Shown: one piece after another, positions 1 through 64,000 of the stretch | Position numbering within the stretch: the stretch's first letter is position 1 | How the letters are laid out: the number at the start of each line of letters is the position of its first letter | NCBI RefSeq assembly: GCF_014137945.1 | Contig: NZ_JACGWX010000001.1 | Location: 496,001-560,000, forward strand | Direction of reading: 5' to 3' | Source of the DNA: Microcella alkalica | GTDB taxonomy: Bacteria > Actinomycetota > Actinomycetes > Actinomycetales > Microbacteriaceae | Length of the DNA: 64,000 nt | Made by a program: the position numbers and the translations under genes | Notes under the pieces: generated by a model | Told to the model about the DNA's origin: nothing | Database searches by the model: none | The model's input: only the letters and a program-made list of their open reading frames with translations

Positions 1-1470
1 GCCGCCGTCGTGCTCCTCGCCCTTGCGAGCGGTCGGTCCGGCCGCGGCCTTCCCGTGCTCGGCGCCGCCGTGCTGGGAATCCTCGCGCTCGATCCGTGGA
101 TCGCGCGCGACTACGGCTTCGCGCTGTCGGTGCTCGCGACCGGCGCGCTGCTCGTCCTGGCCGGGCCGCTCGCCGGGCGGCTCGCGATCGTCATGCCGCG
201 GGCGATCGCCCTGTGGGTCGCCGTTCCGCTCGCCGCGCAGCTCGCATGCCAGCCGGTGCTCATCCTCCTCGCCCCCGAGCTGCCGCTCATCGGCGTCGTC
301 GCCAACATCTTGGCCGCGCCGGCCGCCCCCGTCGCGACGATCGTCGGCATGGCGGCGTGCCTCGCCGCACCAGTGCTGCCGTGGCTCGCGACGGCCCTCG
401 CGGCCGTTGCATGGGTGCCGGCGAGCTGGATCGCCGGGATCGCCGTCGTGACGAGCGGGCTCCCAGGCTCGACGGCGCCGTGGCCCGAGGGCGCGATCGG
501 AGCCCTCCTCCTCGCGGGGCTCACGGTGGGCGCGCTCGTGGCCGCGGGCATCCCGGCCCTCGACGGCGGCAGGCGACTCCGCGCGCGGGCGGCGCTCGCG
601 ACCGCGAGCGCGCTGCTCGCCGTCATCGGAGCGACCGCCGGCGCCGACGCGCTCGGCCGGCTCGGACGCCCCGCGGACTGGATCATCGCGCAGTGCGACG
701 TGGGCCAGGGCGACGCGGTGATCGTGCGATCGGAGGGGCGCATCGCCCTGACCGACACCGGAATTGAGCCCGAGCTGCTGGCAGAGTGCCTCGACGATCT
801 CGGCATCGATCGCATCGACCTGCTCGTGCTCACGCACTTCGACGCCGACCATGTCGGCGGGGTCGATGCCATCGTGGGTCGGGTGGACGCCGTGATCGCC
901 GGCCCCGCCGATGCTGCTCGCGACCGCGACGTGCTCGAGTCGCTCGCCGCGGGCGGCGCGACCGTCGATCACGTGTCGGCGGGAGAGGCGGGTCGCCACG
1001 GCGAGTATCGGTGGCGCGCGCTGTGGCCCCCCGACCACCGAGGAGTCCCACCCGGCAACGATGCGAGCCTCGTGCTCGAGTGGCGCGGCGCGGAAGGGTG
1101 CCGATGCCCGAGCCTTCTCGCACTCGGCGACCTCGGGCGCGGCGCCCAGGAGTCGCTGCGCGAGGCGGTGCGACTCGCGCCGGTCGACGTCGTCAAGGTC
1201 GGGCACCACGGCTCGGCCGATCAGGATCCCGCCGTCTACTCGACAGCGCACGCCGCGCTCGGACTCATCGGAGTGGGGGAGGAGAACACCTACGGGCACC
1301 CCGCGGCCGAGGCGCTCGCGATGCTCGCCGACAGCGGGGGAGCCGCGCTGCGCAGCGACCTGCACGGTCTCGTGCTCGTCGCCCCGGCGAACGGACGGGG
1401 CGACGGGTGGCGGGTGTGGACGGAGCGGGGAGCCCTCGCCGGCCCCGAGGAGGTCGGTGCTGACGACTAG
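1..1470 (+). CDS. comEC: ComEC/Rec2 DNA-uptake channel, C-terminal part (5' end outside window)
   Basis: The frame is open from base 1, so the gene is cut by the window edge and only its last ~489 codons are seen. The first ~200 residues are hydrophobic membrane segments typical of the Competence domain. A metallo-beta-lactamase-like domain follows: CDVGQGDAV, then the metal-binding THFDADHVGG (about nt 832-861) and GHHGSAD (about nt 1201-1221). ComEC forms the inner-membrane channel for single-stranded DNA during natural transformation, and the C-terminal domain is proposed to be a nuclease. In actinobacteria the gene commonly precedes holA, as it does here. The family assignment is firm. 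Whether the cell is transformable cannot be judged from this piece. Confidence 0.93.
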   Translation, partial: AAVVLLALASGRSGRGLPVLGAAVLGILALDPWIARDYGFALSVLATGALLVLAGPLAGRLAIVMPRAIALWVAVPLAAQLACQPVLILLAPELPLIGVVANILAAPAAPVATIVGMAACLAAPVLPWLATALAAVAWVPASWIAGIAVVTSGLPGSTAPWPEGAIGALLLAGLTVGALVAAGIPALDGGRRLRARAALATASALLAVIGATAGADALGRLGRPADWIIAQCDVGQGDAVIVRSEGRIALTDTGIEPELLAECLDDLGIDRIDLLVLTHFDADHVGGVDAIVGRVDAVIAGPADAARDRDVLESLAAGGATVDHVSAGEAGRHGEYRWRALWPPDHRGVPPGNDASLVLEWRGAEGCRCPSLLALGDLGRGAQESLREAVRLAPVDVVKVGHHGSADQDPAVYSTAHAALGLIGVGEENTYGHPAAEALAMLADSGGAALRSDLHGLVLVAPANGRGDGWRVWTERGALAGPEEVGADD

Positions 1471-1563
1471 GCTGAGGAGCGCTGCTGACGGGGCCGACCG
1501 CCCGGCCGGATGGCCGCGGGGGGCGCACCCGCGGCATCCGCCCACCCGCCCTCGAGGAGGATC

Positions 1564-2616
1564 ATGCCCGCACCTCGCCCGCGCGGCGCCTCGAGCGCGA
1601 AGGCGCCTTCGGCGAAGGCGAAAGCGTCGATCCCGCAGCTCGCGTGGCACGAGATCCGGCCGGCGCCGGTCATCCTCGTCACAGGCCCCGAGGCGTTCCT
1701 CGCCGACCGGGCGAGCCGCGTGCTGCGGGATGCCCTGCGCGAGCGGGACGCGAGCCTCGAGGTGCACGACCTGCGCGCCGACGGCTACGCGCCCGGCGAG
1801 CTGCTGACCCTCGCGAGCCCGTCGCTCTTCGGCGAGCCGCGGCTCATCCGCGTCGAGAACGTCGAAAAGTGCAGCGACGCGTTCCTGGAGGACGTTCTCG
1901 ACTACCTCGCGTCGCCCGCGGACGACACGGTCGTGCTGCTGCGGCACGGCGGGGGGATGCGCGGCAAGAAGATGCTCGACGCCATCAGGTCGGGCCAGGG
2001 TTCGGGCATCGAGATCGTCTGCACCGAGCTCAAGCGCGACTCAGACCGGGCCGACTTCGCGGCAGCCGAGTTTCGGCACGCCGGTCGCGCGATCGCGCCG
2101 TCGGCCCTGCGCGCGCTCGTCAACGCATTCTCAGACGACCTCGCCGAGCTCGCGAGCGCCTGTCAGCAGCTCGTCGCCGACACCGACGGCGACATCACGC
2201 CGCAGACGGTCGAGAAGTACTACGGCGGGCGCGTCGAGACGAACGCGTTCGCCGTCGCCGACGCCGCGATCGCAGGGCAGCACGGTCAGGCGCTCGGGCT
2301 CCTGCGGCATGCGATCGCGACGGGAGCCGACCCCGTTCCGATGGTCGCCGCGTTCGCCATGAAGCTGCGCACCATGGCGAAGGTCGGCGGCTCGCGCGGA
2401 TCGGGCGGGCAGCTCGCCGGGCAGCTCGGGCTCGCGCCCTGGCAGATCGATCGCGCGCGCCGCGACCTGCAGGGCTGGACGGAGGAGGGGCTCGGCCGTG
2501 CCATTCTCGCAGTCGCCGACGCTGACGCTCAGGTGAAGGGCGCGGCCCGCGACCCGATCTACTCGCTCGAGACCCTCGTGCGCACGGTCGCGGCGCGGGG
2601 CCTCCCGCCCGCCTGA
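1564..2616 (+). CDS. holA: DNA polymerase III subunit delta
   Basis: HolA is the clamp-loader delta subunit, which opens the beta sliding clamp. The 350-residue protein shows the family start (PVILVTGPEAFLADRA), the central FGEPRLIRVENVEK segment, and the C-terminal helical collar (FAVADAAIAGQHGQAL, then KVGGSRGSGGQLAGQLGL). The ATG at 1564 is preferred over an in-frame ATG at 1510 because a GAGGAGG ribosome-binding site lies just upstream. The N-terminus carries a short Ala/Lys-rich extension. It lies about 90 nt after comEC and is probably co-transcribed with it. Confidence 0.93.
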   Translation: MPAPRPRGASSAKAPSAKAKASIPQLAWHEIRPAPVILVTGPEAFLADRASRVLRDALRERDASLEVHDLRADGYAPGELLTLASPSLFGEPRLIRVENVEKCSDAFLEDVLDYLASPADDTVVLLRHGGGMRGKKMLDAIRSGQGSGIEIVCTELKRDSDRADFAAAEFRHAGRAIAPSALRALVNAFSDDLAELASACQQLVADTDGDITPQTVEKYYGGRVETNAFAVADAAIAGQHGQALGLLRHAIATGADPVPMVAAFAMKLRTMAKVGGSRGSGGQLAGQLGLAPWQIDRARRDLQGWTEEGLGRAILAVADADAQVKGAARDPIYSLETLVRTVAARGLPPA

Positions 2617-3025
2617 CGCGCGGCGCCTCTGCCCGCCATCCGTCCCGCGCGCCCGCCTCGCGTCACCCGTACCGCCCCCCGCGCCCGCCGGGAGTCACCC
2701 GTACCGCGCCGCCCCGCCCGCGTCACCCGTCCACCCTGCGCGTCAACAACTCAGGACTAGCGAGTCCCCTGTCTTCTCCCTGTCCCCGGAGCCGTGCGGT
2801 TCTGCGCTGCTGCCGAGTCGTGTCGTCCTGAGTTGTTGACGCGGGCCGCGCGAGACCTGCGCCCGTCAACAATTCAGGACGAGCGCGCGAGCGGGGGAGC
2901 GCATCCCGCTCCCGTTCGTGGCAGCTCTCGTGCCGGGGTGCGCTTGTCCTGAATCGTTGACGGACACGCGGCATCGACTCCGGCAGCGCTTGTCCTGAAT
3001 TGTTGACGCACCGGCCGCGCACGAC
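2617..3025. repeat. Array of five GTCRACAAYTCAGGAC repeats downstream of holA
   Basis: This 487-bp gap between the convergent genes holA and rpsT has no convincing gene. It holds five copies of a dispersed 16-mer: + orientation at 2742-2757 (followed by TAG) and 2865-2880; - orientation at 2825-2840, 2946-2961 (one mismatch) and 2992-3007. Copies 2742/2825 and 2865/2946 form two inward-facing inverted pairs spanning 99 and 97 bp, with unrelated sequence between the arms. Just before them, GTCACCCGTACCGC occurs at 2662-2675 and 2694-2707, with a partial third copy at 2722-2730. The rpsT terminator hairpin follows at 3026-3060. Confidence 0.9.
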
Positions 3026-3060
3026 GAAGCCCCGCTCGCCGGGAGGCGGAGCGGGGCTTC
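3026..3060 (-). terminator. Hairpin terminator of rpsT
   Basis: A perfect 12-bp stem (GAAGCCCCGCTC at 3026-3037 paired with GAGCGGGGCTTC at 3049-3060) with an 11-nt loop lies about 45 nt past the rpsT stop codon. There is no T-tract, as is common for terminators in high-GC actinobacteria. It may also stop transcripts from the + strand. Confidence 0.7.
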
Positions 3061-3103
3061 GAGCGGGGCGCGCGCGGCGCCCGACGTGCGGGAGCGGGTG
3101 CGG

Positions 3104-3364
3104 CTAGAGCGCGCCGACCTGCTTGGCGATGGCCGACTTGCGGTTCGCCGCCTGGTTCTTGTGGATGACGCCCTTGCTCGCGGCCTTGTCGAGCTTCTTC
3201 GTCGCGACGACGAGAGCCTCGGCAGCGGCTGCCTTGTCGCCCGCGGCGACGGCCTCGCGCGTGCGACGCACGGCGGTCTTGAGCTCGCTCTTGACCGCCT
3301 TGTTGCGCTCCTGCGCCTTGAGGTTGGTCTTGATGCGCTTGATCTGCGACTTGATGTTCGCCAT
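3104..3364 (-). CDS. rpsT: 30S ribosomal protein S20
   Basis: The 86-residue protein begins [20 protein letters not shown] and is rich in Lys, Arg and Ala, as expected for bacterial S20, which binds 16S rRNA early in 30S assembly. The open frame extends far upstream, but the ATG at 3364 gives the standard family N-terminus and has a GAAAG ribosome-binding site. It is transcribed divergently from lepA, a pairing typical of this group, and ends in a strong hairpin. Confidence 0.97.
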
Positions 3365-3663
3365 GACTGTCTTTCTCGAGTTGAACGGTGTGTGTGAAGC
3401 GGCCGGGGGTGGGGTGCCGTGAGCGCGTGCTCTGTGACGAGCGCTGTCTCGGTGGCGAAATCCCAGCCGCAATCCGTGTCGGAAGAGAGAGGGCTTCCTG
3501 ACACGCAAGCCAACAGGCGACATTACCAGCAGGCGAGCGCCCGCGACAATCGCGAGCGGGGCGCGTCGCGCGGGGCGCGCGCAGAGCGAGTGGCGCGGAT
3601 GCTCGGCCCCGGGCATCCCGTGCGTGACCGCGCCGAGCGACGAGCGTGGGAGAATGGCGCGAC
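3365..3663. other. Divergent rpsT/lepA intergenic region, no gene seen
   Basis: About 300 bp separate the divergent starts of rpsT and lepA. It must hold both promoters. I see a possible -10 box for lepA (GAGAAT at 3650-3655), but I cannot place the rpsT promoter with confidence. No copies of the dispersed repeat occur here. Confidence 0.5.
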
Positions 3664-5535
3664 ATGTCTCCTCGCGCCCTCACGCCGCTCGCCCCCGCGG
3701 CCACCGACCCGACGCTGATCCGCAACTTCTGCATCATCGCGCACATCGACCACGGCAAGTCGACGCTCGCCGACCGCATGCTGCAGATCACCGGGGTCGT
3801 GAGCGACCGCGACATGCGCGCGCAGTACCTCGATCGCATGGACATCGAGCGCGAGCGCGGCATCACGATCAAGAGCCAGGCGGTGCGGATGCCCTGGGCA
3901 CTGCCTCAGGAGGGCGGCAAGCCGCAGACCTACGCCCTGAACATGATCGACACCCCCGGGCACGTCGACTTCACGTACGAGGTGAGCCGCAGCCTCGCCG
4001 CGTGCGAGGGCGCGATCCTGCTCGTCGACGCCGCGCAGGGCATCGAGGCCCAGACGCTCGCGAACCTGTACCTCGCGCTCGAGAACGACCTCACGATCAT
4101 CCCGGTGCTCAACAAGATCGACCTGCCGGCCGCCGACCCGGAGAAGTACTCGCGCGAGCTCGCCCAGCTCATCGGCGGCGACCCGGCCGACGTCCTGCGC
4201 GTGAGCGGCAAGACGGGCGAGGGAGTCGAGGCGCTGCTCGACCGCGTCGTCGAGCTCATCCCCGCCCCCGTCGGCGACCCGACGGCGCCGGCGCGCGCCA
4301 TGATCTTCGACTCCGTCTACGACGCCTACCGCGGCGTCGTGACCTACGTCCGCATGATCGACGGCTCGCTGAGCCCGCGCGAGCGCATCCAGATGATGTC
4401 GACGCGCGCGACGCACGAGCTGCTCGAGATCGGCGTCTCGAGCCCCGAGCCGAGTCCGAGCAAGGGCCTCGGGGTCGGCGAGGTCGGCTACCTCATCACC
4501 GGCGTGAAGGATGTCCGCCAGTCGAAGGTCGGCGACACCGTCACCAACGCTCAGAAGCCTGCTGCGAAGGCCCTCCCGGGCTACACCGACCCCAAGCCGA
4601 TGGTGTTCTCCGGGCTGTACCCGATCGACGGCAGCGACTACCCCGTCCTGCGCGAGGCGCTCGACAAGCTCAAGCTCTCCGACGCCGCGCTCAACTACGA
4701 GCCCGAGACCTCGGTCGCGCTCGGCTTCGGATTCCGCTGCGGGTTCCTCGGCCTTCTGCACCTCGAGATCGTCACCGAGCGCCTCGAGCGCGAGTTCGGC
4801 CTCGACCTCATCTCGACCGCGCCGAGCGTGACGTACGAGGTCACGACCGACGACAAGAAGCACTTCACCGTCACGAACCCGAGCGAGTTCCCGACGGGCG
4901 CGAAGATCGCGAGCGTGAGCGAGCCCATGGTGAAAGCCGCCATCCTCGCCCCGAAGGACTACGTCGGCACGATCATGGAGCTGTGCCAGAGCCGCCGCGG
5001 CAGCCTCATCGGCATGGACTACCTCGGCGAGGACCGCGTCGAGATCAAGTACACGATCCCGCTCGGCGAGATCGTCTTCGACTTCTTCGACCATCTGAAG
5101 AGCAAGACGGCCGGGTACGCGAGCCTCGACTACGAGCCGACCGGCGATCAGGAGGCCGACCTCGTGAAGGTCGACATCCTCCTGCAGGGCGAGGCGGTCG
5201 ACGCGTTCAGCGCGATCGTGCACCGTGAGAAGGCCTACGCGTACGGCGTGCTCATGACCGAGCGCCTCAAGAAGCTCATCCCGCGCCAGCAGTTCGAGGT
5301 GCCCATCCAGGCCGCGATCGGCGCCCGCATCATCGCTCGCGAGTCGATCAGCGCGATGCGCAAGGACGTCCTCGCGAAGTGCTACGGCGGTGACATCACC
5401 CGCAAGCGCAAGCTCCTCGAGAAGCAGAAGGAGGGCAAGAAGCGCATGAAGATGGTGGGTCGCGTCGAGGTTCCGCAAGAGGCCTTCATCGCCGCGCTCT
5501 CAGGCGACGTCGAGAAGGCCAAGGAGAAGAAGTAG
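3664..5535 (+). CDS. lepA: Elongation factor 4 (LepA), translational GTPase
   Basis: LepA is a ribosome-associated GTPase involved in translation under stress and in 30S biogenesis. The 623-residue protein has the G1 motif AHIDHGKST (residues 26-34), the DTPGH motif followed by VDAAQG, NKID, EF-G-like domains III and V, and the LepA-specific C-terminal domain ending [14 protein letters not shown]. The ATG at 3664 is preferred over a GTG at 3646 because GGGAG lies about 11 nt before it. A DUF1990 gene follows after 2 nt, so the two are probably translationally coupled. Confidence 0.97.
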
Positions 5536-5537
5536 CC

Positions 5538-6368
5538 GTGGCCCGCCGACCGCTCGAGCAGCGCGCCGTCACCTACGGGTCGGTGGGCGGCACGCAGGCC
5601 GTCGACCTGCTGCAGTACCCGCCGAAGGGCTACCGCCCGCTCGAGGTGCGCGGCCGCGTCGGCCACGGCGACGCCCGCTGGGAGCACGCCGTCGAGCAGC
5701 TCCTCACCGGCGGCGTCTACCGCGGTGCGGGTCTCGCGGTCCGCATCATCCCCGCATCCGGCGAGCAGGATGCCGCTCACTACCTCCCCGTGAGCTATGA
5801 CGAATCCGGCCAGCCCGTGAGCGCCGCGACGCTCGAGGTTCCCGACGACGAGTTCTCGGCGTCCGGCGAGCGGTACGTGCGCCCCGGCGACACCGTCATC
5901 GTCGGCCCGTCGGTCGGCGGACGCATGCTCTATCCGCTCCCGGGTCGCGTGGTGCTGCGCGAGGAGAGCGACGACCGCGTCCTGTACGCCGTCGGGACTC
6001 TGCCGGGGCATCCGCTCTCGGGTGAGGAGTCCTTCCTCCTCGAGCGCGTCGCCGACGGCGGCATCTGGCTCACCGTCCGCAGCTTCGCGCGCGCCGCCGG
6101 CCCCGGCTGGGCGCTCGCGAATCCCGCGCTCGGGGTGGCGCGGCGCCGGATCGCGCAGCGCTTCCTCCGCGCGCTGTCGGCGCCCATCCCCGGCGCAGGG
6201 CCGCTGCCGTCGCAGCGGCTCGCCGTCGAGGGCGCGCCGAGCGGCTCGAGCCCCGAGCCGAGCCCCGATGAGCCGGTCGAGTCGAGGGCGGCACGGGAGG
6301 TCGCCGCGACCGACGACGCCCCTGCGATCGAGCGCGGCGAGCGCGACGTCGACCCACAGGATTCCTGA
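5538..6368 (+). CDS. DUF1990 family protein
   Basis: The 276-residue protein begins MARRPLEQRAVTYGSVGGTQ, with YPPKGYRPLEVRGRVGHGDARW following, the signature of the DUF1990 (UPF0548) family. The biochemical function is unknown. The core ends near residue 215 (RIAQRFLRAL). The remaining ~60 residues are a Pro/Ser/Glu-rich tail that looks disordered. The GTG start at 5538 follows the lepA stop by 2 nt, so expression is likely coupled to lepA. No catalytic motif can be named. Confidence 0.8.
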   Translation: MARRPLEQRAVTYGSVGGTQAVDLLQYPPKGYRPLEVRGRVGHGDARWEHAVEQLLTGGVYRGAGLAVRIIPASGEQDAAHYLPVSYDESGQPVSAATLEVPDDEFSASGERYVRPGDTVIVGPSVGGRMLYPLPGRVVLREESDDRVLYAVGTLPGHPLSGEESFLLERVADGGIWLTVRSFARAAGPGWALANPALGVARRRIAQRFLRALSAPIPGAGPLPSQRLAVEGAPSGSSPEPSPDEPVESRAAREVAATDDAPAIERGERDVDPQDS

Positions 6369-6370
6369 CC

Positions 6371-6376
6371 TACGCT
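6371..6376 (+). promoter_or_regulatory. -10 box of a leaderless-type promoter
   Basis: TACGCT ends 6 nt before the GTG at 6383. This places the expected transcription start at or next to the start codon. Confidence 0.5.
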
Positions 6377-6382
6377 GAACCC

Positions 6383-6823
6383 GTGAGCGAGGATCCCCGC
6401 CCGACCGCGTCCGGCATCGGCCGCGTTCTCGTCGTCGTCTACGCCGTGCTCGCGCTCGCCGCGACCGGCCGCTCCGGCTACCAGATCGCGACGAAGTTCG
6501 CCGAGGCCCCGGTCGCGTACTCGCTCTCCGCGATCGCTGCGATCGTCTACGTCGTGGCGACCGTCGCGCTCGTCGCCCGCGGCACCGCCGCCTTACGCGT
6601 CGCCGTCGTCGCGATCGTCTTCGAGCTCGTCGGGGTACTCGCCGTCGGCGCCGCGAGCCTACTCGATCCCGCGCTCTTCCCCGATGAAACGGTGTGGTCG
6701 CGCTTCGGGCAGGGGTACCTGTTCATCCCCCTCGTGCTGCCCGTCCTCGGGCTCCTGTGGCTGCGCCGCGTGCATCGCGCCCGCCGCGCCTCGACCGTCG
6801 CCGCGACCGAGGCGCCGTCGTGA
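6383..6823 (+). CDS. Small integral membrane protein, four predicted TM segments
   Basis: The 146-residue protein has four hydrophobic segments (about residues 12-30, 42-63, 70-90 and 112-128) and a short basic C-terminus (RRVHRARRAS). I do not recognise a family beyond conserved hypothetical membrane protein. The GTG start is preceded by a -10-like TACGCT and no clear ribosome-binding site, so the message may be leaderless. Its stop overlaps the ribF start by 4 nt (GTGA), which suggests coupled translation with ribF. Confidence 0.8.
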   Translation: MSEDPRPTASGIGRVLVVVYAVLALAATGRSGYQIATKFAEAPVAYSLSAIAAIVYVVATVALVARGTAALRVAVVAIVFELVGVLAVGAASLLDPALFPDETVWSRFGQGYLFIPLVLPVLGLLWLRRVHRARRASTVAATEAPS

Positions 6824-7803
6824 CCGACGCGCGCATCCTCGACGGCCTCGACGGGGTCCCCGTCGACGACCGGCGCGCGATCGTGACGATCGGGAAGTTC
6901 GACGGCGTCCATCGCGGTCACCGCGCCGTGATCGCGGGCATGCGCGAGCGCGCGGGCGAGGCCCGTGTCGCGGTCGTGACGTTCGACCGGCACCCCGCCT
7001 CCGTGCTCGCGCCCGATCGAGCGCCCTCTCCGCTGCTGAGCGTGGCCCAGAAGACCGAGGCGCTCGTCGAGGCCGGCGCCGACCTCGTCGTCGTGCTGCC
7101 GTTCACGCGCGAGCTCGCGAGCTGGGGCCCGGATGAATTCGTTCAGCGCGTGCTCGTCGATGCTCTGCGCGCGAGCGAGGTCGTCGTCGGCTCCGACTTC
7201 CGGTACGGCGCGCGCGGTGCGGGCTCGGTCGAGACGCTCCGCGAGGAGGGGGAGCGCTTCGGCTTCACCGTCTCGCTCATCGACGACGTGTGCGAGCAGG
7301 ACGGGCGGCGCGTGTCGTCGACGGGCATCCGCGAGGCGCTCGATGCCGGCCGCCTGGAGGACGCGACGGAGGCCCTCGGCCGCTATCCGCGCATCCGCTC
7401 GCTCGTCGTGCCCGGCCACCAGCGAGGGCGCGAACTCGGCTACCCGACCGCGAACCTCGGCCACAACGCCGAGGGGTACATCCCCGCCGACGGCGTGTAC
7501 GCGACCTGGCTGCACGTCGAGGGCGAGCGCTACCCGGCGGCGACGAGCGTCGGCAACAATCCGACCTTCGGCGACGTCGCCGACAAGACCGTCGAGGCGC
7601 ACGCGATGGATGTCGCGCTCGACCTGTACGGCAAGACGGTCGAGCTCGAGTTCGTGCGGTGGATGCGCGGCATGAGGAAGTTCGAGTCCGCCCGAGCCCT
7701 CGCGATCCAAATGGGGCGCGACGAGGAGGAGATCCGCGGCGTACTCGGCATCGGAGGCGCCACCGGGCCCGCGGGCGCGGCCGACGCCGCCGTCTCGGGC
7801 TGA
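6820..7803 (+). CDS. ribF: Bifunctional riboflavin kinase / FAD synthetase
   Basis: RibF phosphorylates riboflavin to FMN and adenylates FMN to FAD. The 327-residue protein has an N-terminal nucleotidyltransferase domain with GKFDGVHRGH, TFDRHPASVLAP, GSDFRYG and VSSTGIREAL, then a C-terminal kinase domain with GYPTANL and DGVYATW. The GTG at 6820 overlaps the preceding gene by 4 nt; upstream extensions of the frame are not family-like. In many actinobacteria ribF is next to truB, which here lies 8 kb further on after an insertion of catabolic genes. Confidence 0.95.
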   Translation: MTDARILDGLDGVPVDDRRAIVTIGKFDGVHRGHRAVIAGMRERAGEARVAVVTFDRHPASVLAPDRAPSPLLSVAQKTEALVEAGADLVVVLPFTRELASWGPDEFVQRVLVDALRASEVVVGSDFRYGARGAGSVETLREEGERFGFTVSLIDDVCEQDGRRVSSTGIREALDAGRLEDATEALGRYPRIRSLVVPGHQRGRELGYPTANLGHNAEGYIPADGVYATWLHVEGERYPAATSVGNNPTFGDVADKTVEAHAMDVALDLYGKTVELEFVRWMRGMRKFESARALAIQMGRDEEEIRGVLGIGGATGPAGAADAAVSG

Positions 7804-7821
7804 GCGCGGCTCGCGCCGCAC

Positions 7822-7827
7822 TAGAGT
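7822..7827 (+). promoter_or_regulatory. -10 box (TAGAGT) of a leaderless-type promoter
   Basis: TAGAGT ends 6 nt before the GTG start at 7834. There is no ribosome-binding site between them, which fits a leaderless transcript. Confidence 0.55.
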
Positions 7828-7833
7828 CTGATC

Positions 7834-9114
7834 GTGCCCGACCGCCTGCTCTCGCCGCGCGGGGGCAGGCTCCTCGGCGTGCTGGGCATCGTGCTCATCG
7901 CCCTCAACATCCGCACCGCGGTCGCGGGCCTCGCGCCGCTCGCGGGCCTCATCGACGCCGAGATCCCCCTCGACGCGACCGCGATCGGCCTGCTCGGCGT
8001 GGTGCCGCCCGTCGCGTTCGCCGTCTCCGGGCTCCTCGCGCCCTGGGTCGCGCACCGCATCGGCCTCGAGCGGGCGCTCCTCTTCGCGGTCGTCACCATG
8101 ATCGCCGGTCATCTGCTGCGCGGCGCCGCGCTCGACTACCCCGGGCTCCTCGCGAGCACGCTCGTCGTGCTCATGGGCGCCGGCTTCGGCAACATACTGC
8201 TGCCGCCGGCGGTCAAACGGTACGCGCCCGGGCGCATCGGCGCGGTCACCGCCGCCTACGCGACCATGATGTCGATCTCGACCGCGCTGCCCCCGCTCAT
8301 CGCCGTGCCGATCGCCGATGCGGCGAGCTGGCGACTGTCGCTCGCGGTGTGGGGCGCGGTCGGGGTTCTCGCGCTCATCCCGTGGGTCGTCCTCGCGGCG
8401 CGACCGCCGCATCCCGTCGTCACCGAGCCGGTGACCGTCATCGAGGTCGATGCTCCCTCGACGAGCGCGGACGCGGACGTCGCCGACCCGGTCGACGAGC
8501 CCGACACGCGCCAGTTCGGCCGCCTCGCTCGCTCGCGCGTCGTGTGGGGCATCACGATCCCCTTCGCGGTCTCGGGCGTCACGGCCTACTCGACCTTCGC
8601 CCTCATGCCGCTGCTGCTCGAGGATCTCGCGGGCGTCGATGCGGCCCGTGCCGGCGCGCTCGTCGGCCTGTTCGCGATCGTGGGTCTTCCGCTCTCGCTC
8701 GCGACCCCGGTGATCACTGCACGGCTGCGATCGCCCGCGCCGATCATGATCGTCTCTGTCGTGGCGTTCTCCGTCGGGTTCCTCGGGCTCCTGCTCGCGC
8801 CGACGCTCGCGACGCCGCTGTGGATGATCGCGCTCGGCGCGGGCCAGGTGCTCTTCCCGATGTGCCTCGCCCTCATCGGGCTCCGCAGTCGCACCTCGCA
8901 CCGCGCCGTCACGGTCAGCGGATTCGTCCAGGCCATCGGCTACGGCGTCGCCGCCGTCGCCCCGCTCGCTCTCGGCGTGCTGCGCTCGGTCACGGGCAGC
9001 TGGATGCCCGCGATCGTGATCCTGCTACTCGCGGCGCTCTCGACGCTCGTCGCGATCCCGCTCCTGCGCTCGGGCGAGATGATCGACGACGAGCTGGAGC
9101 GGCGCAGGCTCTGA
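7834..9114 (+). CDS. MFS transporter of the CynX/NimT type
   Basis: The 426-residue protein has about 12 hydrophobic segments split by a hydrophilic loop near residues 195-235 (VIEVDAPSTSADADV). The N-terminus (GIVLIALNIRTAVAGLAPLAGLI) matches the CynX/NimT branch of the major facilitator superfamily, which includes cyanate and 2-nitroimidazole transporters. The substrate cannot be read from the sequence. A -10-like TAGAGT lies 6 nt before the GTG start, so it probably has its own leaderless promoter. It converges on the ROK kinase gene. Confidence 0.85.
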   Translation: MPDRLLSPRGGRLLGVLGIVLIALNIRTAVAGLAPLAGLIDAEIPLDATAIGLLGVVPPVAFAVSGLLAPWVAHRIGLERALLFAVVTMIAGHLLRGAALDYPGLLASTLVVLMGAGFGNILLPPAVKRYAPGRIGAVTAAYATMMSISTALPPLIAVPIADAASWRLSLAVWGAVGVLALIPWVVLAARPPHPVVTEPVTVIEVDAPSTSADADVADPVDEPDTRQFGRLARSRVVWGITIPFAVSGVTAYSTFALMPLLLEDLAGVDAARAGALVGLFAIVGLPLSLATPVITARLRSPAPIMIVSVVAFSVGFLGLLLAPTLATPLWMIALGAGQVLFPMCLALIGLRSRTSHRAVTVSGFVQAIGYGVAAVAPLALGVLRSVTGSWMPAIVILLLAALSTLVAIPLLRSGEMIDDELERRRL

Positions 9115-9128
9115 TCGCGCTCGAGCGC

Positions 9129-9144
9129 CGCGGCTCGGGCCGCG
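9129..9144. terminator. Short hairpin between convergent MFS and ROK genes
   Basis: A 6-bp stem (CGCGGC / GCCGCG) with a TCGG loop lies in the 36-bp gap between two convergent genes. It could act as a bidirectional terminator, but it is short. Confidence 0.45.
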
Positions 9145-9150
9145 ACCGGC

Positions 9151-10086
9151 TCAGGCGACGCGTTCGGCCTGATGGATGAGCGCCGCGGCGCCGATGAGCG
9201 GCCCCTCTCCGCTCAGCGCCGATGCGACGACGCGCGTGCTGGTGACGAACGCGAAGTCGCTGTGGTGCGCGACGGCGGCCTGCACGAGGTCGATGTAGTC
9301 GTCGGCGACGTGGCTGAAGCCGCCGCCGATCGCGACGAGGTCGAGGTCGACGAGGGCGCTGGCCGAGGCGATCGCCGCGCCCACGGCGCCGGCCGAGCGC
9401 TCGATGGCGGCGCGCGCCGTCGCATCCCCCTGCCCGGCTGAGGCGGCGAGCTCCTCCCCGGTCGTGCCCGTCCAGCCCTGCGTGCGCGCCCAGGCGACGG
9501 TGCGCGGGCCCGAGGCGACCGCCTCGAGGCAGCCTCGCGCACCGCACGCGCACACGTCGTCGAAGCCGGCGACCTGCAGGTGGCCGATGTGCCCGGCGTT
9601 GCCGCTGCGCCCGGTGATGACGCGACCGTCGAGGATGACGCCGCCGCCGACTCCGGTCGACACGATCATGCCCATGACGCTCGACTCGGTCTGCGCGGCG
9701 CCGACCCACACCTCGGCGAGGGCGATGCAGATGCCGTCCATGCGCAGCGTGACCGGCAGTGCCGCGGGCAGGAGATCGCCGACGAGCTCGCCGAGCGGGT
9801 AATCGCGCCACGCGGCCAGGTTGAGAGGTGAGACGTTGCCGGTGCGACCTGCGATCGGTCCGGCCGATCCGATGCCCGCGCCGATCAGCTCGATCTCCGG
9901 TTCGGTCGCCGACTCGAGCGCGCTCTCGACCGCTTCGGTCACGGATGCCGCGAGCGCCTCGGCTGTGGACGTCGCGCCCGTGGTGCGGCGGTGCCGCGAT
10001 CCCGGCAGGACCCGGCCCGTGACGTCGACGAGAGCGGCCTCGACCTTGGTGCCTCCGAGGTCGACGGCGAGGGCGTAGTCGGTCAC
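9151..10086 (-). CDS. ROK family sugar kinase (glucokinase-like)
   Basis: The 311-residue protein begins MTDYALAVDLGGTKVEAAL, the ATP-binding phosphate-1 motif of ROK proteins. It also contains GIGSAGPIAG, VSTGVGGGVILDG and the zinc-binding signature CACGARGCLEA. There is no N-terminal helix-turn-helix, so it is a kinase rather than a ROK repressor. Glucose is the most common substrate, but N-acetyl sugars are also possible. The GTG start is preceded by GAGAGGA. It is divergent from the deoxyribonucleoside operon across 207 bp. Confidence 0.88.
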   Translation of the reverse strand: MTDYALAVDLGGTKVEAALVDVTGRVLPGSRHRRTTGATSTAEALAASVTEAVESALESATEPEIELIGAGIGSAGPIAGRTGNVSPLNLAAWRDYPLGELVGDLLPAALPVTLRMDGICIALAEVWVGAAQTESSVMGMIVSTGVGGGVILDGRVITGRSGNAGHIGHLQVAGFDDVCACGARGCLEAVASGPRTVAWARTQGWTGTTGEELAASAGQGDATARAAIERSAGAVGAAIASASALVDLDLVAIGGGFSHVADDYIDLVQAAVAHHSDFAFVTSTRVVASALSGEGPLIGAAALIHQAERVA

Positions 10087-10170
10087 GGGGAGTCCTCTCT
10101 GCGGTGCCGCATCGCGCGGGCCGTCGATGGACAGCGTAACGAGCGGGGGTCGCCGGCTCGAACGCCCCTC

Positions 10171-10205
10171 TGCTCATCTGAGCAGGCTCGCACCATATGT
10201 TGGTG
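10171..10205. promoter_or_regulatory. Candidate operators between the ROK kinase and the SorC-type regulator
   Basis: Two inverted repeats lie in the divergent region about 90-125 bp upstream of the regulator start: TGCTCA-TC-TGAGCA at 10171-10184 and CACCA-N5-TGGTG at 10191-10205. SorC/DeoR-type regulators often autoregulate through palindromes upstream of their operon. A possible -10 box (TAGCCT, 10225-10230) lies downstream. Assignment of either palindrome to this regulator is inference. Confidence 0.45.
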
Positions 10206-10293
10206 GGCGACCCCCCGGCCCGCCTAGCCTGGAGCGGGGCCGCCGACGCGACGGCCCCGCCCGAACGAGGCCTCGAATCGACGACGGAGAACC

Positions 10294-11304
10294 ATGGTGT
10301 CCACGGAGAGCGCGTCAGCCAACGAGCTGCTCGCCGTCCGAGCTGCCGAGCTCTACTACGAGGAGAACAAGACGCAGGACGAGATCGGGGCGATCCTTCG
10401 CGTCACGCGCTGGAAGGTCGGCCGACTCCTCGCCCAGGCCCGTGAGCGCGGCATCATCCGCATCGAGATCGTGCACCCGCGCGCTCGGCGGCTCGCGCTC
10501 GAGCGCGAGCTCGGCGCTCGGTTCGGGCTGCGCGACGCGATCGTCGTGCCCGCTCCGGTCGACGAGGTCGAGCTGCAGGCCCGCGTAGCCGAGGCCGCTG
10601 CCGACTATCTCGTGAGCGTGCGGCCCGTACCGCGACTGCTCGGCGTGAGCTGGGGCCGGACTCTGCACCAGGTCGCCGAGTCGCTGCCCGTGGGCTGGTC
10701 GACGGGCGTCAACGTCGTTCAGATCAACGGCGGCGTGAGCCTCTCCAAGCGCCCGGGTACGGCCGCGAGCACCGCGGTGATGATCGCGCAGAAGGCCGGA
10801 GGGCAGGCGACTCTGCTGCCGAGCCCCGCCATCCTCGAGCGACTCGAGACGAAGAGGGCGATCGAGGGCGATCGCACCGTCGGCGGCGTGGTGCAGATGG
10901 CGCGCGGCGCGGCCGCCTACCTCTTCAGCGCCGGAGTCGCCGACACATCCTCGGTGCATGTCGACAGCGGCTACCTGACGGCCGACGACATCGCCGAGCT
11001 GCGGGAGCGCGGCGCGGTCGGCGATGTGATCGGCCGCTACATCACCGCCGATGGCACGATCGCCGATCCGGAGCTCGACGCCCGCACCCTCGGTCTCGGG
11101 CTCGAAGAGCTGCGCGGCGCGACGACCGCCGTCCTCGTCATCGGCGGCGAGGCCAAGCACCCGATCGCTCGCGCGATCGTCACGCACGGGCTGTGCTCGG
11201 TGATCGTCACCGATGAGCACACCGCCCACGCGCTCCTCGACGACATCGATGAGCCCATCGCCGCCCGCCACCACGACTCGATCTCCGAAGGAACCTCGTC
11301 ATGA
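10294..11304 (+). CDS. deoR: SorC-family (deoxyribonucleoside-type DeoR) transcriptional regulator
   Basis: The 336-residue protein has an N-terminal helix-turn-helix (TQDEIGAILRVTRWKVGRLLAQARERGIIRI in two parts: TQDEIGAILRVTRW and KVGRLLAQARERG) followed by a sugar-phosphate effector domain (LLGVSWGRTL, VVQINGGVSL, GVVQMARGAAAYLFSAGV). This layout is that of SorC regulators such as Bacillus DeoR, which responds to deoxyribose-5-phosphate. The ATG has a GGAG site 6 nt upstream. Its stop overlaps the deoC start by 4 nt (ATGA), strongly linking it to deoxyribose catabolism. The effector is inferred from the neighbour. Confidence 0.88.
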   Translation: MVSTESASANELLAVRAAELYYEENKTQDEIGAILRVTRWKVGRLLAQARERGIIRIEIVHPRARRLALERELGARFGLRDAIVVPAPVDEVELQARVAEAAADYLVSVRPVPRLLGVSWGRTLHQVAESLPVGWSTGVNVVQINGGVSLSKRPGTAASTAVMIAQKAGGQATLLPSPAILERLETKRAIEGDRTVGGVVQMARGAAAYLFSAGVADTSSVHVDSGYLTADDIAELRERGAVGDVIGRYITADGTIADPELDARTLGLGLEELRGATTAVLVIGGEAKHPIARAIVTHGLCSVIVTDEHTAHALLDDIDEPIAARHHDSISEGTSS

Positions 11305-12314
11305 CCATCGAGCATCCGGTCGCTCTCGCTCCCGCCGATCGTGCCGTGCGCCTTCTCGGCAGCGACCTCACCGAGAAGGCCCTCCGACTGCACCTGGAGG
11401 GGCTCTCCGGCGTCGACGCCGTCGGGCTCGAGGCCCGCGCGGCCGGCCTCTCGACGCGCTCGATCAAGGCGAGCTCGAAGGCCTGGGCGCTCGACACCAT
11501 CATCCGCACGTGCGACCTCACGACTCTCGAGGGCGCCGACACCCCCGGCAAGGTGCGCTCGCTCGTCGCCAAGGCCGTCACGCCCGACGCGACCGACCCG
11601 TCGACGCCCCGCGTCGCGGCGGTCTGTGTCTACGGCGACATGGTGCCGTACGCCGTCGAGGCGCTCGGCGCGCTGCACGGCGACCCCGAGCTCGGCCTCG
11701 TGTCGATCGCGGCCGTCGCGACCGCGTTCCCTTCGGGGCGCGCGAGCCTCGCGATCAAGCTCGCCGACACGCGTGAGGCGGTCGCCGCCGGCGCCGACGA
11801 GATCGACATGGTCATCGACCGCGGCGCATTCCTCTCCGGTCGCTTCGGGCTCGTCTTCGATCAGATCGTCGCCGTCAAGGAGGCCTGCCGGCGCGCCGAC
11901 GGCAGCTTCGCCCAGCTCAAGGTCATCCTCGAGACCGGCGAGCTCGCCACGTACGACAACGTGCGCCGGGCATCCTGGCTCGCGATCCTCGCCGGGGCCG
12001 ACTTCATCAAGACATCGACGGGCAAGGTGAGCCCCGCGGCCACGCTGCCCGTCACGCTGCTCATGCTCGAGGTGATCCGCGACTGGCACCGCCTCACGGG
12101 CGAGAGGGTCGGCATGAAGCCGGCCGGCGGCATCCGCGCCTCGAAGGATGCCGTGCGCTACCTCGTCACCGTGGCCGAGACCGTGGGCGAGGAGTGGCTG
12201 ACGCCGCACCTGTGGCGCTTCGGCGCCTCGAGCCTCGTCAACGACGTGCTGCTGCAGCGACAGAAACTGCGAACCGGTCACTACAGTGGCCCCGACTACG
12301 TGACGGTGGACTGA
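11301..12314 (+). CDS. deoC: Deoxyribose-phosphate aldolase
   Basis: DeoC cleaves 2-deoxyribose-5-phosphate to acetaldehyde and glyceraldehyde-3-phosphate. The 337-residue protein keeps the catalytic residues: Asp72 in CDLTTLEG, the Schiff-base Lys237 in ADFIKTSTGK, and the activating Lys273 in GMKPAGGIR. It is longer than the ~220-residue short form because of an N-terminal extension, as in the long actinobacterial and animal type. It overlaps the regulator upstream, and the aldehyde dehydrogenase genes begin 3 nt after its stop. The product acetaldehyde is the likely substrate of those genes. Confidence 0.95.
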   Translation: MTIEHPVALAPADRAVRLLGSDLTEKALRLHLEGLSGVDAVGLEARAAGLSTRSIKASSKAWALDTIIRTCDLTTLEGADTPGKVRSLVAKAVTPDATDPSTPRVAAVCVYGDMVPYAVEALGALHGDPELGLVSIAAVATAFPSGRASLAIKLADTREAVAAGADEIDMVIDRGAFLSGRFGLVFDQIVAVKEACRRADGSFAQLKVILETGELATYDNVRRASWLAILAGADFIKTSTGKVSPAATLPVTLLMLEVIRDWHRLTGERVGMKPAGGIRASKDAVRYLVTVAETVGEEWLTPHLWRFGASSLVNDVLLQRQKLRTGHYSGPDYVTVD

Positions 12315-12317
12315 CCC

Positions 12318-13829
12318 ATGAGCTTCCTCGAGTACGCCCCCGCGCCGGAATCGACGGCGATCCTGAACCTCAAGGCGCAGTACGGCCTCTTCATCGACGG
12401 CGAGTTCGTCGACGGCTCCGGCGAGGTGTTCGACACGATCTCGCCCGCGACGGAGGAGGTCATCGCGCGGATCGCGCAGGCCGACGCCTCAGACGTCGAC
12501 CGCGCCGTCGCGGCCGCGCGCCGCTCGTACGAGAAGGTCTGGTCGCGCATGTCGGGAAGCGACCGCGGCAAGTACCTCTTCCGCATCGCCCGCCTGGTGC
12601 AGGAGCGCGCGCGCGAGCTCGCCGTCGCCGAGAGCCTCGACAACGGCAAGCCCATCCGCGAGACGCGCGACGTCGACGTGCCGCTCGTCGCCGCGTGGTT
12701 CTTCTACTACGCCGGCTGGGCGGACAAGCTCGAGTACGCGGGCCTCGGCCCTAAACCGCGCTCGCTCGGCGTCGCCGCGCAGGTGATCCCGTGGAACTTC
12801 CCGCTGCTCATGCTCGCGTGGAAGATCGCCCCCGCCCTCGCGGCCGGCAACACCGTCGTCATCAAGCCCGCTGAGACCACGTCGCTCACGGCGATGCTCT
12901 TCGCCGAGATCCTGCAGCAGGCAGACCTGCCGCCCGGCGTCGTGAACATCGTCACGGGCCCCGGCGCGACCGGTCAGGCGCTCGTCACGCACGCCGACGT
13001 CAACAAGGTCGCCTTCACGGGCTCGACCGATGTGGGCCGAACGATCGCCCGTCAGGTCGCCGGCACCTCCAAGAAGCTGACCCTCGAGCTCGGCGGCAAG
13101 GCGGCGAACATCGTCTTCGACGACGCCGCGATCGACCAGGCCGTCGAGGGCGTCGTCAACGGCATCTTCTTCAACCAGGGCCACGTCTGCTGCGCCGGTT
13201 CGCGCCTGCTCGTGCAGGAGAACGTGCACGACGAGGTCGTCGACCGCCTCAAGCAGCGCCTGTCGACGCTGCGCCTGGGCGACCCGCTCGACAAGAACAC
13301 CGACATCGGTGCGATCAACTCGGCCGCTCAGCTCGAGCGCATCCGCACGCTCAGCGACACGGGCGAGAACGAGGGCGCCGAGCGCTGGCAGCTCGACTGC
13401 ACGGTGCCCGACAAGGGGTTCTGGTTCCGACCGACGATCTTCACGCGCGTCTCGGCCGCGCACTCGATCGCGCGCGAGGAGATCTTCGGCCCCGTCCTGT
13501 CGGTGCTGACCTTCCGCACGCCGGAGGAGGCCGTCGCGAAGGCGAACAACACCCCGTACGGCCTCTCGGCCGGCATCTGGACGGAGAAGGCGTCGCGCAT
13601 GCTCGCCCTCGCCGACCGTCTGCGCGCCGGCGTCATCTGGGCCAACACCTTCAACAAGTTCGACCCGGCGTCGCCGTTCGGCGGGTACAAGGAGTCGGGC
13701 TACGGCCGCGAGGGTGGCCGCCAAGGGCTCACCGCGTACCTCGAGTCGAGCGGCTGGCAGGCTCCGATCGAGTCGAGCGCGGCATCCTCTCGATCTGGCC
13801 GCAAGGCCCGGAAGGCGGTGGCCAAGTGA
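12318..13829 (+). CDS. Aldehyde dehydrogenase (catalytically complete)
   Basis: The 503-residue protein has the NAD-binding core (VIPWNFPLLM, GSTDVGRTIA), the general base Glu257 in LELGGK, and the catalytic Cys in FNQGHVCCAGSR (Cys291, possibly Cys292). The C-terminal EIFGPVLSV and NNTPYGLSAGIW motifs are also present. In this operon it would oxidise the acetaldehyde released by DeoC. The next gene, a shortened cysteine-free aldehyde dehydrogenase, overlaps it by 4 nt (GTGA), so the two are probably made together in fixed ratio. Confidence 0.93.
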   Translation: MSFLEYAPAPESTAILNLKAQYGLFIDGEFVDGSGEVFDTISPATEEVIARIAQADASDVDRAVAAARRSYEKVWSRMSGSDRGKYLFRIARLVQERARELAVAESLDNGKPIRETRDVDVPLVAAWFFYYAGWADKLEYAGLGPKPRSLGVAAQVIPWNFPLLMLAWKIAPALAAGNTVVIKPAETTSLTAMLFAEILQQADLPPGVVNIVTGPGATGQALVTHADVNKVAFTGSTDVGRTIARQVAGTSKKLTLELGGKAANIVFDDAAIDQAVEGVVNGIFFNQGHVCCAGSRLLVQENVHDEVVDRLKQRLSTLRLGDPLDKNTDIGAINSAAQLERIRTLSDTGENEGAERWQLDCTVPDKGFWFRPTIFTRVSAAHSIAREEIFGPVLSVLTFRTPEEAVAKANNTPYGLSAGIWTEKASRMLALADRLRAGVIWANTFNKFDPASPFGGYKESGYGREGGRQGLTAYLESSGWQAPIESSAASSRSGRKARKAVAK

Positions 13830-14698
13830 GCCGGCTCAGCGTGCCTAAGACCTACAAGCTCGCGATCGGCGGCGCGTTCCCGCGCAGCGAGAGCGGCCGC
13901 ACCTACGTCGTGACGGCGCCCTCGGGCGAATTCATCGCGAACGCCTCGCTCGCCTCGCGGAAGGACGCGCGGGATGCCGTCGTCGCGGCCCGCGGCGCGC
14001 AGCCCAAGTGGGCGGGCGCGACGGCCTACAACCGCGGCCAGGTGCTCTACCGCATCGCCGAGCTGCTCGAGGGGCGTCGCGCGCAGTTCGTCGACGAGAT
14101 CGTGCAGTCGGAGGGCGTCACGGCCACCGCCGCGGGCGCCCAGGTCGACGCGACGATCGACCTCTGGGTCTGGTACGCCGGCTGGGCCGACAAGTACGCG
14201 CAGCTCGCGGGCAACGGCAACCCCGTCTCCGGCCCGTACTTCAACCTCTCGGTGCCCGACGCGACGGGCGTCGTCGCGGCGATCGCGCCGCAGGATTCCA
14301 CCGGCGTCTCGCTGCTCGGCCTCGCGGCGGTCGTCGCACCCATCGTGCTCTCGGGCAACACGGTCGTCGTCGTCGCGAACGAGGCGGCGCCCCTCTCGGC
14401 CATCTCGCTCGCGGAAGTGCTTGCGACGTCGGACGTGCCGGGCGGAGTCGTCAACGTGCTCACCGGCTCGCCCGCCGAGCTCGCGCCGTGGCTCGCGTCG
14501 CACGCTGACGTCAACGCGCTCGACCTCGCCGGGGCCGGCTCGCTCGCCGACGGCGCGTGGGTCGACCTGCAGATCTCTGCGGCCGAGACGCTCAAGCGCG
14601 TCCTCCCGCCCGTCGAGGGGGCCCCGGCGCCCTCCCTCGAGCGGATCACCGCCTTCGTCGAGACGAAGACGGTCTGGCACACGAAGGCGATGCTCTAG
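13826..14698 (+). CDS. Aldehyde dehydrogenase-like protein lacking the catalytic cysteine and C-terminal half
   Basis: The 290-residue protein aligns with the N-terminal, NAD-binding part of aldehyde dehydrogenases (YKLAIGGAFPRSESGRTYVV, VAAIAPQDSTGVSLLG, GNTVVVVANEAAPLS, VVNVLTGSP). It then ends soon after the region that would carry the catalytic Glu and Cys, with the tail FVETKTVWHTKAML. I find no cysteine in the protein. The reading frame is intact and coupled to the active enzyme by a GTGA overlap, so this does not look like a decaying pseudogene. The ~500 + ~290 residue arrangement resembles ALDH16, where an active domain is fused to a vestigial one. A structural or oligomerisation role is inferred. 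Confidence 0.85.
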   Translation: MSRLSVPKTYKLAIGGAFPRSESGRTYVVTAPSGEFIANASLASRKDARDAVVAARGAQPKWAGATAYNRGQVLYRIAELLEGRRAQFVDEIVQSEGVTATAAGAQVDATIDLWVWYAGWADKYAQLAGNGNPVSGPYFNLSVPDATGVVAAIAPQDSTGVSLLGLAAVVAPIVLSGNTVVVVANEAAPLSAISLAEVLATSDVPGGVVNVLTGSPAELAPWLASHADVNALDLAGAGSLADGAWVDLQISAAETLKRVLPPVEGAPAPSLERITAFVETKTVWHTKAML

Positions 14699-14715
14699 CG
14701 CTCGCCCTCGTGCCC

Positions 14716-14750
14716 GGCGGGCCGGTCCTTGTGGTGGGGGCCGGCCCGCC
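14716..14750. terminator. Bidirectional hairpin terminator between the ALDH operon and panE
   Basis: A perfect 10-bp stem (GGCGGGCCGG at 14716-14725 with CCGGCCCGCC at 14741-14750) and a 15-nt loop fill most of the 64-bp gap between convergent genes. It is well placed to end both transcripts. Confidence 0.75.
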
Positions 14751-14762
14751 CTTCCTCGCGCG

Positions 14763-15773
14763 TCAGTCGGTGCGAGCCGGGTCGTTCCCGCGCGGCACGC
14801 GCACGAGCACCTCGGCCGGGGGGAGGAACTCGCCCGTGCGCTCGACCTCGTGGACGAGCGCGACCATCGCGGCGTTCACCGGCGTGGGGATGTGCAGTCG
14901 AGCCGCGGCATCCGCGACCGCCCCGTTGAGGGCGTCGATCTCGGTGCTCCGACCCCGACGGATGCTTTGCAGCGTCGACGCGGGGTTCGGCACGTCTCCC
15001 ATGCGCGCGGCGAGCGATCGCGGCAGCCGCTCGGCGTGCGCCGAGTCGTCCGCGAGCAGCTCCTCGACCTGCGCGGCGCCCACGGAGCCCAGCTGCGCCC
15101 ACTTCACCCCGAGCGCCCGGCCGACGACCGCCGTCTCGACCATGCCGCGCGCGAGGACGCGCCGGAGCCCGTCGTGGGCGACGACCTGCTGCACGCTGAG
15201 CCCGGTGATCGCGGGGAGAGCGTTGACCTGGTTGACGAGCAGCTTCGTCCACTGGGCCCCGCGCACGTCGTCGGTCACCGTCACCTCCTCGGGAAGCGCG
15301 GCGCGCAGGGCGGGCAGGGCAACGGCGATGGCGGCCGCGTCGCCGGCGAGCGTGAGAGGCGCGGGCCCCGTCACCGACACATGCCCCGGCACGACGAGGC
15401 TCGCGGCGAAGAGCGCGAAACCGATGGCGACGGGGGAGTGCGGCAGGGCATCGCGCGCCGCGTCGGCGCCGCCGAGGCCGTTCTGCACGACGAGCACCGG
15501 GGTTCCGTCGCAGCCCGTGATCGCGCTCAGCGCCGCCGCCGAGTCGTGCGCCTTCGTCGCGAGCACGATGAGATCGACGGGCGGCTCGACGCGCTCGACG
15601 ACCGGCACGCGGGCGAGGAACGAGCCCCAGCCGCCGGAGAGCTCCAGTCCGTCGCGCGCGATCGCTGCGCCGTGCTCGCCCCGGGCGGTCACGACGACGT
15701 CGTCGCCCGCGCGCGACAGGAGCGCGGCGAGCACGCCGCCGATAGCCCCCGCCCCTACGACCGCGATCCGCAC
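14763..15773 (-). CDS. panE: Ketopantoate reductase family protein
   Basis: The 336-residue protein begins MRIAVVGAGAIGGVLAALLSRAG, the Rossmann signature of ketopantoate reductases (NADPH-dependent reduction of 2-dehydropantoate to pantoate in coenzyme A synthesis). It also has LIVLATKAHD, VVQNGLGG, the WTKLLVNQVNALPAITG segment with the catalytic Lys, and STLQSIRRGRSTEIDALNG near the C-terminus. Paralogues act on other 2-oxo acids, so the substrate is not certain. A TAGGAT -10 box ends 6 nt before the GTG start, suggesting a leaderless message. It is divergent from truB. Confidence 0.87.
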   Translation of the reverse strand: MRIAVVGAGAIGGVLAALLSRAGDDVVVTARGEHGAAIARDGLELSGGWGSFLARVPVVERVEPPVDLIVLATKAHDSAAALSAITGCDGTPVLVVQNGLGGADAARDALPHSPVAIGFALFAASLVVPGHVSVTGPAPLTLAGDAAAIAVALPALRAALPEEVTVTDDVRGAQWTKLLVNQVNALPAITGLSVQQVVAHDGLRRVLARGMVETAVVGRALGVKWAQLGSVGAAQVEELLADDSAHAERLPRSLAARMGDVPNPASTLQSIRRGRSTEIDALNGAVADAAARLHIPTPVNAAMVALVHEVERTGEFLPPAEVLVRVPRGNDPARTD

Positions 15774-15779
15774 CTGGGC

Positions 15780-15800
15780 ATCCTACGACCGCGCTAGCGT
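15780..15800. promoter_or_regulatory. Divergent leaderless-type promoters of panE and truB
   Basis: The 33-bp gap holds two -10 boxes: TAGGAT on the - strand (15780-15785), ending 6 nt before the panE GTG, and TAGCGT on the + strand (15795-15800), ending 6 nt before the truB GTG. The two promoters must overlap within each other's coding start. Confidence 0.6.
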
Positions 15801-15806
15801 GGGGCG

Positions 15807-16724
15807 GTGCCCACCGGACTCCTCCTCGTCGACAAGCCCGCCGGACTCACGAGCCACGACGTCGTCGCCCGCGCCCGTCGTGCGCTCGGCACTCGCAAGG
15901 TCGGCCACGCCGGCACGCTCGACCCGCTCGCGACGGGGCTCCTGACGCTCGGCGTCGGGTCGGCGACGCGCCTGCTCACCTACCTCGTCGGGCTCGACAA
16001 GACGTACGAGACGACGATCGTGCTGGGGCGCGCGACGACGACCGACGACTCGGAGGGCGAGTTCGTCGGCGAGCAGGCGGCTGCTGGCGCGCTCGACGCC
16101 CTCACCGACGAGCGCTTCGCCGCCGCGGTCTCCGCGCTCACGGGCCTGATCGAGCAGGTGCCGAGCGCCGTGAGCGCGATCAAGGTCGACGGTCGCCGCG
16201 CCTACGATCGCGTCCGCGCCGGCGAACAGGTCGAACTGAAGGCCCGCGCCGTCACGATCGCAGCCTTCGACGTGCTCGCCGTGCGCCGCCTGCCCGGTCG
16301 CGTGGACGAGGCGCCGACGATTGAGGTGGATGCCCGCATCGACTGCTCGTCCGGCACCTACATCCGAGCGCTGGCCCGCGATCTCGGCGCGGGCCTCGGC
16401 GTCGGCGGCCACCTGCGCGCCCTGCGGCGCACGCGCGTCGGACCGTTCGACGTCGCCCATGCCGTGAGCCTCGAGCAGCTCGCCGAGAACGGACCGGCGG
16501 GCCTGACGTCGTCGGCCACGGTCGCCGAGCGGCTCTTCCCCGTCCTGCACGTCACCGACGAGCAGGCGCGCGATCTCGGCCACGGCAAGAAGCTCGCCCT
16601 GCCCGAGCTCGACGACACGGAGACGCTCGCCGCGATCGACGGCGCGGGCCGGCTCGTCGGGCTCGTGAGCGCGCGTGCGGGCGTCGGCCGTACGCTGGTG
16701 GGGTTCCCGATCGACGCGGAGTGA
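15807..16724 (+). CDS. truB: tRNA pseudouridine(55) synthase
   Basis: TruB converts U55 of the tRNA T-loop to pseudouridine. The 305-residue protein has GLLLVDKPAGLTSHDVV at its N-terminus, the catalytic Asp39 in HAGTLDPLATG, the KTYE motif, and SSGTYIRALARDLG. The C-terminal region after residue ~240 is a PUA-like extension typical of actinobacterial TruB. The GTG start lies 6 nt after a TAGCGT -10 box. Confidence 0.95.
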   Translation: MPTGLLLVDKPAGLTSHDVVARARRALGTRKVGHAGTLDPLATGLLTLGVGSATRLLTYLVGLDKTYETTIVLGRATTTDDSEGEFVGEQAAAGALDALTDERFAAAVSALTGLIEQVPSAVSAIKVDGRRAYDRVRAGEQVELKARAVTIAAFDVLAVRRLPGRVDEAPTIEVDARIDCSSGTYIRALARDLGAGLGVGGHLRALRRTRVGPFDVAHAVSLEQLAENGPAGLTSSATVAERLFPVLHVTDEQARDLGHGKKLALPELDDTETLAAIDGAGRLVGLVSARAGVGRTLVGFPIDAE

Positions 16725-16788
16725 GCATCCGCCACTCTCGTCGCGACGCACCGGCACGCGCGACGCGTCCGTCACCCAGGAGTCAGCA

Positions 16789-17157
16789 GTGATCGAGTGG
16801 TTCACGACCGCGCAGGTCGCCGTCGCCGTCGTCGTCGGCATCGTGTGCCTCATCGCCGGCGGAATCGGCCGGGCGCCGAGCGACCTCACCCACGGGCTCA
16901 CCGCGTTCGTCGCCGTCCTGCTGCTCGCGCAGATCGTCGTGTCTATCGTCGCGCCGTTCGTCGGCAATGATCCGACCGGCGACCCCGTCGAGTACTGGGT
17001 GTACCTGATCTCGGCGCTGCTGCTTCCGCTGCTCGCGATCGTGTGGGGGCTCGTCGACCGCTCGCGCTGGTCGACCATCGTGCTCGGCGTCGTGAGCCTC
17101 GCCGTCGCCGTCATGGTCTACCGCATGGGGCAGATCTGGTTCGTGCAGGTCGCGTAG
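16789..17157 (+). CDS. Conserved small membrane protein, four TM segments
   Basis: The 122-residue protein has four hydrophobic segments (about residues 8-27, 36-57, 67-88 and 92-112), with a hydrophilic loop GNDPTGDPVEYW between the second and third. The open frame starts further upstream inside truB, but the GTG at 16789 has a CCAGGAG site 6 nt before it and gives a sensible membrane protein. I do not recognise a named family. It follows truB by 64 nt and is probably co-transcribed. Confidence 0.75.
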   Translation: MIEWFTTAQVAVAVVVGIVCLIAGGIGRAPSDLTHGLTAFVAVLLLAQIVVSIVAPFVGNDPTGDPVEYWVYLISALLLPLLAIVWGLVDRSRWSTIVLGVVSLAVAVMVYRMGQIWFVQVA

Positions 17158-17200
17158 CGCCTGGCTCTCGCGCGGTTCGCGCTCGCGCCCGCAATGCCTG

Positions 17201-17902
17201 TCAGGCCGCCGCGACCCCCGGCAGTGACTCGATGACGTCGAGCACCGCGTCGAGCCCCTCGGCGATCGTGGGCACGACGATGAGAGCGCCCGTCTGGCGC
17301 AGAGCATCCACCGTGTAGACGCCCGTGGCGACCGCGATGAAGGGGATGCCCGCCGCGACCGCCGCGATGTCGTCGCGCGGGGTGTCGCCGATGATGACGA
17401 GCCTCTCGTCGGGCAGGGCCGAGCGGGCGGCGAGGGTGATGTCGCGGCGCTCGCGGGAGCGGTCGCCGAAGAACGAGCGGCTCCAGTCGAAGAGATCGGG
17501 CTCGAGGCCGGCCCCGGCGAGCTTCACGCGCGAGCGCGTGGCCGAGTTGCCCGTGAGGAGGGCGTTGATCCAGCCGCGGTCGGCGGCTGCGGCGATCGCC
17601 TGGGGGATGCCCGGGGCGATCGCGCGACGATCGCCCGCCTTCGCGCGTTCGACCGAGAGCGCATCGAGCGCCGCGACGGCGTCGTCGTGCAGCTCGGCGT
17701 CGAGGTCGAACGCCTCGAGGATCTCGAACAGGATCTGCCCGTCCGTCTTGCCGTGCGCCCGAGGGAGCGGCGGATGAAGCGCGCGGCCCGCCGCGGCCTC
17801 GACGGCGGCGTGGTACAGCTCGCCGCCGCCCGACGCCGCGTTGAACAGGAGGGTGCCGTCGACATCCCAGAGGATCGTGGTGGTGGTCACCTCCCCATCC
17901 AA
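17201..17902 (-). CDS. HAD-superfamily hydrolase (phosphoglycolate phosphatase-like)
   Basis: The 233-residue protein carries all HAD motifs: DVDGTLLF (nucleophile and acid Asp), LLTGNSATRSRVKLA (motif II Thr and Lys region) and IGDTPRDDIAAVAAG (metal-binding Asp pair). A helical cap between motifs I and II (YHAAVEAAAGRALHPPLPRAHGKTDG as two parts: YHAAVEAAAGRAL and PRAHGKTDG) resembles phosphoglycolate phosphatase. The start is uncertain: ATG at 17902 or GTG at 17890. A GGGGAGG sequence lies between them. The physiological substrate is unknown. Confidence 0.85.
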   Translation of the reverse strand: MDGEVTTTTILWDVDGTLLFNAASGGGELYHAAVEAAAGRALHPPLPRAHGKTDGQILFEILEAFDLDAELHDDAVAALDALSVERAKAGDRRAIAPGIPQAIAAAADRGWINALLTGNSATRSRVKLAGAGLEPDLFDWSRSFFGDRSRERRDITLAARSALPDERLVIIGDTPRDDIAAVAAGIPFIAVATGVYTVDALRQTGALIVVPTIAEGLDAVLDVIESLPGVAAA

Positions 17903-17935
17903 CCAGCACGGGCCGCGCGCCCCGCCCGCGCGAGT

Positions 17936-18116
17936 GTCGACAACTCAGGACTAGTCCGCGCGCGGCTCGCGTCGACAACTCAGGACTAGCGGTGCTCGCG
18001 CCTCGATCTGCCGCGGCCGAGCATCCCGCGCCGCATGCTGCAGGGCGATAGTCCTGAGTTCTCGACGGGCTCCTTGTCCTGAGTTCTGCACGCGCCGGTA
18101 GTCCTGAGTTTTCGAC
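17936..18116. repeat. Five repeat copies between the HAD and hemW genes
   Basis: The 260-bp divergent gap holds five copies of the dispersed 16-mer. Two face + (17936-17951 and 17971-17986, both GTCGACAACTCAGGAC followed by TAG). Three face - with diverged 3' ends (18051-18066, 18076-18091 and 18101-18116). The left pair and the right triplet face inward like the two-arm units elsewhere, so this looks like a unit whose arms have multiplied. In the - copies AACTCAGGAC is invariant while the GTCRAC half varies. Confidence 0.9.
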
Positions 18117-18162
18117 GGCCGCGGCGGGCGGGCGCCCTGCTGCGCCCTGCGAGAATCGAGTC

Positions 18163-19401
18163 GTGCCCAGCGCTCTGCCCCTCGCCGACCCGGCTCCCGC
18201 CGACGGGTCGCTCCCGGCGACGGTGCGCGACGGCGCCGAGCAGCGCGACTTCGGCGTGTACCTGCACGTACCGTTCTGCCGGGTGCGGTGCGGATACTGC
18301 GACTTCAACACGTACACCGCGAGCGAGATCCGCGGCGTGAAGCAGAGCGACTTCGCCGATCAGGCGATCGCCGAGCTCGAGCTGGCCGCGCGCGTCCTCG
18401 ATGACGCGGGCTTCCCGCCGCGCCCCGCGAGCACGGTGTTCTTCGGCGGCGGCACTCCGACGCTTCTGCCCGCGACCGACCTCGCCCGCATGCTCGCCGC
18501 CGTCGAGCGGCTCTTCACCCTCGCACCCGGCGCCGAGATCACGACCGAGGCCAACCCCGACTCGATCGACGCCGCGGGCCTGCAGACCCTCACCGAGGCC
18601 GGCTTCACGCGCGTGAGCATCGGCATGCAGTCCGCGGTCCCGCGCGTGCTCGCGACGCTCGAGCGCACGCACGACCCCGCGAACGTGACCCGCCGCGTCG
18701 CAGAGGCGCGCGCCGCAGGCCTCGCCGTGAGCCTCGACCTCATCTACGGAACTCCCGGCGAATCCGAGTCTGACTGGCACGCGAGCCTCGACGCCGCGCT
18801 CGAGCAGCGCCCCGACCACATCAGCGCCTACGCACTCATCGTCGAGGAGGGAACGAAGCTCGCCCGTCAGATCGCCCGCGGCGAGGTGCCGCCCGTCGAC
18901 GACGACCTGCACGCGACGATGTACGAGGCGGCGGATGCCCGGCTGAGTCAGGCGGGCTACTCCTGGTACGAGGTCAGCAACTGGGCGCTCGCGACCACCG
19001 ATGGCGGAGCGAGCCGTCGCTCGCGCCACAACCGCGCCTACTGGACGGGGCAGGACTGGTGGGGAGTAGGCCCAGGGGCGCACAGCCACATCGGCGGCGT
19101 GCGGTTCTGGAACGTCAAGCACCCCGCCGCGTACGCCCAGCGCCTCACCGCGGGGGAGTCACCGGCTGCCGGTCGGGAGACCCTCGACGACGAGACCCGC
19201 CGCATCGAGCGCGTGCTGCTCGAGACGCGCCTCGCCAGGGGGCTGCCGGCGAGCCTGCTCGAGCCCGCGGGCCGCCGCGAGGTCGCCGGGCTCATCGCGG
19301 ACGGCCTGGTCGACCCGGCCGCCGCGCTCGCGGGCCGCGTCGTGCTCACCCTCCGAGGGCGGCTGCTCGCCGACGCGGTCGTGCGTCGGCTGCTCGACTG
19401 A
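18163..19401 (+). CDS. hemW: Heme chaperone HemW (radical SAM)
   Basis: The 412-residue protein has the radical-SAM cluster motif C39-x3-C43-x2-C46 (CRVRCGYC), preceded by GVYLHVPF and followed by VFFGGGTPTLLP and EITTEANPDSI. It is related to oxygen-independent coproporphyrinogen III oxidase. The CxxxCxxC followed by Asp-Phe (CDFNTY), not the extra cysteine of true HemN, fits HemW, which handles haem insertion. The GTG start lies 6 nt after a GAGAAT -10-like box. HemW usually sits just before hrcA-dnaJ in actinobacteria, as here after two DUF4870 genes. Confidence 0.93.
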   Translation: MPSALPLADPAPADGSLPATVRDGAEQRDFGVYLHVPFCRVRCGYCDFNTYTASEIRGVKQSDFADQAIAELELAARVLDDAGFPPRPASTVFFGGGTPTLLPATDLARMLAAVERLFTLAPGAEITTEANPDSIDAAGLQTLTEAGFTRVSIGMQSAVPRVLATLERTHDPANVTRRVAEARAAGLAVSLDLIYGTPGESESDWHASLDAALEQRPDHISAYALIVEEGTKLARQIARGEVPPVDDDLHATMYEAADARLSQAGYSWYEVSNWALATTDGGASRRSRHNRAYWTGQDWWGVGPGAHSHIGGVRFWNVKHPAAYAQRLTAGESPAAGRETLDDETRRIERVLLETRLARGLPASLLEPAGRREVAGLIADGLVDPAAALAGRVVLTLRGRLLADAVVRRLLD

Positions 19402-19414
19402 CGACGCCGGTCGG

Positions 19415-19786
19415 CTACCGCAGGAAGGCGATGGTCAGCGGGTAGCTGTAGAACTCCCCGCGCCCGGCGGAGATCGCAGCCATGATGCTGAGCACGAAGA
19501 AGACGATGGCCACGGCGGCCATGATGAAGAAGCCGACGATGAGCCAGGAGGTCGCGAGACCCACGAGGTAGGCGATCGTGACCGTGAGGTGGAAGTTGAG
19601 TGCCGTCGCGCTGTGGTGCCGGATGAACGGCCCGCGGTCGCGCAGGACGAGGTAGATCACGAGCGGTGCGATGACCGGGATGAACAGCCCGCCGACGTGC
19701 GTCAGGATCGCCCACGTCTTCTCGTCCTCGGGGCGCATCGGGTTCGGCGTCGAGGCGTGGGGGCTGGCGGGCGGCTGCTGGGTCAT
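19415..19786 (-). CDS. DUF4870 membrane protein (first of two)
   Basis: The 123-residue protein starts with a Pro/Ser-rich stretch and then EDEKTWAILTHVGGLFIP, the DUF4870 signature, followed by three membrane segments with LVIYLVLRDRGPFIRHHSATALNFHLT between them. The function is unknown. The ATG at 19786 is preferred because a CATAGT -10 box lies 7 nt upstream, suggesting a leaderless transcript. The next gene upstream is a paralogue on the same strand. Confidence 0.82.
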   Translation of the reverse strand: MTQQPPASPHASTPNPMRPEDEKTWAILTHVGGLFIPVIAPLVIYLVLRDRGPFIRHHSATALNFHLTVTIAYLVGLATSWLIVGFFIMAAVAIVFFVLSIMAAISAGRGEFYSYPLTIAFLR

Positions 19787-19825
19787 GCTCGACACTATGC
19801 CCCTGCGGGCCTGCGCTCGAACGAG

Positions 19826-19858
19826 GAACGGGGCCAGGCCTCCGGCCGGACCCCGTTC
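19826..19858 (-). terminator. Hairpin terminator of the second DUF4870 gene
   Basis: GAACGGGG (19826-19833) pairs with CCCCGTTC (19851-19858), with an inner GGCC-TCC-GGCC hairpin. It lies 16 nt past the stop of the upstream DUF4870 gene. Confidence 0.65.
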
Positions 19859-19873
19859 ACGATCGCCGTGCGC

Positions 19874-20266
19874 CTACTTGATGAAGCGCACCGAGACCGG
19901 GTAGCGGTAGTGGTTGCCGTCCTTGGCCTGAACGAAACCGAGGATCGAGAAGATCACCGAGGCGATCCAGATGAGCGGGGCGAGGAAGCCGAGCAGCCCG
20001 CCGAGTCCGAAGGTCACCGCAGCGAGGATCGCGGCGACGATCTGCAGCGCGATGTACGCGATGCCGACGGTGATCTGGAAGTTCAGGGCCTCCTTGGACT
20101 CCACTCGCGTGAAGCTCCCGCGGTCCTTGAAGACGAGGTAGATGATGAGAGACGGCAGGATCCAGAGGATGCCGCCGAGGTGGGCGAAGGACGCCCACTG
20201 GCGGTCCTCCGCCTCGCTGAGCGGAGCCGCGGATGCCGCGGCGGGGGGTGTCGTGGAATCGGTCAT
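19874..20266 (-). CDS. DUF4870 membrane protein (second of two)
   Basis: The 130-residue protein matches its neighbour in layout: an Ala/Pro-rich N-terminus, EDRQWASFAHLGGILWILP, then LIIYLVFKDRGSFTRVESKEALNFQIT and membrane segments. The pair most likely arose by tandem duplication, but identity is now limited to the DUF4870 core. It is divergent from hrcA, so its promoter lies next to the CIRCE-like element. Function unknown. Confidence 0.82.
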   Translation of the reverse strand: MTDSTTPPAAASAAPLSEAEDRQWASFAHLGGILWILPSLIIYLVFKDRGSFTRVESKEALNFQITVGIAYIALQIVAAILAAVTFGLGGLLGFLAPLIWIASVIFSILGFVQAKDGNHYRYPVSVRFIK

Positions 20267-20369
20267 GGGCGTGCTGCCTTTCGATGCGTCCGATTGAGTG
20301 GGTGGAACTCAGGCACAAAATAGCGCTCGACCGCCGCGCGGGCAATCACCGCCGCTCGGTGCGCCGGGG

Positions 20370-20401
20370 TAGAATTGGCAGTCAGCCGAGGCGAGTGCTA
20401 G
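20370..20401 (+). promoter_or_regulatory. CIRCE-like operator and -10 box of the hrcA operon
   Basis: TTGGCAGTC (20375-20383), a 9-nt spacer and GAGTGCTAG (20393-20401) match the HrcA operator TTAGCACTC-N9-GAGTGCTAA at 15 of 18 positions, with the correct spacer. A TAGAAT -10 box at 20370-20375 overlaps the left arm, so bound HrcA would cover the transcription start. This indicates autoregulated heat-shock control of hrcA-dnaJ. Confidence 0.82.
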
Positions 20402-20476
20402 CACTAGCCATCCGCCCCGCCCTCCCGCGGCGCGAACGGCTGGATGCCCGGACGGGCCGAGCGGAGAGGAGCGCAC

Positions 20477-21496
20477 ATGGTCTCGGAGCGCGCTCTCCAC
20501 GTCCTGCGGGCGATCGTGCAGGACTACGTCGCCTCCCGTGAGCCCGTGGGCTCGAAGGCGATCGTCGAGCGCCACCAGTTCGGCGTGAGCGCCGCGACGA
20601 TCCGCAACGACATGGCGCAGCTCGAGGAGGAGGAGCTCATCGCGGCTCCCCACACCTCCTCCGGCCGCGTGCCGACCGACAAGGGCTACCGGCTCTTCGT
20701 CGACCAGCTGCAGGATCTCCGGCCGCTGAGCGCCGGCCAGCGCCAAGCGATCGCCGCCTTCCTCGACCAGTCGGTCGACCTCGACGACGTCTTCGCCCGC
20801 ACGGTGCGACTGCTCGCGAGCCTCACGAACCAGGTCGCCCTCGTTCAGTACCCGACCCTCGGGCATGCGCGGGTTCGGCACGTCGAGCTCGTGCCCCTGT
20901 CGACCACCCGCGTCATGACCGTCTTCATCACGGATGGCGGACGCGTCGACCAGCGCATCATCGAGCTGCCCGCCGAGGCCGACGAGGTCTTCCTCGGCGA
21001 GCTGCGCGCGAAGATCAACTCGGCTCTCGCCGGTCGGTCGCTCAGCGACGTCACAGATCTCGCCCCGAAGCTCGACGAGCAGTTCGCCCCCGATCGCCGC
21101 CCGGCCGTCTCAGTCGTCGCCGAGGCCCTGCTCGGGCACGTGGATGCGCATCGCAGCGACCGCCTCGTCATGGCCGGGGCGGCGAACCTGGTGCGCACGG
21201 AGTCCGACTTCGCCGGCAGCGTCTACCCGGTGCTCGAGGCCATCGAGGAGCAGGTGACCCTCCTGAAGCTCTTCCGCGAGATGGAGCTCGACCAGCACGG
21301 TCTCTCGGCCCGCATCGGCCGCGAGAACGACGACGTGCTGCGCGAGACGGCCGTCGTCACGAGCGCGTATCGAGTCGGATCAGATCTCTCGGCCAAACTC
21401 GGGGTCCTCGGCCCCACCCGGATGGACTACTCGAACAACATGGCAGCCGTTCGCGCCGTCGCGCGCTACGTGTCCCGGCTGCTCGGTGAGGAATAA
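20477..21496 (+). CDS. hrcA: Heat-inducible transcription repressor HrcA
   Basis: The 339-residue protein has the winged-helix start MVSERALHVLRAIVQDYV and the HrcA signature PVGSKAIVERHQFGVSAATIRNDMAQLE, then TSSGRVPTDKGYR and the C-terminal LGPTRMDYSNNMAAVRAVARYVS. HrcA binds CIRCE elements to repress chaperone genes. The ATG at 20477, after GGAGAGGAG, is chosen over an upstream in-frame ATG at 20444. dnaJ starts immediately after the stop codon. Confidence 0.96.
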   Translation: MVSERALHVLRAIVQDYVASREPVGSKAIVERHQFGVSAATIRNDMAQLEEEELIAAPHTSSGRVPTDKGYRLFVDQLQDLRPLSAGQRQAIAAFLDQSVDLDDVFARTVRLLASLTNQVALVQYPTLGHARVRHVELVPLSTTRVMTVFITDGGRVDQRIIELPAEADEVFLGELRAKINSALAGRSLSDVTDLAPKLDEQFAPDRRPAVSVVAEALLGHVDAHRSDRLVMAGAANLVRTESDFAGSVYPVLEAIEEQVTLLKLFREMELDQHGLSARIGRENDDVLRETAVVTSAYRVGSDLSAKLGVLGPTRMDYSNNMAAVRAVARYVSRLLGEE

Positions 21497-22600
21497 GTGG
21501 CAGATCATTACGAGGTTCTCGGCATCGCCCGCGACGCGAGCGCCGATGACATCAAGAAGGCGTATCGGAGGCTCGCGCGCGAGCTGCACCCCGACGTCAA
21601 CCCGAGCGGAGAGGCGGCCGAGCGCTTCAAGCTCGTGACACACGCCTACGACGTTCTGAGCGACCCGACCCAGCGCCAGCAGTACGACCTGGGAGGCTCC
21701 GGAGGCTTCGGCGGCGGCGCGGGGTTCAACGGCTTCGGTGACATCTTCGAGACCTTCTTCGGCGGGTCGCAGCAGCAGCGCGGCCCCCGCTCCCGGCGCG
21801 AGCGCGGCCAGGATGCCCTGCTGCGCGTCGAGGTGGAGCTCGAGGAGATCGTCTTCGGCACGACCCGCCAGCTAGAGGTCGACACGGCCGTGCTCTGCGA
21901 GACCTGCGCGGGTTCGTGCTGCTCGCCGGGCACGAGCCCGCAGACGTGCGACATCTGCCGCGGCTCCGGGCAGATCCAGCGCACCGTCCGCAGCCTGCTC
22001 GGCAATGTCATGACGTCTAGCCCCTGCGGCTCGTGCCGCGGCTTCGGCACGGTGATCCCGAGCCCGTGCCCGACGTGCGCCGGCCAGGGGCGCGTCCGGG
22101 CCCGCCGCACGATGCCCGTCGACATCCCCGCGGGCGTCGATACGGGCCTGCGCATCCAGCTCCCCGGCCAGGGCGAGGTCGGTCCCGCCGGCGGCCCCAA
22201 TGGCGATCTGTACCTCGAGATCAAGGTCAAGACGCACGAGACCTTCAGCCGCTCGGGCGACGACCTCCTGGCGACGCTCGAGGTGCAGATGACCGACGCC
22301 ATCCTCGGCACGACGGCGACGCTGCGCTCTCTCGACGGCGACGTGCGCATCGACATCAAGCCGGGCACGCAGAGCGCCGAGGTCATCACGATCAAAGAGC
22401 GCGGCATCACGCGCCTGCGCGGCGCCGGTCGCGGCGACCTCAAGATCGGCATCCAGGTCGTCACCCCCGTGCGCCTGAACAGCAAGGAGACCAAGCTCAT
22501 CCAGGAGTTCGCGGGCTCCCGCCGCCCCCTGCCCCCCGAGTTCTCGACCTTCCAGCAGGGCATCTTCTCCAAGCTCCGCGACCGGTTCCTCAACCTGTAG
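21497..22600 (+). CDS. dnaJ: Chaperone DnaJ (hrcA-linked type)
   Basis: DnaJ stimulates DnaK ATPase activity. The 367-residue protein has an N-terminal J-domain with HPD at residues 31-33, a Gly/Phe-rich linker ([16 protein letters not shown]), a zinc region with four CxxC pairs (CETC, CDIC, CGSC, CPTC), and C-terminal substrate domains. The first zinc repeat reads CETCAGSCC, with Cys where Gly is usual. The GTG start directly abuts the hrcA stop, so the hrcA 3' end (GAGGAA) supplies the ribosome-binding site. Confidence 0.95.
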
Positions 22601-22608
22601 GCCCGCGC

Positions 22609-23364
22609 GTGGCGCACTTCTACCTCGACGACTCGCTCGCGGCGCAGCTCGCGGGGGCGGATGCCCCGCTCGGCGCGATCGTGCGGCTGACGGGCCCCGA
22701 CGCCCGGCACGCGAGCACGGTCTCGCGCGTGCGGCCAGGCGAGCACCTGCGCCTCGGCGACGGGGCAGGGACGATCGTCGAGGGAGAGGTCGTCGAGGCG
22801 AGCCCGCAGGAGGTCGCCGTTCGCGTCGAGCACGTCGAGCGCGCGCCCGAGCCCCGCCCGCGCATCGTCCTCGTGCAGGCGCTCGCGAAGGGGGATCGCG
22901 ACGAGCTCGCGATCCAGGCGGCGACCGAGCTCGGGGTCGACGCGATCGTGCCGTGGCAGGCGGCGCGGAGCATCTCGCGGTGGGACGCGGCGAAGGCCGA
23001 GAAGGGTCGCGCGCGCTGGGCGACGATCGTGCGCGAGGCGAGCAAGCAGGCGATCCGGCCATGGGTGCCCGAGGTCGCGCCGCTCGCGACGACGGCCGCG
23101 ATCGCGGGGCTCGCAACCTCGGCGACCGTCTTCGTCCTCGATCCGCTCGCCGAGCATCCGCTCACCGCTCTCGATCGGGACGCGCTCGGCGACCGCGATG
23201 TCGTCCTCGTCGTCGGGCCCGAGGGCGGGATCGCGCCGGAGGAGCTCGCCGCGCTCGCGGCAGCGGGCGCGCGCGGCGTGCGCCTCGGGCAGACGGTGCT
23301 GCGCACCTCGACCGCGGGCCCCGCCGCGATCGCCGTGCTCTCCGCCGCGCTCGGCCGCTGGTGA
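22609..23364 (+). CDS. rsmE: 16S rRNA (uracil(1498)-N(3))-methyltransferase
   Basis: The 251-residue protein has the RsmE layout: an N-terminal PUA-like domain (AHFYLDD, GPDARHASTVSRVRPGEHLRLGDG) and a SPOUT knot domain with KGDRDELAIQAATELGVDAI, EASKQAIRPWVPEV, VVGPEGGIAPEE and LGQTVLRTSTAGPAAIAVL. The open frame continues upstream in dnaJ, but the GTG at 22609 gives the normal N-terminus 8 nt after the dnaJ stop. The next gene overlaps by 4 nt (GTGA). Confidence 0.94.
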   Translation: MAHFYLDDSLAAQLAGADAPLGAIVRLTGPDARHASTVSRVRPGEHLRLGDGAGTIVEGEVVEASPQEVAVRVEHVERAPEPRPRIVLVQALAKGDRDELAIQAATELGVDAIVPWQAARSISRWDAAKAEKGRARWATIVREASKQAIRPWVPEVAPLATTAAIAGLATSATVFVLDPLAEHPLTALDRDALGDRDVVLVVGPEGGIAPEELAALAAAGARGVRLGQTVLRTSTAGPAAIAVLSAALGRW

Positions 23365-24227
23365 CGGCACCCGACCTCGACCGCCAGCTCGCGCCCGACG
23401 TGCGCGAGAGCCCCGAGTCGCTGCTCGCTCTCGCCGCCCGACTGCGACCGGGAGCGACACCGCGGCCGCTCTGGCGCAACGACCTCGGCGGATGGACGGT
23501 TCGGCTCCGCGCCAGCGATGGCGCCGCCGTCGCGCGCAGCGCGGACGACGCGGTGCTGAAGCGGGTGCCCGCCGCGACCCTCGCCGCGCACCCGCTCGAG
23601 CCGACTCCGCACGCGGAGTCGGATCGACTCCGGTGGCTCGCCGGGCGGCATCCCGCGCCCGAGGCGCTCGATGCAGGCGACGACGACGGAGGCCAGTGGC
23701 TGCTGACGCGCACGATCACCGCCGAGACCGCCGTCTCCCGGCGGTGGTGCGGGGAGCCGGAGACGGCCGTCCGGGCGCTCGGGGAGGGACTGCGGACTCT
23801 CCACGACTCGCTCGACGTCGCCGCGTGCCCGTGGCGCTACGAGGGCGCATCGCCCGCACCCGTCCCGGCGGAGCTGCGCGAGCCGTTCGCCGTCGACCGC
23901 GTCGTGGTGCACGGCGACGCGTGCGCGCCGAACACTCTGCTGGATGCCTGCGGCCGGTGGGTCGCGCACGTCGACCCGGGCGCGCTCGGGATCGGCGATC
24001 GCTCGCTCGACCTCGCGGTCGGCGCCCAGTCGCTGAGCTGGAACTACGGCCCGGGCTGGGAGGCCGAGAACTTCGCCGCCTACGGCGTGCGGCCCGACGA
24101 CGGGCGACTCCGCGCGTGGCGCGACTGGTGGAACGCCGAGTCACGCACGCTGGGAGCGAACCCGGCGGCGAACCGGCGCGCAACCCCGTCCCGGGTGCCG
24201 AGCGGCGCTCTAGAATGGTCGTCATGA
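23361..24227 (+). CDS. APH(3')-like phosphotransferase
   Basis: The 288-residue protein resembles aminoglycoside/kanamycin 3'-phosphotransferases. It has the catalytic loop VVVHGDACAPN, then HVDPGALGIGDRSLDLAV, the metal-binding Asp region, with ESDRLRWLAGR in the N-lobe. It overlaps rsmE and the HIT gene by 4 nt each, so it is an integral part of the chaperone operon rather than a mobile resistance gene. Actual substrates could be aminoglycosides, sugars or other small molecules; none can be assigned from sequence alone. Confidence 0.78.
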   Translation: MTAPDLDRQLAPDVRESPESLLALAARLRPGATPRPLWRNDLGGWTVRLRASDGAAVARSADDAVLKRVPAATLAAHPLEPTPHAESDRLRWLAGRHPAPEALDAGDDDGGQWLLTRTITAETAVSRRWCGEPETAVRALGEGLRTLHDSLDVAACPWRYEGASPAPVPAELREPFAVDRVVVHGDACAPNTLLDACGRWVAHVDPGALGIGDRSLDLAVGAQSLSWNYGPGWEAENFAAYGVRPDDGRLRAWRDWWNAESRTLGANPAANRRATPSRVPSGALEWSS

Positions 24228-24589
24228 CCCCGACCGAGCCGGCCTCCGAGCCCACGATCTTCGAGCGCATCATCGCGCGCGAGATCCCGGCCGACATCCT
24301 GCTCGAGAACGAGCGGCTCATCGCGATCCGCGACATCGCCCCGCAGGCCCCCGTGCACCTGCTCGTGATCCCGAAGACCGCGCAGCACCGCACCGTCGCC
24401 GAGCTCGCCGCCGCCGACCCCGAGCTCCTCACCGAGCTCGTCGCCACGGCGCAGCGGCTCGCCGACGAGTACGCCGACGGCGACTTCCGGCTCGTCTTCA
24501 ACTCGGGAGCCGGTGCCGGGCAGACCGTCTTCCACGTGCACGCGCACGTCCTCGCCGGCTCGCTCGCCGAGGGGTCACTTGCCCACTGA
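24224..24589 (+). CDS. HIT-family nucleotide-binding protein
   Basis: The 121-residue protein has the HINT-like layout: TIFERIIAREIPADILLE at the N-terminus, PVHLLVIPKTA in the middle, and the histidine triad FHVHAHV (His104, His106, His108) near the C-terminus. Members hydrolyse AMP-lysine and related adenylates. It overlaps the upstream kinase by 4 nt (ATGA), and its 3' end overlaps the likely phoH start. Confidence 0.93.
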   Translation: MTPTEPASEPTIFERIIAREIPADILLENERLIAIRDIAPQAPVHLLVIPKTAQHRTVAELAAADPELLTELVATAQRLADEYADGDFRLVFNSGAGAGQTVFHVHAHVLAGSLAEGSLAH

Positions 24590-25694
24590 CGATTCCACCC
24601 CTGCCGTGCCCGGGCACGTCGAGATCGAGGTCGACGGGGTCGCCATGGTTCGGCTCCTCGGCCCGCAGGACCGCCTGCTGCGCACGCTCGAGCAGCAGTA
24701 CGCGAACGTCGACGTGCACGTGCGCGGCAATCAGATCACCCTCGACGGAGACCCCGCCGAGGTACAAGCGGCCAGCGCGCTGGTCGGGGAGCTCATCACC
24801 ATGACCCGTAACGGACACGACCTCGGCGAAGTCGACGTGGCCAGTTCGGCACGCATTCTCGAGCAGGGCGCCGGGAGCCCCGCCGACGTGCTCAGCCAGG
24901 CCATCCTCACGAGCCGCGGCAAGAGCATCCGCCCGAAGACCCTCGGGCAGAAGGCCTACGTCGACGCGATCGACCTGAACACGATCGTCTTCGGCATCGG
25001 CCCCGCAGGCACAGGCAAGACGTACCTCGCGATGGCGAAGGCCGTGCAGGCCCTCCAGCGCAAAGAGGTCGACCGGATCATCCTCACGCGGCCCGCCGTT
25101 GAGGCGGGGGAGCGACTGGGCTTCCTGCCCGGCACCCTCACCGACAAGATCGACCCGTACCTCCGGCCGCTCTACGATGCGCTCAACGAGATGATGGATC
25201 CGGAGCTCGTGCCGAAGCTCCTCGCGACCGGTGTCGTCGAGGTCGCTCCGCTCGCCTACATGCGCGGGCGCACGCTCAACAGCTCGTTCATCGTGCTCGA
25301 CGAGGCGCAGAACACGAGCCCCGAGCAGATGAAGATGTTCCTCACGCGCCTCGGCTTCGGCTCGAAGATGGTCATCACGGGCGACATCACGCAGGTCGAT
25401 CTCCCGATGGGCGCGAGCGGACTCCAGCTCGTGACGCGCGTGCTCGACGACATCGACGACATCCACTTCGCCCGCCTCACGAGCGACGACGTCGTGCGCC
25501 ACACCCTCGTCGGCCGCATCGTCGATGCGTACACGACCTACGACGCCGAGCGGATGGCGCAGAAGCACGAGCGGGAGAGCGCGCGCGAGGGCGAGCCCGG
25601 TGCCGAGGGCGAGAATCGGGCGGCGCGCCGATCGGGGCTGCAGCGTGATCGCAGCACGGGCCTCCGTCGCAACCCCCGACGAGGGAGCTGGTAG
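24579..25694 (+). CDS. phoH: PhoH-like ATPase
   Basis: The 371-residue protein carries a KH-like N-terminal segment and a P-loop ATPase domain with Walker A GPAGTGKT (about residue 142) and Walker B VLDEAQN (about residue 240), then GDITQVDLP. The start is uncertain: a TTG at 24579 overlapping the HIT 3' end (GAGGGG upstream) or a GTG at 24606. The C-terminus is a basic, disordered tail. PhoH with ybeY, a CBS-domain protein and era is a conserved RNA/ribosome cluster. Confidence 0.92.
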   Translation: MPTDDSTPAVPGHVEIEVDGVAMVRLLGPQDRLLRTLEQQYANVDVHVRGNQITLDGDPAEVQAASALVGELITMTRNGHDLGEVDVASSARILEQGAGSPADVLSQAILTSRGKSIRPKTLGQKAYVDAIDLNTIVFGIGPAGTGKTYLAMAKAVQALQRKEVDRIILTRPAVEAGERLGFLPGTLTDKIDPYLRPLYDALNEMMDPELVPKLLATGVVEVAPLAYMRGRTLNSSFIVLDEAQNTSPEQMKMFLTRLGFGSKMVITGDITQVDLPMGASGLQLVTRVLDDIDDIHFARLTSDDVVRHTLVGRIVDAYTTYDAERMAQKHERESAREGEPGAEGENRAARRSGLQRDRSTGLRRNPRRGSW

Positions 25695-25696
25695 TC

Positions 25697-26164
25697 GTGG
25701 CCGTCGAGATCAACAACGAATCCGGCGTGGAGGTCGACGACGAGGCGCTGCAGCGTCTCGCCCTCCACGCCTTCGACTTCCTCAACGTGCACCGCGACGC
25801 CGAGCTCGCGATCGTGCTCGTCGACGAGGGTGCGATGGAGCAGCTGCACCTGCAGTGGATGGACGAGCCCGGCCCCACCGACGTGCTGAGCTTCCCGATG
25901 GACGAGCTGCGGCCCGGCTCGGACGACGAGCCCACCCCGCCCGGCCTCCTCGGCGACATCGTGCTGTGCCCGCAGGTCGCGATCGCCCAGGCCGAGGCCG
26001 CCGGCCACTCGACGCTCGACGAGCTGCTGCTGCTCACCACGCACGGGCTCCTGCATCTGCTCGGCTTCGACCACGCCGAGCCCGAGGACGAGAAGGAGAT
26101 GTTCGGCGTGCAGCGCGATGTCCTCGTGGGCTTCGCGCTCGCCGAACGCAAGCGCACCACATGA
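25697..26164 (+). CDS. ybeY: rRNA maturation endoribonuclease YbeY
   Basis: YbeY is a metal-dependent RNase needed for 16S rRNA 3'-end processing and ribosome quality control. The 155-residue protein has the zinc motif HGLLHLLGFDH (His116, His120, His126) and the family segments PTDVLSFPMDE and LLGDIVLCP. The GTG start lies 2 nt after the phoH stop; the next gene overlaps by 4 nt (ATGA). Confidence 0.96.
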   Translation: MAVEINNESGVEVDDEALQRLALHAFDFLNVHRDAELAIVLVDEGAMEQLHLQWMDEPGPTDVLSFPMDELRPGSDDEPTPPGLLGDIVLCPQVAIAQAEAAGHSTLDELLLLTTHGLLHLLGFDHAEPEDEKEMFGVQRDVLVGFALAERKRTT

Positions 26165-27492
26165 TCACCGTCGTCTTCTTCGTCGTCGCCGGCATCCTCG
26201 TCGCCTTCGGCGGGCTCCTCGCCGCGATCGACGCGGCGCTCGGAGTCGTCAGCCGCACCGACCTCATCGATCTCGCCTCCCGCAAGAAGAGCCCGCGGAC
26301 CCTCCTCGCGGTCTCCTCCGACGTCGGCGCGCACGTCAACGCCGTCAACTTCCTCCGCATCGTCGCCGAGACGATCGCCGCGGTGCTCATCACGCTCGCC
26401 TTCGCCGCGATCCTCGACGAGTGGTGGCTCGTCCTCACGGTGAGCGCGCTCATCATGATCGGGGTCTCGTTCGTGCTCGTCGGCTCGAGCCCGCGCAGCG
26501 TCGGGCGCGCGCACCCGCGCGAGCTCCTGGGTCTCACCGGCGGCCTCGTACGGGGAGTGCGCGTCATGCTCGGCCCACTCGCCGACCTCCTCGTCTACCT
26601 CGGCAATCGCGTGACGCCCGGCCGACCGCGCAGCGCGACCTTCTCGAGCGAGGAGCAGCTGCTCAGCATGGTCGACGAGGCCACCGACCTCGACGTGCTC
26701 GAGGTCGAGGACCGCGAGCTCATCCACTCGATCTTCGAGTTCAACGACACGATCGTGCGCGAGGTGATGGTGCCGCGCACCGACATGGTCACGCTGGAGC
26801 GCGAGCTCACCGTCACCGACGCCATGAGCCTCTTCCTCGCGCGGGGGGTCTCGCGCATCCCCGTCGTCGGCGAGGACTCGGACGACGTCCTCGGCGTCGT
26901 GTACCTGCGCGACGCTGCGCGCATGGCCTACGAGACGCCCGAGGCGTGCGCGACCACGACCGTCGAGGAGCTCGCGAAGACCGCTCTCTTCCTGCCCGAG
27001 TCGAAGAAGGCCGACGACGCCCTGCGCCAGATGCAGGTCGAGTCGAACCACCTCGCCCTCGTCGTCGACGAGTACGGCGGAATCGCCGGGCTCGTGACGA
27101 TGGAGGACCTCATCGAGGAGCTCGTCGGCGAGATCAGCGACGAGTACGACCGCGAGATCTCGACCTCCGAGCAGCTGGATGAGGACCGTTTCCGAGTGAG
27201 CGCGCGCATGCCCGTCGACGAGCTCGGCGACCTCTTCGGCATCGAGCTCGACGACGATGACGTCGACTCCGTCGGCGGCCTGCTGACGAAGCACCTCGGC
27301 CGGCTGCCCGTCGCCGGGTCGACCACGATCGTCGATGGGATCATCCTCACCGCCGAGCGCACAGAGGGGCGCCGCAAGCGTGTCGTGACCGTCCTCGTCG
27401 AGGCCGGTGAGGCCCTCAAGGATGCCCGCCGCGCCTTCTCGGCCGCGTCACCGCCGTCTCCGGCTTCCGCCCCCGCTCCCGACCTCGGCTGA
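26161..27492 (+). CDS. CNNM/hemolysin-C-type transporter with CBS domains
   Basis: The 443-residue protein has an N-terminal CNNM (DUF21) membrane domain with hydrophobic segments to about residue 150, then two CBS domains (EVMVPRTDMVTLERELTV; SRIPVVGED; ALVVDEYGGIAGLVTMEDLIEE) and a C-terminal CorC/HlyC domain. Relatives act in Mg2+ or Co2+ homeostasis; the hemolysin label is historical. The frame is open far upstream, but the ATG at 26161 overlapping the ybeY stop is the natural start. era follows after 13 nt. Confidence 0.92.
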   Translation: MITVVFFVVAGILVAFGGLLAAIDAALGVVSRTDLIDLASRKKSPRTLLAVSSDVGAHVNAVNFLRIVAETIAAVLITLAFAAILDEWWLVLTVSALIMIGVSFVLVGSSPRSVGRAHPRELLGLTGGLVRGVRVMLGPLADLLVYLGNRVTPGRPRSATFSSEEQLLSMVDEATDLDVLEVEDRELIHSIFEFNDTIVREVMVPRTDMVTLERELTVTDAMSLFLARGVSRIPVVGEDSDDVLGVVYLRDAARMAYETPEACATTTVEELAKTALFLPESKKADDALRQMQVESNHLALVVDEYGGIAGLVTMEDLIEELVGEISDEYDREISTSEQLDEDRFRVSARMPVDELGDLFGIELDDDDVDSVGGLLTKHLGRLPVAGSTTIVDGIILTAERTEGRRKRVVTVLVEAGEALKDARRAFSAASPPSPASAPAPDLG

Positions 27493-27505
27493 GCGAGGCC
27501 CCGAC

Positions 27506-28447
27506 ATGACCGATCGCCCCCGCAAGCCCCGCTCCGGCGGCGCCGACTCCGATCCGCTGCCCGAGCACCGCGCCGGATTCGTGACCTTCGTCGGCCGGCC
27601 CAACGTCGGCAAGTCGACCCTCACGAACGCGCTCGTCGGCGAGAAGGTCGCGATCACCAGCTCGAAGCCGCAGACCACCAGGCGAGCGATCCGGGGGATC
27701 GTGCATCGGGCATCCGGCCAGTTGATCGTCGTGGACACGCCCGGCATGCACCGTCCGCGCACGCTGCTCGGCGAGCGCCTCAACGCCGTCGTGCAGGACA
27801 CGCTCGGCGACGTCGACGTCATCGGCTTCTGCGTGCCCGCGAACGAGCCCATCGGGCCGGGCGACCGCTACATCAACGAGCAGCTCGACTCCTTCCCGCG
27901 CACGCGCAAGGTCGCGATCGTCACCAAGACCGACGTCGCGGGCCCGACGAGGGTCGCCGAGCAGCTGCACGCCGTGTCGCAGCTGCGCGAGTGGGACGAG
28001 ATCATCCCGCTCTCGGCGCTCACGGGCGACCAGGTCGAGCTCCTCGCCGATGAGCTCATCGGTCTCATGCCCGTGTCCCCGCCGCTGTACGGCGAGGAGG
28101 CCGTCACGGACGAGACCGAGGACGACCGGGTCGCCGAGCTCATCCGCGAGGCCGCGCTCGAAGGGGTGAGCGACGAGCTGCCGCACTCTCTCGCCGTCAC
28201 GATCGACGAGATGGCCGAGCGCGCGCCGGGCGGCGTCATCGACATCTACGCCAACGTCTGGGTCGAGCGCGACAGCCAGAAGGGCATCATCATCGGGCAC
28301 AAGGGCTCGCGCCTGACCGAGGTCGGCACGCGCGCGCGGCTCGAGATCGAGAAGATGCTCGGCCGGCGCGTGTTCCTCAAGCTGCACGTCAAGGTCGCCA
28401 AGGAATGGCAGCGCGACCCGAAGCAGCTCGGGCGACTCGGGTTCTGA
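27506..28447 (+). CDS. era: GTPase Era
   Basis: Era binds 16S rRNA and is needed for 30S assembly. The 313-residue protein has a G1 loop GRPNVGKST (residues 30-38), DTPGMHRPR, TKTD, and the C-terminal KH domain (IIIGHKGSRLTEVGTRARLEIEKML in two parts: IIIGHKGSRLTEVG and ARLEIEKML). The ATG at 27506 is chosen because upstream frame extension runs into the previous gene. The operon appears to end here, before leuA. Confidence 0.96.
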   Translation: MTDRPRKPRSGGADSDPLPEHRAGFVTFVGRPNVGKSTLTNALVGEKVAITSSKPQTTRRAIRGIVHRASGQLIVVDTPGMHRPRTLLGERLNAVVQDTLGDVDVIGFCVPANEPIGPGDRYINEQLDSFPRTRKVAIVTKTDVAGPTRVAEQLHAVSQLREWDEIIPLSALTGDQVELLADELIGLMPVSPPLYGEEAVTDETEDDRVAELIREAALEGVSDELPHSLAVTIDEMAERAPGGVIDIYANVWVERDSQKGIIIGHKGSRLTEVGTRARLEIEKMLGRRVFLKLHVKVAKEWQRDPKQLGRLGF

Positions 28448-28542
28448 CACCCGTTGTTGCGGGCGGCGGATGCTCTGCGCCCGCCGGGCGTGGCTCGAGC
28501 ATCCCGCCCTCTGCTCGTTCGCGCACCCGCGCGGCCCGGGTG

Positions 28543-28618
28543 TACCCTGAGACCGTGTTCGGCCAGCTCCTTCTTCGCTGCCGCGACGAGGCTTAGACCC
28601 TTAGCCTCCCTCGTCGCG
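28543..28618 (+). promoter_or_regulatory. leuA leader: promoter, leucine-rich leader peptide and hairpin
   Basis: A -10 box TACCCT (28543-28548) ends 6 nt before a GTG at 28555. This GTG opens a 13-codon frame ending TAG at 28594-28596 with the peptide MFGQLLLRCRDEA, holding three consecutive Leu codons (CTC CTT CTT). A perfect 10-bp stem follows (CGCGACGAGG at 28582-28591 with CCTCGTCGCG at 28609-28618), its 5' arm inside the leader codons. This fits translation-dependent attenuation of leuA by leucyl-tRNA supply, as described for other actinobacteria. Confidence 0.75.
28555..28596 (+). CDS. leuA leader peptide (13 codons)
   Basis: Short frame starting at the GTG directly downstream of a -10 box, encoding MFGQLLLRCRDEA with three adjacent leucines. 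It is probably translated from a leaderless transcript. The last codons form the 5' arm of the leader hairpin, so ribosome stalling at the Leu codons would change the folding of the RNA ahead of leuA. Confidence 0.65.
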   Translation: MFGQLLLRCRDEA

Positions 28619-28636
28619 GAGTTCGTCGTCGGCTGA

Positions 28637-30433
<1,797 letters not shown>

Positions 30434-30447
30434 CCGCCCCCGCGCGA

Positions 30448-30627
30448 GTCAACAACTCAGGACTAACGAGAGCCGCGCGTGCGCGGGCGCCCGAGTTAGC
30501 GCTCGCTGGACGAGAACCTCACGCTCGTGGTCCTGAGTTGTCGACGCGCGCCGCCGCTCGGCGCGCGCTGGCGTGCGACTCCCTCCCGTGTCGCGCTGAG
30601 CCCCGGGTGTCAACAACTCAGGACTAG
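30448..30627. repeat. Three repeat copies after leuA, the last interrupted by an IS
   Basis: Copies lie at 30448-30463 (+), 30530-30545 (-) and 30609-30624 (+, followed by TAG to 30627). The first two make a 98-bp inward-facing pair starting 14 nt past leuA. The third is the left arm of a second unit whose right arm is at 31644-31659, now separated by the IS element. No gene is seen in this stretch. Confidence 0.9.
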
Positions 30628-31154
30628 GGCGTGTCTCCTAAGCGTTTGAGCCAGAGTGTGATGGCTCGCAGGACCGCGCCGCCGCGGTAGGTGAGCGCGA
30701 GTTTGTCGTATCTGGTGGCGAGCCCACGCCATTGCTTGTCTTCGTTGAAGCCGCGTTCGACAACGTTGCGACCCTTGTAGTCCTCGACGTCGTAGCTGAC
30801 TGGTCGCCCGCCACGGGAGCCGCGACGCTGCCGGTGTCCCTGCTGGTCGGAGGGCTCGGGGATCACGGCGACGATCCCGCGTTCGCGCAGGCGGGTGCGG
30901 ATGGCACGCGAGGAATACGCCTTGTCGCCGCGGACGCGGTCCGGTCTCGAGCGGGGCCTGCCCGGGCCACGCCGGCCAACTTTGAGGTGGTCCATGAGCA
31001 CGGGGAACATCGGGGCATCGCCGGCCTGCCCGGGGCCGACCAGCACGACCAGCGGTAGCCCGCGGCCGTCGACGAGGTGGTGGATCTTCGTGCTCAACCC
31101 TCCGCGTGACCTGCCAATCGCGTGGTCAGGCGGCTCCTCCCGCAAATTCTTGTA
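30624..31154 (-). CDS. IS5-family transposase, C-terminal frame (orfB)
   Basis: The productive part of this frame starts near REEPPDHAIGRSRGGL and holds the second catalytic Asp (RVRGDKAYSSRAI) and the catalytic Glu (RNVVERGFNEDKQW) of a DDE transposase of the IS427 type. It joins orfA by a +1 frame change near 31145. The final stop codon TAG lies in the CTAG target sequence outside the element (30624-30626), so translation depends on the insertion site. The frame is open upstream to 31370, but that part is only orfA in another frame. Confidence 0.88.
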   Translation of the reverse strand, partial: YKNLREEPPDHAIGRSRGGLSTKIHHLVDGRGLPLVVLVGPGQAGDAPMFPVLMDHLKVGRRGPGRPRSRPDRVRGDKAYSSRAIRTRLRERGIVAVIPEPSDQQGHRQRRGSRGGRPVSYDVEDYKGRNVVERGFNEDKQWRGLATRYDKLALTYRGGAVLRAITLWLKRLGDTP

Positions 31155-31566
31155 ACTCGATAGAGCCCCCTGTGTCGCGCGGGAGGTTCGTTGCGTGCTG
31201 ATGCGCACGGTTGATGGTGGAGTCCACGCTGACGGCCCATTCGATCTCGCCCGCTGCGTCCGCGTCAGCGAGGATCTCGGCGTAGATACGATCCCAAGTG
31301 CCGTCTCCGCTGAACCGGCGATGACGCTTCCACGCGGTCTGCCACGGCCCGAACTCGGCGGGCAGATCACGCCACGGCGAACCCGTCCGATACCGCCACA
31401 CGATCCCCTCCAGCACCCGACGATGCTCCTGAAACGGTCGCCCGCCCTTGCGGGAAGCGATCGGCATCAAAGGCTCGATCCGAGCCCAAGCAGAATCCGA
31501 CAAAGTACGAGTACGCGTCACGCTCCCAGCCTGCCGCAACATCCCGCAGAGGTTACGAGACACGCC
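30628..31566 (-). mobile_element. IS5-family (IS427-like) insertion sequence, 939 bp
   Basis: Terminal inverted repeats are GGCGTGTCTCCTAAGC on the left and GGCGTGTCTCGTAACC read inward on the right (14 of 16 match). CTAG flanks both ends (30624-30627 and 31567-31570), consistent with a 4-bp target duplication at a CTAG site, which is known for IS5 relatives. The transposase is split in two frames on the - strand, and both frames appear intact. The left CTAG is the last four bases of a dispersed repeat copy. Confidence 0.9.
31126..31521 (-). CDS. IS5-family transposase, N-terminal frame (orfA)
   Basis: This 131-codon frame encodes the N-terminal part of an IS427-type transposase: TLSDSAWARIEPLMP, GGRPFQEHRRVLEGIVWRYRTGSPWRDLP, and the first catalytic Asp in WAVSVDSTINRAHQHA. 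The GTG at 31521 is taken as the start; an ATG at 31542 is also possible. Full-length transposase would need a ribosomal frameshift into orfB near GAATTTGCGGGAGG. Confidence 0.85.
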   Translation of the reverse strand: MTRTRTLSDSAWARIEPLMPIASRKGGRPFQEHRRVLEGIVWRYRTGSPWRDLPAEFGPWQTAWKRHRRFSGDGTWDRIYAEILADADAAGEIEWAVSVDSTINRAHQHATNLPRDTGGSIELQEFAGGAA

Positions 31567-31640
31567 CTAGCCGCTTCGGCCGGCGAGCAGTACGGCGCAA
31601 CTCCAAGCCTGCGCGGCTCGCGTCGTGCACCCGAGCCGCA

Positions 31641-31659
31641 CTAGTCCTGAGTTGTTGAC
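31641..31659 (-). repeat. Repeat copy right of the IS
   Basis: CTAGTCCTGAGTTGTTGAC is the full 19-bp form in reverse orientation. Without the IS and one CTAG, it would lie 108 bp from the start of the left arm at 30609, the usual spacing of a two-arm unit. Confidence 0.9.
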
Positions 31660-31669
31660 ACGGCGCGGG

Positions 31670-32293
31670 TCAGCGCGCGGCCCGCGCCGCCCACTCCGCG
31701 AACGGGATGCCCGGCCCGGGCTGCCCGGGCGTGTGCAGCCCGGCGCGGTAGGCCGCCGCGAGCCGCCCCGGCGCACGCCACTCGACGACCCGGCGCCGCG
31801 CATCCGCCCCGGAGGCGCCCCCCGCGACGAGCCACTGCTCGGCGAGCTCGCGCATCGGCAGCACCTCGGGCCCGCCGAGGTCATCGACCCGGCCGCCGGC
31901 GGGAGCCGCACCCATGAACGACTCCAGACGCGCCGCCACCGCTCTCGTGTCGATCGGCTGGAACGGCACGTCGAGCGTCAGCACCAGCGGCAGCCGTCGC
32001 TGCGCCGCGAACGCCCCGCCCACGAAGTCGTGGAACCGCGTCGCCCGCAGAACCGTGAACCCGAGCCCCGATGCGGCGATGTGCCGCTCGCACTCGAGCT
32101 TCGACCGGTAGTACCCGAGCGGCACGGCGTCGACGCCGACGATAGACAGGTACACGAGGTGCTCCACTCCAGCGGAACGCGCGACCTCCAGCAGCCGGGC
32201 GGTGGCTCGAGCATCCGACCGCCGATTCGTCGCGAGGTGCAGCACCGTGGGGCGGCCGACCGTGCCGGTGCCGCCGGTGACGAGAAGGGTCAT
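31670..32293 (-). pseudogene. NAD(P)-binding NmrA/SDR-like protein with internal deletion
   Basis: The 207-residue frame begins MTLLVTGGTGTVGRPTV, the dinucleotide-binding start of atypical SDR/NmrA proteins, but then jumps straight to LHLATNRRSDARATARLLE. Relatives have about 60-70 residues between these parts (beta strands 2 and 3). The rest (AGVEHLVYLSIVGVD, YYRSKLECE) is normal. The frame is open, so a shortened protein may be made, but the cofactor pocket should be damaged. It overlaps the end of the damaged sigma-factor gene by an ATGA junction. Functional status is uncertain. Confidence 0.65.
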
Positions 32294-33250
32294 GGTGTCC
32301 TCTCCGAAGTGCGCGGTGCACTCCCTTTGAGAGTTGACCGGAAGGCGCCGACCGTTGTGACAGCGCCCGCGCCGCGATGCGCGCGATCTTGACCGGCGTC
32401 CGCACGATGTGTACGCCGCGCACGCCCTCCGCGACGATGTCGAGCGACCACAGCGCAACCGGCTGGGCATCGTCGGAGACCGCGAGGAACGCGGTCATTC
32501 CGTTCGCCTCGACGGGGATGCTGCGCACGCCCTGCCCGAACTTCTCGAGAACTCCCAGCACGAAGCGCGCGACCTGCTCGGCGCCGTGCACGGGCCGACG
32601 AGCCGCGCTCACGACGCCGCCGCCGTCGCTGATCGCCACGGCGTCGGGCACGAGCAGGGCCTCGAGCGCGGCGAGGTCGCCACCCTGCGCCGCCGCCACG
32701 AACGCTCCGAGGAGGTGCTCGCGCTCCTCGCGCGAGACCGTCCGGCGTCGGTGTCCGCCGAGCGCGCGGCGCCCGCGCGAGACGAGCTGCCTCGCCGCGG
32801 CCTCGGTCGTGCCGAGAACGTCGGCGAGGCTCGCGCAGTCGTAGGCGAACGCCTCGCGCAGCACCACAGCGGCGCGCTCGGCGCCGCTCAACCGCTCGAG
32901 AAGGAGCAGGGTCGCAAGGTCGAGCGCCTCGGCGCGTTCCGCGCCGAGCGTGGGGTCGTCGCCCGTGTCGACCGGCTCGGGCAGCCACGGGCCCACGTAT
33001 CGTTCACGGCGCACGCGAGCGGAGTCGAGGGCGGCGCGAGGCGCGTCACCATCGTCGTCAGGTAGGCCGCCGGTTCGGCGATGCCCGAGCCGGCCACGGC
33101 CGTTCGTCGCGGCCATGCATCCTGCACGACGTCCTCCGCCTCCGCCCACGAGCCGAGCAGCCGGTAGGCGAGCCCCGTCAGGCGGGCGCGCGTCGCCTCG
33201 AACTCGGTGAGACCGGCGCTCGACGCGGCCCTTTCGTGAACCCCCGTCAC
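32290..33250 (-). pseudogene. SigJ-type ECF sigma factor, frameshifted
   Basis: The start frame (GTG at 33250) encodes EFEATRARLTGLAYRLLGSWAEAEDVVQD, an ECF region 2, up to LTTMVTRLA near 33040. The expected continuation, SARVRRERYVGPWLPEP, region 4 and the SnoaL-like C-terminal domain (LLGAFVAAAQGGDLAALEALL), lies in another frame. The second frame also runs past the normal end, while a third frame ends at the TGA (32290) that overlaps the next gene. At least one frameshift is clear. A sequencing error cannot be excluded. Its start overlaps the TRIC gene stop (GTGA), so it was once translationally coupled. Confidence 0.75.
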
Positions 33251-33933
33251 GGCCGGGGCCGTCGGCGCAGGGCTCGCGAGGGCCGGGGGATCCGCGGCAG
33301 GCGGCCGATCGAGCGCTGCTCAGGCAGGCTCCAACCGAAGAGGACGGACGCGACGCGCACCGCGAACGTAACGACGACGCCGATCGTCGCGGCCACGAGG
33401 ACGGGCACCCCGAGAGACAGGAGCACGGCGATCGCCCCCGACCCGGCGGCCGCGGCGACGGCGTAGAGCGACCCGACGTGCATGAGCGCGATGGGCAGGG
33501 TGAGCAGCATGTCGCGCAGGATCGACCCGCCGACCGCCGCGAGCACGCCGACGAAGACGGCGGCGACCTCGGGGATCCCGAGCGCAAGGGCCTTCGTCGT
33601 CCCGATCGCTCCGAACAGTCCGATCGTCAGCGCGTCGAGGGCCGTGATGAGTCGACCGAGCCGCGAGAACACGCGCTCGAGCAGCATGCCGAGCAGCGCC
33701 GCGCCCGTCGCGACGACGACGTACCAGTTGGTCTGCAGGGGAGCGAGCGGCACGTCGAGCAGCAGGTCGCGCAGGAGTCCGCCGCCGAAGCCGACGACGA
33801 TGCCGATGATTGCCACGCCCAGCCAGTCGAGCCGTCGGTCTCGGAATTGAGCAGCGAACAGCGCGCCCTGCAGGGCTCCGATGCCGACCGCGAGCAGGTC
33901 GGCCCAGAGCGGGATCACGAACGCTTCGGCCAT
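33247..33933 (-). CDS. TRIC-family (UPF0126) cation channel
   Basis: The 228-residue protein has about seven membrane segments and two copies of the TRIC motif, GFGGGLLRDLLL (about residue 52) and VGGSILRDMLL (about residue 138). Prokaryotic TRIC proteins are trimeric K+-permeable channels. The basic C-terminal tail (SRALRRRPRP) is near the damaged sigma-factor gene. The ATG at 33933 is chosen because upstream residues (HTRGDRQNGR) are not family-like. Confidence 0.85.
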   Translation of the reverse strand: MAEAFVIPLWADLLAVGIGALQGALFAAQFRDRRLDWLGVAIIGIVVGFGGGLLRDLLLDVPLAPLQTNWYVVVATGAALLGMLLERVFSRLGRLITALDALTIGLFGAIGTTKALALGIPEVAAVFVGVLAAVGGSILRDMLLTLPIALMHVGSLYAVAAAAGSGAIAVLLSLGVPVLVAATIGVVVTFAVRVASVLFGWSLPEQRSIGRLPRIPRPSRALRRRPRP

Positions 33934-34019
33934 GCGCCCATTCTGGCGGTCGCCGCGGGTGTGCGGGCGCCGCATCGCCACGTGGCGGCGATCGAGAGGA
34001 GTCTCGGTTCGTGTCGCCC

Positions 34020-34050
34020 TGACCCGAAGTGCTAGACTCTGTTCGGGTCA
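34020..34050 (+). promoter_or_regulatory. Inverted-repeat operator around the -10 box of the nad operon
   Basis: A perfect 9-bp inverted repeat, TGACCCGAA (34020-34028) and TTCGGGTCA (34042-34050), brackets a -10 box TAGACT (34033-34038) in its 13-nt spacer. A dimeric repressor here would block transcription of nrtR-nadABC. The first gene is an NrtR-type regulator of NAD synthesis, which makes it the likely binder by autoregulation. That assignment is inference. Confidence 0.7.
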
Positions 34051-34103
34051 AGATGACTCTAACCGCGATCACGGTCGGCATGCAGAGACGAGAGGGGGCG
34101 CGG

Positions 34104-34862
34104 ATGCCCGCAGCCGCAGCCGCAGCCGGCATCTGCCTCGCCGTGTCTACTGTCATCTTCGCGCTCCGTCCCAACGCCGCGGGAGAGCCCAGCGTCTGGC
34201 TGCCGCTCGTCCGGCGCATCCGTGAGCCGTTCCTCGACCGGTGGGCGCTGCCCGGCGGCCCCGTGGCCCTCTCCGAGAGCCTCGAGGCGTCCGCGCGCCG
34301 GAACCTGCTCGAGACCACGAGCCTCCAGCCGACCTATCTCGAGCAGCTCTACGCGTTCGGCGACGTCGACCGCTCGCCCGACAGCCGTTTCGTGTCGATC
34401 GTGTACTGGGCGCTCGTGCGGCCGGAGGAGGCCGAGCGCGTGAGCCTCGGCGAGAACGTGCGCTGGTTCCCCGCCGACGAGCTGCCCGATCTCGCCTTCG
34501 ACCACAACCTCATCGTCGAGTACGCCCTCTGGCGACTGCGCACGAAGATGGAGTACTCGCGCATCGCCCACGCCTTCCTCGGCGAGCAGTTCACCCTCGC
34601 CGAGCTGCGCGGAGTGCACGAGGCGGTGCTGCGGAAGCCCCTCGACCCGGCGAACTTCCGCCGCCAGATGGAGTCGTCCGGCGCGATCGAGCCCACGGGC
34701 GACGTCGTCGTCGGCGGCCGGCACCGCCCCCCGAAGCTCTACCGCTACGCCGGGGGAGTCGAGCTCGCCGACGCCGGCCCGCTCACCGCGCGCGTGGTCG
34801 TGGCGGCGGCGCAGCATCCGAGCACTCCCATCGCCGCGCCCACCCAGGAGGATCACCGATGA
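34104..34862 (+). CDS. nrtR: NrtR-type Nudix-related repressor of NAD biosynthesis
   Basis: The 252-residue protein has an N-terminal Nudix fold whose catalytic box is degenerate (ASARRNLLETT where REXXEEXG is expected), followed by a C-terminal winged helix (AFLGEQFTLAELRGVHEAVL, NFRRQMESSG). This is the layout of NrtR, which senses ADP-ribose or NAD and represses NAD genes. The ATG at 34104 after GAGAGGGGG is preferred; in-frame ATGs at 34053 and 34080 are alternatives. It overlaps nadA by 4 nt, fixing its role in this operon. Confidence 0.9.
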   Translation: MPAAAAAAGICLAVSTVIFALRPNAAGEPSVWLPLVRRIREPFLDRWALPGGPVALSESLEASARRNLLETTSLQPTYLEQLYAFGDVDRSPDSRFVSIVYWALVRPEEAERVSLGENVRWFPADELPDLAFDHNLIVEYALWRLRTKMEYSRIAHAFLGEQFTLAELRGVHEAVLRKPLDPANFRRQMESSGAIEPTGDVVVGGRHRPPKLYRYAGGVELADAGPLTARVVVAAAQHPSTPIAAPTQEDHR

Positions 34863-36130
34863 CCGCTCTCGACACCGTGATCCGCGGGATCACCAACGGC
34901 GCAGCCGGCGAGGTCTGCACGCCCGACCTCGCGAAGGGGCCGTGGGAGTTCGACACGATGCCCGGCTACGGCCCTGGCTCGTCGATGCTCGACGTGATCC
35001 CGACCGGGTCGCCGCGGCAGGGCGCGCTCCCGGCCGAGTACCGCGACGCGCCCGACGCCGAGCTGCATGAGCGCATCCGCGCTGCGAAGGCCGCGCTCGG
35101 CGACCGCCTCGTCATCCTCGGCCACTTCTACCAGCGCGACGAGGTCGTCGAGCACGCCGACTTCCTCGGCGACTCGTTCCAGCTCGCGAACGCCGCGCTC
35201 ACCAAGCCCGACACCGAGTACATCGTCTTCTGCGGCGTGCACTTCATGGCCGAGACGGCCGACATCCTTGCCCGCGACGAGCAGCGGGTGATCCTCCCCA
35301 ATCTGGCGGCCGGATGCTCGATGGCCGACATGGCCGACATCGACTCGGTCGAAGCGGCGTGGGAGGAGCTCACCGCCCTCTACGGGTCCTCACCCGACGC
35401 AGACGGCCGGGCCCCGGTCATCCCCGTCACATACATGAACTCCTCCGCCGCGCTCAAGGCGTTCTGCGGGCGCAACGGCGGCATCGTGTGCACCTCATCC
35501 AACGCCGCGGCCGTGCTGGAGTGGGCGTTCGAGCGCGGGCAGCGCGTGCTGTTCTTCCCGGACCAGCACCTCGGGCGCAACACCGCGAAGGCGATGGGCG
35601 TGCCCGTCTCGCGCATGCCGATGTGGAACCCGCGGAAGGCCCTCGGCGGGTCGACCGCCGCCGAGCTGCTCGACGCGCAGGTGATCCTGTGGCACGGATT
35701 CTGCAGCGTCCACAAGCGGTTCACACCGCAGCAGATCGAGGCGGCCAGGGCATCCCACCCGGGGGTTCGCGTGATCGTGCACCCCGAGTGCCCGATGGAG
35801 GTCGTCGATGCGGCCGACGAGGCGGGGTCGACCGACCACATCCGACGGGCGGTGGCCGGGGCGACCGAACCGAGTGTCTTCGCGATCGGCACCGAGATCA
35901 ACATGGTCAACCGGCTCGCCGCCGAGCACCCGCAGCACACGATCTTCTGCCTCGACCCGGTCATCTGCCCGTGCTCGACGATGTACCGTATTCACCCCGG
36001 GTACCTCGCGTGGGTGCTCGAGGAGCTCGTCGCGGGGCGCATCGTCAACGAGATCGTCGTCGACGCGTCGGTGCAGGCCGACGCGCGCGTGGCCCTCGAG
36101 CGGATGCTCGCCGCGAAGCCGCGCGGCTGA
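34859..36130 (+). CDS. nadA: Quinolinate synthase
   Basis: NadA condenses iminoaspartate with dihydroxyacetone phosphate to quinolinate and needs a [4Fe-4S] cluster. The 423-residue protein has LVILGHFYQRDEVV, FCGVHFMAETADIL, the conserved cysteines in FCGVHF, HGFCSVHKRF and VICPCSTMYR, and HPECPMEVV. An AGGAGG site precedes the ATG, which overlaps the nrtR stop (ATGA). nadB follows 15 nt later. Confidence 0.96.
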   Translation: MTALDTVIRGITNGAAGEVCTPDLAKGPWEFDTMPGYGPGSSMLDVIPTGSPRQGALPAEYRDAPDAELHERIRAAKAALGDRLVILGHFYQRDEVVEHADFLGDSFQLANAALTKPDTEYIVFCGVHFMAETADILARDEQRVILPNLAAGCSMADMADIDSVEAAWEELTALYGSSPDADGRAPVIPVTYMNSSAALKAFCGRNGGIVCTSSNAAAVLEWAFERGQRVLFFPDQHLGRNTAKAMGVPVSRMPMWNPRKALGGSTAAELLDAQVILWHGFCSVHKRFTPQQIEAARASHPGVRVIVHPECPMEVVDAADEAGSTDHIRRAVAGATEPSVFAIGTEINMVNRLAAEHPQHTIFCLDPVICPCSTMYRIHPGYLAWVLEELVAGRIVNEIVVDASVQADARVALERMLAAKPRG

Positions 36131-36145
36131 CCGGGCGCACCGCTC

Positions 36146-37780
36146 ATGCACGTCGTCGTCGTCGGCTCGGGCCTCGCGGGCCTGCTCACGGCCCTGCGCG
36201 TTGCCGCCGGCGCGGGCGCGGGCGCGTCGACAATTCAGGACATCACGCTCGTGACGGCGGGCCCGCTGGGCTCCGGGTCCAGTCCCTGGGCGCAGGGCGG
36301 CGTCGCCGCCGCGACCGGCCGCGACGACAGTCCTGAATTGCACACCGCCGACACCATCGAGGCCGGTGCCGGCCTCGTCGACGCGGATGCCGCGCTCGCC
36401 CTCTGCCGGGAGGCTCCCGCCGCGATCGCCGAGCTCCTCGATCTCGGCGTCGCCTTCGACCGCGATGCGACGGGCGACCTCGCACGCGGTCTCGAGGCCG
36501 CGCACTCGCGAGCGCGCATCCTGCACGCCGGCGGCGACGCCACCGGCGCGCGTATCGTCGACGCCCTCGCGCGGGTCGTCAGGGCGAGCCGGGTGACGGT
36601 GCTCGAGCGCGTGCGTGCGTCGAGCATCCTGACCCGCGACGGGGCGGCGGTCGGCGTCGCCCTCACCGACGCGACTGGCGCGCGTCGTGATGTCGCCGCC
36701 GAGGCCGTCGTGCTCGCGACCGGTGGCTACGGCGGACTCTACCCCCGCACCACCAACCCGGCGAGCGCGATCGGCAGCGGCATCGTGCTCGCGCACGCCG
36801 CGGGGGCGATGGTCGCCGACCTGGAGTTCGTGCAGTTCCACCCGACGGTTCTGGTCGGCGGAGGGCTGGTCTCCGAGGCCGTGCGCGGCGAGGGGGCGGT
36901 GCTGCGCGACGCGCGCGGGCGCCGCTTCATGACCGAGGTGGATGCTCGAGCCGAGCTCGCTGCCCGTGACATCGTCGCCCGCGCGATCGCCCGCACGATG
37001 CGCGAGCAGGGCGGAGCGCCAGTGCTGCTCGACGCACGCGACGTGGCCGCCCGGCTCGGGGGAGCCGTCGCGCTCGCACGGCGCTTCCCGACGATCGACC
37101 GGCTCGTCCGAGCGCAGGGCGCGGACTGGTCGCGCGAGCCGGTGCCCGTGACTCCCGCGGCGCACTACGCCATGGGCGGGGTGCTCGCCGACCTCGATGG
37201 CCGAACGACCGTTCCCGGGCTGTTCGCTGTGGGCGAAACCGCCGCGACGGGGGTTCATGGGGCGAACCGCCTCGCCTCGAACTCGCTCCTGGAGGCCGCC
37301 GTCATGGCGCGGCGTTTGTCGACGCGCCTGCTCGCCGACCCGCTGTCGACAATTCAGGACAACCTGATCCCGACGGGCCTCGAGGTCGTTCCCGCACCCG
37401 CCCCCGATTCGCAAACGGATGTTCGCCCCGAGGTGCTTCGATCACTCGACTCCGACCGACTCCGCGACCGGGCGTGGGCGGTGCTCGGGCTCGAGCGCGA
37501 TGGCGACTCGATGGCCGCCCTCGCCCGAGAACTGGCGGGATCCTGGCCCGGCGATACCTCCGTCGAGACGCTGCTGCCCCTCGCCCAACTCGTTACGGAG
37601 GCCGCGCAGGCCCGGGTCGAATCGCGCGGCGCCCACTGGCGAGCGGACGCACCTCGCCCTCTCGACACCCAGCGGGTTCGGCGCGCTTGGACCCGGTCGG
37701 CGATCGCTCGTCCTGAATTGTTGACGGTGCCCGCCGCCGCGGCACCCGCCCCTGCCCCCGCCGACCGAGGAGCCGCATGA
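36146..37780 (+). CDS. nadB: L-aspartate oxidase, carrying in-frame repeat copies
   Basis: NadB oxidises L-aspartate to iminoaspartate with FAD. The 544-residue protein has the FAD motif GSGLAGL (residues 7-13), SSPWAQGGVAA, ATGGYGGLYPRTTNP, EFVQFHPTVL, and HGANRLASNSLLEA. Dispersed repeats occur in frame: at 36226-36241 (encoding STIQD at residues 28-32), a partial copy at 36330-36340 (SPEL), 37345-37360 (STIQD) and 37710-37725 (PELLT). They fall in the loop before the second strand of the FAD domain, at the domain border, and near the C-terminus. nadC starts in a 4-nt overlap. Confidence 0.94.
   Translation: MHVVVVGSGLAGLLTALRVAAGAGAGASTIQDITLVTAGPLGSGSSPWAQGGVAAATGRDDSPELHTADTIEAGAGLVDADAALALCREAPAAIAELLDLGVAFDRDATGDLARGLEAAHSRARILHAGGDATGARIVDALARVVRASRVTVLERVRASSILTRDGAAVGVALTDATGARRDVAAEAVVLATGGYGGLYPRTTNPASAIGSGIVLAHAAGAMVADLEFVQFHPTVLVGGGLVSEAVRGEGAVLRDARGRRFMTEVDARAELAARDIVARAIARTMREQGGAPVLLDARDVAARLGGAVALARRFPTIDRLVRAQGADWSREPVPVTPAAHYAMGGVLADLDGRTTVPGLFAVGETAATGVHGANRLASNSLLEAAVMARRLSTRLLADPLSTIQDNLIPTGLEVVPAPAPDSQTDVRPEVLRSLDSDRLRDRAWAVLGLERDGDSMAALARELAGSWPGDTSVETLLPLAQLVTEAAQARVESRGAHWRADAPRPLDTQRVRRAWTRSAIARPELLTVPAAAAPAPAPADRGAA
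36226..36340. repeat. Repeat copies inside the nadB 5' region
   Basis: A full copy GTCGACAATTCAGGAC (+, 36226-36241) and a partial reverse copy GTCCTGAATTG (36330-36340) lie about 120 bp apart in inward orientation. Both are read in the nadB frame. The partial copy may be chance because SPEL is a plausible NadB sequence. Confidence 0.75.
37345..37725. repeat. Repeat copies inside the nadB 3' region
   Basis: GTCGACAATTCAGGAC (+, 37345-37360) and GTCCTGAATTGTTGAC (-, 37710-37725) lie 381 bp apart facing inward. Both are read in frame, as STIQD and PELLT. The spacing is longer than the usual ~100 bp, and the spacer is coding sequence of the C-terminal helical domain. Confidence 0.88.
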
Positions 37781-38637
37781 CCGCCTTCGACCCGCCCACC
37801 CCCGCCGTCGAGGCCGTCGTCGCCCTCGCCCTCGCCGAGGACGCGCCCTGGGGCGACGTCAGCTCGGAGGCCGCGATCCCGGCCGAGGCGACGGCGACCG
37901 CGCGCGTGATCAGTCGCTCCACGGGCATCCTCGCCGGCGGTCTCGCCCTCGAGACCGCGTTCCGCCGCGCCGACCCGGCCATCCGCGTCGAGCGCCGACT
38001 CGACGACGGCGCCCCCCTCGCGCCCGGCGCCGTGGTCGCGGAGATCAGCGGCCCCGCCCGCGGCATCCTGCTCGGCGAGCGCGTCGGCCTCAACCTCGTC
38101 CAGCGCCTCTCCGGCGTCGCGACCCTCACGCGCGCTTACGTCGAGGCGGTCGCCGGCACGGGCGACCGCATCGTCGACACCCGCAAGACCACACCGGGGC
38201 TGCGGATGCTCGAGAAGGCCGCCGTCCGCGCCGGCGGCGCCCGCAATCACCGCTTCTCGCTCTCCGACGCGGTCATGCTGAAGGACAATCACCTCGCCGT
38301 CCTGACGGCGCAGGGGCTAGACCTCACCGAGGCGATCCGCACGGTGCGCGCGCGCATCCCGCACACGATGCACTTCGAGGTCGAGGTCGATCGGCTCGAC
38401 CAGCTTCCCGCGGTCATCGCCGCCGAGCCGGACACGATCATGCTCGACAACTTCGCCCTCGCCGATCTGCGCGAGGCCGTCGCGCTCATCGGCGGCCGCG
38501 CCATCACCGAGGCGAGCGGGGGAGTCGCCCTCGACACGATCCGCGCGATCGCGGAGACGGGCGTCGACGTGATCTCGGTCGGAGCGCTCACCCACTCGGC
38601 GCCCGCGCTCGACCTCGGCCTCGACATCGAGCTGTAG
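37777..38637 (+). CDS. nadC: Nicotinate-nucleotide diphosphorylase (carboxylating)
   Basis: NadC converts quinolinate and PRPP to nicotinate mononucleotide. The 286-residue protein has EDAPWGDVSSEA at the N-terminus, NLVQRLSGVATLT, the catalytic-region motifs DTRKTTPGLRMLEKAAVRAGG and HRFSLSDAVMLKDNH, EVEVD, IMLDNF, and EASGGV with VDVISVGALTHSAPALD. It overlaps nadB by 4 nt (ATGA) and contains no copy of the dispersed repeat. Confidence 0.96.
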   Translation: MTAFDPPTPAVEAVVALALAEDAPWGDVSSEAAIPAEATATARVISRSTGILAGGLALETAFRRADPAIRVERRLDDGAPLAPGAVVAEISGPARGILLGERVGLNLVQRLSGVATLTRAYVEAVAGTGDRIVDTRKTTPGLRMLEKAAVRAGGARNHRFSLSDAVMLKDNHLAVLTAQGLDLTEAIRTVRARIPHTMHFEVEVDRLDQLPAVIAAEPDTIMLDNFALADLREAVALIGGRAITEASGGVALDTIRAIAETGVDVISVGALTHSAPALDLGLDIEL

Positions 38638-38643
38638 GCGCTC

Positions 38644-39825
38644 ATGACGATCATCGACCTCGACCAGGCGGCGACAGCATCCGTGCGCCGTCGCGTGCTC
38701 GAGGCGATGTGGCCGCACCTGACGGCCGACTACGGCAACCCGTCGAGCACGCACGCGTTCGGGCGGCGCGCCGCCGACGCCCTCGAGGAGGCCCGCGCCC
38801 GCATCGCGCGCCTCCTCGGCGTGCGGGCGGGTCAGATCGTGTTCACGTCGGGAGGCACCGAGGCCGACAACCTGGGAGTCATCGGGCTGACGCTCGCCGC
38901 GATCGCCGCCGGGCGCGACCGACACGTCGTGGTCGGGGCCGTCGAGCACGAGGCGGTCCTCGCCGCGGCCGAGCACCTCGCGCGCTGGCACGGGGTTGAG
39001 GTCTCCCGGCTCGGTGTCGACGAGTTCGGGCGGTACTCGGCATCCGAGCTCGAGGCGCTGCTGCGGCCGGGCACGGCGCTCGTCGCCGTGCAGCACGCCA
39101 ACAACGAGGTCGGGACGATCCAGCCCGTCGACGATCTCGTGCGCGCGGCACGGGCCGCGGGGGCGCGCGTTCACGTCGACGCCGTGCAAATGGCGGGGTG
39201 GATGCCCGTGGTGCCGGCCGCGACCGGCCGCGCATCGACCGGAACGGTCGTCGATGCCCGCCCCGACGGCGTCGCGATCAGCGGGCACAAGCTGGGGGCG
39301 CCGAAGGGGGTCGGGGCGCTGATCCTCCCGACCGGAGCTGCCGTCGAGCCTCTCATCCACGGCGGAGGCCAGGAGCGCGAGCGCCGCTCGGGCACCGAGA
39401 ACGTGGCGGGGGCCGTGGGGCTCTCGGTCGCGCTCGAGCTCGCCGAGCAGGAGCGCCGCGAGGTCGTGGCCGCGGTCACCGTGCGCCGCGATCGCTTCAT
39501 CGCCGACGTGGTCGCGAGCGTTCCGGGGGCGGCGCTCACCGGGCATCCGACCGAGCGTCTGCCGGCGCACGCGTCGTTCGTCGTCCCGGGAGTCGGCGGC
39601 GAGTCGCTGCTCATCGCCCTCGACGAGCGTGGCGTGATCGCCTCGAGCGGGTCGTCCTGCGCCGCCGGCCGAGACGACCCGTCGCCCGTGCTGCTCGCGA
39701 TGGCGTGGCCGGCCGAGGTGGCCCGCACGGCGCTGCGCTTCAGCTGGGGCGCGTCAACAACTCAGGACGAACTGCAGGCGGCCGTCGGGATGCTCGCGCG
39801 CTCGGCCGCCGCGCTGCGAGTCTGA
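38644..39825 (+). CDS. NifS/IscS-like cysteine desulfurase of the nad operon
   Basis: The 393-residue protein has the PLP lysine Lys216 in ISGHKLGAPKG and the active-site Cys339 in SSGSSCAAGRD. It also has the NifS N-terminus IIDLDQAATASVRRRVLEAM and NPSSTHAFGR. A dedicated desulfurase next to nadABC supplies sulphur for the NadA Fe-S cluster, as known for the nad-linked NifS of Bacillus. A repeat copy (39753-39768) is read in frame as STTQD near the C-terminus (WGASTTQDELQAAVG). Confidence 0.92.
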   Translation: MTIIDLDQAATASVRRRVLEAMWPHLTADYGNPSSTHAFGRRAADALEEARARIARLLGVRAGQIVFTSGGTEADNLGVIGLTLAAIAAGRDRHVVVGAVEHEAVLAAAEHLARWHGVEVSRLGVDEFGRYSASELEALLRPGTALVAVQHANNEVGTIQPVDDLVRAARAAGARVHVDAVQMAGWMPVVPAATGRASTGTVVDARPDGVAISGHKLGAPKGVGALILPTGAAVEPLIHGGGQERERRSGTENVAGAVGLSVALELAEQERREVVAAVTVRRDRFIADVVASVPGAALTGHPTERLPAHASFVVPGVGGESLLIALDERGVIASSGSSCAAGRDDPSPVLLAMAWPAEVARTALRFSWGASTTQDELQAAVGMLARSAAALRV

Positions 39826-39860
39826 GAGTGCCGCTTCCGCGGTAGTCCTGAATTGTTGAC
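39753..39860. repeat. Repeat pair bracketing the 3' end of the cysteine desulfurase gene
   Basis: GTCAACAACTCAGGAC (+, 39753-39768, inside the gene) and GTCCTGAATTGTTGAC (-, 39845-39860, intergenic) form a 108-bp inward-facing pair. The stop codon (39823-39825) lies between the arms. Confidence 0.92.
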
Positions 39861-39935
39861 GAGCGCCGCCGGCTCGAGCCGCCCGACCCCGGCGCGGGCG
39901 CTCCGCGTGCCCCGCCCCGCGCGCGATACTGGAGC

Positions 39936-40829
39936 GTGCCCACCTACCGTGACGAAGCCGTCGTGCTGCGCACCCACAAGCTGGGCGAGGCCGACCGCAT
40001 CGTGACGATGCTCAGCCGGCACCACGGCAAGATCCGCGCGGTGGCGAAGGGCGTGCGGCGCACCGGCAGCCGCTTCGGCAGCCGCCTCGAGCCCTTCATG
40101 GTCGCCGACGTGCAGCTCTACGTCGGGCGCAGCCTCGACATCGTGCAGCAGGCCGAATCGCTCGGCAGCTACGGCGCCGAGATCAGCGACGACTACGGCA
40201 GCTACACCGCCGCGAGCGTCATGGTCGAGACCGCCGACAAGGTCACCGACGACGACGGCGGAGGAGTCCAGCAGTACCTCCTCCTCGTCGGCGCCCTCCG
40301 CTCGCTTGCCCGTCGCGAGCACGTCCCGAGCCTGACCCTCGACTCGTACCTGCTGCGGGCGCTGTCGATCGCCGGATGGGCGCCGAGCTTCGGCGACTGC
40401 GCCGTCACCGGCGCGCCCGGCCCCCACAGCCACTTCGTGGTGCAGTTCGGAGGCATGGTCGCCGCCGACGTCGCACCGCCCGGGTCTCCGCGCGTGAGCC
40501 GGGAGGCTCTCGCGCTGCTCACGGCCCTCCTCACGGGCGACTGGGCGACAGCGGATGCGTCCGACGAGCGCACGCGCAACCAGGCGAGCGGCATCATTGC
40601 CGCGTACACGCAGTTCCACCTCGAGCGCGGGCTGCGCAGCTTGCCGCACGTCGACCGCGGCGCGCCGAGCGCCCCCGCCTCGCGTCGCGCGGCCGCGGCC
40701 CCCGCCGAGACGTCGGCCGGGCATCCGCCCCCCGGGGCCCGCTCCGAGGCCGCGCCCGTGTCGACAACTCAGGACGACCCGCACGACGGCGTCGCGCACG
40801 ACACCCCGACGATCGGAGTCCCCGCGTGA
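39936..40829 (+). CDS. recO: DNA repair protein RecO
   Basis: RecO loads RecA with RecR and anneals single strands. The 297-residue protein has an N-terminal OB fold ([23 protein letters not shown], split: [17 protein letters not shown] and RIVTML), [26 protein letters not shown], and a helical C-terminal domain. The last ~50 residues are a low-complexity extension that holds a repeat copy (40760-40775, read as STTQD). The GTG start follows a GATACT box by 5 nt. uppS overlaps by 4 nt. Confidence 0.92.
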
Positions 40830-40947
40830 GCCGAGAGCCCCGCAGCCCCGGAATTCCGCGCCAGAGCAGGGCGGCCCGCCGCGCCGCCGAGGCCGAGCCG
40901 CTGCGCCCGATCGACTGGACGGGCGAGCGCAGTCCTGAGTTGTCGAC
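40760..40947. repeat. Repeat pair spanning the recO/uppS junction
   Basis: GTCGACAACTCAGGAC (+, 40760-40775) in the recO tail and GTCCTGAGTTGTCGAC (-, 40932-40947) in the uppS 5' region face inward, spanning 188 bp. The recO stop and uppS start (40826-40829) lie between them. Both copies are in frame: STTQD and SPELST. Confidence 0.9.
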
Positions 40948-41668
40948 GGCAGCCGTCCCGAAGCACGTCGCGATCGTCATGGACGGCAACGGCCGCTGGG
41001 CCAACCGGCAGGGCCTCACGCGCATCGAGGGTCACCGCGCTGGCGAGGCGAGCCTCCTCGATGTCGTCGCCGGTGCCATCCAGATCGGCGTGACGCACCT
41101 CAGCGTCTACGCGTTCAGCACCGAGAACTGGAGCCGCAGCCCCGACGAGGTCCGCTTCCTCATGGGATTCAACCGCGAGGTGCTCCGCCGCCGCCGCGAC
41201 CAGCTCGACGCCTGGAACGTTCGCATCCGCTGGGCAGGACGCCGCCCGAAGCTGTGGCGCAGCGTGATCTCCGAGCTTGAGCAGGCCGAGCGCCGCACTG
41301 CCGCCAACACCGGCCTCACGCTCACCATGTGCGTCAACTACGGCGGTCGCGTCGAACTGGTGGATGCCGTGCGCGCCATCGCGGCGGACGTCGCCGCCGG
41401 CCGCCTCGCCCCCGATCGCGTCACCGAGCGCACGATCGCCCAGCACCTCTACCTCCCGGGGATGCCCGACGTCGACCTCTTCGTGCGCTCGAGCGGCGAG
41501 CAGCGCACGAGCAACTTCCTGCTCTGGCAGAGCGCGTACGCCGAGATGGTGTTCCTCGACACGCTGTGGCCCGACTTCCGGAGACGTCACCTCTGGGGCG
41601 CGATTGAGGCGTACGCAGGGCGCGACCGCCGCTTCGGCGGCGCGGTCGACCGGCCAGCCGCTCAGTAG
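40826..41668 (+). CDS. uppS: Isoprenyl transferase (undecaprenyl diphosphate synthase)
   Basis: The 280-residue protein has the cis-prenyltransferase motifs [14 protein letters not shown] (catalytic Asp53), [26 protein letters not shown], and the C-terminal [21 protein letters not shown] with [13 protein letters not shown]. It makes the polyprenyl carrier for cell-wall precursors. The ~45-residue N-terminal extension ahead of the conserved domain contains a repeat copy read as SPELST. The GTG start overlaps recO (GTGA). Confidence 0.94.
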
Positions 41669-41733
41669 ACTGGGCATTTCGCGCGACAGCCGCCGGGCAT
41701 CCAGCTCGGCGCGATCTCTAGGAGACCCCCACC

Positions 41734-43119
41734 GTGGCAGCCCCCACCCGTCTGGATTCCGTCATCTCCCTCGCCAAGCGGCGCGGATTCGTGTTCCAGG
41801 CCGGTGAGATCTACGGCGGGTCGCGCTCGGCGTGGGACTACGGCCCCCTCGGCGTGGAGCTCAAGGAGAACATCAAGCGCCAGTGGTGGAAGACCATGGT
41901 GCAGAGCCGGCACGACGTCGTCGGGCTCGACTCGAGCGTCATCCTGCCCAAGCGCGTGTGGGAGGCCTCCGGTCACGTCGAGGTCTTCAGCGACCCGCTG
42001 GTCGAGTGCCTCAGCTGCCACAAGCGCTACCGCGCCGACCACCTCGAGGAGGAGTTCGAGGCGAAGAAGGGCCGCAAACCCGAGAACGGCCTCGCCGACA
42101 TCGTGTGCGTGAACTGCGGAAACCGCGGGCAGTGGAGTGAGCCGCGCGAGTTCTCCGGCCTGCTGAAGACCTTCCTCGGACCGGTCGACGACGAGAGCGG
42201 CCTGCATTACCTGCGCCCCGAGACCGCGCAGGGCATCTTCGTCAACTTCGTCAACGTGCTGAACGCCGCGCGCATGAAGCCCCCGTTCGGCATCGGCCAG
42301 ATCGGCAAGAGCTTCCGCAACGAGATCACGCCGGGCAACTTCATCTTCCGCACGCGCGAGTTCGAGCAGATGGAGCTCGAGTTCTTCGTCGAGCCGGGCA
42401 CCGACGAGGAGTGGCACCAGTACTGGATCGACCTGTCGGAGGCCTGGTTCACCGGCCTCGGCATCAGCCCCGAGAACATCCGGCAGTACGAGCACCCGGC
42501 CGAGAAGCTCTCGCACTACTCCAAGCGCACGGTCGATCTCGAGTACCGCTTCGGCTTCACCGGTGGGGAGTGGGGCGAGCTCATGGGCGTCGCGAACCGC
42601 ACCGACTTCGACCTGTCGACGCACGCCGCCGCCTCGGGCACCGACCTTTCGTACTTCGACCAGGGCAAGAACGAGCGCTGGACGCCCTACGTCATCGAGC
42701 CCGCGTTCGGTCTCACCCGCGCCCTCATGGCGTTCCTCCTCGACGCCTATGCCGAGGATGAGGCGCCCAATACCAAGGGCGGGGTCGACAAGCGCACGGT
42801 GCTGCGCCTCGACCGCCGGCTCGCGCCCGTCAAGGCGGCGGTTCTTCCGCTCAGTCGCAACGAGCAGCTGTCGCCCGTCGCGCGCGAGCTCGCCGACCGC
42901 CTGCGCCAGCACTGGAACGTCGACTTCGACGACGCCGGCGCGATCGGACGCCGCTACCGCCGTCAGGACGAGATTGGCACGCCCTTCTGCATCACGGTCG
43001 ACTTCGGCACCCTCGACGACCAGGCCGTGACCGTACGCGAGCGCGACACCATGGCGCAGGAGCGCATCCCGCTCGAGCGGCTCGCGGCCTACCTGGCCGG
43101 CGAGCTCCTCGGAGCCTAA
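41734..43119 (+). CDS. glyS: Glycine--tRNA ligase (dimeric type)
   Basis: The 461-residue class II synthetase has [24 protein letters not shown], the zinc-like [25 protein letters not shown], motif 2 region [29 protein letters not shown] (in parts), and the C-terminal anticodon domain. It is the alpha2 (eukaryote-like) glycyl-tRNA synthetase usual in actinobacteria. An upstream TAGACT box (41666-41671) overlaps the uppS stop. The 215-bp region after it contains only a repeat pair. Confidence 0.96.
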
Positions 43120-43131
43120 AGCCCGCGGTTC

Positions 43132-43217
43132 GTCAACAATTCAGGACTAGTCGGGACGCTCGGTGCGCGAAAAGCTTTCTGAGACGTCTGGGCGCGCGTT
43201 CGTCCTGAGTTGTTGAC
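43132..43217. repeat. Repeat pair downstream of glyS
   Basis: GTCAACAATTCAGGAC followed by TAG (+, 43132-43150) and GTCCTGAGTTGTTGAC (-, 43202-43217) face inward over 86 bp, starting 13 nt after the glyS stop. The remainder of the 215-bp gap up to 43334 shows no gene. Confidence 0.93.
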
Positions 43218-43334
43218 GCGCCATGCCGCGCGACCGGCGCGGGCCGCTCCTCCCCAGCGAGCAACCTACGCACCCCGTCCCGCGCGGCCCCGCTCGCGCG
43301 CGGCACGAGCACGACCGCGCTGCACACTCGTCGC

Positions 43335-44354
43335 GTGTTCGAGGCTCTGGTCGAGGAGGTCCGCCGCGCGGGCGGGGCGGCCGGGCGCGCCCACTTGGTC
43401 GCAGCCGGACATCCCGACCGCGTTCTCGCGGCCGCCGTGCGCGGGGGCGTGCTCACGCGCGCCCGCCGGGGCTGGTACTCGACATGGGCCAGCGACGACC
43501 CGCGCATCCACGCGCTCCGGCTGGGTGGGCGGCTGACGGGGCTCAGCGCCGTTCGGGCTTGGGGCGGCTGGGTGCGACGCCCGGGGCGGATGCACGTCGC
43601 CACGCCCGTCAACGCCTCGCGCCTGCGCTGCCCGCGCCGACGGAGGGTCGCCTTCGCCGATTCGCCCGTCCGCACCGAGGTCGTCCTGCACTGGACCCGT
43701 CGCCACCACGACCGCGACACCTCGACGGGCGTGGTGCCGCTCATCGAGGCGCTCGAGCTCGTCTGCCTCGTCGAGGCTGATGAGGACGCGATCGCGGCGA
43801 TCGACTGGGCGCGTCGCTCCGGGCGGGCGGATGCTCTGGACTTAGCAGAGCTCCAGCGTCGACTCCCGCCACGCCGACGCCGACTGGTCGTCGCGTCGAG
43901 CGGGTCGTGCCACTCCCTGCCGGAGAGCCTCGTGCGCACGAGACTGACGGATGCCGGTCTGCGCGTGCGCGAACAGGTTCTGCTGCCCGACGATCCGAGC
44001 CCGATCGATCTCCTGATTGAGGAGTCCGTCGCGCTCGAGGTCGACGGCGAAGCCTTCCACCGCGAGCGCTTCTACCCGGACCGCTCGAAGGATCTCGCCG
44101 CGACCCGGTCGGGCTTCCATGCGCTCCGGCCGGCGGCGAGGCACGTGTTCGACGAGTGGCCCGCAGTGCTGGAGGCGATCCGTGTGGCCCTCGCGGCCCG
44201 GGGCGTTCCGCCCCCGCGCCCGAGCAACCCGGGCCGAGCATCCCGCGTCGACAATTCAGGACGACCGCGACGATGCCGCAGGCGCACCCGCGCGAATCCG
44301 CGGTCGGCGAGCCTGCGTCCGCGCCGACCGCCCCCGATCGTCCTGAGTTGTTGA
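43335..44354 (+). CDS. AbiEi-antitoxin-like / DUF559 protein with repeat-derived C-terminus
   Basis: The 339-residue protein starts with a winged-helix AbiEi-like region (AAGRAHLVAAGHPDRVLAAAVRGGVLTRARRGWY in parts: AGRAHLVAAGHPDRVL, GGVLTRARRGWY) and ends with a DUF559 (Vsr-like nuclease fold) domain: PESLVRTRLTDAG, PIDLLIEESVALEVDGEAFH, RSKDLAATRSGF. Such proteins are common in Microbacteriaceae; their role is unknown. A repeat pair (44247-44262 and 44340-44355) encodes VDNSG and the final IVLSC, and the right arm provides the TGA stop. The native C-terminus was probably about residue 300. Confidence 0.75.
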   Translation: MFEALVEEVRRAGGAAGRAHLVAAGHPDRVLAAAVRGGVLTRARRGWYSTWASDDPRIHALRLGGRLTGLSAVRAWGGWVRRPGRMHVATPVNASRLRCPRRRRVAFADSPVRTEVVLHWTRRHHDRDTSTGVVPLIEALELVCLVEADEDAIAAIDWARRSGRADALDLAELQRRLPPRRRRLVVASSGSCHSLPESLVRTRLTDAGLRVREQVLLPDDPSPIDLLIEESVALEVDGEAFHRERFYPDRSKDLAATRSGFHALRPAARHVFDEWPAVLEAIRVALAARGVPPPRPSNPGRASRVDNSGRPRRCRRRTRANPRSASLRPRRPPPIVLSC

Positions 44355-44355
44355 C
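44247..44355. repeat. Repeat pair forming the 3' end of the DUF559 gene
   Basis: GTCGACAATTCAGGAC (+, 44247-44262) and GTCCTGAGTTGTTGAC (-, 44340-44355) face inward over 109 bp, both read in the gene frame. The TGA stop of the gene is the GTTGA part of the right arm. Confidence 0.92.
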
Positions 44356-44419
44356 GTCGGCCCGGCGCGCGCGTCACTGACCGCGGGAATACCGCCCCGC
44401 CCCACGCGTTGCCCTCAAC

Positions 44420-45091
44420 ATGAGCCGCCCTATCGACGTGCAGATCTGGTCCGACGTGCAGTGCCCGTGGTGCTACATCGGGAAGCGGAAGTTCGAGGCG
44501 GCGGTCGCCGAGTTCGAGGCCTCAGGCGGCGAGGTCGAGGTCACCTACCGCAGCTTCGAGCTCGCACCCGACACTCCCGTCGACTTCGAGGGCACTCCCA
44601 TCGACTACCTCAGCCAGCGAAAGCGCATCAGTCCCGAGCAGGCGCAGCAGATGGTCGATCGCGTCTCCCGCATCGCCGAGAGCGTGGGCCTTGCGTACCA
44701 CTACGACCGCATCCACCAGACGAACACAGTCCTCGCCCATGAACTGCTGCACTTCGCGAAGGCGCACGGCGCGCAGGTCGAGCTCAAGGAGCGTCTGCTT
44801 CGCGCGTACTTCACCGAGGGCCGCCACATCGGTCGCGCCGATGACCTCGCCGACCTTGCCGCCGACGTCGGGCTCGCCCGCGCCGCCGCCGCAGCAGCCC
44901 TCGCCGAGCACACATATCTGCCCGACGTGAAGGCAGACATGGCGCAGGCGGTCGCCTACGGCATCCAGGGTGTGCCGTTCTTCGTGATCGACTCGCGCTA
45001 CGGCATCTCGGGCGCGCAGGAGTCGGCCACGTTCCTCTCCGCCCTGCGTCAGGCGGCCGATGAGCGCGACACCACCGAGGTGGCCTCATGA
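44420..45091 (+). CDS. DsbA-family oxidoreductase (FrnE type)
   Basis: The 223-residue protein has the thioredoxin-fold active site CPWC (Cys15, Cys18) in SDVQCPWCYIGKRKFE and the FrnE/YwbO family parts HQTNTVLAHELLHFAKAHG, FTEGRHIGRADDLADLAADVG, and YGIQGVPFFVID with the cis-Pro. It has no signal peptide, so it is likely cytoplasmic. A small downstream frame starts in a 4-nt overlap (ATGA). Confidence 0.92.
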   Translation: MSRPIDVQIWSDVQCPWCYIGKRKFEAAVAEFEASGGEVEVTYRSFELAPDTPVDFEGTPIDYLSQRKRISPEQAQQMVDRVSRIAESVGLAYHYDRIHQTNTVLAHELLHFAKAHGAQVELKERLLRAYFTEGRHIGRADDLADLAADVGLARAAAAAALAEHTYLPDVKADMAQAVAYGIQGVPFFVIDSRYGISGAQESATFLSALRQAADERDTTEVAS

Positions 45092-45330
45092 CGGCGGATG
45101 CTGCCCCGAAGCCCTTCGCGATGCTCGGCGATCCCGCCGCCGAGGCGTGCGAGGGCGACGCCTGCCCGCTCCCGCCCCGCCCCGCGTCAACAACTCAGGA
45201 CTACCGCCGCACGGCTCCGCCCCGAGCCGCGTCGCAGCGCGGGCACGCGACGGTCAGCGCGCCGCTCGTCCTGAGTTCTCGACACCGCTCGCGCGGCGCG
45301 GGCCTCAGCCCGCGGCCTGCGGCTCGCTGA
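45088..45330 (+). CDS. Possible small CxxxxC protein coupled to the DsbA-family gene
   Basis: An 80-codon frame starts with ATGA overlap at the stop of the DsbA-family gene: MTADAAPKPFAMLGDPAAEACEGDACPLPPR. The first ~32 residues look like a real small protein with a Cys pair, and translational coupling supports expression. The rest runs through a repeat copy (45186-45201, read as STTQD) and low-complexity sequence and may be a repeat-caused extension. No function is known to me. Confidence 0.45.
   Translation: MTADAAPKPFAMLGDPAAEACEGDACPLPPRPASTTQDYRRTAPPRAASQRGHATVSAPLVLSSRHRSRGAGLSPRPAAR
45186..45283. repeat. Repeat pair between the DsbA-family and YbaK genes
   Basis: GTCAACAACTCAGGAC (+, 45186-45201) and GTCCTGAGTTCTCGAC (-, 45268-45283) face inward over 98 bp. 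The right arm shares the GAGAAC variant with one copy upstream of hemW. Confidence 0.92.
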
Positions 45331-45823
45331 TGTCGGCGACCGTCGCGTCGAGCGCCGCCACGAGCTCCGAGGCGTCCACGATCAGCGAGCATCCGTGCTC
45401 GCCTGCGCCCATCGACACGCGCCGCCCCGGCGACGCGACCACCGCGGCATCGACGAACACCGGCCACGCCGTGGTCGACCCGAGCGGAGTGATCGTCCCG
45501 CGCTCGTAGCCGGTCGCCGCGAGCGCGACCTCGGGCGCCGGCAGCTGCAGCTTGTTGACGCCGACGACGGCGCGCAGCTTGGGCCACGAGATCTGCCGGT
45601 CGCCCGGCACGAGCGCGAACAGGAACGTGTCGTCGCTCCGCTTCACGACGAGCGACTTCAGGATGTCCGCGGGCGCGATCCCGAGGATCGTCGCGGCCTC
45701 CTCGAGAGACCCCGCTCGCATCCGCTCCACGAATTCCACCTGAAGCCCGCGCGCTGCGGCATCCGCGGCCACGCGCTCGCGCCCCGGACGCGCGTCCTCT
45801 CCGCTCGCCATCCACGCCCCCAT
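45305..45823 (-). CDS. YbaK/EbsC-type aminoacyl-tRNA deacylase
   Basis: The 172-residue protein has the YbaK fold signatures: VEFVERMRAGSLEEAATILG, ADILKSLVVKRSDDTFLFALVPGD, and LGSTTAWPVFVDAAVV, with the catalytic-region Lys in LKSLVVK. Members hydrolyse misacylated tRNAs such as Cys-tRNA-Pro. The start may be 45823 or the in-frame ATG at 45811. It is divergent from the oxidoreductase gene. Confidence 0.87.
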   Translation of the reverse strand: MGAWMASGEDARPGRERVAADAAARGLQVEFVERMRAGSLEEAATILGIAPADILKSLVVKRSDDTFLFALVPGDRQISWPKLRAVVGVNKLQLPAPEVALAATGYERGTITPLGSTTAWPVFVDAAVVASPGRRVSMGAGEHGCSLIVDASELVAALDATVADISEPQAAG

Positions 45824-45895
45824 CCCGATCGTTCTGCTCTGAAGAAGGGCCGCCGTAGACGCTCCGCCTGCCGACCCATCTCGCTCAACCGCGCC

Positions 45896-45901
45896 TAGGC
45901 T
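45896..45901 (+). promoter_or_regulatory. -10 box (TAGGCT) of a leaderless-type promoter
   Basis: TAGGCT ends 6 nt before the ATG at 45908, with no ribosome-binding site between. Confidence 0.5.
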
Positions 45902-45907
45902 CGTCGC

Positions 45908-47005
45908 ATGCCCGAGACGATCGACCTCACCGAGTCATCCGCCCCCATCCGCGCCGGCATCGTCGGCTTCGGGCCCTCCGGCCGAGTCTTCCACGCGCCT
46001 TTCCTCGCCACGAACCCCGCGTTCGCGCTCACCGCGATCGCGACGAGCAGCCCCGAGCGCTCCGCTGAGGCCCGCGCCGCGCATCCGACCGCCACGATCG
46101 TGCCCACTCCCGAGGCGCTCATCGACCTGGCCAGCGCTGGCGAGCTCGACCTCGTGATCCTCGCCTCGCCCCCGCACGTCCACCGCGAGCAGGCGATCGC
46201 CGCGCTCGAGGCAGGCGCCGCCGTCGTCATCGACAAGCCCTTCGCCCCGAGCGTCGCCGACGCCGAGGCGATCATCGCGGCGGCCGACGCCGCAGCGTCG
46301 AGGCGCACACACCCCACCAGCCCTCTCACGGTCTTCCAGAACCGCCGCTTCGACGGCGACTTCCTCACCGTCCGCCGCCTGATCGAGAACGGCGCTCTGG
46401 GCCGCGTCCACCGCTTCGTCTCGACCTTCGAGCGCTTCGGTGCCCCCAAGCATGACCTCTGGCAGGGCCGAATCACGCCCGCCGAGGGCGGTGGGATCCT
46501 CTTCGACCTCGGCAGCCACCTCATCGATCAGGCGCTCGAGCTCTTCGGCCCGGCGACCCTCGAGCACGCCGAGTTCACGGCCGTCCGCGGTGGCCTCGGC
46601 AGCGAGGACGACGCGTTCGTCTCCCTGCGGCACGAGTCCGGCGTCCGCAGCCACCTGACGATGAGCCGCGTCGCCGCCCAGAGCGGGCCGCGGTTGCGCG
46701 TGCTGGGCGATGCCAGCGCCTACAGCGTGCATGGCCTCGACGGCCAGGAGCCCGCCCTCAAAGAGGGCATCCGGCCCGGAGACCCGGCGTACGGCACGAC
46801 GCCCGAGAGAGAGTGGGGGCTCCTCGGCGTCGACGGCGGCGCCGAGCCTCTGATGCGCGTCCCCACCGAGGCGGGCCGCTACCCGGAGTTCTACGAGCAG
46901 GTCGCCACGAGCATCCGCATCGGCGCCCCCATGCCGGTGGATGCCCGGAGCGCCCTCGAGACGGTCCGTCTCATCGAGCGTGCCCACGCCCTCACCTCCG
47001 GCTGA
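45908..47005 (+). CDS. Gfo/Idh/MocA family oxidoreductase
   Basis: The 365-residue protein has the Rossmann start GIVGFGPSGRVFHAPFL and the family motif VIDKPFAPSVADAEAI with the catalytic-region Lys. It also has FQNRRFDGDFLTVRRLIENGALG and GGGILFDLGSHLIDQALELFG with the catalytic His. Members are NAD(P)-dependent sugar or inositol oxidoreductases. The substrate is not evident. It probably heads a transcript running into dusB (38 nt gap). Confidence 0.88.
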   Translation: MPETIDLTESSAPIRAGIVGFGPSGRVFHAPFLATNPAFALTAIATSSPERSAEARAAHPTATIVPTPEALIDLASAGELDLVILASPPHVHREQAIAALEAGAAVVIDKPFAPSVADAEAIIAAADAAASRRTHPTSPLTVFQNRRFDGDFLTVRRLIENGALGRVHRFVSTFERFGAPKHDLWQGRITPAEGGGILFDLGSHLIDQALELFGPATLEHAEFTAVRGGLGSEDDAFVSLRHESGVRSHLTMSRVAAQSGPRLRVLGDASAYSVHGLDGQEPALKEGIRPGDPAYGTTPEREWGLLGVDGGAEPLMRVPTEAGRYPEFYEQVATSIRIGAPMPVDARSALETVRLIERAHALTSG

Positions 47006-47043
47006 CGCCGCGCACGAGCGCGACCTGGGAGAATGGAGGCCTC

Positions 47044-48264
47044 ATGTCGACCGCCACCCTGCCCGCTCCGCTCAGCATCGGCCCAATCCCGCTGAGCGTT
47101 CCCGTCGTGCTCGCACCCATGGCGGGGATCACGAACACGGCCTTCCGGCGCCTGTGCCGCGAGTACGGCGCGGGCCTGTACGTGAGCGAGATGATCACGA
47201 GTCGCGCGCTCGTCGAGCGCACCCCCGAGAGCATGCGGCTCATCCGGCATCACGAGTCGGAGACGATCCGCAGCGTCCAGCTCTACAGCGTCGACCCGGT
47301 CACGGCAGGGGAGGCCGCGCGCTTCCTCGTCGGAGAGGGCCTCGCGGACCACATCGACATGAACTTCGGATGCCCCGTTCCGAAGGTGACCCGCAAAGGA
47401 GGGGGCGCGGCGCTCCCCTGGAAGCTCGAGCACTTCCGCCGCATCGTCGAGCAGACCGTGCAGGCCGCCCGCGACATCCCGGTGACGGTGAAGATGCGCA
47501 AGGGCATCGACTCCGACCACCTCACCTACCTCGAGGCGGCGAGGGCCGCCGAGGGTGCGGGCGTCGCGGCGATCGCGCTGCACGCGCGCACGGCGGCCGA
47601 GTTCTACTCGGGCAACGCTGACTGGTCGGCGATCGGAAAGCTCAAGGAGACGATCACGAGCGTGCCCGTGCTCGGCAACGGCGACATCTGGTCGGCGGAG
47701 GACGCCCTGCGCATGGTCGACGAGACCGGGTGCGACGGCATCGTCGTCGGCCGCGGCTGCCTCGGCCGGCCGTGGCTCTTCGGCGATCTCGCCGCTGCGT
47801 TCGGGCGCGCTGGAGCTCAGAGCGACGCATCGCGTCGCCGCGGCGCGAGCGCCGACGAGGCTCTGCCTCGTCGGTCGAATGAGCACCGCATACAGCCCTC
47901 GCTCGGCGAGGTCGGTGACGCCTTCCGCCGTCACGCCGAGCTCCTCGTCGACTTCTTCGACGACGAGGGGCGGGCGTGCCGCGACATCCGCAAGCATGTC
48001 GCCTGGTACTTCAAGGGCTACCCGGTCGGCGGCGAGCTGCGGGCGCGGCTCGCGAGCGTCGAGAGCCTGCAGCAGATGGACGACCTCCTCGGCGAGCTCG
48101 ACCGCGATCAGCCGTACCCCGGCGCCCCGGCCGAGGGTCAGCGCGGTCGCGCCGGCACCCCGAAGAAGCCCGCGCTTCCCGAGAACTGGCTGGCGAGTCG
48201 CGAGATGTCGACCGCGCAGAGCGCCGACGTCGCGGCAGCCGAGCTGCACAACAGCGGAGGATAG
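47044..48264 (+). CDS. dusB: tRNA-dihydrouridine synthase B, with hairpin-rich internal insert
   Basis: DusB reduces specific tRNA uridines with FMN and NADPH. The 406-residue protein has APMAGITNTAFRRLCREYGAGLY, the catalytic Cys in MNFGCPVPKVTRKGGG, HARTAAEFYSG, GNGDIWS and GIVVGRGCLGRPWLF. After DLAAAF it carries an unusual ~25-residue stretch (about residues 259-283, DASRRRGASADEALPRRS) before the conserved PSLGEVGDAFRRHAELL. At DNA level this is two perfect hairpins in tandem. The frame stays open, so the enzyme is probably functional with an added loop. Confidence 0.93.
   Translation: MSTATLPAPLSIGPIPLSVPVVLAPMAGITNTAFRRLCREYGAGLYVSEMITSRALVERTPESMRLIRHHESETIRSVQLYSVDPVTAGEAARFLVGEGLADHIDMNFGCPVPKVTRKGGGAALPWKLEHFRRIVEQTVQAARDIPVTVKMRKGIDSDHLTYLEAARAAEGAGVAAIALHARTAAEFYSGNADWSAIGKLKETITSVPVLGNGDIWSAEDALRMVDETGCDGIVVGRGCLGRPWLFGDLAAAFGRAGAQSDASRRRGASADEALPRRSNEHRIQPSLGEVGDAFRRHAELLVDFFDDEGRACRDIRKHVAWYFKGYPVGGELRARLASVESLQQMDDLLGELDRDQPYPGAPAEGQRGRAGTPKKPALPENWLASREMSTAQSADVAAAELHNSGG
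47822..47874. repeat. Hairpin-rich in-frame insert in dusB
   Basis: GCGACGC-ATC-GCGTCGC (47822-47838, 7-bp stem) and CCGACGAGGC-TCT-GCCTCGTCGG (47852-47874, 10-bp stem) lie 13 nt apart, with the palindrome CGCCGCGGCG between them. The stretch matches no conserved part of DusB and looks like a small palindromic (REP-like) element inserted in frame. Confidence 0.65.
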
Positions 48265-48270
48265 GCCCGC

Positions 48271-49542
48271 GTGACCTCTCACTCCCACGAGCTCGACGCG
48301 CCGTCGCCGGGCTACGAGCCGCGCGACGCCGACCGCTGGCTGCCTGAGGAGCACTCCACCCGCCGCAGCGACTTCGCGCGCGACCGCGGCCGGCTGTTGC
48401 ACTCGAGCGCGCTGCGTCGGCTCGCCGCGAAGACGCAGGTGCTGAGCCCCACCACGGGTCTCGACTTCGCCCGCAATCGCCTCACCCATTCGCTCGAGGT
48501 CGCGCAGGTGGGTCGCGAGCTCGCGACGAGCCTCGGGCTCGACCCGGATGTCGTCGACACGGCCTGCCTCGCGCACGACCTCGGGCATCCGCCGTTCGGC
48601 CACAACGGCGAGCGCGCCCTCAACAGCTGGGCCGCGGGCATCGGGGGATTCGAGGGCAACGCGCAGACGCTGCGCCTGCTGACGCGCATCGAGCCGAAGG
48701 TCTTCGGGCGGGATGGGCGCAGCTACGGCCTCAACCTCACGCGCGCGAGCCTCGACGCGAGCACGAAGTACCCGTGGCCGCAGTCCCACGGCATCCCTGA
48801 CCCGAGCGGGCGCAGCAAGTTCGGCTTCTACGACGACGACGCCGCGGCCTTCGAGTGGATGCGCGACGGCGCTCCCGATCGCGTGCGCTGCATCGAGGCG
48901 GAGGTCATGGACCTCAGCGACGACATCGCCTACAGCGTGCACGACTTCGAGGACGCGATCGTGGGCGGCTACCTCGACGTTCCCGCGCTGAGCGCGCGTG
49001 CCGACCACGACGCCCTCGTCGACTCGATGTTCGAGTGGATCGGCGGAGAGATCGGCCACGACGAGCTCATCGCCGCGTTCGACCGGCTCGACCACCTCGA
49101 CTTCTGGATCGATTCGTGGGACGGCTCGCGGCGCGACCTCGCCCGGCTGAAGAACCTCACGAGCCAGCTCATCGGACGCTTCGCGCACGAGGCCGTGCAC
49201 GTGACGCGCGAGGCGCATCCCGGCCGCTCGCTCGCCCGATTCGGCGCGAACGTCGTCGTCCCCCGCGAGACTCAGGCCGAGATCGCCGTGCTCAAGGGCA
49301 TCGTCGCGGCGAACGTCATGTCCACCAACTCCCGGCAGCCCATCTACGCCCGGCAGCGCGCGCTGCTGACCGAGCTCGCCGACGCCCTGTGGCAGGCGGG
49401 GGATGCCCTGCTCGACCCGGGCTTCGCCGACGACTTCCGCGCCGCCGACGACGACGCCGCCCGTCGGCGCGTGGTTGTGGATCAGGTGGCGAGCCTCACC
49501 GACCAGTCGGCCATGAGCTGGCACGAACGCATCGTCTCCTAG
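48271..49542 (+). CDS. dgt: Deoxyguanosinetriphosphate triphosphohydrolase-like protein
   Basis: The 423-residue protein is an HD-domain dNTPase: the motifs ARNRLTHSLEVAQVGREL and CLAHDLGHPPFGHNGERALN carry the metal-binding His and His-Asp pair, with DLSDDIAYSVHDFEDAI further on. Members hydrolyse dGTP and other dNTPs to the nucleoside and triphosphate. The GTG start has GGAGG 10 nt upstream and follows dusB by 6 nt. dusB-dgt-dnaG is a conserved actinobacterial order. Confidence 0.93.
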   Translation: MTSHSHELDAPSPGYEPRDADRWLPEEHSTRRSDFARDRGRLLHSSALRRLAAKTQVLSPTTGLDFARNRLTHSLEVAQVGRELATSLGLDPDVVDTACLAHDLGHPPFGHNGERALNSWAAGIGGFEGNAQTLRLLTRIEPKVFGRDGRSYGLNLTRASLDASTKYPWPQSHGIPDPSGRSKFGFYDDDAAAFEWMRDGAPDRVRCIEAEVMDLSDDIAYSVHDFEDAIVGGYLDVPALSARADHDALVDSMFEWIGGEIGHDELIAAFDRLDHLDFWIDSWDGSRRDLARLKNLTSQLIGRFAHEAVHVTREAHPGRSLARFGANVVVPRETQAEIAVLKGIVAANVMSTNSRQPIYARQRALLTELADALWQAGDALLDPGFADDFRAADDDAARRRVVVDQVASLTDQSAMSWHERIVS

Positions 49543-49545
49543 AAT
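49540..49545 (+). promoter_or_regulatory. -10 box (TAGAAT) ahead of dnaG
   Basis: TAGAAT overlaps the dgt stop codon and ends 7 nt before the dnaG GTG, giving dnaG a probable leaderless promoter inside the operon. Confidence 0.55.
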
Positions 49546-49552
49546 CGGGCGC

Positions 49553-51499
49553 GTGGCAGGGCTCATCAGACGCAGCGACATCGATGAGGTCAGGTCGCGC
49601 ACGAACATCGGCGAGATCGTCGGCGAGTACGTCACTCTCAAGAGCGCGGGAATCGGCTCGATGAAGGGCCTGTGCCCCTTCCACGACGAGCGCAGCCCGA
49701 GCTTCCACGTGCGCCCCCAGGTCGGCTTCTACCACTGCTTCGGGTGCGGCGAGGGCGGAGACGTCTTCTCCTTCCTCCAGAAGATGGATCACGTCACCTT
49801 CTCCGAGGCCGTCGAGCGCCTCGCGCAGCGGCTCAACTACACCCTCACCTACGAGGACGGCGGGCAGGCCCGCGAGGACGGCGGCAGCCGCCGCCGCATC
49901 CTCGCCGCGAACGAGGCCGCCGAGACATTCTTCCGCGAGCAGCTGCAGTCGCCTGCGGCGGAGCCAGCGCGAGCCTTCCTCGGCGAGCGCGGCTTCGACC
50001 CGGCCGCCGCCGCACGCTTCTCGATCGGCTTCGCCCCGAACTCGTACGACGCTCTCTCCGGGCATCTGGTGAAGCAGGGCTTCACCATCGAGGAGCTGCT
50101 CGCCGCGGGGCTCGTCGGTCAGGGCGATCGCTCTGCGTACGACCGGTTCCGCGGCCGCCTCATCTGGCCCATCAAGGACGTCACCGGCCAGACGCTCGGC
50201 TTCGGCGCGCGCAAGCTGCTCGAGTCGGACCAGGGGCCCAAGTACCTCAACACCCCCGAGACCGCGGTGTACCGCAAGAGCCAGGTGCTCTACGGCCTCG
50301 ATCTCGCCAAGCGCGACATCGCGAGGGGCAAGCAGGTCGTCGTCGTGGAGGGCTACACCGATGTGATGGCGTGCCACCTCGCGGGGGTCACGACGGCGGT
50401 CGCGACGTCCGGCACGGCGTTCGGGGTCGAGCACATCAAGGTCATCCGCCGCGTCATGGGCGATACCGACAACGCCGACACCACGCAGCTCGGGGAGGTC
50501 ATCTTCACCTTCGACCCCGACGAGGCCGGCCAGAAGGCCGCGAGTCGTGCGTTCGCGGAGGAGCAGCGCTTCGCAGCCCAGACGTTCGTCGCGGTCGCTC
50601 CTGACGGCCTCGACCCGTGCGACCTCCGTCTCAAGAAGGGCGATGACGCGATCCGGATGCTCGTCTCCGGCCGCAAGCCGATGTACGAGTTCATGGTCCG
50701 CCGGCGACTCGACCAGTTCGACCTCGAGACCGTCGAGGGCCGCGTCGGCGCTCTCCGGGCCGCAGCTCCCGTCGTGGCGGGGATCCGCGATCAGTCGATG
50801 CAGTCGGGGTACGCCCGAACGCTCGCCGGCTGGATCGGCCTGGAGCCGGGGGAGGTCTCCCGCGCCGTGCAGACGGCGCGACGGCAGTCGAGCGCGCGAC
50901 CGTCCCCCGATCGCGCTCCGTCGGATCAGGGCGCGGCTGCGGCCGCACCGGCACGTATGGGGGAGCGGGACCCACGCTCTCCGGCGGATTCCCCGCAGCC
51001 CGATCAGGAGGGCTCGAGCGCTCCTTCGATCACGATGAGCGATCTTCCGAGCGACCCCGTGACGCGTCTCGAGCGCGAGCTGCTGATGGCCGTGCTCCAG
51101 CACCCGGGCGAGATCGATCGCGAGATCGCGCTGCGGGCGCTCCATACGTCCTTCACCGTCCCGGCGCTCAGCACCGTGCGGGATGCACTCGTCGGAGCCT
51201 TCGAGCACTACGGGACCGCCCAGTGGGTCGCGCGCGCCGCGGAGGAGGCGCCGAGCGCGTTCGCGCCGCTCGTGACCCAGCTCGCGATCGCGCCTCTGCC
51301 CATCCGCGGAGACCATGTGCGCGAGTACTGCACCGGGGTGACGACCTCGCTCATCGAGCGCGACCTGCTCCGGCGCAAGACCGAGCTGCTCGGTGCCCTG
51401 CAGCGCTCCGACGCCGCCGCCGATCCGCAGCGCTATCGGACGCTCCAGCGCCAGCTCGTGGATCTCGAGGCCGAACGGCGGCGGATCCGAGCGGAGTGA
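49553..51499 (+). CDS. dnaG: DNA primase
   Basis: DnaG makes RNA primers at the replication fork. The 648-residue protein has the CHC2 zinc finger (Cys41, His44, Cys62, Cys65; CPFHDERSPSF and HCFGCGEGG), the primase core with YGLDLAK, the TOPRIM motif VVVEGYTDVMACHLAG, and TFDPDEAGQKAA, then a linker (about residues 445-490) and a C-terminal DnaB-interacting helical domain. It starts with GTG. Confidence 0.96.
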   Translation: MAGLIRRSDIDEVRSRTNIGEIVGEYVTLKSAGIGSMKGLCPFHDERSPSFHVRPQVGFYHCFGCGEGGDVFSFLQKMDHVTFSEAVERLAQRLNYTLTYEDGGQAREDGGSRRRILAANEAAETFFREQLQSPAAEPARAFLGERGFDPAAAARFSIGFAPNSYDALSGHLVKQGFTIEELLAAGLVGQGDRSAYDRFRGRLIWPIKDVTGQTLGFGARKLLESDQGPKYLNTPETAVYRKSQVLYGLDLAKRDIARGKQVVVVEGYTDVMACHLAGVTTAVATSGTAFGVEHIKVIRRVMGDTDNADTTQLGEVIFTFDPDEAGQKAASRAFAEEQRFAAQTFVAVAPDGLDPCDLRLKKGDDAIRMLVSGRKPMYEFMVRRRLDQFDLETVEGRVGALRAAAPVVAGIRDQSMQSGYARTLAGWIGLEPGEVSRAVQTARRQSSARPSPDRAPSDQGAAAAAPARMGERDPRSPADSPQPDQEGSSAPSITMSDLPSDPVTRLERELLMAVLQHPGEIDREIALRALHTSFTVPALSTVRDALVGAFEHYGTAQWVARAAEEAPSAFAPLVTQLAIAPLPIRGDHVREYCTGVTTSLIERDLLRRKTELLGALQRSDAAADPQRYRTLQRQLVDLEAERRRIRAE

Positions 51500-51658
51500 G
51501 CCGCGGGCATCCTTCGCAGATCCTCAGCGGTCGCCGCAAGCCCCCTCCAGGGATACTCCGCCGGTCTAGAGTGGTCGTCAGGTTCGTCGGAGTCGCGGAT
51601 CTCGTCCGTCGCCGCCCGGCGGGCGCGCTGCGGCTCCGGCCGCTGGGAGGGGAACCCC

Positions 51659-52492
51659 ATGACGGCAGTCGACCACGTGCCAGGCACGGTCGGTCTCGAC
51701 GATCTGGCCGTGAGCGCCCGCGACCTCAGCGTGCGCTACCGCGGCGGCGAGGGGCACGCGGCCGTCCAGGCGCTCACGGGCATCACCCTCGACATCCCCG
51801 CGGGCGAGACGCTCGCGGTCATGGGCGAAGCCGGCAGCGGCAAGAGCACACTCGCGGCGGTCATGGCCGGGCTCACGTCGAGGGCCGTCCCGCGCGGGCC
51901 CGAGGTCATCGGCGGATCGCTCGATGTCCTCGGGATCGATGTGCGCCGCGTGCGCCGTCGTGACGACGACGAGCTCGAGCTGCGCATCGGCTACGTGCCG
52001 CAGGATTCCTCCACCGTGCTCGACCCCCACCTCACAGCGGGGGAGAACGTCGCGCTCCCGCTCTTCCAGCGGAACCCCAAGCTCGCCAAGAAGGTCGCGG
52101 GCGGCATCGTCGCCGAGGCGATCGATGCGATGCACCTCACCCTCGCGACGATTCCGCTGTACCCGCACGAGCTCTCCCGCGGCCAGCGCCAGCGCCTCGC
52201 CCTCGCGCGGGCGCTCGTCCTCGAGCCAGACCTGCTCATCGCCGATGAGCCGACGGCCGGGGTGGATGCGACGATCCGGGCGAGCATCCTCGACCACCTC
52301 GCGGAGGTCCAGCGGCGTCGCCGCTTCGCCGCCTTCATCATCTCGAGCGAGGTCGGCGAGATCCGCCGCCTGTCGGATCGACTGGCCGTGCTGCATCGTG
52401 GGAGCATCGTGGGGATGGGTCGTATCGACGACGTGCTCGACGACCCGACTCACCCCTACGTCGAACAGCTCGCGGCGCTCGCGCGCGGATAG
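51659..52492 (+). CDS. ABC transporter ATPase (oligopeptide-type), no partner genes nearby
   Basis: The 277-residue ATPase has Walker A GEAGSGKST, the Q-loop YVPQDSS, the signature LSRGQRQRLALARAL and Walker B LLIADEPTAGVD. The C-terminal HPYVEQLAALARG matches Dpp/Opp-type ATPases. There is no permease or binding protein in this window, so it either works with subunits encoded elsewhere or has been stranded. The 159-bp gap upstream contains a TAGAGT box near 51568 but no gene. Confidence 0.88.
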   Translation: MTAVDHVPGTVGLDDLAVSARDLSVRYRGGEGHAAVQALTGITLDIPAGETLAVMGEAGSGKSTLAAVMAGLTSRAVPRGPEVIGGSLDVLGIDVRRVRRRDDDELELRIGYVPQDSSTVLDPHLTAGENVALPLFQRNPKLAKKVAGGIVAEAIDAMHLTLATIPLYPHELSRGQRQRLALARALVLEPDLLIADEPTAGVDATIRASILDHLAEVQRRRRFAAFIISSEVGEIRRLSDRLAVLHRGSIVGMGRIDDVLDDPTHPYVEQLAALARG

Positions 52493-52537
52493 CCTCCGCA
52501 CGTCTCGCGCCGAGCACCCCCTTGGAGGCTCCGCGCC

Positions 52538-53599
52538 ATGACCGCGCCCCCGTCGGACCCCGACCCCCGCCCTCTCGCGCCGCTCGCCTCGGTGACCCGT
52601 GTGGGGCCGACGCAGCACGAGGACCCGCTCGCGGGGCGCAGCGCCGCACCGCCGACGGGGCGACGGATCGCACCAGGGCCCATCGCGGTCCTCCCACGTC
52701 CGACGGCGCTCTTCGTCGATGCGGCGAGGGCGGGGGGAGCCGAGGTCGTCGAGATATCGGCGGCGACGCGAGGCCTCATCTGGTTGAGCGAGCAGCGCGC
52801 CGAGGAGCTCGCCGAGCTGCTGGACGCCCATCCGGGCATCCAGTGGGTGCAGCTGCCGTGGGCGGGAGTCGACGGCTTCTCGAGCATCCTGCCGCGCTAC
52901 GCCGATGGACGCGGGCCGCTGTTCACGAGCGCTAAGGGGGCGTACTCCGAGCCCGTCGCCGAGCACGCCGTCGCCCTGCTGCACGCCGTCCTCCGCGAGT
53001 TGGCGCCGAAGGTCCGCGCGGCGCGGTGGGCACCGGTGCGCACTGGGCTCTCGCTCTACGGCCGTCACGTCGTCATCGTGGGCGCCGGCGGCATCGCGGC
53101 GGAGATCATCCGGCTGCTCACGCCGTGGCGCGTGCGGATCACGGTCGTGCGCAGATCGCCGGGCGACGTCCCTGGCGCCCATCGCACGGTCACCGTCGAC
53201 GAGCTGCACGGCGTCCTCCCCGAGGCGGACGCGCTCATCCTCGCAGCGGCATCCACCGAGCGCACTCGGCACCTCATCGGCTCGGCCGAGCTCGCGCTCC
53301 TCCCCGAGCACGCCGCACTCGTGAACATCGCCCGCGGCGCCCTCATCGACACCGGGGCGCTCGTGGAGGCGCTCCGAGAGAAGCGGATCCTCGGCGCCGG
53401 TCTCGACGTCACCGACCCCGAGCCGCTCGGGGACGACCACGCACTGTGGAGCGAGCCCCGCTGCATCATTACGTCGCACTCCGCCGATACACCGGAGATG
53501 ACCGCTCCGCTACTGGCGGGACGCATCACCGAGAACGTCCGGGGCTTCCTCGGCGACGGCCGTTTCGTCGGCATCGTCGACCCTGCCGCGGGGTACTGA
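52538..53599 (+). CDS. D-isomer specific 2-hydroxyacid dehydrogenase
   Basis: The 353-residue protein has an NAD-binding Rossmann motif VIVGAGGIAAEIIRLL and the catalytic triad typical of the family: Arg in LVNIARGALID, Glu in DPEPLG, and His in ITSHSADT. A Pro-rich ~45-residue N-terminal extension precedes the domain. The ATG has a TTGGAGG site. The substrate is unknown; candidates are glyoxylate, hydroxypyruvate or other 2-oxo acids. It is followed by tRNA-Asn. Confidence 0.88.
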   Translation: MTAPPSDPDPRPLAPLASVTRVGPTQHEDPLAGRSAAPPTGRRIAPGPIAVLPRPTALFVDAARAGGAEVVEISAATRGLIWLSEQRAEELAELLDAHPGIQWVQLPWAGVDGFSSILPRYADGRGPLFTSAKGAYSEPVAEHAVALLHAVLRELAPKVRAARWAPVRTGLSLYGRHVVIVGAGGIAAEIIRLLTPWRVRITVVRRSPGDVPGAHRTVTVDELHGVLPEADALILAAASTERTRHLIGSAELALLPEHAALVNIARGALIDTGALVEALREKRILGAGLDVTDPEPLGDDHALWSEPRCIITSHSADTPEMTAPLLAGRITENVRGFLGDGRFVGIVDPAAGY

Positions 53600-53673
53600 C
53601 GGCCGCGCGAGGGTCGGCCGGTGCGAGTGGCGCTCGCGAGTTCTGGTAACGTGTTCCTCGCTGTTCGCAGCGA

Positions 53674-53749
53674 TCCTCGATAGCTCAATTGGCAGAGCAG
53701 CCGGCTGTTAACCGGCAGGTTCTTGGTTCGAGTCCAAGTCGGGGAGCCA
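53674..53749 (+). tRNA. tRNA-Asn (anticodon GTT)
   Basis: The 73-nt cloverleaf plus an encoded CCA end: acceptor TCCTCGA pairs with TCGGGGA, D-arm TAGCTCAATTGGCAGAGCA, anticodon stem GCCGG/CCGGC around CTGTTAA (GTT), and T-arm with GGTTCGAGTCC. It is preceded by a TAACGT box near 53647. Confidence 0.96.
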
Positions 53750-53856
53750 CCTCCTCCCATCCCCGTCGCGATCGCGGCCTGGGCATCCGCGCCTCCGCCT
53801 CCGGTGGTCGGATCCCGCGATCGACGGGCTCTGGAGCGGTAGGAGAGGATGATGAC

Positions 53857-54780
53857 GTGATCACCTGGCTCACCGCCAACGCGGCCGATATCCTCCTGGT
53901 CTCCGTCGCGATCGGAGCGACCCTCCTCGCCCTCGCCGTCGCCCTGCTCGTGGCGTGGCTGCGCACCCGCAGCCACCTCGCCGGCCTCGCCGCGGGTCGC
54001 GCGAGCGCCGATCGCGCACGGCTCGACGCGGAGGTCGCCCTCGCCGAGCAGACGAATCGGCTGCGCATCATTCGCGAGCTCCACGAGGTCGCCGCGCACT
54101 CGCTCTCCGTCGTGATCAGTCAGGCCGACGGAGCGCGCTACGCGGCGCAGCGCGACCCCTCGGCAGCCGGTCGCAGCGCCGCCGTCATCGCCGAGACGAC
54201 GCGGTCGACTCTCGCCGACCTCCGACGAGTGATGAGCCTCGTCGGGGAGGGCGAGTCGACCGGGGCGCAGGGCGCTCGCCTGGACTCGGCGCACGAGCTC
54301 ATCGATGTCATGCGCGTCCAGGGGCTCGACATCGTCGTCGAGGAGTTCGGGGAGGCCTTCTCGCTCAAGCCCGGTGCGGAGATCGCGATCTACCGCATCA
54401 TGCAGGAGGCGCTCGCGAATGCTCTCGCCTACGGGGGCCCGGGCACGGAGGCTCGCGTCACGCTCACGTGGTCCGGTCAGGGCCTCCAGCTGCGCGTGGA
54501 GGACGACGGCATCCGCGCCCAGCACCGCAGAGCCGCGGAGGCGAGCGGAGGCTCGGCCGATGGGGGCGCAGCGCCGACGACATCGATCGACGACGATCTC
54601 GCCGCGCTCACGCGCACGGTCGACGGCCGCGGGATCGCAGAGATGCGCGCGCGGGCCGAGCTCTACGGCGGCATCCTGAGCGCGACGACGCAGCCGGGTG
54701 TCGGATTCACCCTCGCGGTGGTGTTCCCCGCGCTGCGTCACCACAACGGCGTGCACGGAGTGGATCTGCGCCGCCCATGA
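53857..54780 (+). CDS. Orphan sensor histidine kinase (HisKA_3 type)
   Basis: The 307-residue protein has one N-terminal membrane segment (about residues 13-34), a HisKA_3 dimerisation/phosphoacceptor segment RELHEVAAHSLSVVISQ (His76), and an HATPase domain with IYRIMQEALANALAYGG (N-box), VEDDG and DGRGIAEMRARAELYGG. This is the NarL/DesK-type kinase group, but no response-regulator gene is adjacent. The GTG start is chosen from the position of the membrane segment. azlC overlaps it by 4 nt (ATGA). Confidence 0.85.
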   Translation: MITWLTANAADILLVSVAIGATLLALAVALLVAWLRTRSHLAGLAAGRASADRARLDAEVALAEQTNRLRIIRELHEVAAHSLSVVISQADGARYAAQRDPSAAGRSAAVIAETTRSTLADLRRVMSLVGEGESTGAQGARLDSAHELIDVMRVQGLDIVVEEFGEAFSLKPGAEIAIYRIMQEALANALAYGGPGTEARVTLTWSGQGLQLRVEDDGIRAQHRRAAEASGGSADGGAAPTTSIDDDLAALTRTVDGRGIAEMRARAELYGGILSATTQPGVGFTLAVVFPALRHHNGVHGVDLRRP

Positions 54781-55532
54781 GCGCGGCATCCGAGCGTCGA
54801 GAGGCCTGGCGCGCCTCATGGGCCGTGGGCCTCGCGGTCGCCGCGTACGGCATCTCGTTCGGCGCTCTCGCCGTCGCCTCGGGCCTCGACGTGTGGCAGG
54901 CGTCCGTGCTGAGCGCCGTGATGTTCTCCGGCGGGTCGCAGTTCGCGCTCATCGGCGTCCTTGCGGCAGGCGGAGCGGCCTCCGGGCCCGCGGCGATCGC
55001 CGGTGCGACGCTCCTGGGCCTGCGCAACGGCCTGTACGCCGTCCGCGTCTCGCCCATCGTCGGGCCCGGCTGGGCCAAGCGCCTCCTCGCCGGCCACCTC
55101 ACGATCGATGAGTCGACGGCGGTCGCCACCGCGCAGCCCACGCTCGAGAGCCAACGCATCGGCTTCTGGGCGACGGGAGCGATCATCTGGGTCGGCTGGA
55201 ATCTCATGACGCTCGCCGGTGCGCTGCTGGGCGACCTGCTCGGCGACGTGAGCGCCTACGGGCTGGATGCGGCCGCCGCGGCGGCCTTCCTCGGGCTCGT
55301 GTGGCCGCGACTGCGAGCCCTGCAGCCCATCGCCGTCGCTGTCGGAGCGGCGGTCGTCACGACGCTCACTATCCCTCTGCTGCCGCCCGGGCTCCCGGTG
55401 CTCGTCGCGGCGGTCGTGGCCCTCGTGGTCGGGATCCCCGATCTCCTCGGGCGCCCCGGCGGCCCCGAGCCGCAGCTCGTCCACCACGACGACGTGCCGC
55501 CCGCGCCCGATTCGGGGGAGTCGGAGCGGTGA
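54777..55532 (+). CDS. azlC: AzlC family branched-chain amino acid exporter, large subunit
   Basis: The 251-residue protein has six or more membrane segments and the AzlC signatures YGISFGALAVASGLDVWQASVLSAVMFSGGSQFALIGV (split: YGISFGALAVASG, SVLSAVMFSGGSQFALIG), AGATLLGLRNGLYAVRVSP. With AzlD it exports branched-chain amino acids. The ~30-residue hydrophilic C-terminus is unusual in being long. It overlaps the kinase gene and AzlD (GTGA), making a three-gene unit. Confidence 0.9.
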   Translation: MSAASERREAWRASWAVGLAVAAYGISFGALAVASGLDVWQASVLSAVMFSGGSQFALIGVLAAGGAASGPAAIAGATLLGLRNGLYAVRVSPIVGPGWAKRLLAGHLTIDESTAVATAQPTLESQRIGFWATGAIIWVGWNLMTLAGALLGDLLGDVSAYGLDAAAAAAFLGLVWPRLRALQPIAVAVGAAVVTTLTIPLLPPGLPVLVAAVVALVVGIPDLLGRPGGPEPQLVHHDDVPPAPDSGESER

Positions 55533-55843
55533 GCATCTGGCAGATCATCATCGTCGCGTCGATCGCCGTCCTCGCGATCAAGCTCGCGGGCTACCTCGTC
55601 CCGGAACAGGTGCTGCAGACCCCGACGGCCGCCCGCACTGCGAACCTCGTGACGGTCGCGCTGCTCTCGGCGCTCATCGTCGTGCAGACGATCGGCTCGG
55701 GGCAGGGCATCCTCGTGGATGCCCGCCTGCCCGCGATCGTCGTCGCGGCGGGTCTGTTCGCGCTTCGAGTGCCGTTCATCCTCGTCATCGTCGCCGCCGC
55801 GGCCACCGCTGCGGCGCTGCGCGCTCTCGGCTGGGCGGCGTAG
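55529..55843 (+). CDS. azlD: AzlD family branched-chain amino acid exporter, small subunit
   Basis: The 104-residue membrane protein begins VSIWQIIIVASIAVLAIKLAGYLVPE and contains RTANLVTVALLSALIVVQTIG and DARLPAIVVAAGLFALRVPFI, matching AzlD/YgaH proteins that pair with AzlC. It overlaps azlC by 4 nt. A short GGTCG-AGCG-CGACC hairpin follows at 55853-55866 before the convergent def gene. Confidence 0.9.
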   Translation: MSIWQIIIVASIAVLAIKLAGYLVPEQVLQTPTAARTANLVTVALLSALIVVQTIGSGQGILVDARLPAIVVAAGLFALRVPFILVIVAAAATAAALRALGWAA

Positions 55844-55873
55844 CGGGCCCGCGGTCGAGCGCGACCGGAACGG

Positions 55874-56440
55874 CTAGTCCTCGAGATGGTCGCGGCCGGG
55901 GAGCCACGACTGTCCGGGCGAGCCCCAGGAGTTGCGCTTGATCGCCTTCACGGAGGCCTTGCCGTACGGGTGGGCGAGCCGATCGACGTAGAGAACGCCG
56001 TCGAGGTGGTCATACTCGTGCTGGAAGATGCGCGCGAGCCACCCCCGCGCATCGATCTCGAACCGGTTCCCCTCCAGGTCGGCCGCCCGCAGCAGCGCTC
56101 GCTCTGCGCGTCGCAGCGGGAACCGCTCGCCCGGGACGGACAGACAGCCCTCTGACTCGCACTCCTCATCCAGCTCATCGAGATCGAGCGGACTGACGAG
56201 GAGCTCCGGGTTGACGGCGACGCCGCGCCAGTGCACGTCGTCGTCGTCCGTCCAGTCGTAGACGAAGAGACGCAGACCCACTCCGACCTGAGGAGCGGCG
56301 AGACCGACCCCGGGAGCGGCTGCCATGGTGTCGAACATGTCGGCGACGAGAGCGCGGACCGAGTCGTCGATGGACTGGACGGGCGCGGCCCGGAGGTGGA
56401 GCACCGGCTCGCCGGTGATGCGGATCGGGAGCACGGCCAT
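55874..56440 (-). CDS. def: Peptide deformylase
   Basis: The 188-residue protein has the three deformylase motifs: GVGLAAPQVG, EGCLSVPG (metal-binding Cys) and HEYDHLDG (metal-binding His pair and catalytic Glu). It removes the formyl group from nascent proteins. The C-terminal extension GSPGQSWLPGRDHLED is typical of actinobacterial forms. The frame is open upstream, but the ATG at 56440 gives the family start MAVLPIRITGEPVL. Confidence 0.95.
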   Translation of the reverse strand: MAVLPIRITGEPVLHLRAAPVQSIDDSVRALVADMFDTMAAAPGVGLAAPQVGVGLRLFVYDWTDDDDVHWRGVAVNPELLVSPLDLDELDEECESEGCLSVPGERFPLRRAERALLRAADLEGNRFEIDARGWLARIFQHEYDHLDGVLYVDRLAHPYGKASVKAIKRNSWGSPGQSWLPGRDHLED

Positions 56441-56468
56441 TCGTCCAGGATATCGGCGCACTCGTCGG

Positions 56469-56474
56469 TACAGT
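56469..56474 (+). promoter_or_regulatory. -10 box (TACAGT) of a leaderless-type promoter
   Basis: TACAGT ends 6 nt before the GTG at 56481. Confidence 0.5.
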
Positions 56475-56480
56475 GTCGGG

Positions 56481-57401
56481 GTGCTGCCCCCCGAGCTGAG
56501 CGATCTGACCGACGAGCTCATCCGAAGTCCCTTCATCGTCATCGGCATCCCTCTCGCTCTCGTCGGCGCCGTCTTCCTGTCGCTGGGTGCGCAGTTCCAG
56601 CACCGCGGCGTCTCCACGGTCGAGGCGAATCTCGGCGATGGTTCGAAAGCAGGGCTGAGCCCGCGGCAGCTCGCGCACCTCCTGCGCCGACCGTCCTGGC
56701 TCCTCGGCACGCTCATGCTCGCGCTCGCGATCGTCTTCCAGCTCACGAGCCTCGGGTTCGCACCGCTGATCGTCGTTCAACCCATCGGCGTCGTCGCGCT
56801 CGTGATCACTGCCATCCTCAACGCCCGGCTCTCCCGGATCCGGCTCGATCGCAAGGCCATCGGAGCGATCGCGATGAGCGTCGGCGGCGTGGGCGTGTTC
56901 GTCGTCGTCGCGGCGACCTTCGCGGTCGAGCAGCGGATCGATGAAGGACAGCTCCTGACCGTTCTCGGGATCCTCGGTGTGGTCACCGCGGTCTTCGGCG
57001 TGCTCTTCGCCGTACGACGCAAGAGCGCCGGCGCGATGTTCTACATCGTCGGCGCCGGTGTGCTCTACGGCTTCGTCGCGACGCTCGCGAAGGTCGTGAT
57101 CAACCGCATCGTCAACGGCAACTTCGAGTGGCTGACCGTGCTCGCCATCGTCGCGCTCCTCGCGAGCGCCGCCCTCGGCGGCTACTTCGTGCAGACGGCG
57201 TACTCGGTCGGCTCGCCCGACCTCGTGATCGCCGGTCTCACGGTCGTCGACCCGCTCGTCGCGGTGCTCATCGGCGTGATCGTCCTCGGCGAGGCGACGC
57301 TCATTCCGCTCCCCGCCGCGATCCTGTCGGTCGTCGCCGGCGCGATCGCGATCGTCGGCGTGATTCGGCTCGCCAAGCACCACCCTCAGACCCATCGCTG
57401 A
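56481..57401 (+). CDS. DMT-family (EamA-like) membrane transporter
   Basis: The 306-residue protein has about nine membrane segments in two similar halves, with the first containing GTLMLALAIVFQLTSLGFAPLIVVQPIGVVALVITAILNARL (characteristic spacing) and the second SVGSPDLVIAGLTVVDPLVAVLIGVIVLGE. This is typical of the drug/metabolite transporter superfamily. A hydrophilic segment (STVEANLGDGSKAGLSPRQ) follows the first TM. Substrate unknown. The GTG start with a TACAGT box 6 nt upstream suggests leaderless transcription. Confidence 0.82.
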   Translation: MLPPELSDLTDELIRSPFIVIGIPLALVGAVFLSLGAQFQHRGVSTVEANLGDGSKAGLSPRQLAHLLRRPSWLLGTLMLALAIVFQLTSLGFAPLIVVQPIGVVALVITAILNARLSRIRLDRKAIGAIAMSVGGVGVFVVVAATFAVEQRIDEGQLLTVLGILGVVTAVFGVLFAVRRKSAGAMFYIVGAGVLYGFVATLAKVVINRIVNGNFEWLTVLAIVALLASAALGGYFVQTAYSVGSPDLVIAGLTVVDPLVAVLIGVIVLGEATLIPLPAAILSVVAGAIAIVGVIRLAKHHPQTHR

Positions 57402-57484
57402 GGTAGCGTAGACTCCGCTGGTCTTCCTCCCCCGACCGCGGCGCCGATCGCGCCTGCCCCCGAGACGCAAGGATCATCCAGATC

Positions 57485-58720
57485 GTGCCAGACGCCCCGC
57501 ATCCGCACGCGGTCAGCCCGACGCCGATGCGCATCCTGATCGGCGCCGACACCTTCGCCCCCGACGTGAACGGGGCGGCGAAGTTCGCCGAGCGGCTCGC
57601 CGCCGGCCTCGTCGAGCGCGGTCACGAGGTGCACGTCGTCGGCCCCCGTCCGGAGGACGGCCCGAACGTCACGCGCGTGGAGCAGCACGAGGGTCAGTCG
57701 ATGACGGTCCACCGACTGCGCTCATGGCGCTGGAAGCCCCATCCCTGGCTGCGCTATGCGCTGCCCTGGCGCATCGAGCAGAACGCCGCGCGCATCCTCG
57801 ACGAGGTCAAGCCTGATGTCGTCCACTTCCAGTCGCACATCGTGGTCGGTCGCGGCCTCGCCAGACAGGCGGCTGCGCGCGGCATCCGGATCATCGGCAC
57901 CAACCACTTCATGCCGGACAACGCGATGCAGTTCACTCCGTTCTTCGGCTCTCTGAAGGATTCAGCGATCCGCGGGATGTGGAAGGCCGCGGGTCGCACC
58001 TTCGGTCTCGCCGAGTCGGTCACGACTCCGACCCGTAAAGCGGCCGACTACCTCGAGGAGTACGCGGGACTCGAGGGCGTGCATGCCATCTCCTGCGGGC
58101 TCCACATCGATCACTACACGCCCGACTTCGCGCCGCGCACCGAGAATGTCGCCCTCTTCCTGGGTCGAGTCGAGGCAGAGAAGCACATCGATGAGCTGCT
58201 GCGGGCGGTCGCGATGCTCGACGCATCGCTCGACGTGAAGGTCGAGATCATCGGCGACGGCGAGCAGCGCGCTTCGCTCGAGCGGCTCGCGGTCGAACTC
58301 GGCGTCGCCGATCGGGTGCACTTCGCCGGCTACGCGCCCGAGGAGTACCTGAAGCAGCAACTGACGCGGGCATCCGTCTTCGTGATGCCGAGCCGCGCCG
58401 AGCTGCAGTCCATCGCGACGATGGAGGCGATGGCCTCGGGCCTTCCCGTGGTCGGCGCGAACGCGATGGCGCTGCCGCACCTCATCCACGATGGCGAGAA
58501 CGGCTTTCTCTACGAGCCCGGCGACATCCGCGGGTTCGCCGATCGTCTGCAGCGCATCTTCACGATGCCCCACGACGATCTTCTCGAGCTCAAGCGCGAG
58601 AGCCTTCGCATCGTCTCCGGCCACGACATCACCCGCACCCTCGAGACCTTCGAGGCGCTGTACCGCGGCGAGGAGGTCGACGACCCGATCGTGGACGGCG
58701 TGGGCTCGGCGACCCCGTAA
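57485..58720 (+). CDS. Glycosyltransferase family 4 (GT-B fold)
   Basis: The 411-residue protein has the N-terminal GT4 start MRILIGADTFAPDVNGAAKFAERLAAGL, a central HFQSHIVVGRG, and a C-terminal nucleotide-sugar domain with FLGRVEAEKHIDELLRAV, VEIIGDGEQR, and the EX7E-type segment PSRAELQSIATMEAMASGLPVVG. It resembles mannosyl- or glucosyltransferases of actinobacterial glycolipid synthesis, but the donor and acceptor are not evident. A TAGACT box lies at 57409-57414, 70 nt upstream. Confidence 0.9.
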   Translation: MPDAPHPHAVSPTPMRILIGADTFAPDVNGAAKFAERLAAGLVERGHEVHVVGPRPEDGPNVTRVEQHEGQSMTVHRLRSWRWKPHPWLRYALPWRIEQNAARILDEVKPDVVHFQSHIVVGRGLARQAAARGIRIIGTNHFMPDNAMQFTPFFGSLKDSAIRGMWKAAGRTFGLAESVTTPTRKAADYLEEYAGLEGVHAISCGLHIDHYTPDFAPRTENVALFLGRVEAEKHIDELLRAVAMLDASLDVKVEIIGDGEQRASLERLAVELGVADRVHFAGYAPEEYLKQQLTRASVFVMPSRAELQSIATMEAMASGLPVVGANAMALPHLIHDGENGFLYEPGDIRGFADRLQRIFTMPHDDLLELKRESLRIVSGHDITRTLETFEALYRGEEVDDPIVDGVGSATP

Positions 58721-58741
58721 CAGGCTCGATATCATGGAGCA

Positions 58742-58758
58742 GGGCCGCTCAGCGGCCC
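58742..58758. terminator. Hairpin between the glycosyltransferase gene and the tRNA
   Basis: GGGCCGC-TCA-GCGGCCC, a perfect 7-bp stem, ends 2 nt before the tRNA. It may terminate the upstream gene or be part of the tRNA 5' leader. Confidence 0.5.
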
Positions 58759-58760
58759 GC

Positions 58761-58834
58761 GGGGCGGTAGCTCAGCTGGTCAGAGCAGCGGACTCATAAT
58801 CCGTCGGTCACGGGTTCAAGTCCCGTCCGCCCTA
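58761..58834 (+). tRNA. tRNA with CAT anticodon (elongator Met or Ile2)
   Basis: The 74-nt cloverleaf has acceptor GGGGCGG/CCGCCCT, D-arm TAGCTCAGCTGGTCAGAGC, anticodon stem GCGGA/TCCGT around CTCATAA (anticodon CAT), T-arm with GGTTCAAGTCC, and discriminator A. No CCA is encoded. It is not the initiator type. Telling elongator Met from lysidine-modified Ile2 needs comparison with the other CAT tRNAs of the genome. Confidence 0.9.
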
Positions 58835-58840
58835 CGCGCG

Positions 58841-59164
58841 TCAGTGGGCGTCGCTCACGAGCTTGAGCCCGATTACGCACCCGACGATCCCGAGCACGAG
58901 CAGCATCTTCACGACCGATAGTGCCTCGGCTCCGGTCAGCATCGCCCACAGCACGGTCAGACTCACACCGATGCCGACCCACACGGCGTAGGCGGTGCCG
59001 GTGGGGATGTCACGCATGGCCCACGCGAGGCCCGCCATGCTCGCCGCGAGCGCCACGACGAACACGATCGATGGCCCGAGTCGAGTGAAACCCTTCGACG
59101 CGCCGAGGGCGGTCGCCCAGACGGCTTCGAGAACTCCGGAGACGATGAGCACGATCCACGACAT
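58841..59164 (-). CDS. gdx: SMR-family guanidinium exporter (Gdx/SugE type)
   Basis: The 107-residue protein has four membrane segments and SugE/Gdx features: MSWIVLIVSGVLEAVWATALG (with the membrane Glu and Trp), GFTRLGPSIVFV, RDIPTGTAYAVWVGIGVSLTVLW and IVGCVIGLKL. The GTAYAVWxGIG motif separates Gdx from multidrug SMR proteins. A guanidine-III riboswitch directly before its AGGAGG site supports guanidinium export over drug resistance. It is divergent from the heliorhodopsin-like gene. Confidence 0.93.
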   Translation of the reverse strand: MSWIVLIVSGVLEAVWATALGASKGFTRLGPSIVFVVALAASMAGLAWAMRDIPTGTAYAVWVGIGVSLTVLWAMLTGAEALSVVKMLLVLGIVGCVIGLKLVSDAH

Positions 59165-59176
59165 GACAGTCCTCCT

Positions 59177-59217
59177 GGCCAGTCTTGTCGCGTTCCGGGT
59201 ACTGAACCGTCGTCCGG
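59177..59217 (-). ncRNA. Guanidine-III (ykkC-III) riboswitch
   Basis: Read on the - strand, this 41-nt element matches the guanidine-III consensus at its invariant blocks: CCGGACGA at the 5' end, GUACCCGG in the middle and GACAAGAC near the 3' end. The helix partners are GGUUCAGU and ACUGGCC with a bulge, and CCGG with CCGG. It ends immediately before the AGGAGG ribosome-binding site (59171-59176) of gdx, so guanidine binding would expose the site for translation. Confidence 0.9.
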
Positions 59218-59342
59218 GAGCGCGGTCGCCGCGCTCACCCTCCATGTTGCCCGAGCTTCGTGAGCACCGCCTGTGCAGCGGCGTCCGCGCAGGTCGATAC
59301 CATGCGAGCGTGGGCCGGCGGTCGGCTCGGAGGGAGCGCCGC

Positions 59343-60080
59343 ATGAGCATCAGGACGCACCGGATGCCCCGCCTCACGCCACTCTCGCTGACCTCCGCCG
59401 CGCTGCACCTCGTGGCCGCGCTCGCACTCCTCGCCGGCGCCGCGACGCTCGAAACCGAGCTGCCCGTGCGTCTCTCCGCGCCCGGCGTCCCGCCGGTGCC
59501 ATTCGCCGCCGTGGATCTTGCGGTCGCCACCTCGGTCGTGCTGCTGGTGAGCGCGGTCGTGCGGCTCGCCGTGAGCATCCGCCCACTGTGTGATCGTCAC
59601 GTCGCGGGGCTCGCGAGCGGTCGGGCGGGCTGGCGCTGGCTCGAGCTGTCGCAGACCGCGAGCATCACGGTCGTGCTCGTCGCGCTGCTCAACGGTGTCG
59701 CCGAGTCGGGTGTGCTCGTCGCGCTGTACGCCCTCGCCGCGGGAGCCGTCGTCCTGCTGTGGTTGCAGGATCGCCAGACGACGCCCGGCCTGGCCGGCCT
59801 CGGCGCCTTCAGCGCGGGAGCGGCGATCGGCATCGTGCCGTGGGGGGTCATCGCGATTTATCAGGTCACTCGGCTCGTCCTGGGCGAGCCTGTGGGCGAT
59901 GTGGTGGGTATCGGGACGATCGCGCTGCTCGCGCTGTCGGCCGCGCAGTGGTTCTCGGTCTGGTGGCATCGTGAACGCAGTCGGGCGGCGCTGCACGCGC
60001 CTGCGGCCGAGCGGGTCTTCATCGAGCTGACGCTCGCGCACTCGCTCGTTCTCGTCCTCGTCGCGGTGCTCGCCGGCTGA
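59343..60080 (+). CDS. Heliorhodopsin homologue without a retinal-binding lysine
   Basis: The 245-residue protein has seven hydrophobic segments and closely follows heliorhodopsin landmarks: TM1 SAALHLVAALALLAG, TM3 GWRWLELSQTASITVVLVALLNG, then LWLQDRQT, TM5 AIGIVPWGVIAIYQV, and TM7 AERVFIELTLAHSLVLVLVAVLAG (in parts: AERVFIELTLAHS, LVLVLVAVLAG). Heliorhodopsins have Lys in TM7 (LSLVAKSALAW) for the retinal Schiff base; here the site reads LAHS. I find no Lys anywhere in the protein. The ATG at 59343 follows GGAGGGAG. Its start region is divergent from gdx. It cannot bind retinal covalently in the usual way, so a non-light role is inferred. Confidence 0.8.
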   Translation: MSIRTHRMPRLTPLSLTSAALHLVAALALLAGAATLETELPVRLSAPGVPPVPFAAVDLAVATSVVLLVSAVVRLAVSIRPLCDRHVAGLASGRAGWRWLELSQTASITVVLVALLNGVAESGVLVALYALAAGAVVLLWLQDRQTTPGLAGLGAFSAGAAIGIVPWGVIAIYQVTRLVLGEPVGDVVGIGTIALLALSAAQWFSVWWHRERSRAALHAPAAERVFIELTLAHSLVLVLVAVLAG

Positions 60081-60164
60081 GCCACCCGACGGCGACGCCG
60101 CCGCAGGCGCAACACCGGCGCGCCGATTGGCGTTGCGCTGAGCATCCCCGTCAGGATGGAGCCC

Positions 60165-61004
60165 ATGTCGAACGCCGCCCCCTCTCAGCCCGCCGTTCCC
60201 GCGACGCCGGAGGAGCGCTACCGCGTGTTCCGCGAGCGCCGCGATCTCGCCGCGGTGCAGCCGCAGGGCCCGCTCGCGCTCGTCAACACGCAGTGGGTGG
60301 ATGCCGAGCAGGCGATTTGGGGGGTGCCGGGTCGATGGGCGCCGGCGCCGGAGGGCGGACTGCTCGTGACCGCTGAGGCGACGGACGGGATCGTCGTCGA
60401 CGGCGAGACCGTCGACGGCACCGTGCGCGTGCGAGGCAAGGACGACCCGCTGCCCTCGAGCATCGTGTTCGACGACCACACGACGGGGTTCGTCATCGCC
60501 GGCGAAGGCGGCGCGTACGCGCTGCGTGTGTGGGATTCGCGCAGCGAGGCGATCGAGAGCTTCGGCGGCATCGACGCCTTCCCCTACGACGCCGCGTGGG
60601 TCGTGACCGGCACATTCCGCGAGATCGAGGGCGGCACGACCGTCGGCTTCGAGCACCTCAAGGACGACGGCGCGACGCGCGACGAGGTCGTGCCGGGGGA
60701 GATCCGCTTCACGCACGACGGCGTCGAGTACGACATCGCGGCCTTCAAGTCGGGGCGCGCGCTGCAGCTCGTCTTCAGCGACGCGACCGCTGGCGACAGC
60801 ACCTACTCGGTGGGGCGCTTCCTGTTCCTCGCTCCGAACGCCGACGGGTCGATCACCCTCGACTTCAACACGGCGATCCTGCCCCCGTGCGCCTTCAGCT
60901 ACAACTTCAACTGCCCGCTGCCGCCGAAGCAGAACCGCTTCCCCTTCCCGATCGAGGCCGGCGAGAAGAACGTGCTCGCGAAGGACGGCTCGCTGCTGCT
61001 CTAG
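60165..61004 (+). CDS. DUF1684 family protein
   Basis: The 279-residue protein ends with the DUF1684 signature: LDFNTAILPPCAFSYNFNCPLPPKQNRFPFPIEAGEK (in parts: LDFNTAILPPCAF, NCPLPPKQNRFPF). The N-terminal region has ERYRVFRERRDLAAVQPQGPLALVNTQWVD. The family's role is unknown and no catalytic residues are established; the conserved cysteines in PPCAF and NCPLPP may bind metal. The ATG at 60165, preceded by GGATGGAG, is preferred over the one at 60156. Confidence 0.85.
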   Translation: MSNAAPSQPAVPATPEERYRVFRERRDLAAVQPQGPLALVNTQWVDAEQAIWGVPGRWAPAPEGGLLVTAEATDGIVVDGETVDGTVRVRGKDDPLPSSIVFDDHTTGFVIAGEGGAYALRVWDSRSEAIESFGGIDAFPYDAAWVVTGTFREIEGGTTVGFEHLKDDGATRDEVVPGEIRFTHDGVEYDIAAFKSGRALQLVFSDATAGDSTYSVGRFLFLAPNADGSITLDFNTAILPPCAFSYNFNCPLPPKQNRFPFPIEAGEKNVLAKDGSLLL

Positions 61005-61079
61005 CGCGCGTGCTCCCGTCGCGCTGCGTGCGAGGCGAGTGCGTTCGGCGACGTCGGCGGTGAACGGCAGACTGAGGGA

Positions 61080-62795
61080 GTGCTCATCGTCGTCGACCGT
61101 CGTCCCGGTGGGGGGATGCTCCTGACCGACGAGCGCGGTACGACCGAGGTGCTTGCCGCCGAGCTCGCCGCGGCCGTCGCCGCCCGCGAGCACGAGGCAG
61201 GCGAGCCGCCCCGCTGGGTCTGGAGCGACACCGCGGCGCTCTACCCCGAGCTCCTCGCCGCCGGCGTGCGGGTCGAACGCTGCCACGACCTGCGGCTCGT
61301 CGATACCATCCTCGCCGGTGTCGACGGCCGTCCCCCCGAGCCCGCGCTCGCCCGCATCGTCGAGTTCGTGAGGCCCGCGATGCCCCGGCCGCAGGCCGAT
61401 GCCCTCTTCGACCTGGAGGACGACGACTCCTCGCGGCGGCGCTCGCCTGCCCGAACGCAGCCCCCCGCCGTCTCGGCCCCGGTGCCGGCGTCGTCGATCG
61501 CTCGCGCTCAGCGCGACGAGCTCGCTCGCGATCGTGGTCCGGGAGCGCCCACGCCCCGCGATCTCGCCCTCCTCGCCGCCGCCGAGTCGGCGGGCGCTCT
61601 CACGGCGATCGAGATGCAGCGGACGGGCCTGCCGTGGAGCGCCACGACCCATGAGGCGCTGCTGACGGATCTCCTCGGTCCTCGACCCGACTCGCCGGGC
61701 GCGCGGCCGGCCCGTCTCGCCGCGCTCGGTGCCGAGGTCGAGCGACTCCTCGGCGCGAGCCCCGGCACCGTCCCGCTCGACTCGCCCCCTGAGCTCGTGA
61801 AGGCCCTGCGCCGCGCGGGCCTCGAGGTCTCCAGCGCCCGCTCATGGGAGCTCAGCCGCATCGACCACCCCGCGATCGAGCCTCTCCTGCGCTACAAGAA
61901 ACTCAGCCGACTGCTGACGGCCAATGGCTGGAACTGGCTCGACACCCACGTGCACGACGGGCGCTTCCGCCCGAGCTACGTCCCCGGCGCGGTGGTCACA
62001 GGCCGTTGGGGCTCCGCCGGCGGTGGGGCGCTGCAGCTGCCGAAGCTGATCCGGGGGGCCGTGCAGGCCGACCCGGGCTGGGTTCTCGTGGTCGCCGACG
62101 CGGCGCAACTCGAGCCGCGCATCCTCGCCGCCCTCTCGAACGATGCCGCCATGGCGCGCGCCGGCGCGGGGGAGGACCTGTACGCGGGCATCGTCGCGAG
62201 CGGCGCCGTCGAGTCCCGCGAGCACGCCAAGCTCGGGATGCTCGGGGCGATGTACGGCGGCACGACCGGGCAGAGCGCACGGGTGCTTCCTCGCCTGCAG
62301 CGGGCGTTCCCCGACGCGATCCGGTTCGTCGAGGAGGCGGCGCGCGCGGGCGAGCGCGGCGAGCGCGTGCGCACGCGACTGGGTCGCACCTCGCCCGCTC
62401 CCAGCGAGGCGTGGCGCGAGCGCCAGCTCATCGCCGTCTCCGATGCGGCATCGGCCGCTCAGCGCGAGGAGGCCCGCTCCGATGCTCGATCGTGGGGCCG
62501 CTTCACGCGCAATTTCGTCGTGCAGGGCAGCGCCGCCGAATGGGCGCTGTCGTGGATGGCCGGCGTCCGCCGCCGGCTGTGGTCGCCGCTGGGCGGGCCG
62601 CTGGCCTCGCAGCCCCACCTCGTGCTCTTCCTCCACGACGAGCTCATCGTGCACGCTCCGCGCGAGCGCGCGCTCGAGGTGGAGGAGGTCATGCGCGCCG
62701 CAGCGGCAGACGCCGGGCGGCTGCTCTTCCCCGGCAGCGCAGTGAGCTTCCCCGTCACTGTCGCGACTGTCGACCGTTACAGCGACACGAAGTAG
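61080..62795 (+). CDS. Family A DNA polymerase-like protein (PolA-related, small)
   Basis: The 571-residue protein has family A polymerase motifs A (VVADAAQLEPRILAALS), B (REHAKLGMLGAMYG) and C (LVLFLHDELIV), but no 5'-3' nuclease domain. Its N-terminal 3'-5' exonuclease-like region lacks the usual DEDD motifs. It is the type annotated as bifunctional 3'-5' exonuclease/DNA polymerase in Microbacteriaceae and would be a second PolA-like enzyme. The GTG start follows GAGGGA. A polymerase role in repair is inferred. Confidence 0.85.
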   Translation: MLIVVDRRPGGGMLLTDERGTTEVLAAELAAAVAAREHEAGEPPRWVWSDTAALYPELLAAGVRVERCHDLRLVDTILAGVDGRPPEPALARIVEFVRPAMPRPQADALFDLEDDDSSRRRSPARTQPPAVSAPVPASSIARAQRDELARDRGPGAPTPRDLALLAAAESAGALTAIEMQRTGLPWSATTHEALLTDLLGPRPDSPGARPARLAALGAEVERLLGASPGTVPLDSPPELVKALRRAGLEVSSARSWELSRIDHPAIEPLLRYKKLSRLLTANGWNWLDTHVHDGRFRPSYVPGAVVTGRWGSAGGGALQLPKLIRGAVQADPGWVLVVADAAQLEPRILAALSNDAAMARAGAGEDLYAGIVASGAVESREHAKLGMLGAMYGGTTGQSARVLPRLQRAFPDAIRFVEEAARAGERGERVRTRLGRTSPAPSEAWRERQLIAVSDAASAAQREEARSDARSWGRFTRNFVVQGSAAEWALSWMAGVRRRLWSPLGGPLASQPHLVLFLHDELIVHAPRERALEVEEVMRAAAADAGRLLFPGSAVSFPVTVATVDRYSDTK

Positions 62796-62808
62796 CGCGC
62801 GGCCGTGC

Positions 62809-63375
62809 TCAGTGCGCCGAGCCCTGCTGCGTCACGCCGGCCTCGGCCGCGCGGCGCCCGCGCCGCCGGCGATCGGTGCGCAGCGGCCACGGGTCGATGG
62901 TCGGGAGCGAGTCGAGCCACGCGAGCGCCGCGGAGCGGAGCAGGCGCTGCGCGTGGGAGGCGGAGGCCTGCGCCGCGCCGCCGGACGGGTCCGCGATCTC
63001 GGCGGACGCGCCGTCGCGAGGTGCCCACAGCATCCGGTAGTTCGCCAGGAGCGCCTCGACGTGGTTGCCGGGCAGCGACATCGCGAGCAGGACGCGCTCG
63101 ACCATTTCGTGCCAGTCGGCGAGGTCGGGCTCGGTCAGGTGCATGCGCGCCTCGATCGTCCCCGCATCGGTGAGCTGGTAGAGCGGAAGGTTGTCGGGCG
63201 TGGATCCCGCGTGCTCCACGAGACCGTCCCGGCGGAGCCGGTCGAGCGTCGAGTAGACCTGCCCGACGTTGAGCGGCGCGTCGCGTCGTGTTCGCTCGAC
63301 CACCTCGGCGTGCAGCTGATAGCCGTACGCGGGGCCGAGGGTCAGGACGGAGAGGAGGGAATGACGAAGCGTCAT
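62809..63375 (-). CDS. PadR-family transcriptional regulator
   Basis: The 188-residue protein has a PadR winged helix: LRHSLLSVLTLGPAYGYQLHAEV, VGQVYSTLDRLRRDGLVEHAG and YQLTDAG, followed by a C-terminal dimerisation helix region typical of the Vir_act_alpha_C type. PadR repressors often control neighbouring efflux or detoxification genes; the target here is unclear. A CATAGT box lies 8 nt upstream of the ATG. Confidence 0.88.
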   Translation of the reverse strand: MTLRHSLLSVLTLGPAYGYQLHAEVVERTRRDAPLNVGQVYSTLDRLRRDGLVEHAGSTPDNLPLYQLTDAGTIEARMHLTEPDLADWHEMVERVLLAMSLPGNHVEALLANYRMLWAPRDGASAEIADPSGGAAQASASHAQRLLRSAALAWLDSLPTIDPWPLRTDRRRRGRRAAEAGVTQQGSAH

Positions 63376-63470
63376 GCCTCCACACTATGCGGCGTATGCA
63401 TTGCGCGGGAAATCGTGCGGTTCTTCGTGAGTGGGTTCCGGCCGACACGCGATCACATCGAACGACACGC

Positions 63471-63500
63471 TTGTCATTCGTGGCTCTCGTGGACGATAAT
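63471..63500 (+). promoter_or_regulatory. Strong promoter of the DUF3145 gene
   Basis: TTGTCA (63471-63476) and GATAAT (63495-63500) are separated by 18 bp, close to the sigma-70 consensus. The expected start at about 63507 gives an 86-nt leader before the GTG at 63593. Confidence 0.7.
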
Positions 63501-63592
63501 GCGTAGACGGCGAGGAATCGCCACAACTGAACACGCTGTCACACCGCGAACAGGTCGATGGGGAAGTCGTACCTGAGGAAACGGAGTGAACA

Positions 63593-64000
63593 GTGGCTAC
63601 AGCAACGGCTCGCGGAGTGCTCTACGTGCACTCCGCTCCGCGCGCGCTCTGCCCGCACATCGAGTGGGCGGCAGGTCGCGCCATCGATCGTGCCGTGAGC
63701 TTCGACTGGATCGATCAGCCGGTCATGCGGGGCTCCCAGCGCACCGAGTTCGTCTGGGAGGGCGAGCGCGGTTCCGGCGCGCGCATCGCGAGCGCCCTGC
63801 GCGGCTGGGAGCACTTGCGCTTCGAGGTCACCGAGGAGGCCGGCTTCGGCACGGACGGCGGCCGCTGGATGCACACCCCTGACCTCGGCATCTTCTACGC
63901 GCAGACCGACGTTGCCGGGAACATGGTCATCCCGGAGGACCGCGTCCGGTACGCGATGGAGGTCGCCGGGTCGAATACCCTCGAGCTGCACCGCGAGCTG
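63593..64000 (+). CDS. DUF3145 family protein (3' end outside window)
   Basis: The first 136 codons begin MATATARGVLYVHSAPRALCPHIEWAAGRA and contain SFDWIDQPVMRGSQRTEFVWEGE and DLGIFYAQTDVAGNMVIPEDRVRYAM, the DUF3145 signature conserved across actinobacteria. The family's function is unknown. The GTG start has GGAG upstream and a strong promoter 86 nt away. The reading frame is cut by the window end. Confidence 0.9.
   Translation, partial: MATATARGVLYVHSAPRALCPHIEWAAGRAIDRAVSFDWIDQPVMRGSQRTEFVWEGERGSGARIASALRGWEHLRFEVTEEAGFGTDGGRWMHTPDLGIFYAQTDVAGNMVIPEDRVRYAMEVAGSNTLELHREL

Follow-up and report, generated by a model that had tools for sequence, protein, structure and literature searches.

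Clustered pairs of a 16-bp repeat in Microcella and the accompanying gene for a Vsr-like candidate nuclease

In the REPIN/RAYT system, dispersed short inverted pairs with a variable spacer are linked to a single gene. MatP/matS, ParB/parS, RacA and Noc each combine one protein with many sites in part of the chromosome, and an EDxHD homing endonuclease forms its dimer across a target site of nearly 60 bp. Inverted repeats in the promoters of their own genes are the binding sites of AbiEi antitoxins (PMC7319586). VsrA of Caulobacter, a Vsr-like DUF559 nuclease, is reported to cause a DNA-damage response once a genome-wide methylation mark is removed (PMC12907096). Here, a 16-bp repeat from a 64,000-nucleotide stretch of the Microcella alkalica chromosome (the window) was compared with these systems, together with a gene encoded among its copies. 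No description of these sites, of DUF559 proteins with inverted repeats or of AbiEi with DUF559 was found among the titles and abstracts listed from an open-licence library, and the comparison points to an undescribed partnership of gene and sites.

Copy number, placement and geometry of the repeats

Allowing ≤3 mismatches, the 16-mer matched the window 29 times (22 exact, 4 with one mismatch and 3 with three), with the match at 48197 resembling chance. In 100 dinucleotide shuffles, matches averaged 1.06 and never exceeded 3, which bears out the initial annotation, made from the sequence alone, in placing the count far above chance. At ≤1 mismatch, 31 of the 32 matches in the whole genome were located within 76 kb (C1:484847-560225), a stretch that holds the entire window, and the reversed pattern used as a control had no match genome-wide. 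Sites beyond the window lay ∼11 kb upstream (C1:484847/484917) and 0.1 to 0.2 kb past its end (C1:560106-560225). The repeat is real, and random mobile debris is a very improbable account of it.

The pair coordinates listed initially were correct, as were the constant arrangement, with the plus arm to the left of the minus arm, and, for the pairs named there, the spans of 86 to 109 bp. Three wider pairs, two inside nadB and one across the recO-uppS junction, were absent from that list (Table 1), as were additional arms in the same direction, for which neighbor distances (n = 43) were mostly 33 to 36 bp (12/43), 44 to 46 bp (11/43) or 54 to 57 bp (16/43). Relatives carried symmetric ++-- and +++--- arrays, and the spacings of short pairs fell on an 11-bp ladder. 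The two arms of one pair differ freely at variable positions 4 and 9, and unit interiors are unrelated between loci. Based on our own gene calls, 11 of 33 arms were inside genes; 14 of the 22 intergenic arms in G000 were in convergent gaps, and, judged by gap length, intergenic units look like added segments that were gained or lost. The insertion sequence noted earlier within pair 30609/31644 is an IS5-type element with DDE_Tnp_1 and DUF4096 ORFs. A central motif, GACACGCC, was identified in 30 of 36 short units from three CTC-type genomes. Of 70 family units, 8 also contained it, where 0.4 would be expected for that 8-mer, a figure that depends on prior naming of the motif, the commonest 8-mer in shuffles averaging 6.6. 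Judged by eye, some unit interiors contain terminator-like hairpins.

Table 1. Reader gene and paired-arm units in the window (window coordinates; spacing is start to start)
Feature	Position	Arm starts	Spacing (bp)	Remarks
Reader gene	43335..44354			Plus strand; 339 aa, GTG start; AF2, VIA-align, Pfam
Upstream bracketing unit of reader gene	43132..43217	+ 43132, - 43202	70	
Downstream bracketing unit	44247..44355	44247/44340	93	Overlaps reader 3′ end
Solo unit between holA and rpsT	2742..2840		83	Convergent genes
Solo unit with extra minus arm	2865..3007	2865/2946	81	Extra minus arm at 2992
Array + + - - -	17936..18116			HAD-hydrolase gene/radical-SAM gene gap; one arm with 3 mismatches
Solo unit after leuA	30448..30545		82	
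Solo unit split by IS5-type element	30609..31659	30609/31644		Transposase ORFs ∼30627-31563, minus strand
Pair inside nadB	36226..36345	36226/36330	104	Minus arm with 3 mismatches
Wide pair inside nadB	37345..37725	37345/37710	365	Equal spacing in G002, G022, G004, G013, G017
Pair across 3′ end of nifS-like aminotransferase gene	39753..39860		92	
Pair across recO-uppS junction	40760..40947	40760/40932	172	Equal spacing in G002, G020, G008, G024
Solo unit after DSBA-domain gene	45186..45283		82	

A nuclease-type gene and its distribution with the sites

The densest part of the cluster contains a gene not named in the initial annotation, here called the reader gene. It sits in the glyS-DSBA gap, where its direct neighbors are a DSBA-domain gene and one resembling glycyl-tRNA synthetase, and its stop codon falls inside the right arm of the unit downstream. 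The encoded protein carries an AbiEi-type winged helix (residues ∼1 to 50), followed by a middle region (∼60 to 180) and a Vsr/EDxHD-like nuclease domain (∼190 to 290) that is predicted from structural models to have the Vsr-like catalytic fold; the catalytic domain of the homing endonuclease I-Bth0305I was one of the two best fold matches (AF2, VIA-align). Candidate active-site residues were found in 21 of 21 orthologs (E197, D225, D237, H242 and D249) or in 20 of 21 (E235, which is D in G022). Using Pfam, where DUF559-type proteins are still labeled "protein of unknown function", no Y1-type transposase domain was identified in the reader. NCBIfam returned no family, a profile search of PDB sequences gave no matches at E ≤ 1, and no AbiEii toxin gene was directly beside the reader gene.

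Orthologs of the reader were present in 23 of 26 Microcella genomes. Both gene and sites were missing from G007 and G009 (97 to 99% complete), and the two were discordant in one genome only, G025 (71% complete). Each whole set of sites has one of three spellings, among them GTC..GAC in Microcella alkaliphila and a CTC type, and this spelling tracks the nuclease tree, not the neighboring-gene tree. The two trees disagree, which suggests that reader alleles have been exchanged between lineages. Arms were rewritten in place with positions unchanged, even inside genes, and in the apparent allele swaps (G008/G024 and G022) ∼10 to 25 arms per genome fit a protein other than the reader of close relatives. 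We found no support for the idea that arm spelling is set by the N-terminal winged helix. Comparison of these genomes shows, at the level of sequence, that gene and arms co-occur, are missing from the same genomes and switch spelling in concert. Both bracketing pairs were found at most reader loci read, the downstream pair not being detected by the motif of our script in G010 and G019. Using a dif consensus, recO was placed 278 to 298 kb from dif in seven of eight mapped genomes and 103 kb from it in G015; matS/KOPS-like sites were rejected, the cluster not being tied to dif. In G221, the sites were dispersed.

At a score of ≥37, paired arms of their own spelling bracketed the paralogs of the genus in 18 of 27 cases and the homologs of the order in 17 of 29, compared with none of 150 control genes. 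In these scoring modules one unit was upstream of the nuclease gene, and some homolog genes were flanked by two complete units. De novo counts of 9- to 13-mers in five paralog regions revealed no arrays, and the bracketing arms there came from pair scans. In seven look-alike sets, the modules had flanks common across species, and similar paired arrays also flanked non-nuclease ORFs in G006 and G015; both observations weaken a reading of unit-gene-unit as a hopping transposon. When 198 genomes of the phylum were searched with one paralog, matches at E ≤ 1e−8 were obtained in four, its own genome included. A pattern scan of viral contigs identified 20 single CTCC-type matches, and no reader homologue was found by tblastn (E ≤ 1e−4) at viral loci L207 to L226.

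Interpretation of the sites and alternatives

Given the joint distribution of gene and sites, the tracking of spelling, the 11-bp ladder and the bracketed homologs, the 16-mers are probably half-sites cognate to the nuclease-type DNA-binding protein encoded at 43335-44354, which would be docked and restrained there. Of the roles first proposed, protein binding is supported by comparison, with a nuclease-type protein encoded within the cluster in place of a nucleoid or ordinary regulatory protein. Two subunits would bind the inverted arms of one unit on the same helix face, and their nuclease domains would meet over the spacer, much like an EDxHD homing endonuclease dimer on its target. The units flanking the gene could dock and autoregulate the protein, and the dozen or so further units around it in Microcella may be additional self-docking sites on which the nuclease is held in a harmless, bound state. 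After gene transfer brings a new allele, selection would rewrite the arms to match; after gene loss, the arms would decay. For the activity of the complex, we infer and favor a resident homing-endonuclease-like module that docks on its own sites and is restrained by them. We tentatively suggest, as a possibility, a "site-addicted" nuclease, a Vsr-type enzyme tolerated only with paired docking sites in its own spelling, such that an allele swap forces in-place rewriting of dozens of sites, housekeeping codons included. If so, the self-mark would be DNA sequence, not methylation, and the system family-wide in the order.

Homing or drive is a somewhat unlikely alternative. The units would then be landing sites at whose center the nuclease cuts, allowing the gene, or just a unit, to be copied into place. 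Solo units would be sites never filled or since abandoned, and nested ++-- arrays would be units inserted into units, in keeping with the genes between two complete units, the symmetric arrays, the central motif in short CTC-type and family units, the modeled match to I-Bth0305I and the tree conflict suggestive of allele exchange. However, both units remain intact at the occupied locus, the genomes tolerate dozens of intact units, the flanks shared across species imply little movement, similar arrays surround non-nuclease ORFs, and arms in coding genes change their spelling with no unit brought in. Regional clustering, helical phasing, multi-arm arrays and arms in coding genes could also suit matS- or parS-like sites, bridged by the protein to fold an 80-kb domain, the nuclease fold serving as a structural part. 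This is doubtful, given that the cluster follows the reader gene and not the origin or terminus (as in G015), that the candidate active-site residues are conserved, and that the system is missing from G007 and G009 and dispersed in G221.

Equally doubtful is transcription control, with the units as operators or terminator-linked elements and the protein as regulator. AbiEi antitoxins act at inverted repeats in their own promoter (PMC7319586), and the upstream unit of scoring modules, the arms in convergent gaps and the terminator-like hairpins fit such a role; yet convergent gaps are expected to lack promoters, a third of the arms are inside genes, and the surrounding genes have no visible common theme. 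Passive MITE- or REPIN-like debris of an unrelated element is very improbable. The short inverted arms and the apparent gain or loss of units would suit it, and the initial suggestion of arms of a non-autonomous mobile unit is partly possible in that intergenic units resemble added segments. But coordinated in-place rewriting at fixed positions, which tracks the nuclease allele, is foreign to passive MITEs. The trees contradict the debris reading, and differing interiors and arms in coding sequence speak against it. Long-loop RNA, also suggested initially, is unsupported because the arms vary independently, as variants without covariation, the spacing ladder is helical, and no Rfam family matched there at gathering score. 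Integron attC-like cassettes, CRISPR and IS remnants were weighed and rejected.

For the DUF559 group with AbiEi-like heads, candidate cognate DNA sites can be read off the genome, for many genes each with its own spelling. The apparent allele swaps offer a rare view of a DNA-binding protein coevolving with its sites, and the paired-arm code is a possible source of many new DNA-binding specificities. Should the sites prove to restrain the nuclease, they would represent a novel form of self-recognition; should they be cut, the system would be a novel type of homing element.

Comparison with known systems

The likeness to REPIN/RAYT lies in short inverted pairs with a variable spacer and a single linked gene, whereas the reader lacks a Y1-type transposase domain, spacing follows an 11-bp ladder, the sites are clustered in Microcella, and the location is not strictly extragenic (11/33 arms in genes). 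MITEs and IS ends have conserved interiors and fixed ends, in contrast to the unrelated interiors and arms changing in place seen here. Unlike DNA uptake sequences, with many copies genome-wide, these sites are confined to 76 kb, so the uptake role proposed initially is unsupported. MatP/matS, ParB/parS, RacA and Noc likewise join one protein to regional sites; here, however, position is not set by the terminus or origin, the reader is of nuclease type, and the sites are rewritten with its allele. In EDxHD homing, gene insertion destroys the enzyme's own target, whereas bracketing pairs persist at most reader loci read; the reader was not seen in an intron, two intact paired-arm units flank it, and many units are kept in the same chromosome, which sets it apart from I-Bth0305I. 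Arms also lie upstream of the reader gene, as putative binding sites. The known repeats of AbiEi/Rv2827c lie 3 or 13 bp apart, and an AbiEii nucleotidyltransferase toxin gene accompanies AbiEi, whereas the reader is fused to a nuclease, has no such gene directly adjacent, and has arms on both sides of its gene, ∼45 to 110 bp apart. For VsrA, the passages on this nuclease give cytosine methylation as the mark and mismatch repair as the proposed role and describe no paired sites; the DUF559 nuclease domain is common to both proteins (PMC12907096).

Number, spacing and spread of the paired sites

The initial annotation had described a 16-mer far above chance and arranged as inward-facing pairs, and both points held: GTCRACAAYTCAGGAC was matched 29 times in the window with ≤3 mismatches (1.06 expected), and nearly all of these arms were paired into units in which the plus arm is the left one. 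When the M. alkalica genome (G000; 2.74 Mb, 13 contigs) was searched for GTCRACAAYTCAGGAC, the matches were concentrated in a single 76-kb region containing the whole window. This spelling (≤1 mismatch) was found in 21 of 60 genomes, M. alkalica counted. A pattern covering all arm types (GTC..GAC, GTC..GAG and CTC..GAG) was matched in 24 of the 26 Microcella genomes scanned, with no sites in G007 and G009. In a sample of the family 14 of 299 genomes matched, six of them Microcella and the other eight with one to four exact matches each.

Across 11 genomes, start-to-start spacings of the 117 inverted pairs of <125 bp were 70/71 (29), 80-84 (64), 92-94 (16) or 103/104 bp (8), with none between these classes, and 39 of 43 same-direction neighbors <70 bp apart were spaced 33-36, 44-46 or 54-57 bp; these counts are not independent, because many pairs are orthologous. 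M. alkalica by itself (11 pairs) gave the same ladder, and a few much wider pairs (172, 208, 344-374) lay off any ladder. In three CTC-type genomes GACACGCC occurred in 30 of 36 short units, and 34 of the 45 occurrences of the core CGACACGCC in ∼299 kb lay within units, 36 to 37 bp from the nearer outer end in either orientation, with one exception. G000, G006 and G022 had 0, 8 and 6 core occurrences, none inside a unit. GACACGCC was also present in 8 of 70 units from the family (0.4 expected).

Several further features were observed. GCGAGCATCC was overrepresented in 100 kb of G009 (region L158-L162; 16 copies versus 0.96 expected) and in other Microcella regions, and GAGCATCC was present in hairpins within several units. 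Others are listed with their coordinates in the table.

Coordinates of the features discussed
Feature	Location	Strand	Remarks
Region of clustered arms	C1:484847-560225		31 of 32 genome-wide matches (≤1 mismatch)
Reader gene	window 43335-44354	+	339-aa protein
Unit holding an IS5-type element	window 30609-31659		element directly after the left arm; pair split
Place of symmetric arrays (G006, G015)	matches window 14698-14763		intergenic; + + - before and + - - after a small ORF, membrane-protein-like by eye, not a nuclease
Guanidine-III riboswitch (Rfam RF01763)	window 59174-59239	-	directly upstream of the 107-aa ORF
107-aa ORF	window 58841-59164	-	probably a guanidinium exporter, from context
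Lone CTC-type pair	G002:C2:561065		CGACACGCC core; otherwise GTC-type region
Arms in another genus	L194 (G338) 4857-5817		∼960 bp between two minus-strand genes; six same-direction arms, one opposite (≤2 mismatches)
Dense alternating arm array (g72)	G310:C5:300288-300740		∼31 kb from the homolog on that contig

The reader gene and the spelling of the arms

A gene for a protein with an AbiEi-like winged helix, a middle region and a Vsr/EDxHD-like (DUF559) nuclease domain, here called the reader, sits in the glyS-DSBA gap with units on both sides (gene names in the window rest in part on Pfam). The surrounding region is syntenic among genomes. The gap measured ∼1.3 kb in 10 of 11 site carriers and 7.5 kb in G010; without the reader it was 38 bp in G009 and 39 bp in G007. 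Orthologs (52 to 100% identity) were identified in 23 of 26 Microcella genomes and not found in G007 and G009, which have no sites, or in G025 (71% complete, nine sites). The nadB and nifS arms were absent from G007 and G009, being replaced by a 24-nt gap, substituted or deleted; outside the arms, nadB divergence from carriers was 0.19 to 0.22. Arm density peaked within 10 kb of the reader in all four genomes counted. The distance from this region to dif was 103 kb in G015 and 278 to 298 kb in the other seven genomes mapped, and in G015 the cluster was still beside the reader (dif positions are those predicted from a consensus).

Arm spelling was compared in 12 genomes over the ∼100 kb surrounding recO. 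In G004, G013 and G017, where the original spelling was rare or missing, CTCCACAATTCAGGAG occupied many of the corresponding positions with matching spacing; GTCGACAACTCAGGAG was the spelling in G010 and G019. Among 21 orthologs, eight were associated with GTC..GAC, three with GTC..GAG and 10 with CTC..GAG arms, a distribution needing two changes, the minimum, on the reader tree, where the GAG group was weakly supported (34/49). A recO+uppS+glyS tree of 19 genomes placed G008 and G024 with G000, G002 and G020 (100/99; order inside the group not resolved), despite which their readers and arms were CTC-type (18 of 18 arms in G008 and 10 of 10 in G024 on the contigs read). Their glyS (95 and 99%) and recO (89%) genes were close to those of G000, their readers only 52 and 51% identical, and their recO-uppS pair was spaced 172 bp, as in G000, G002 and G020, rather than the 82 bp seen in G004, G013 and G017. 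G022 fell amid CTC species on the same tree (100/99, 97/95), its own reader and arms being GTC-type; its units between genes 10 and 11 differed from those of CTC relatives in the arms and the core, but their interiors were homologous. At three loci, arms differed at 5 to 7 of 32 positions between types and 0 to 2 within types, and divergence outside the arms was 0.16 to 0.46 and 0.12 to 0.40, respectively. The lone CTC-type pair in G002 may be left over from an earlier reader. Judged from these alignments and trees, the arms follow the reader rather than the species.

Homologs bracketed by their own arms

Paralogs of the reader in the genus (∼30 to 36% identity) were often flanked, on one side or both, by arms of their own. 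A module score combined an inverted pair on one side with a matching pair on the other (threshold, 37), scanning arms ∼14 bp long and 45 to 112 bp apart. Scores of ≥37 were obtained for 18 of 27 genus paralogs, which were chosen from a longer list and are not independent, because many are orthologs at one locus; for 17 of the 29 homologs taken from elsewhere in the order, in other genera and families; and for none of 150 ordinary Microcella control genes (best, 36). With a simpler score, 15 of the 29 order homologs ranked above all 60 controls. Among the 17, three (L303, L307 and L320) were near-identical duplicates of the whole unit and may be something other than paired-arm modules. In 32 of 35 scoring modules the spacings on the two sides differed by no more than 2 bp, although the score did not require this, and the interiors were mostly unrelated. 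Five loci had both flanks in common; L279 and L286 carried TGTCCGCTCGCCCCGG arms, L288 and L283 other spellings, and no arms were found at L290 despite these flanks. Of 14 additional homologs, 7 scored ≥37, including four of seven from genus g72 and the M. alkalica paralogs on C11 (39) and C4 (37); the paralog on C2 fell below threshold (33). One g72 genome (G221) had 59 GTYCACAAYTCAGGAS arms (≤1 mismatch) across five contigs, with pairs mostly 70/71 and a homologous nuclease gene flanked by such arms; the G167 and G098 nucleases were bracketed by a related spelling.

The winged helix was expected to determine arm spelling, yet across 38 modules it was not correlated with arm similarity (r = 0.03, P = 0.29). 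The middle region was (r = 0.29, P = 0.0005). Residue 99, in this region, was C in all GAC types, D/N in GAG and N/S/T in CTC types, and 26 ortholog columns separated GAC from GAG and CTC types. These links of the middle region to arm spelling are correlations on few clades.

Possible action of the reader on the units

Across the genomes compared, reader and arms co-occurred, were absent together and switched together; arm spacings were helically phased, and units bracketed the gene. Two reader subunits could bind the two arms of a unit and hold their nuclease domains over the spacer, an arrangement suggested by analogy with a homing endonuclease described as dimerizing on a nearly 60-bp target (PMC3943268) and with AbiEi, described as binding inverted repeats and bending DNA (PMC7319586). 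More tentatively than the two-subunit arrangement, the sites may restrain the nuclease, which would explain their rewriting after an allele swap, their decay after gene loss and their crowding near the gene. The main rival explanation is homing. A Caulobacter DUF559 nuclease is described as causing a DNA-damage response once its genome-wide mark is removed (PMC12907096).
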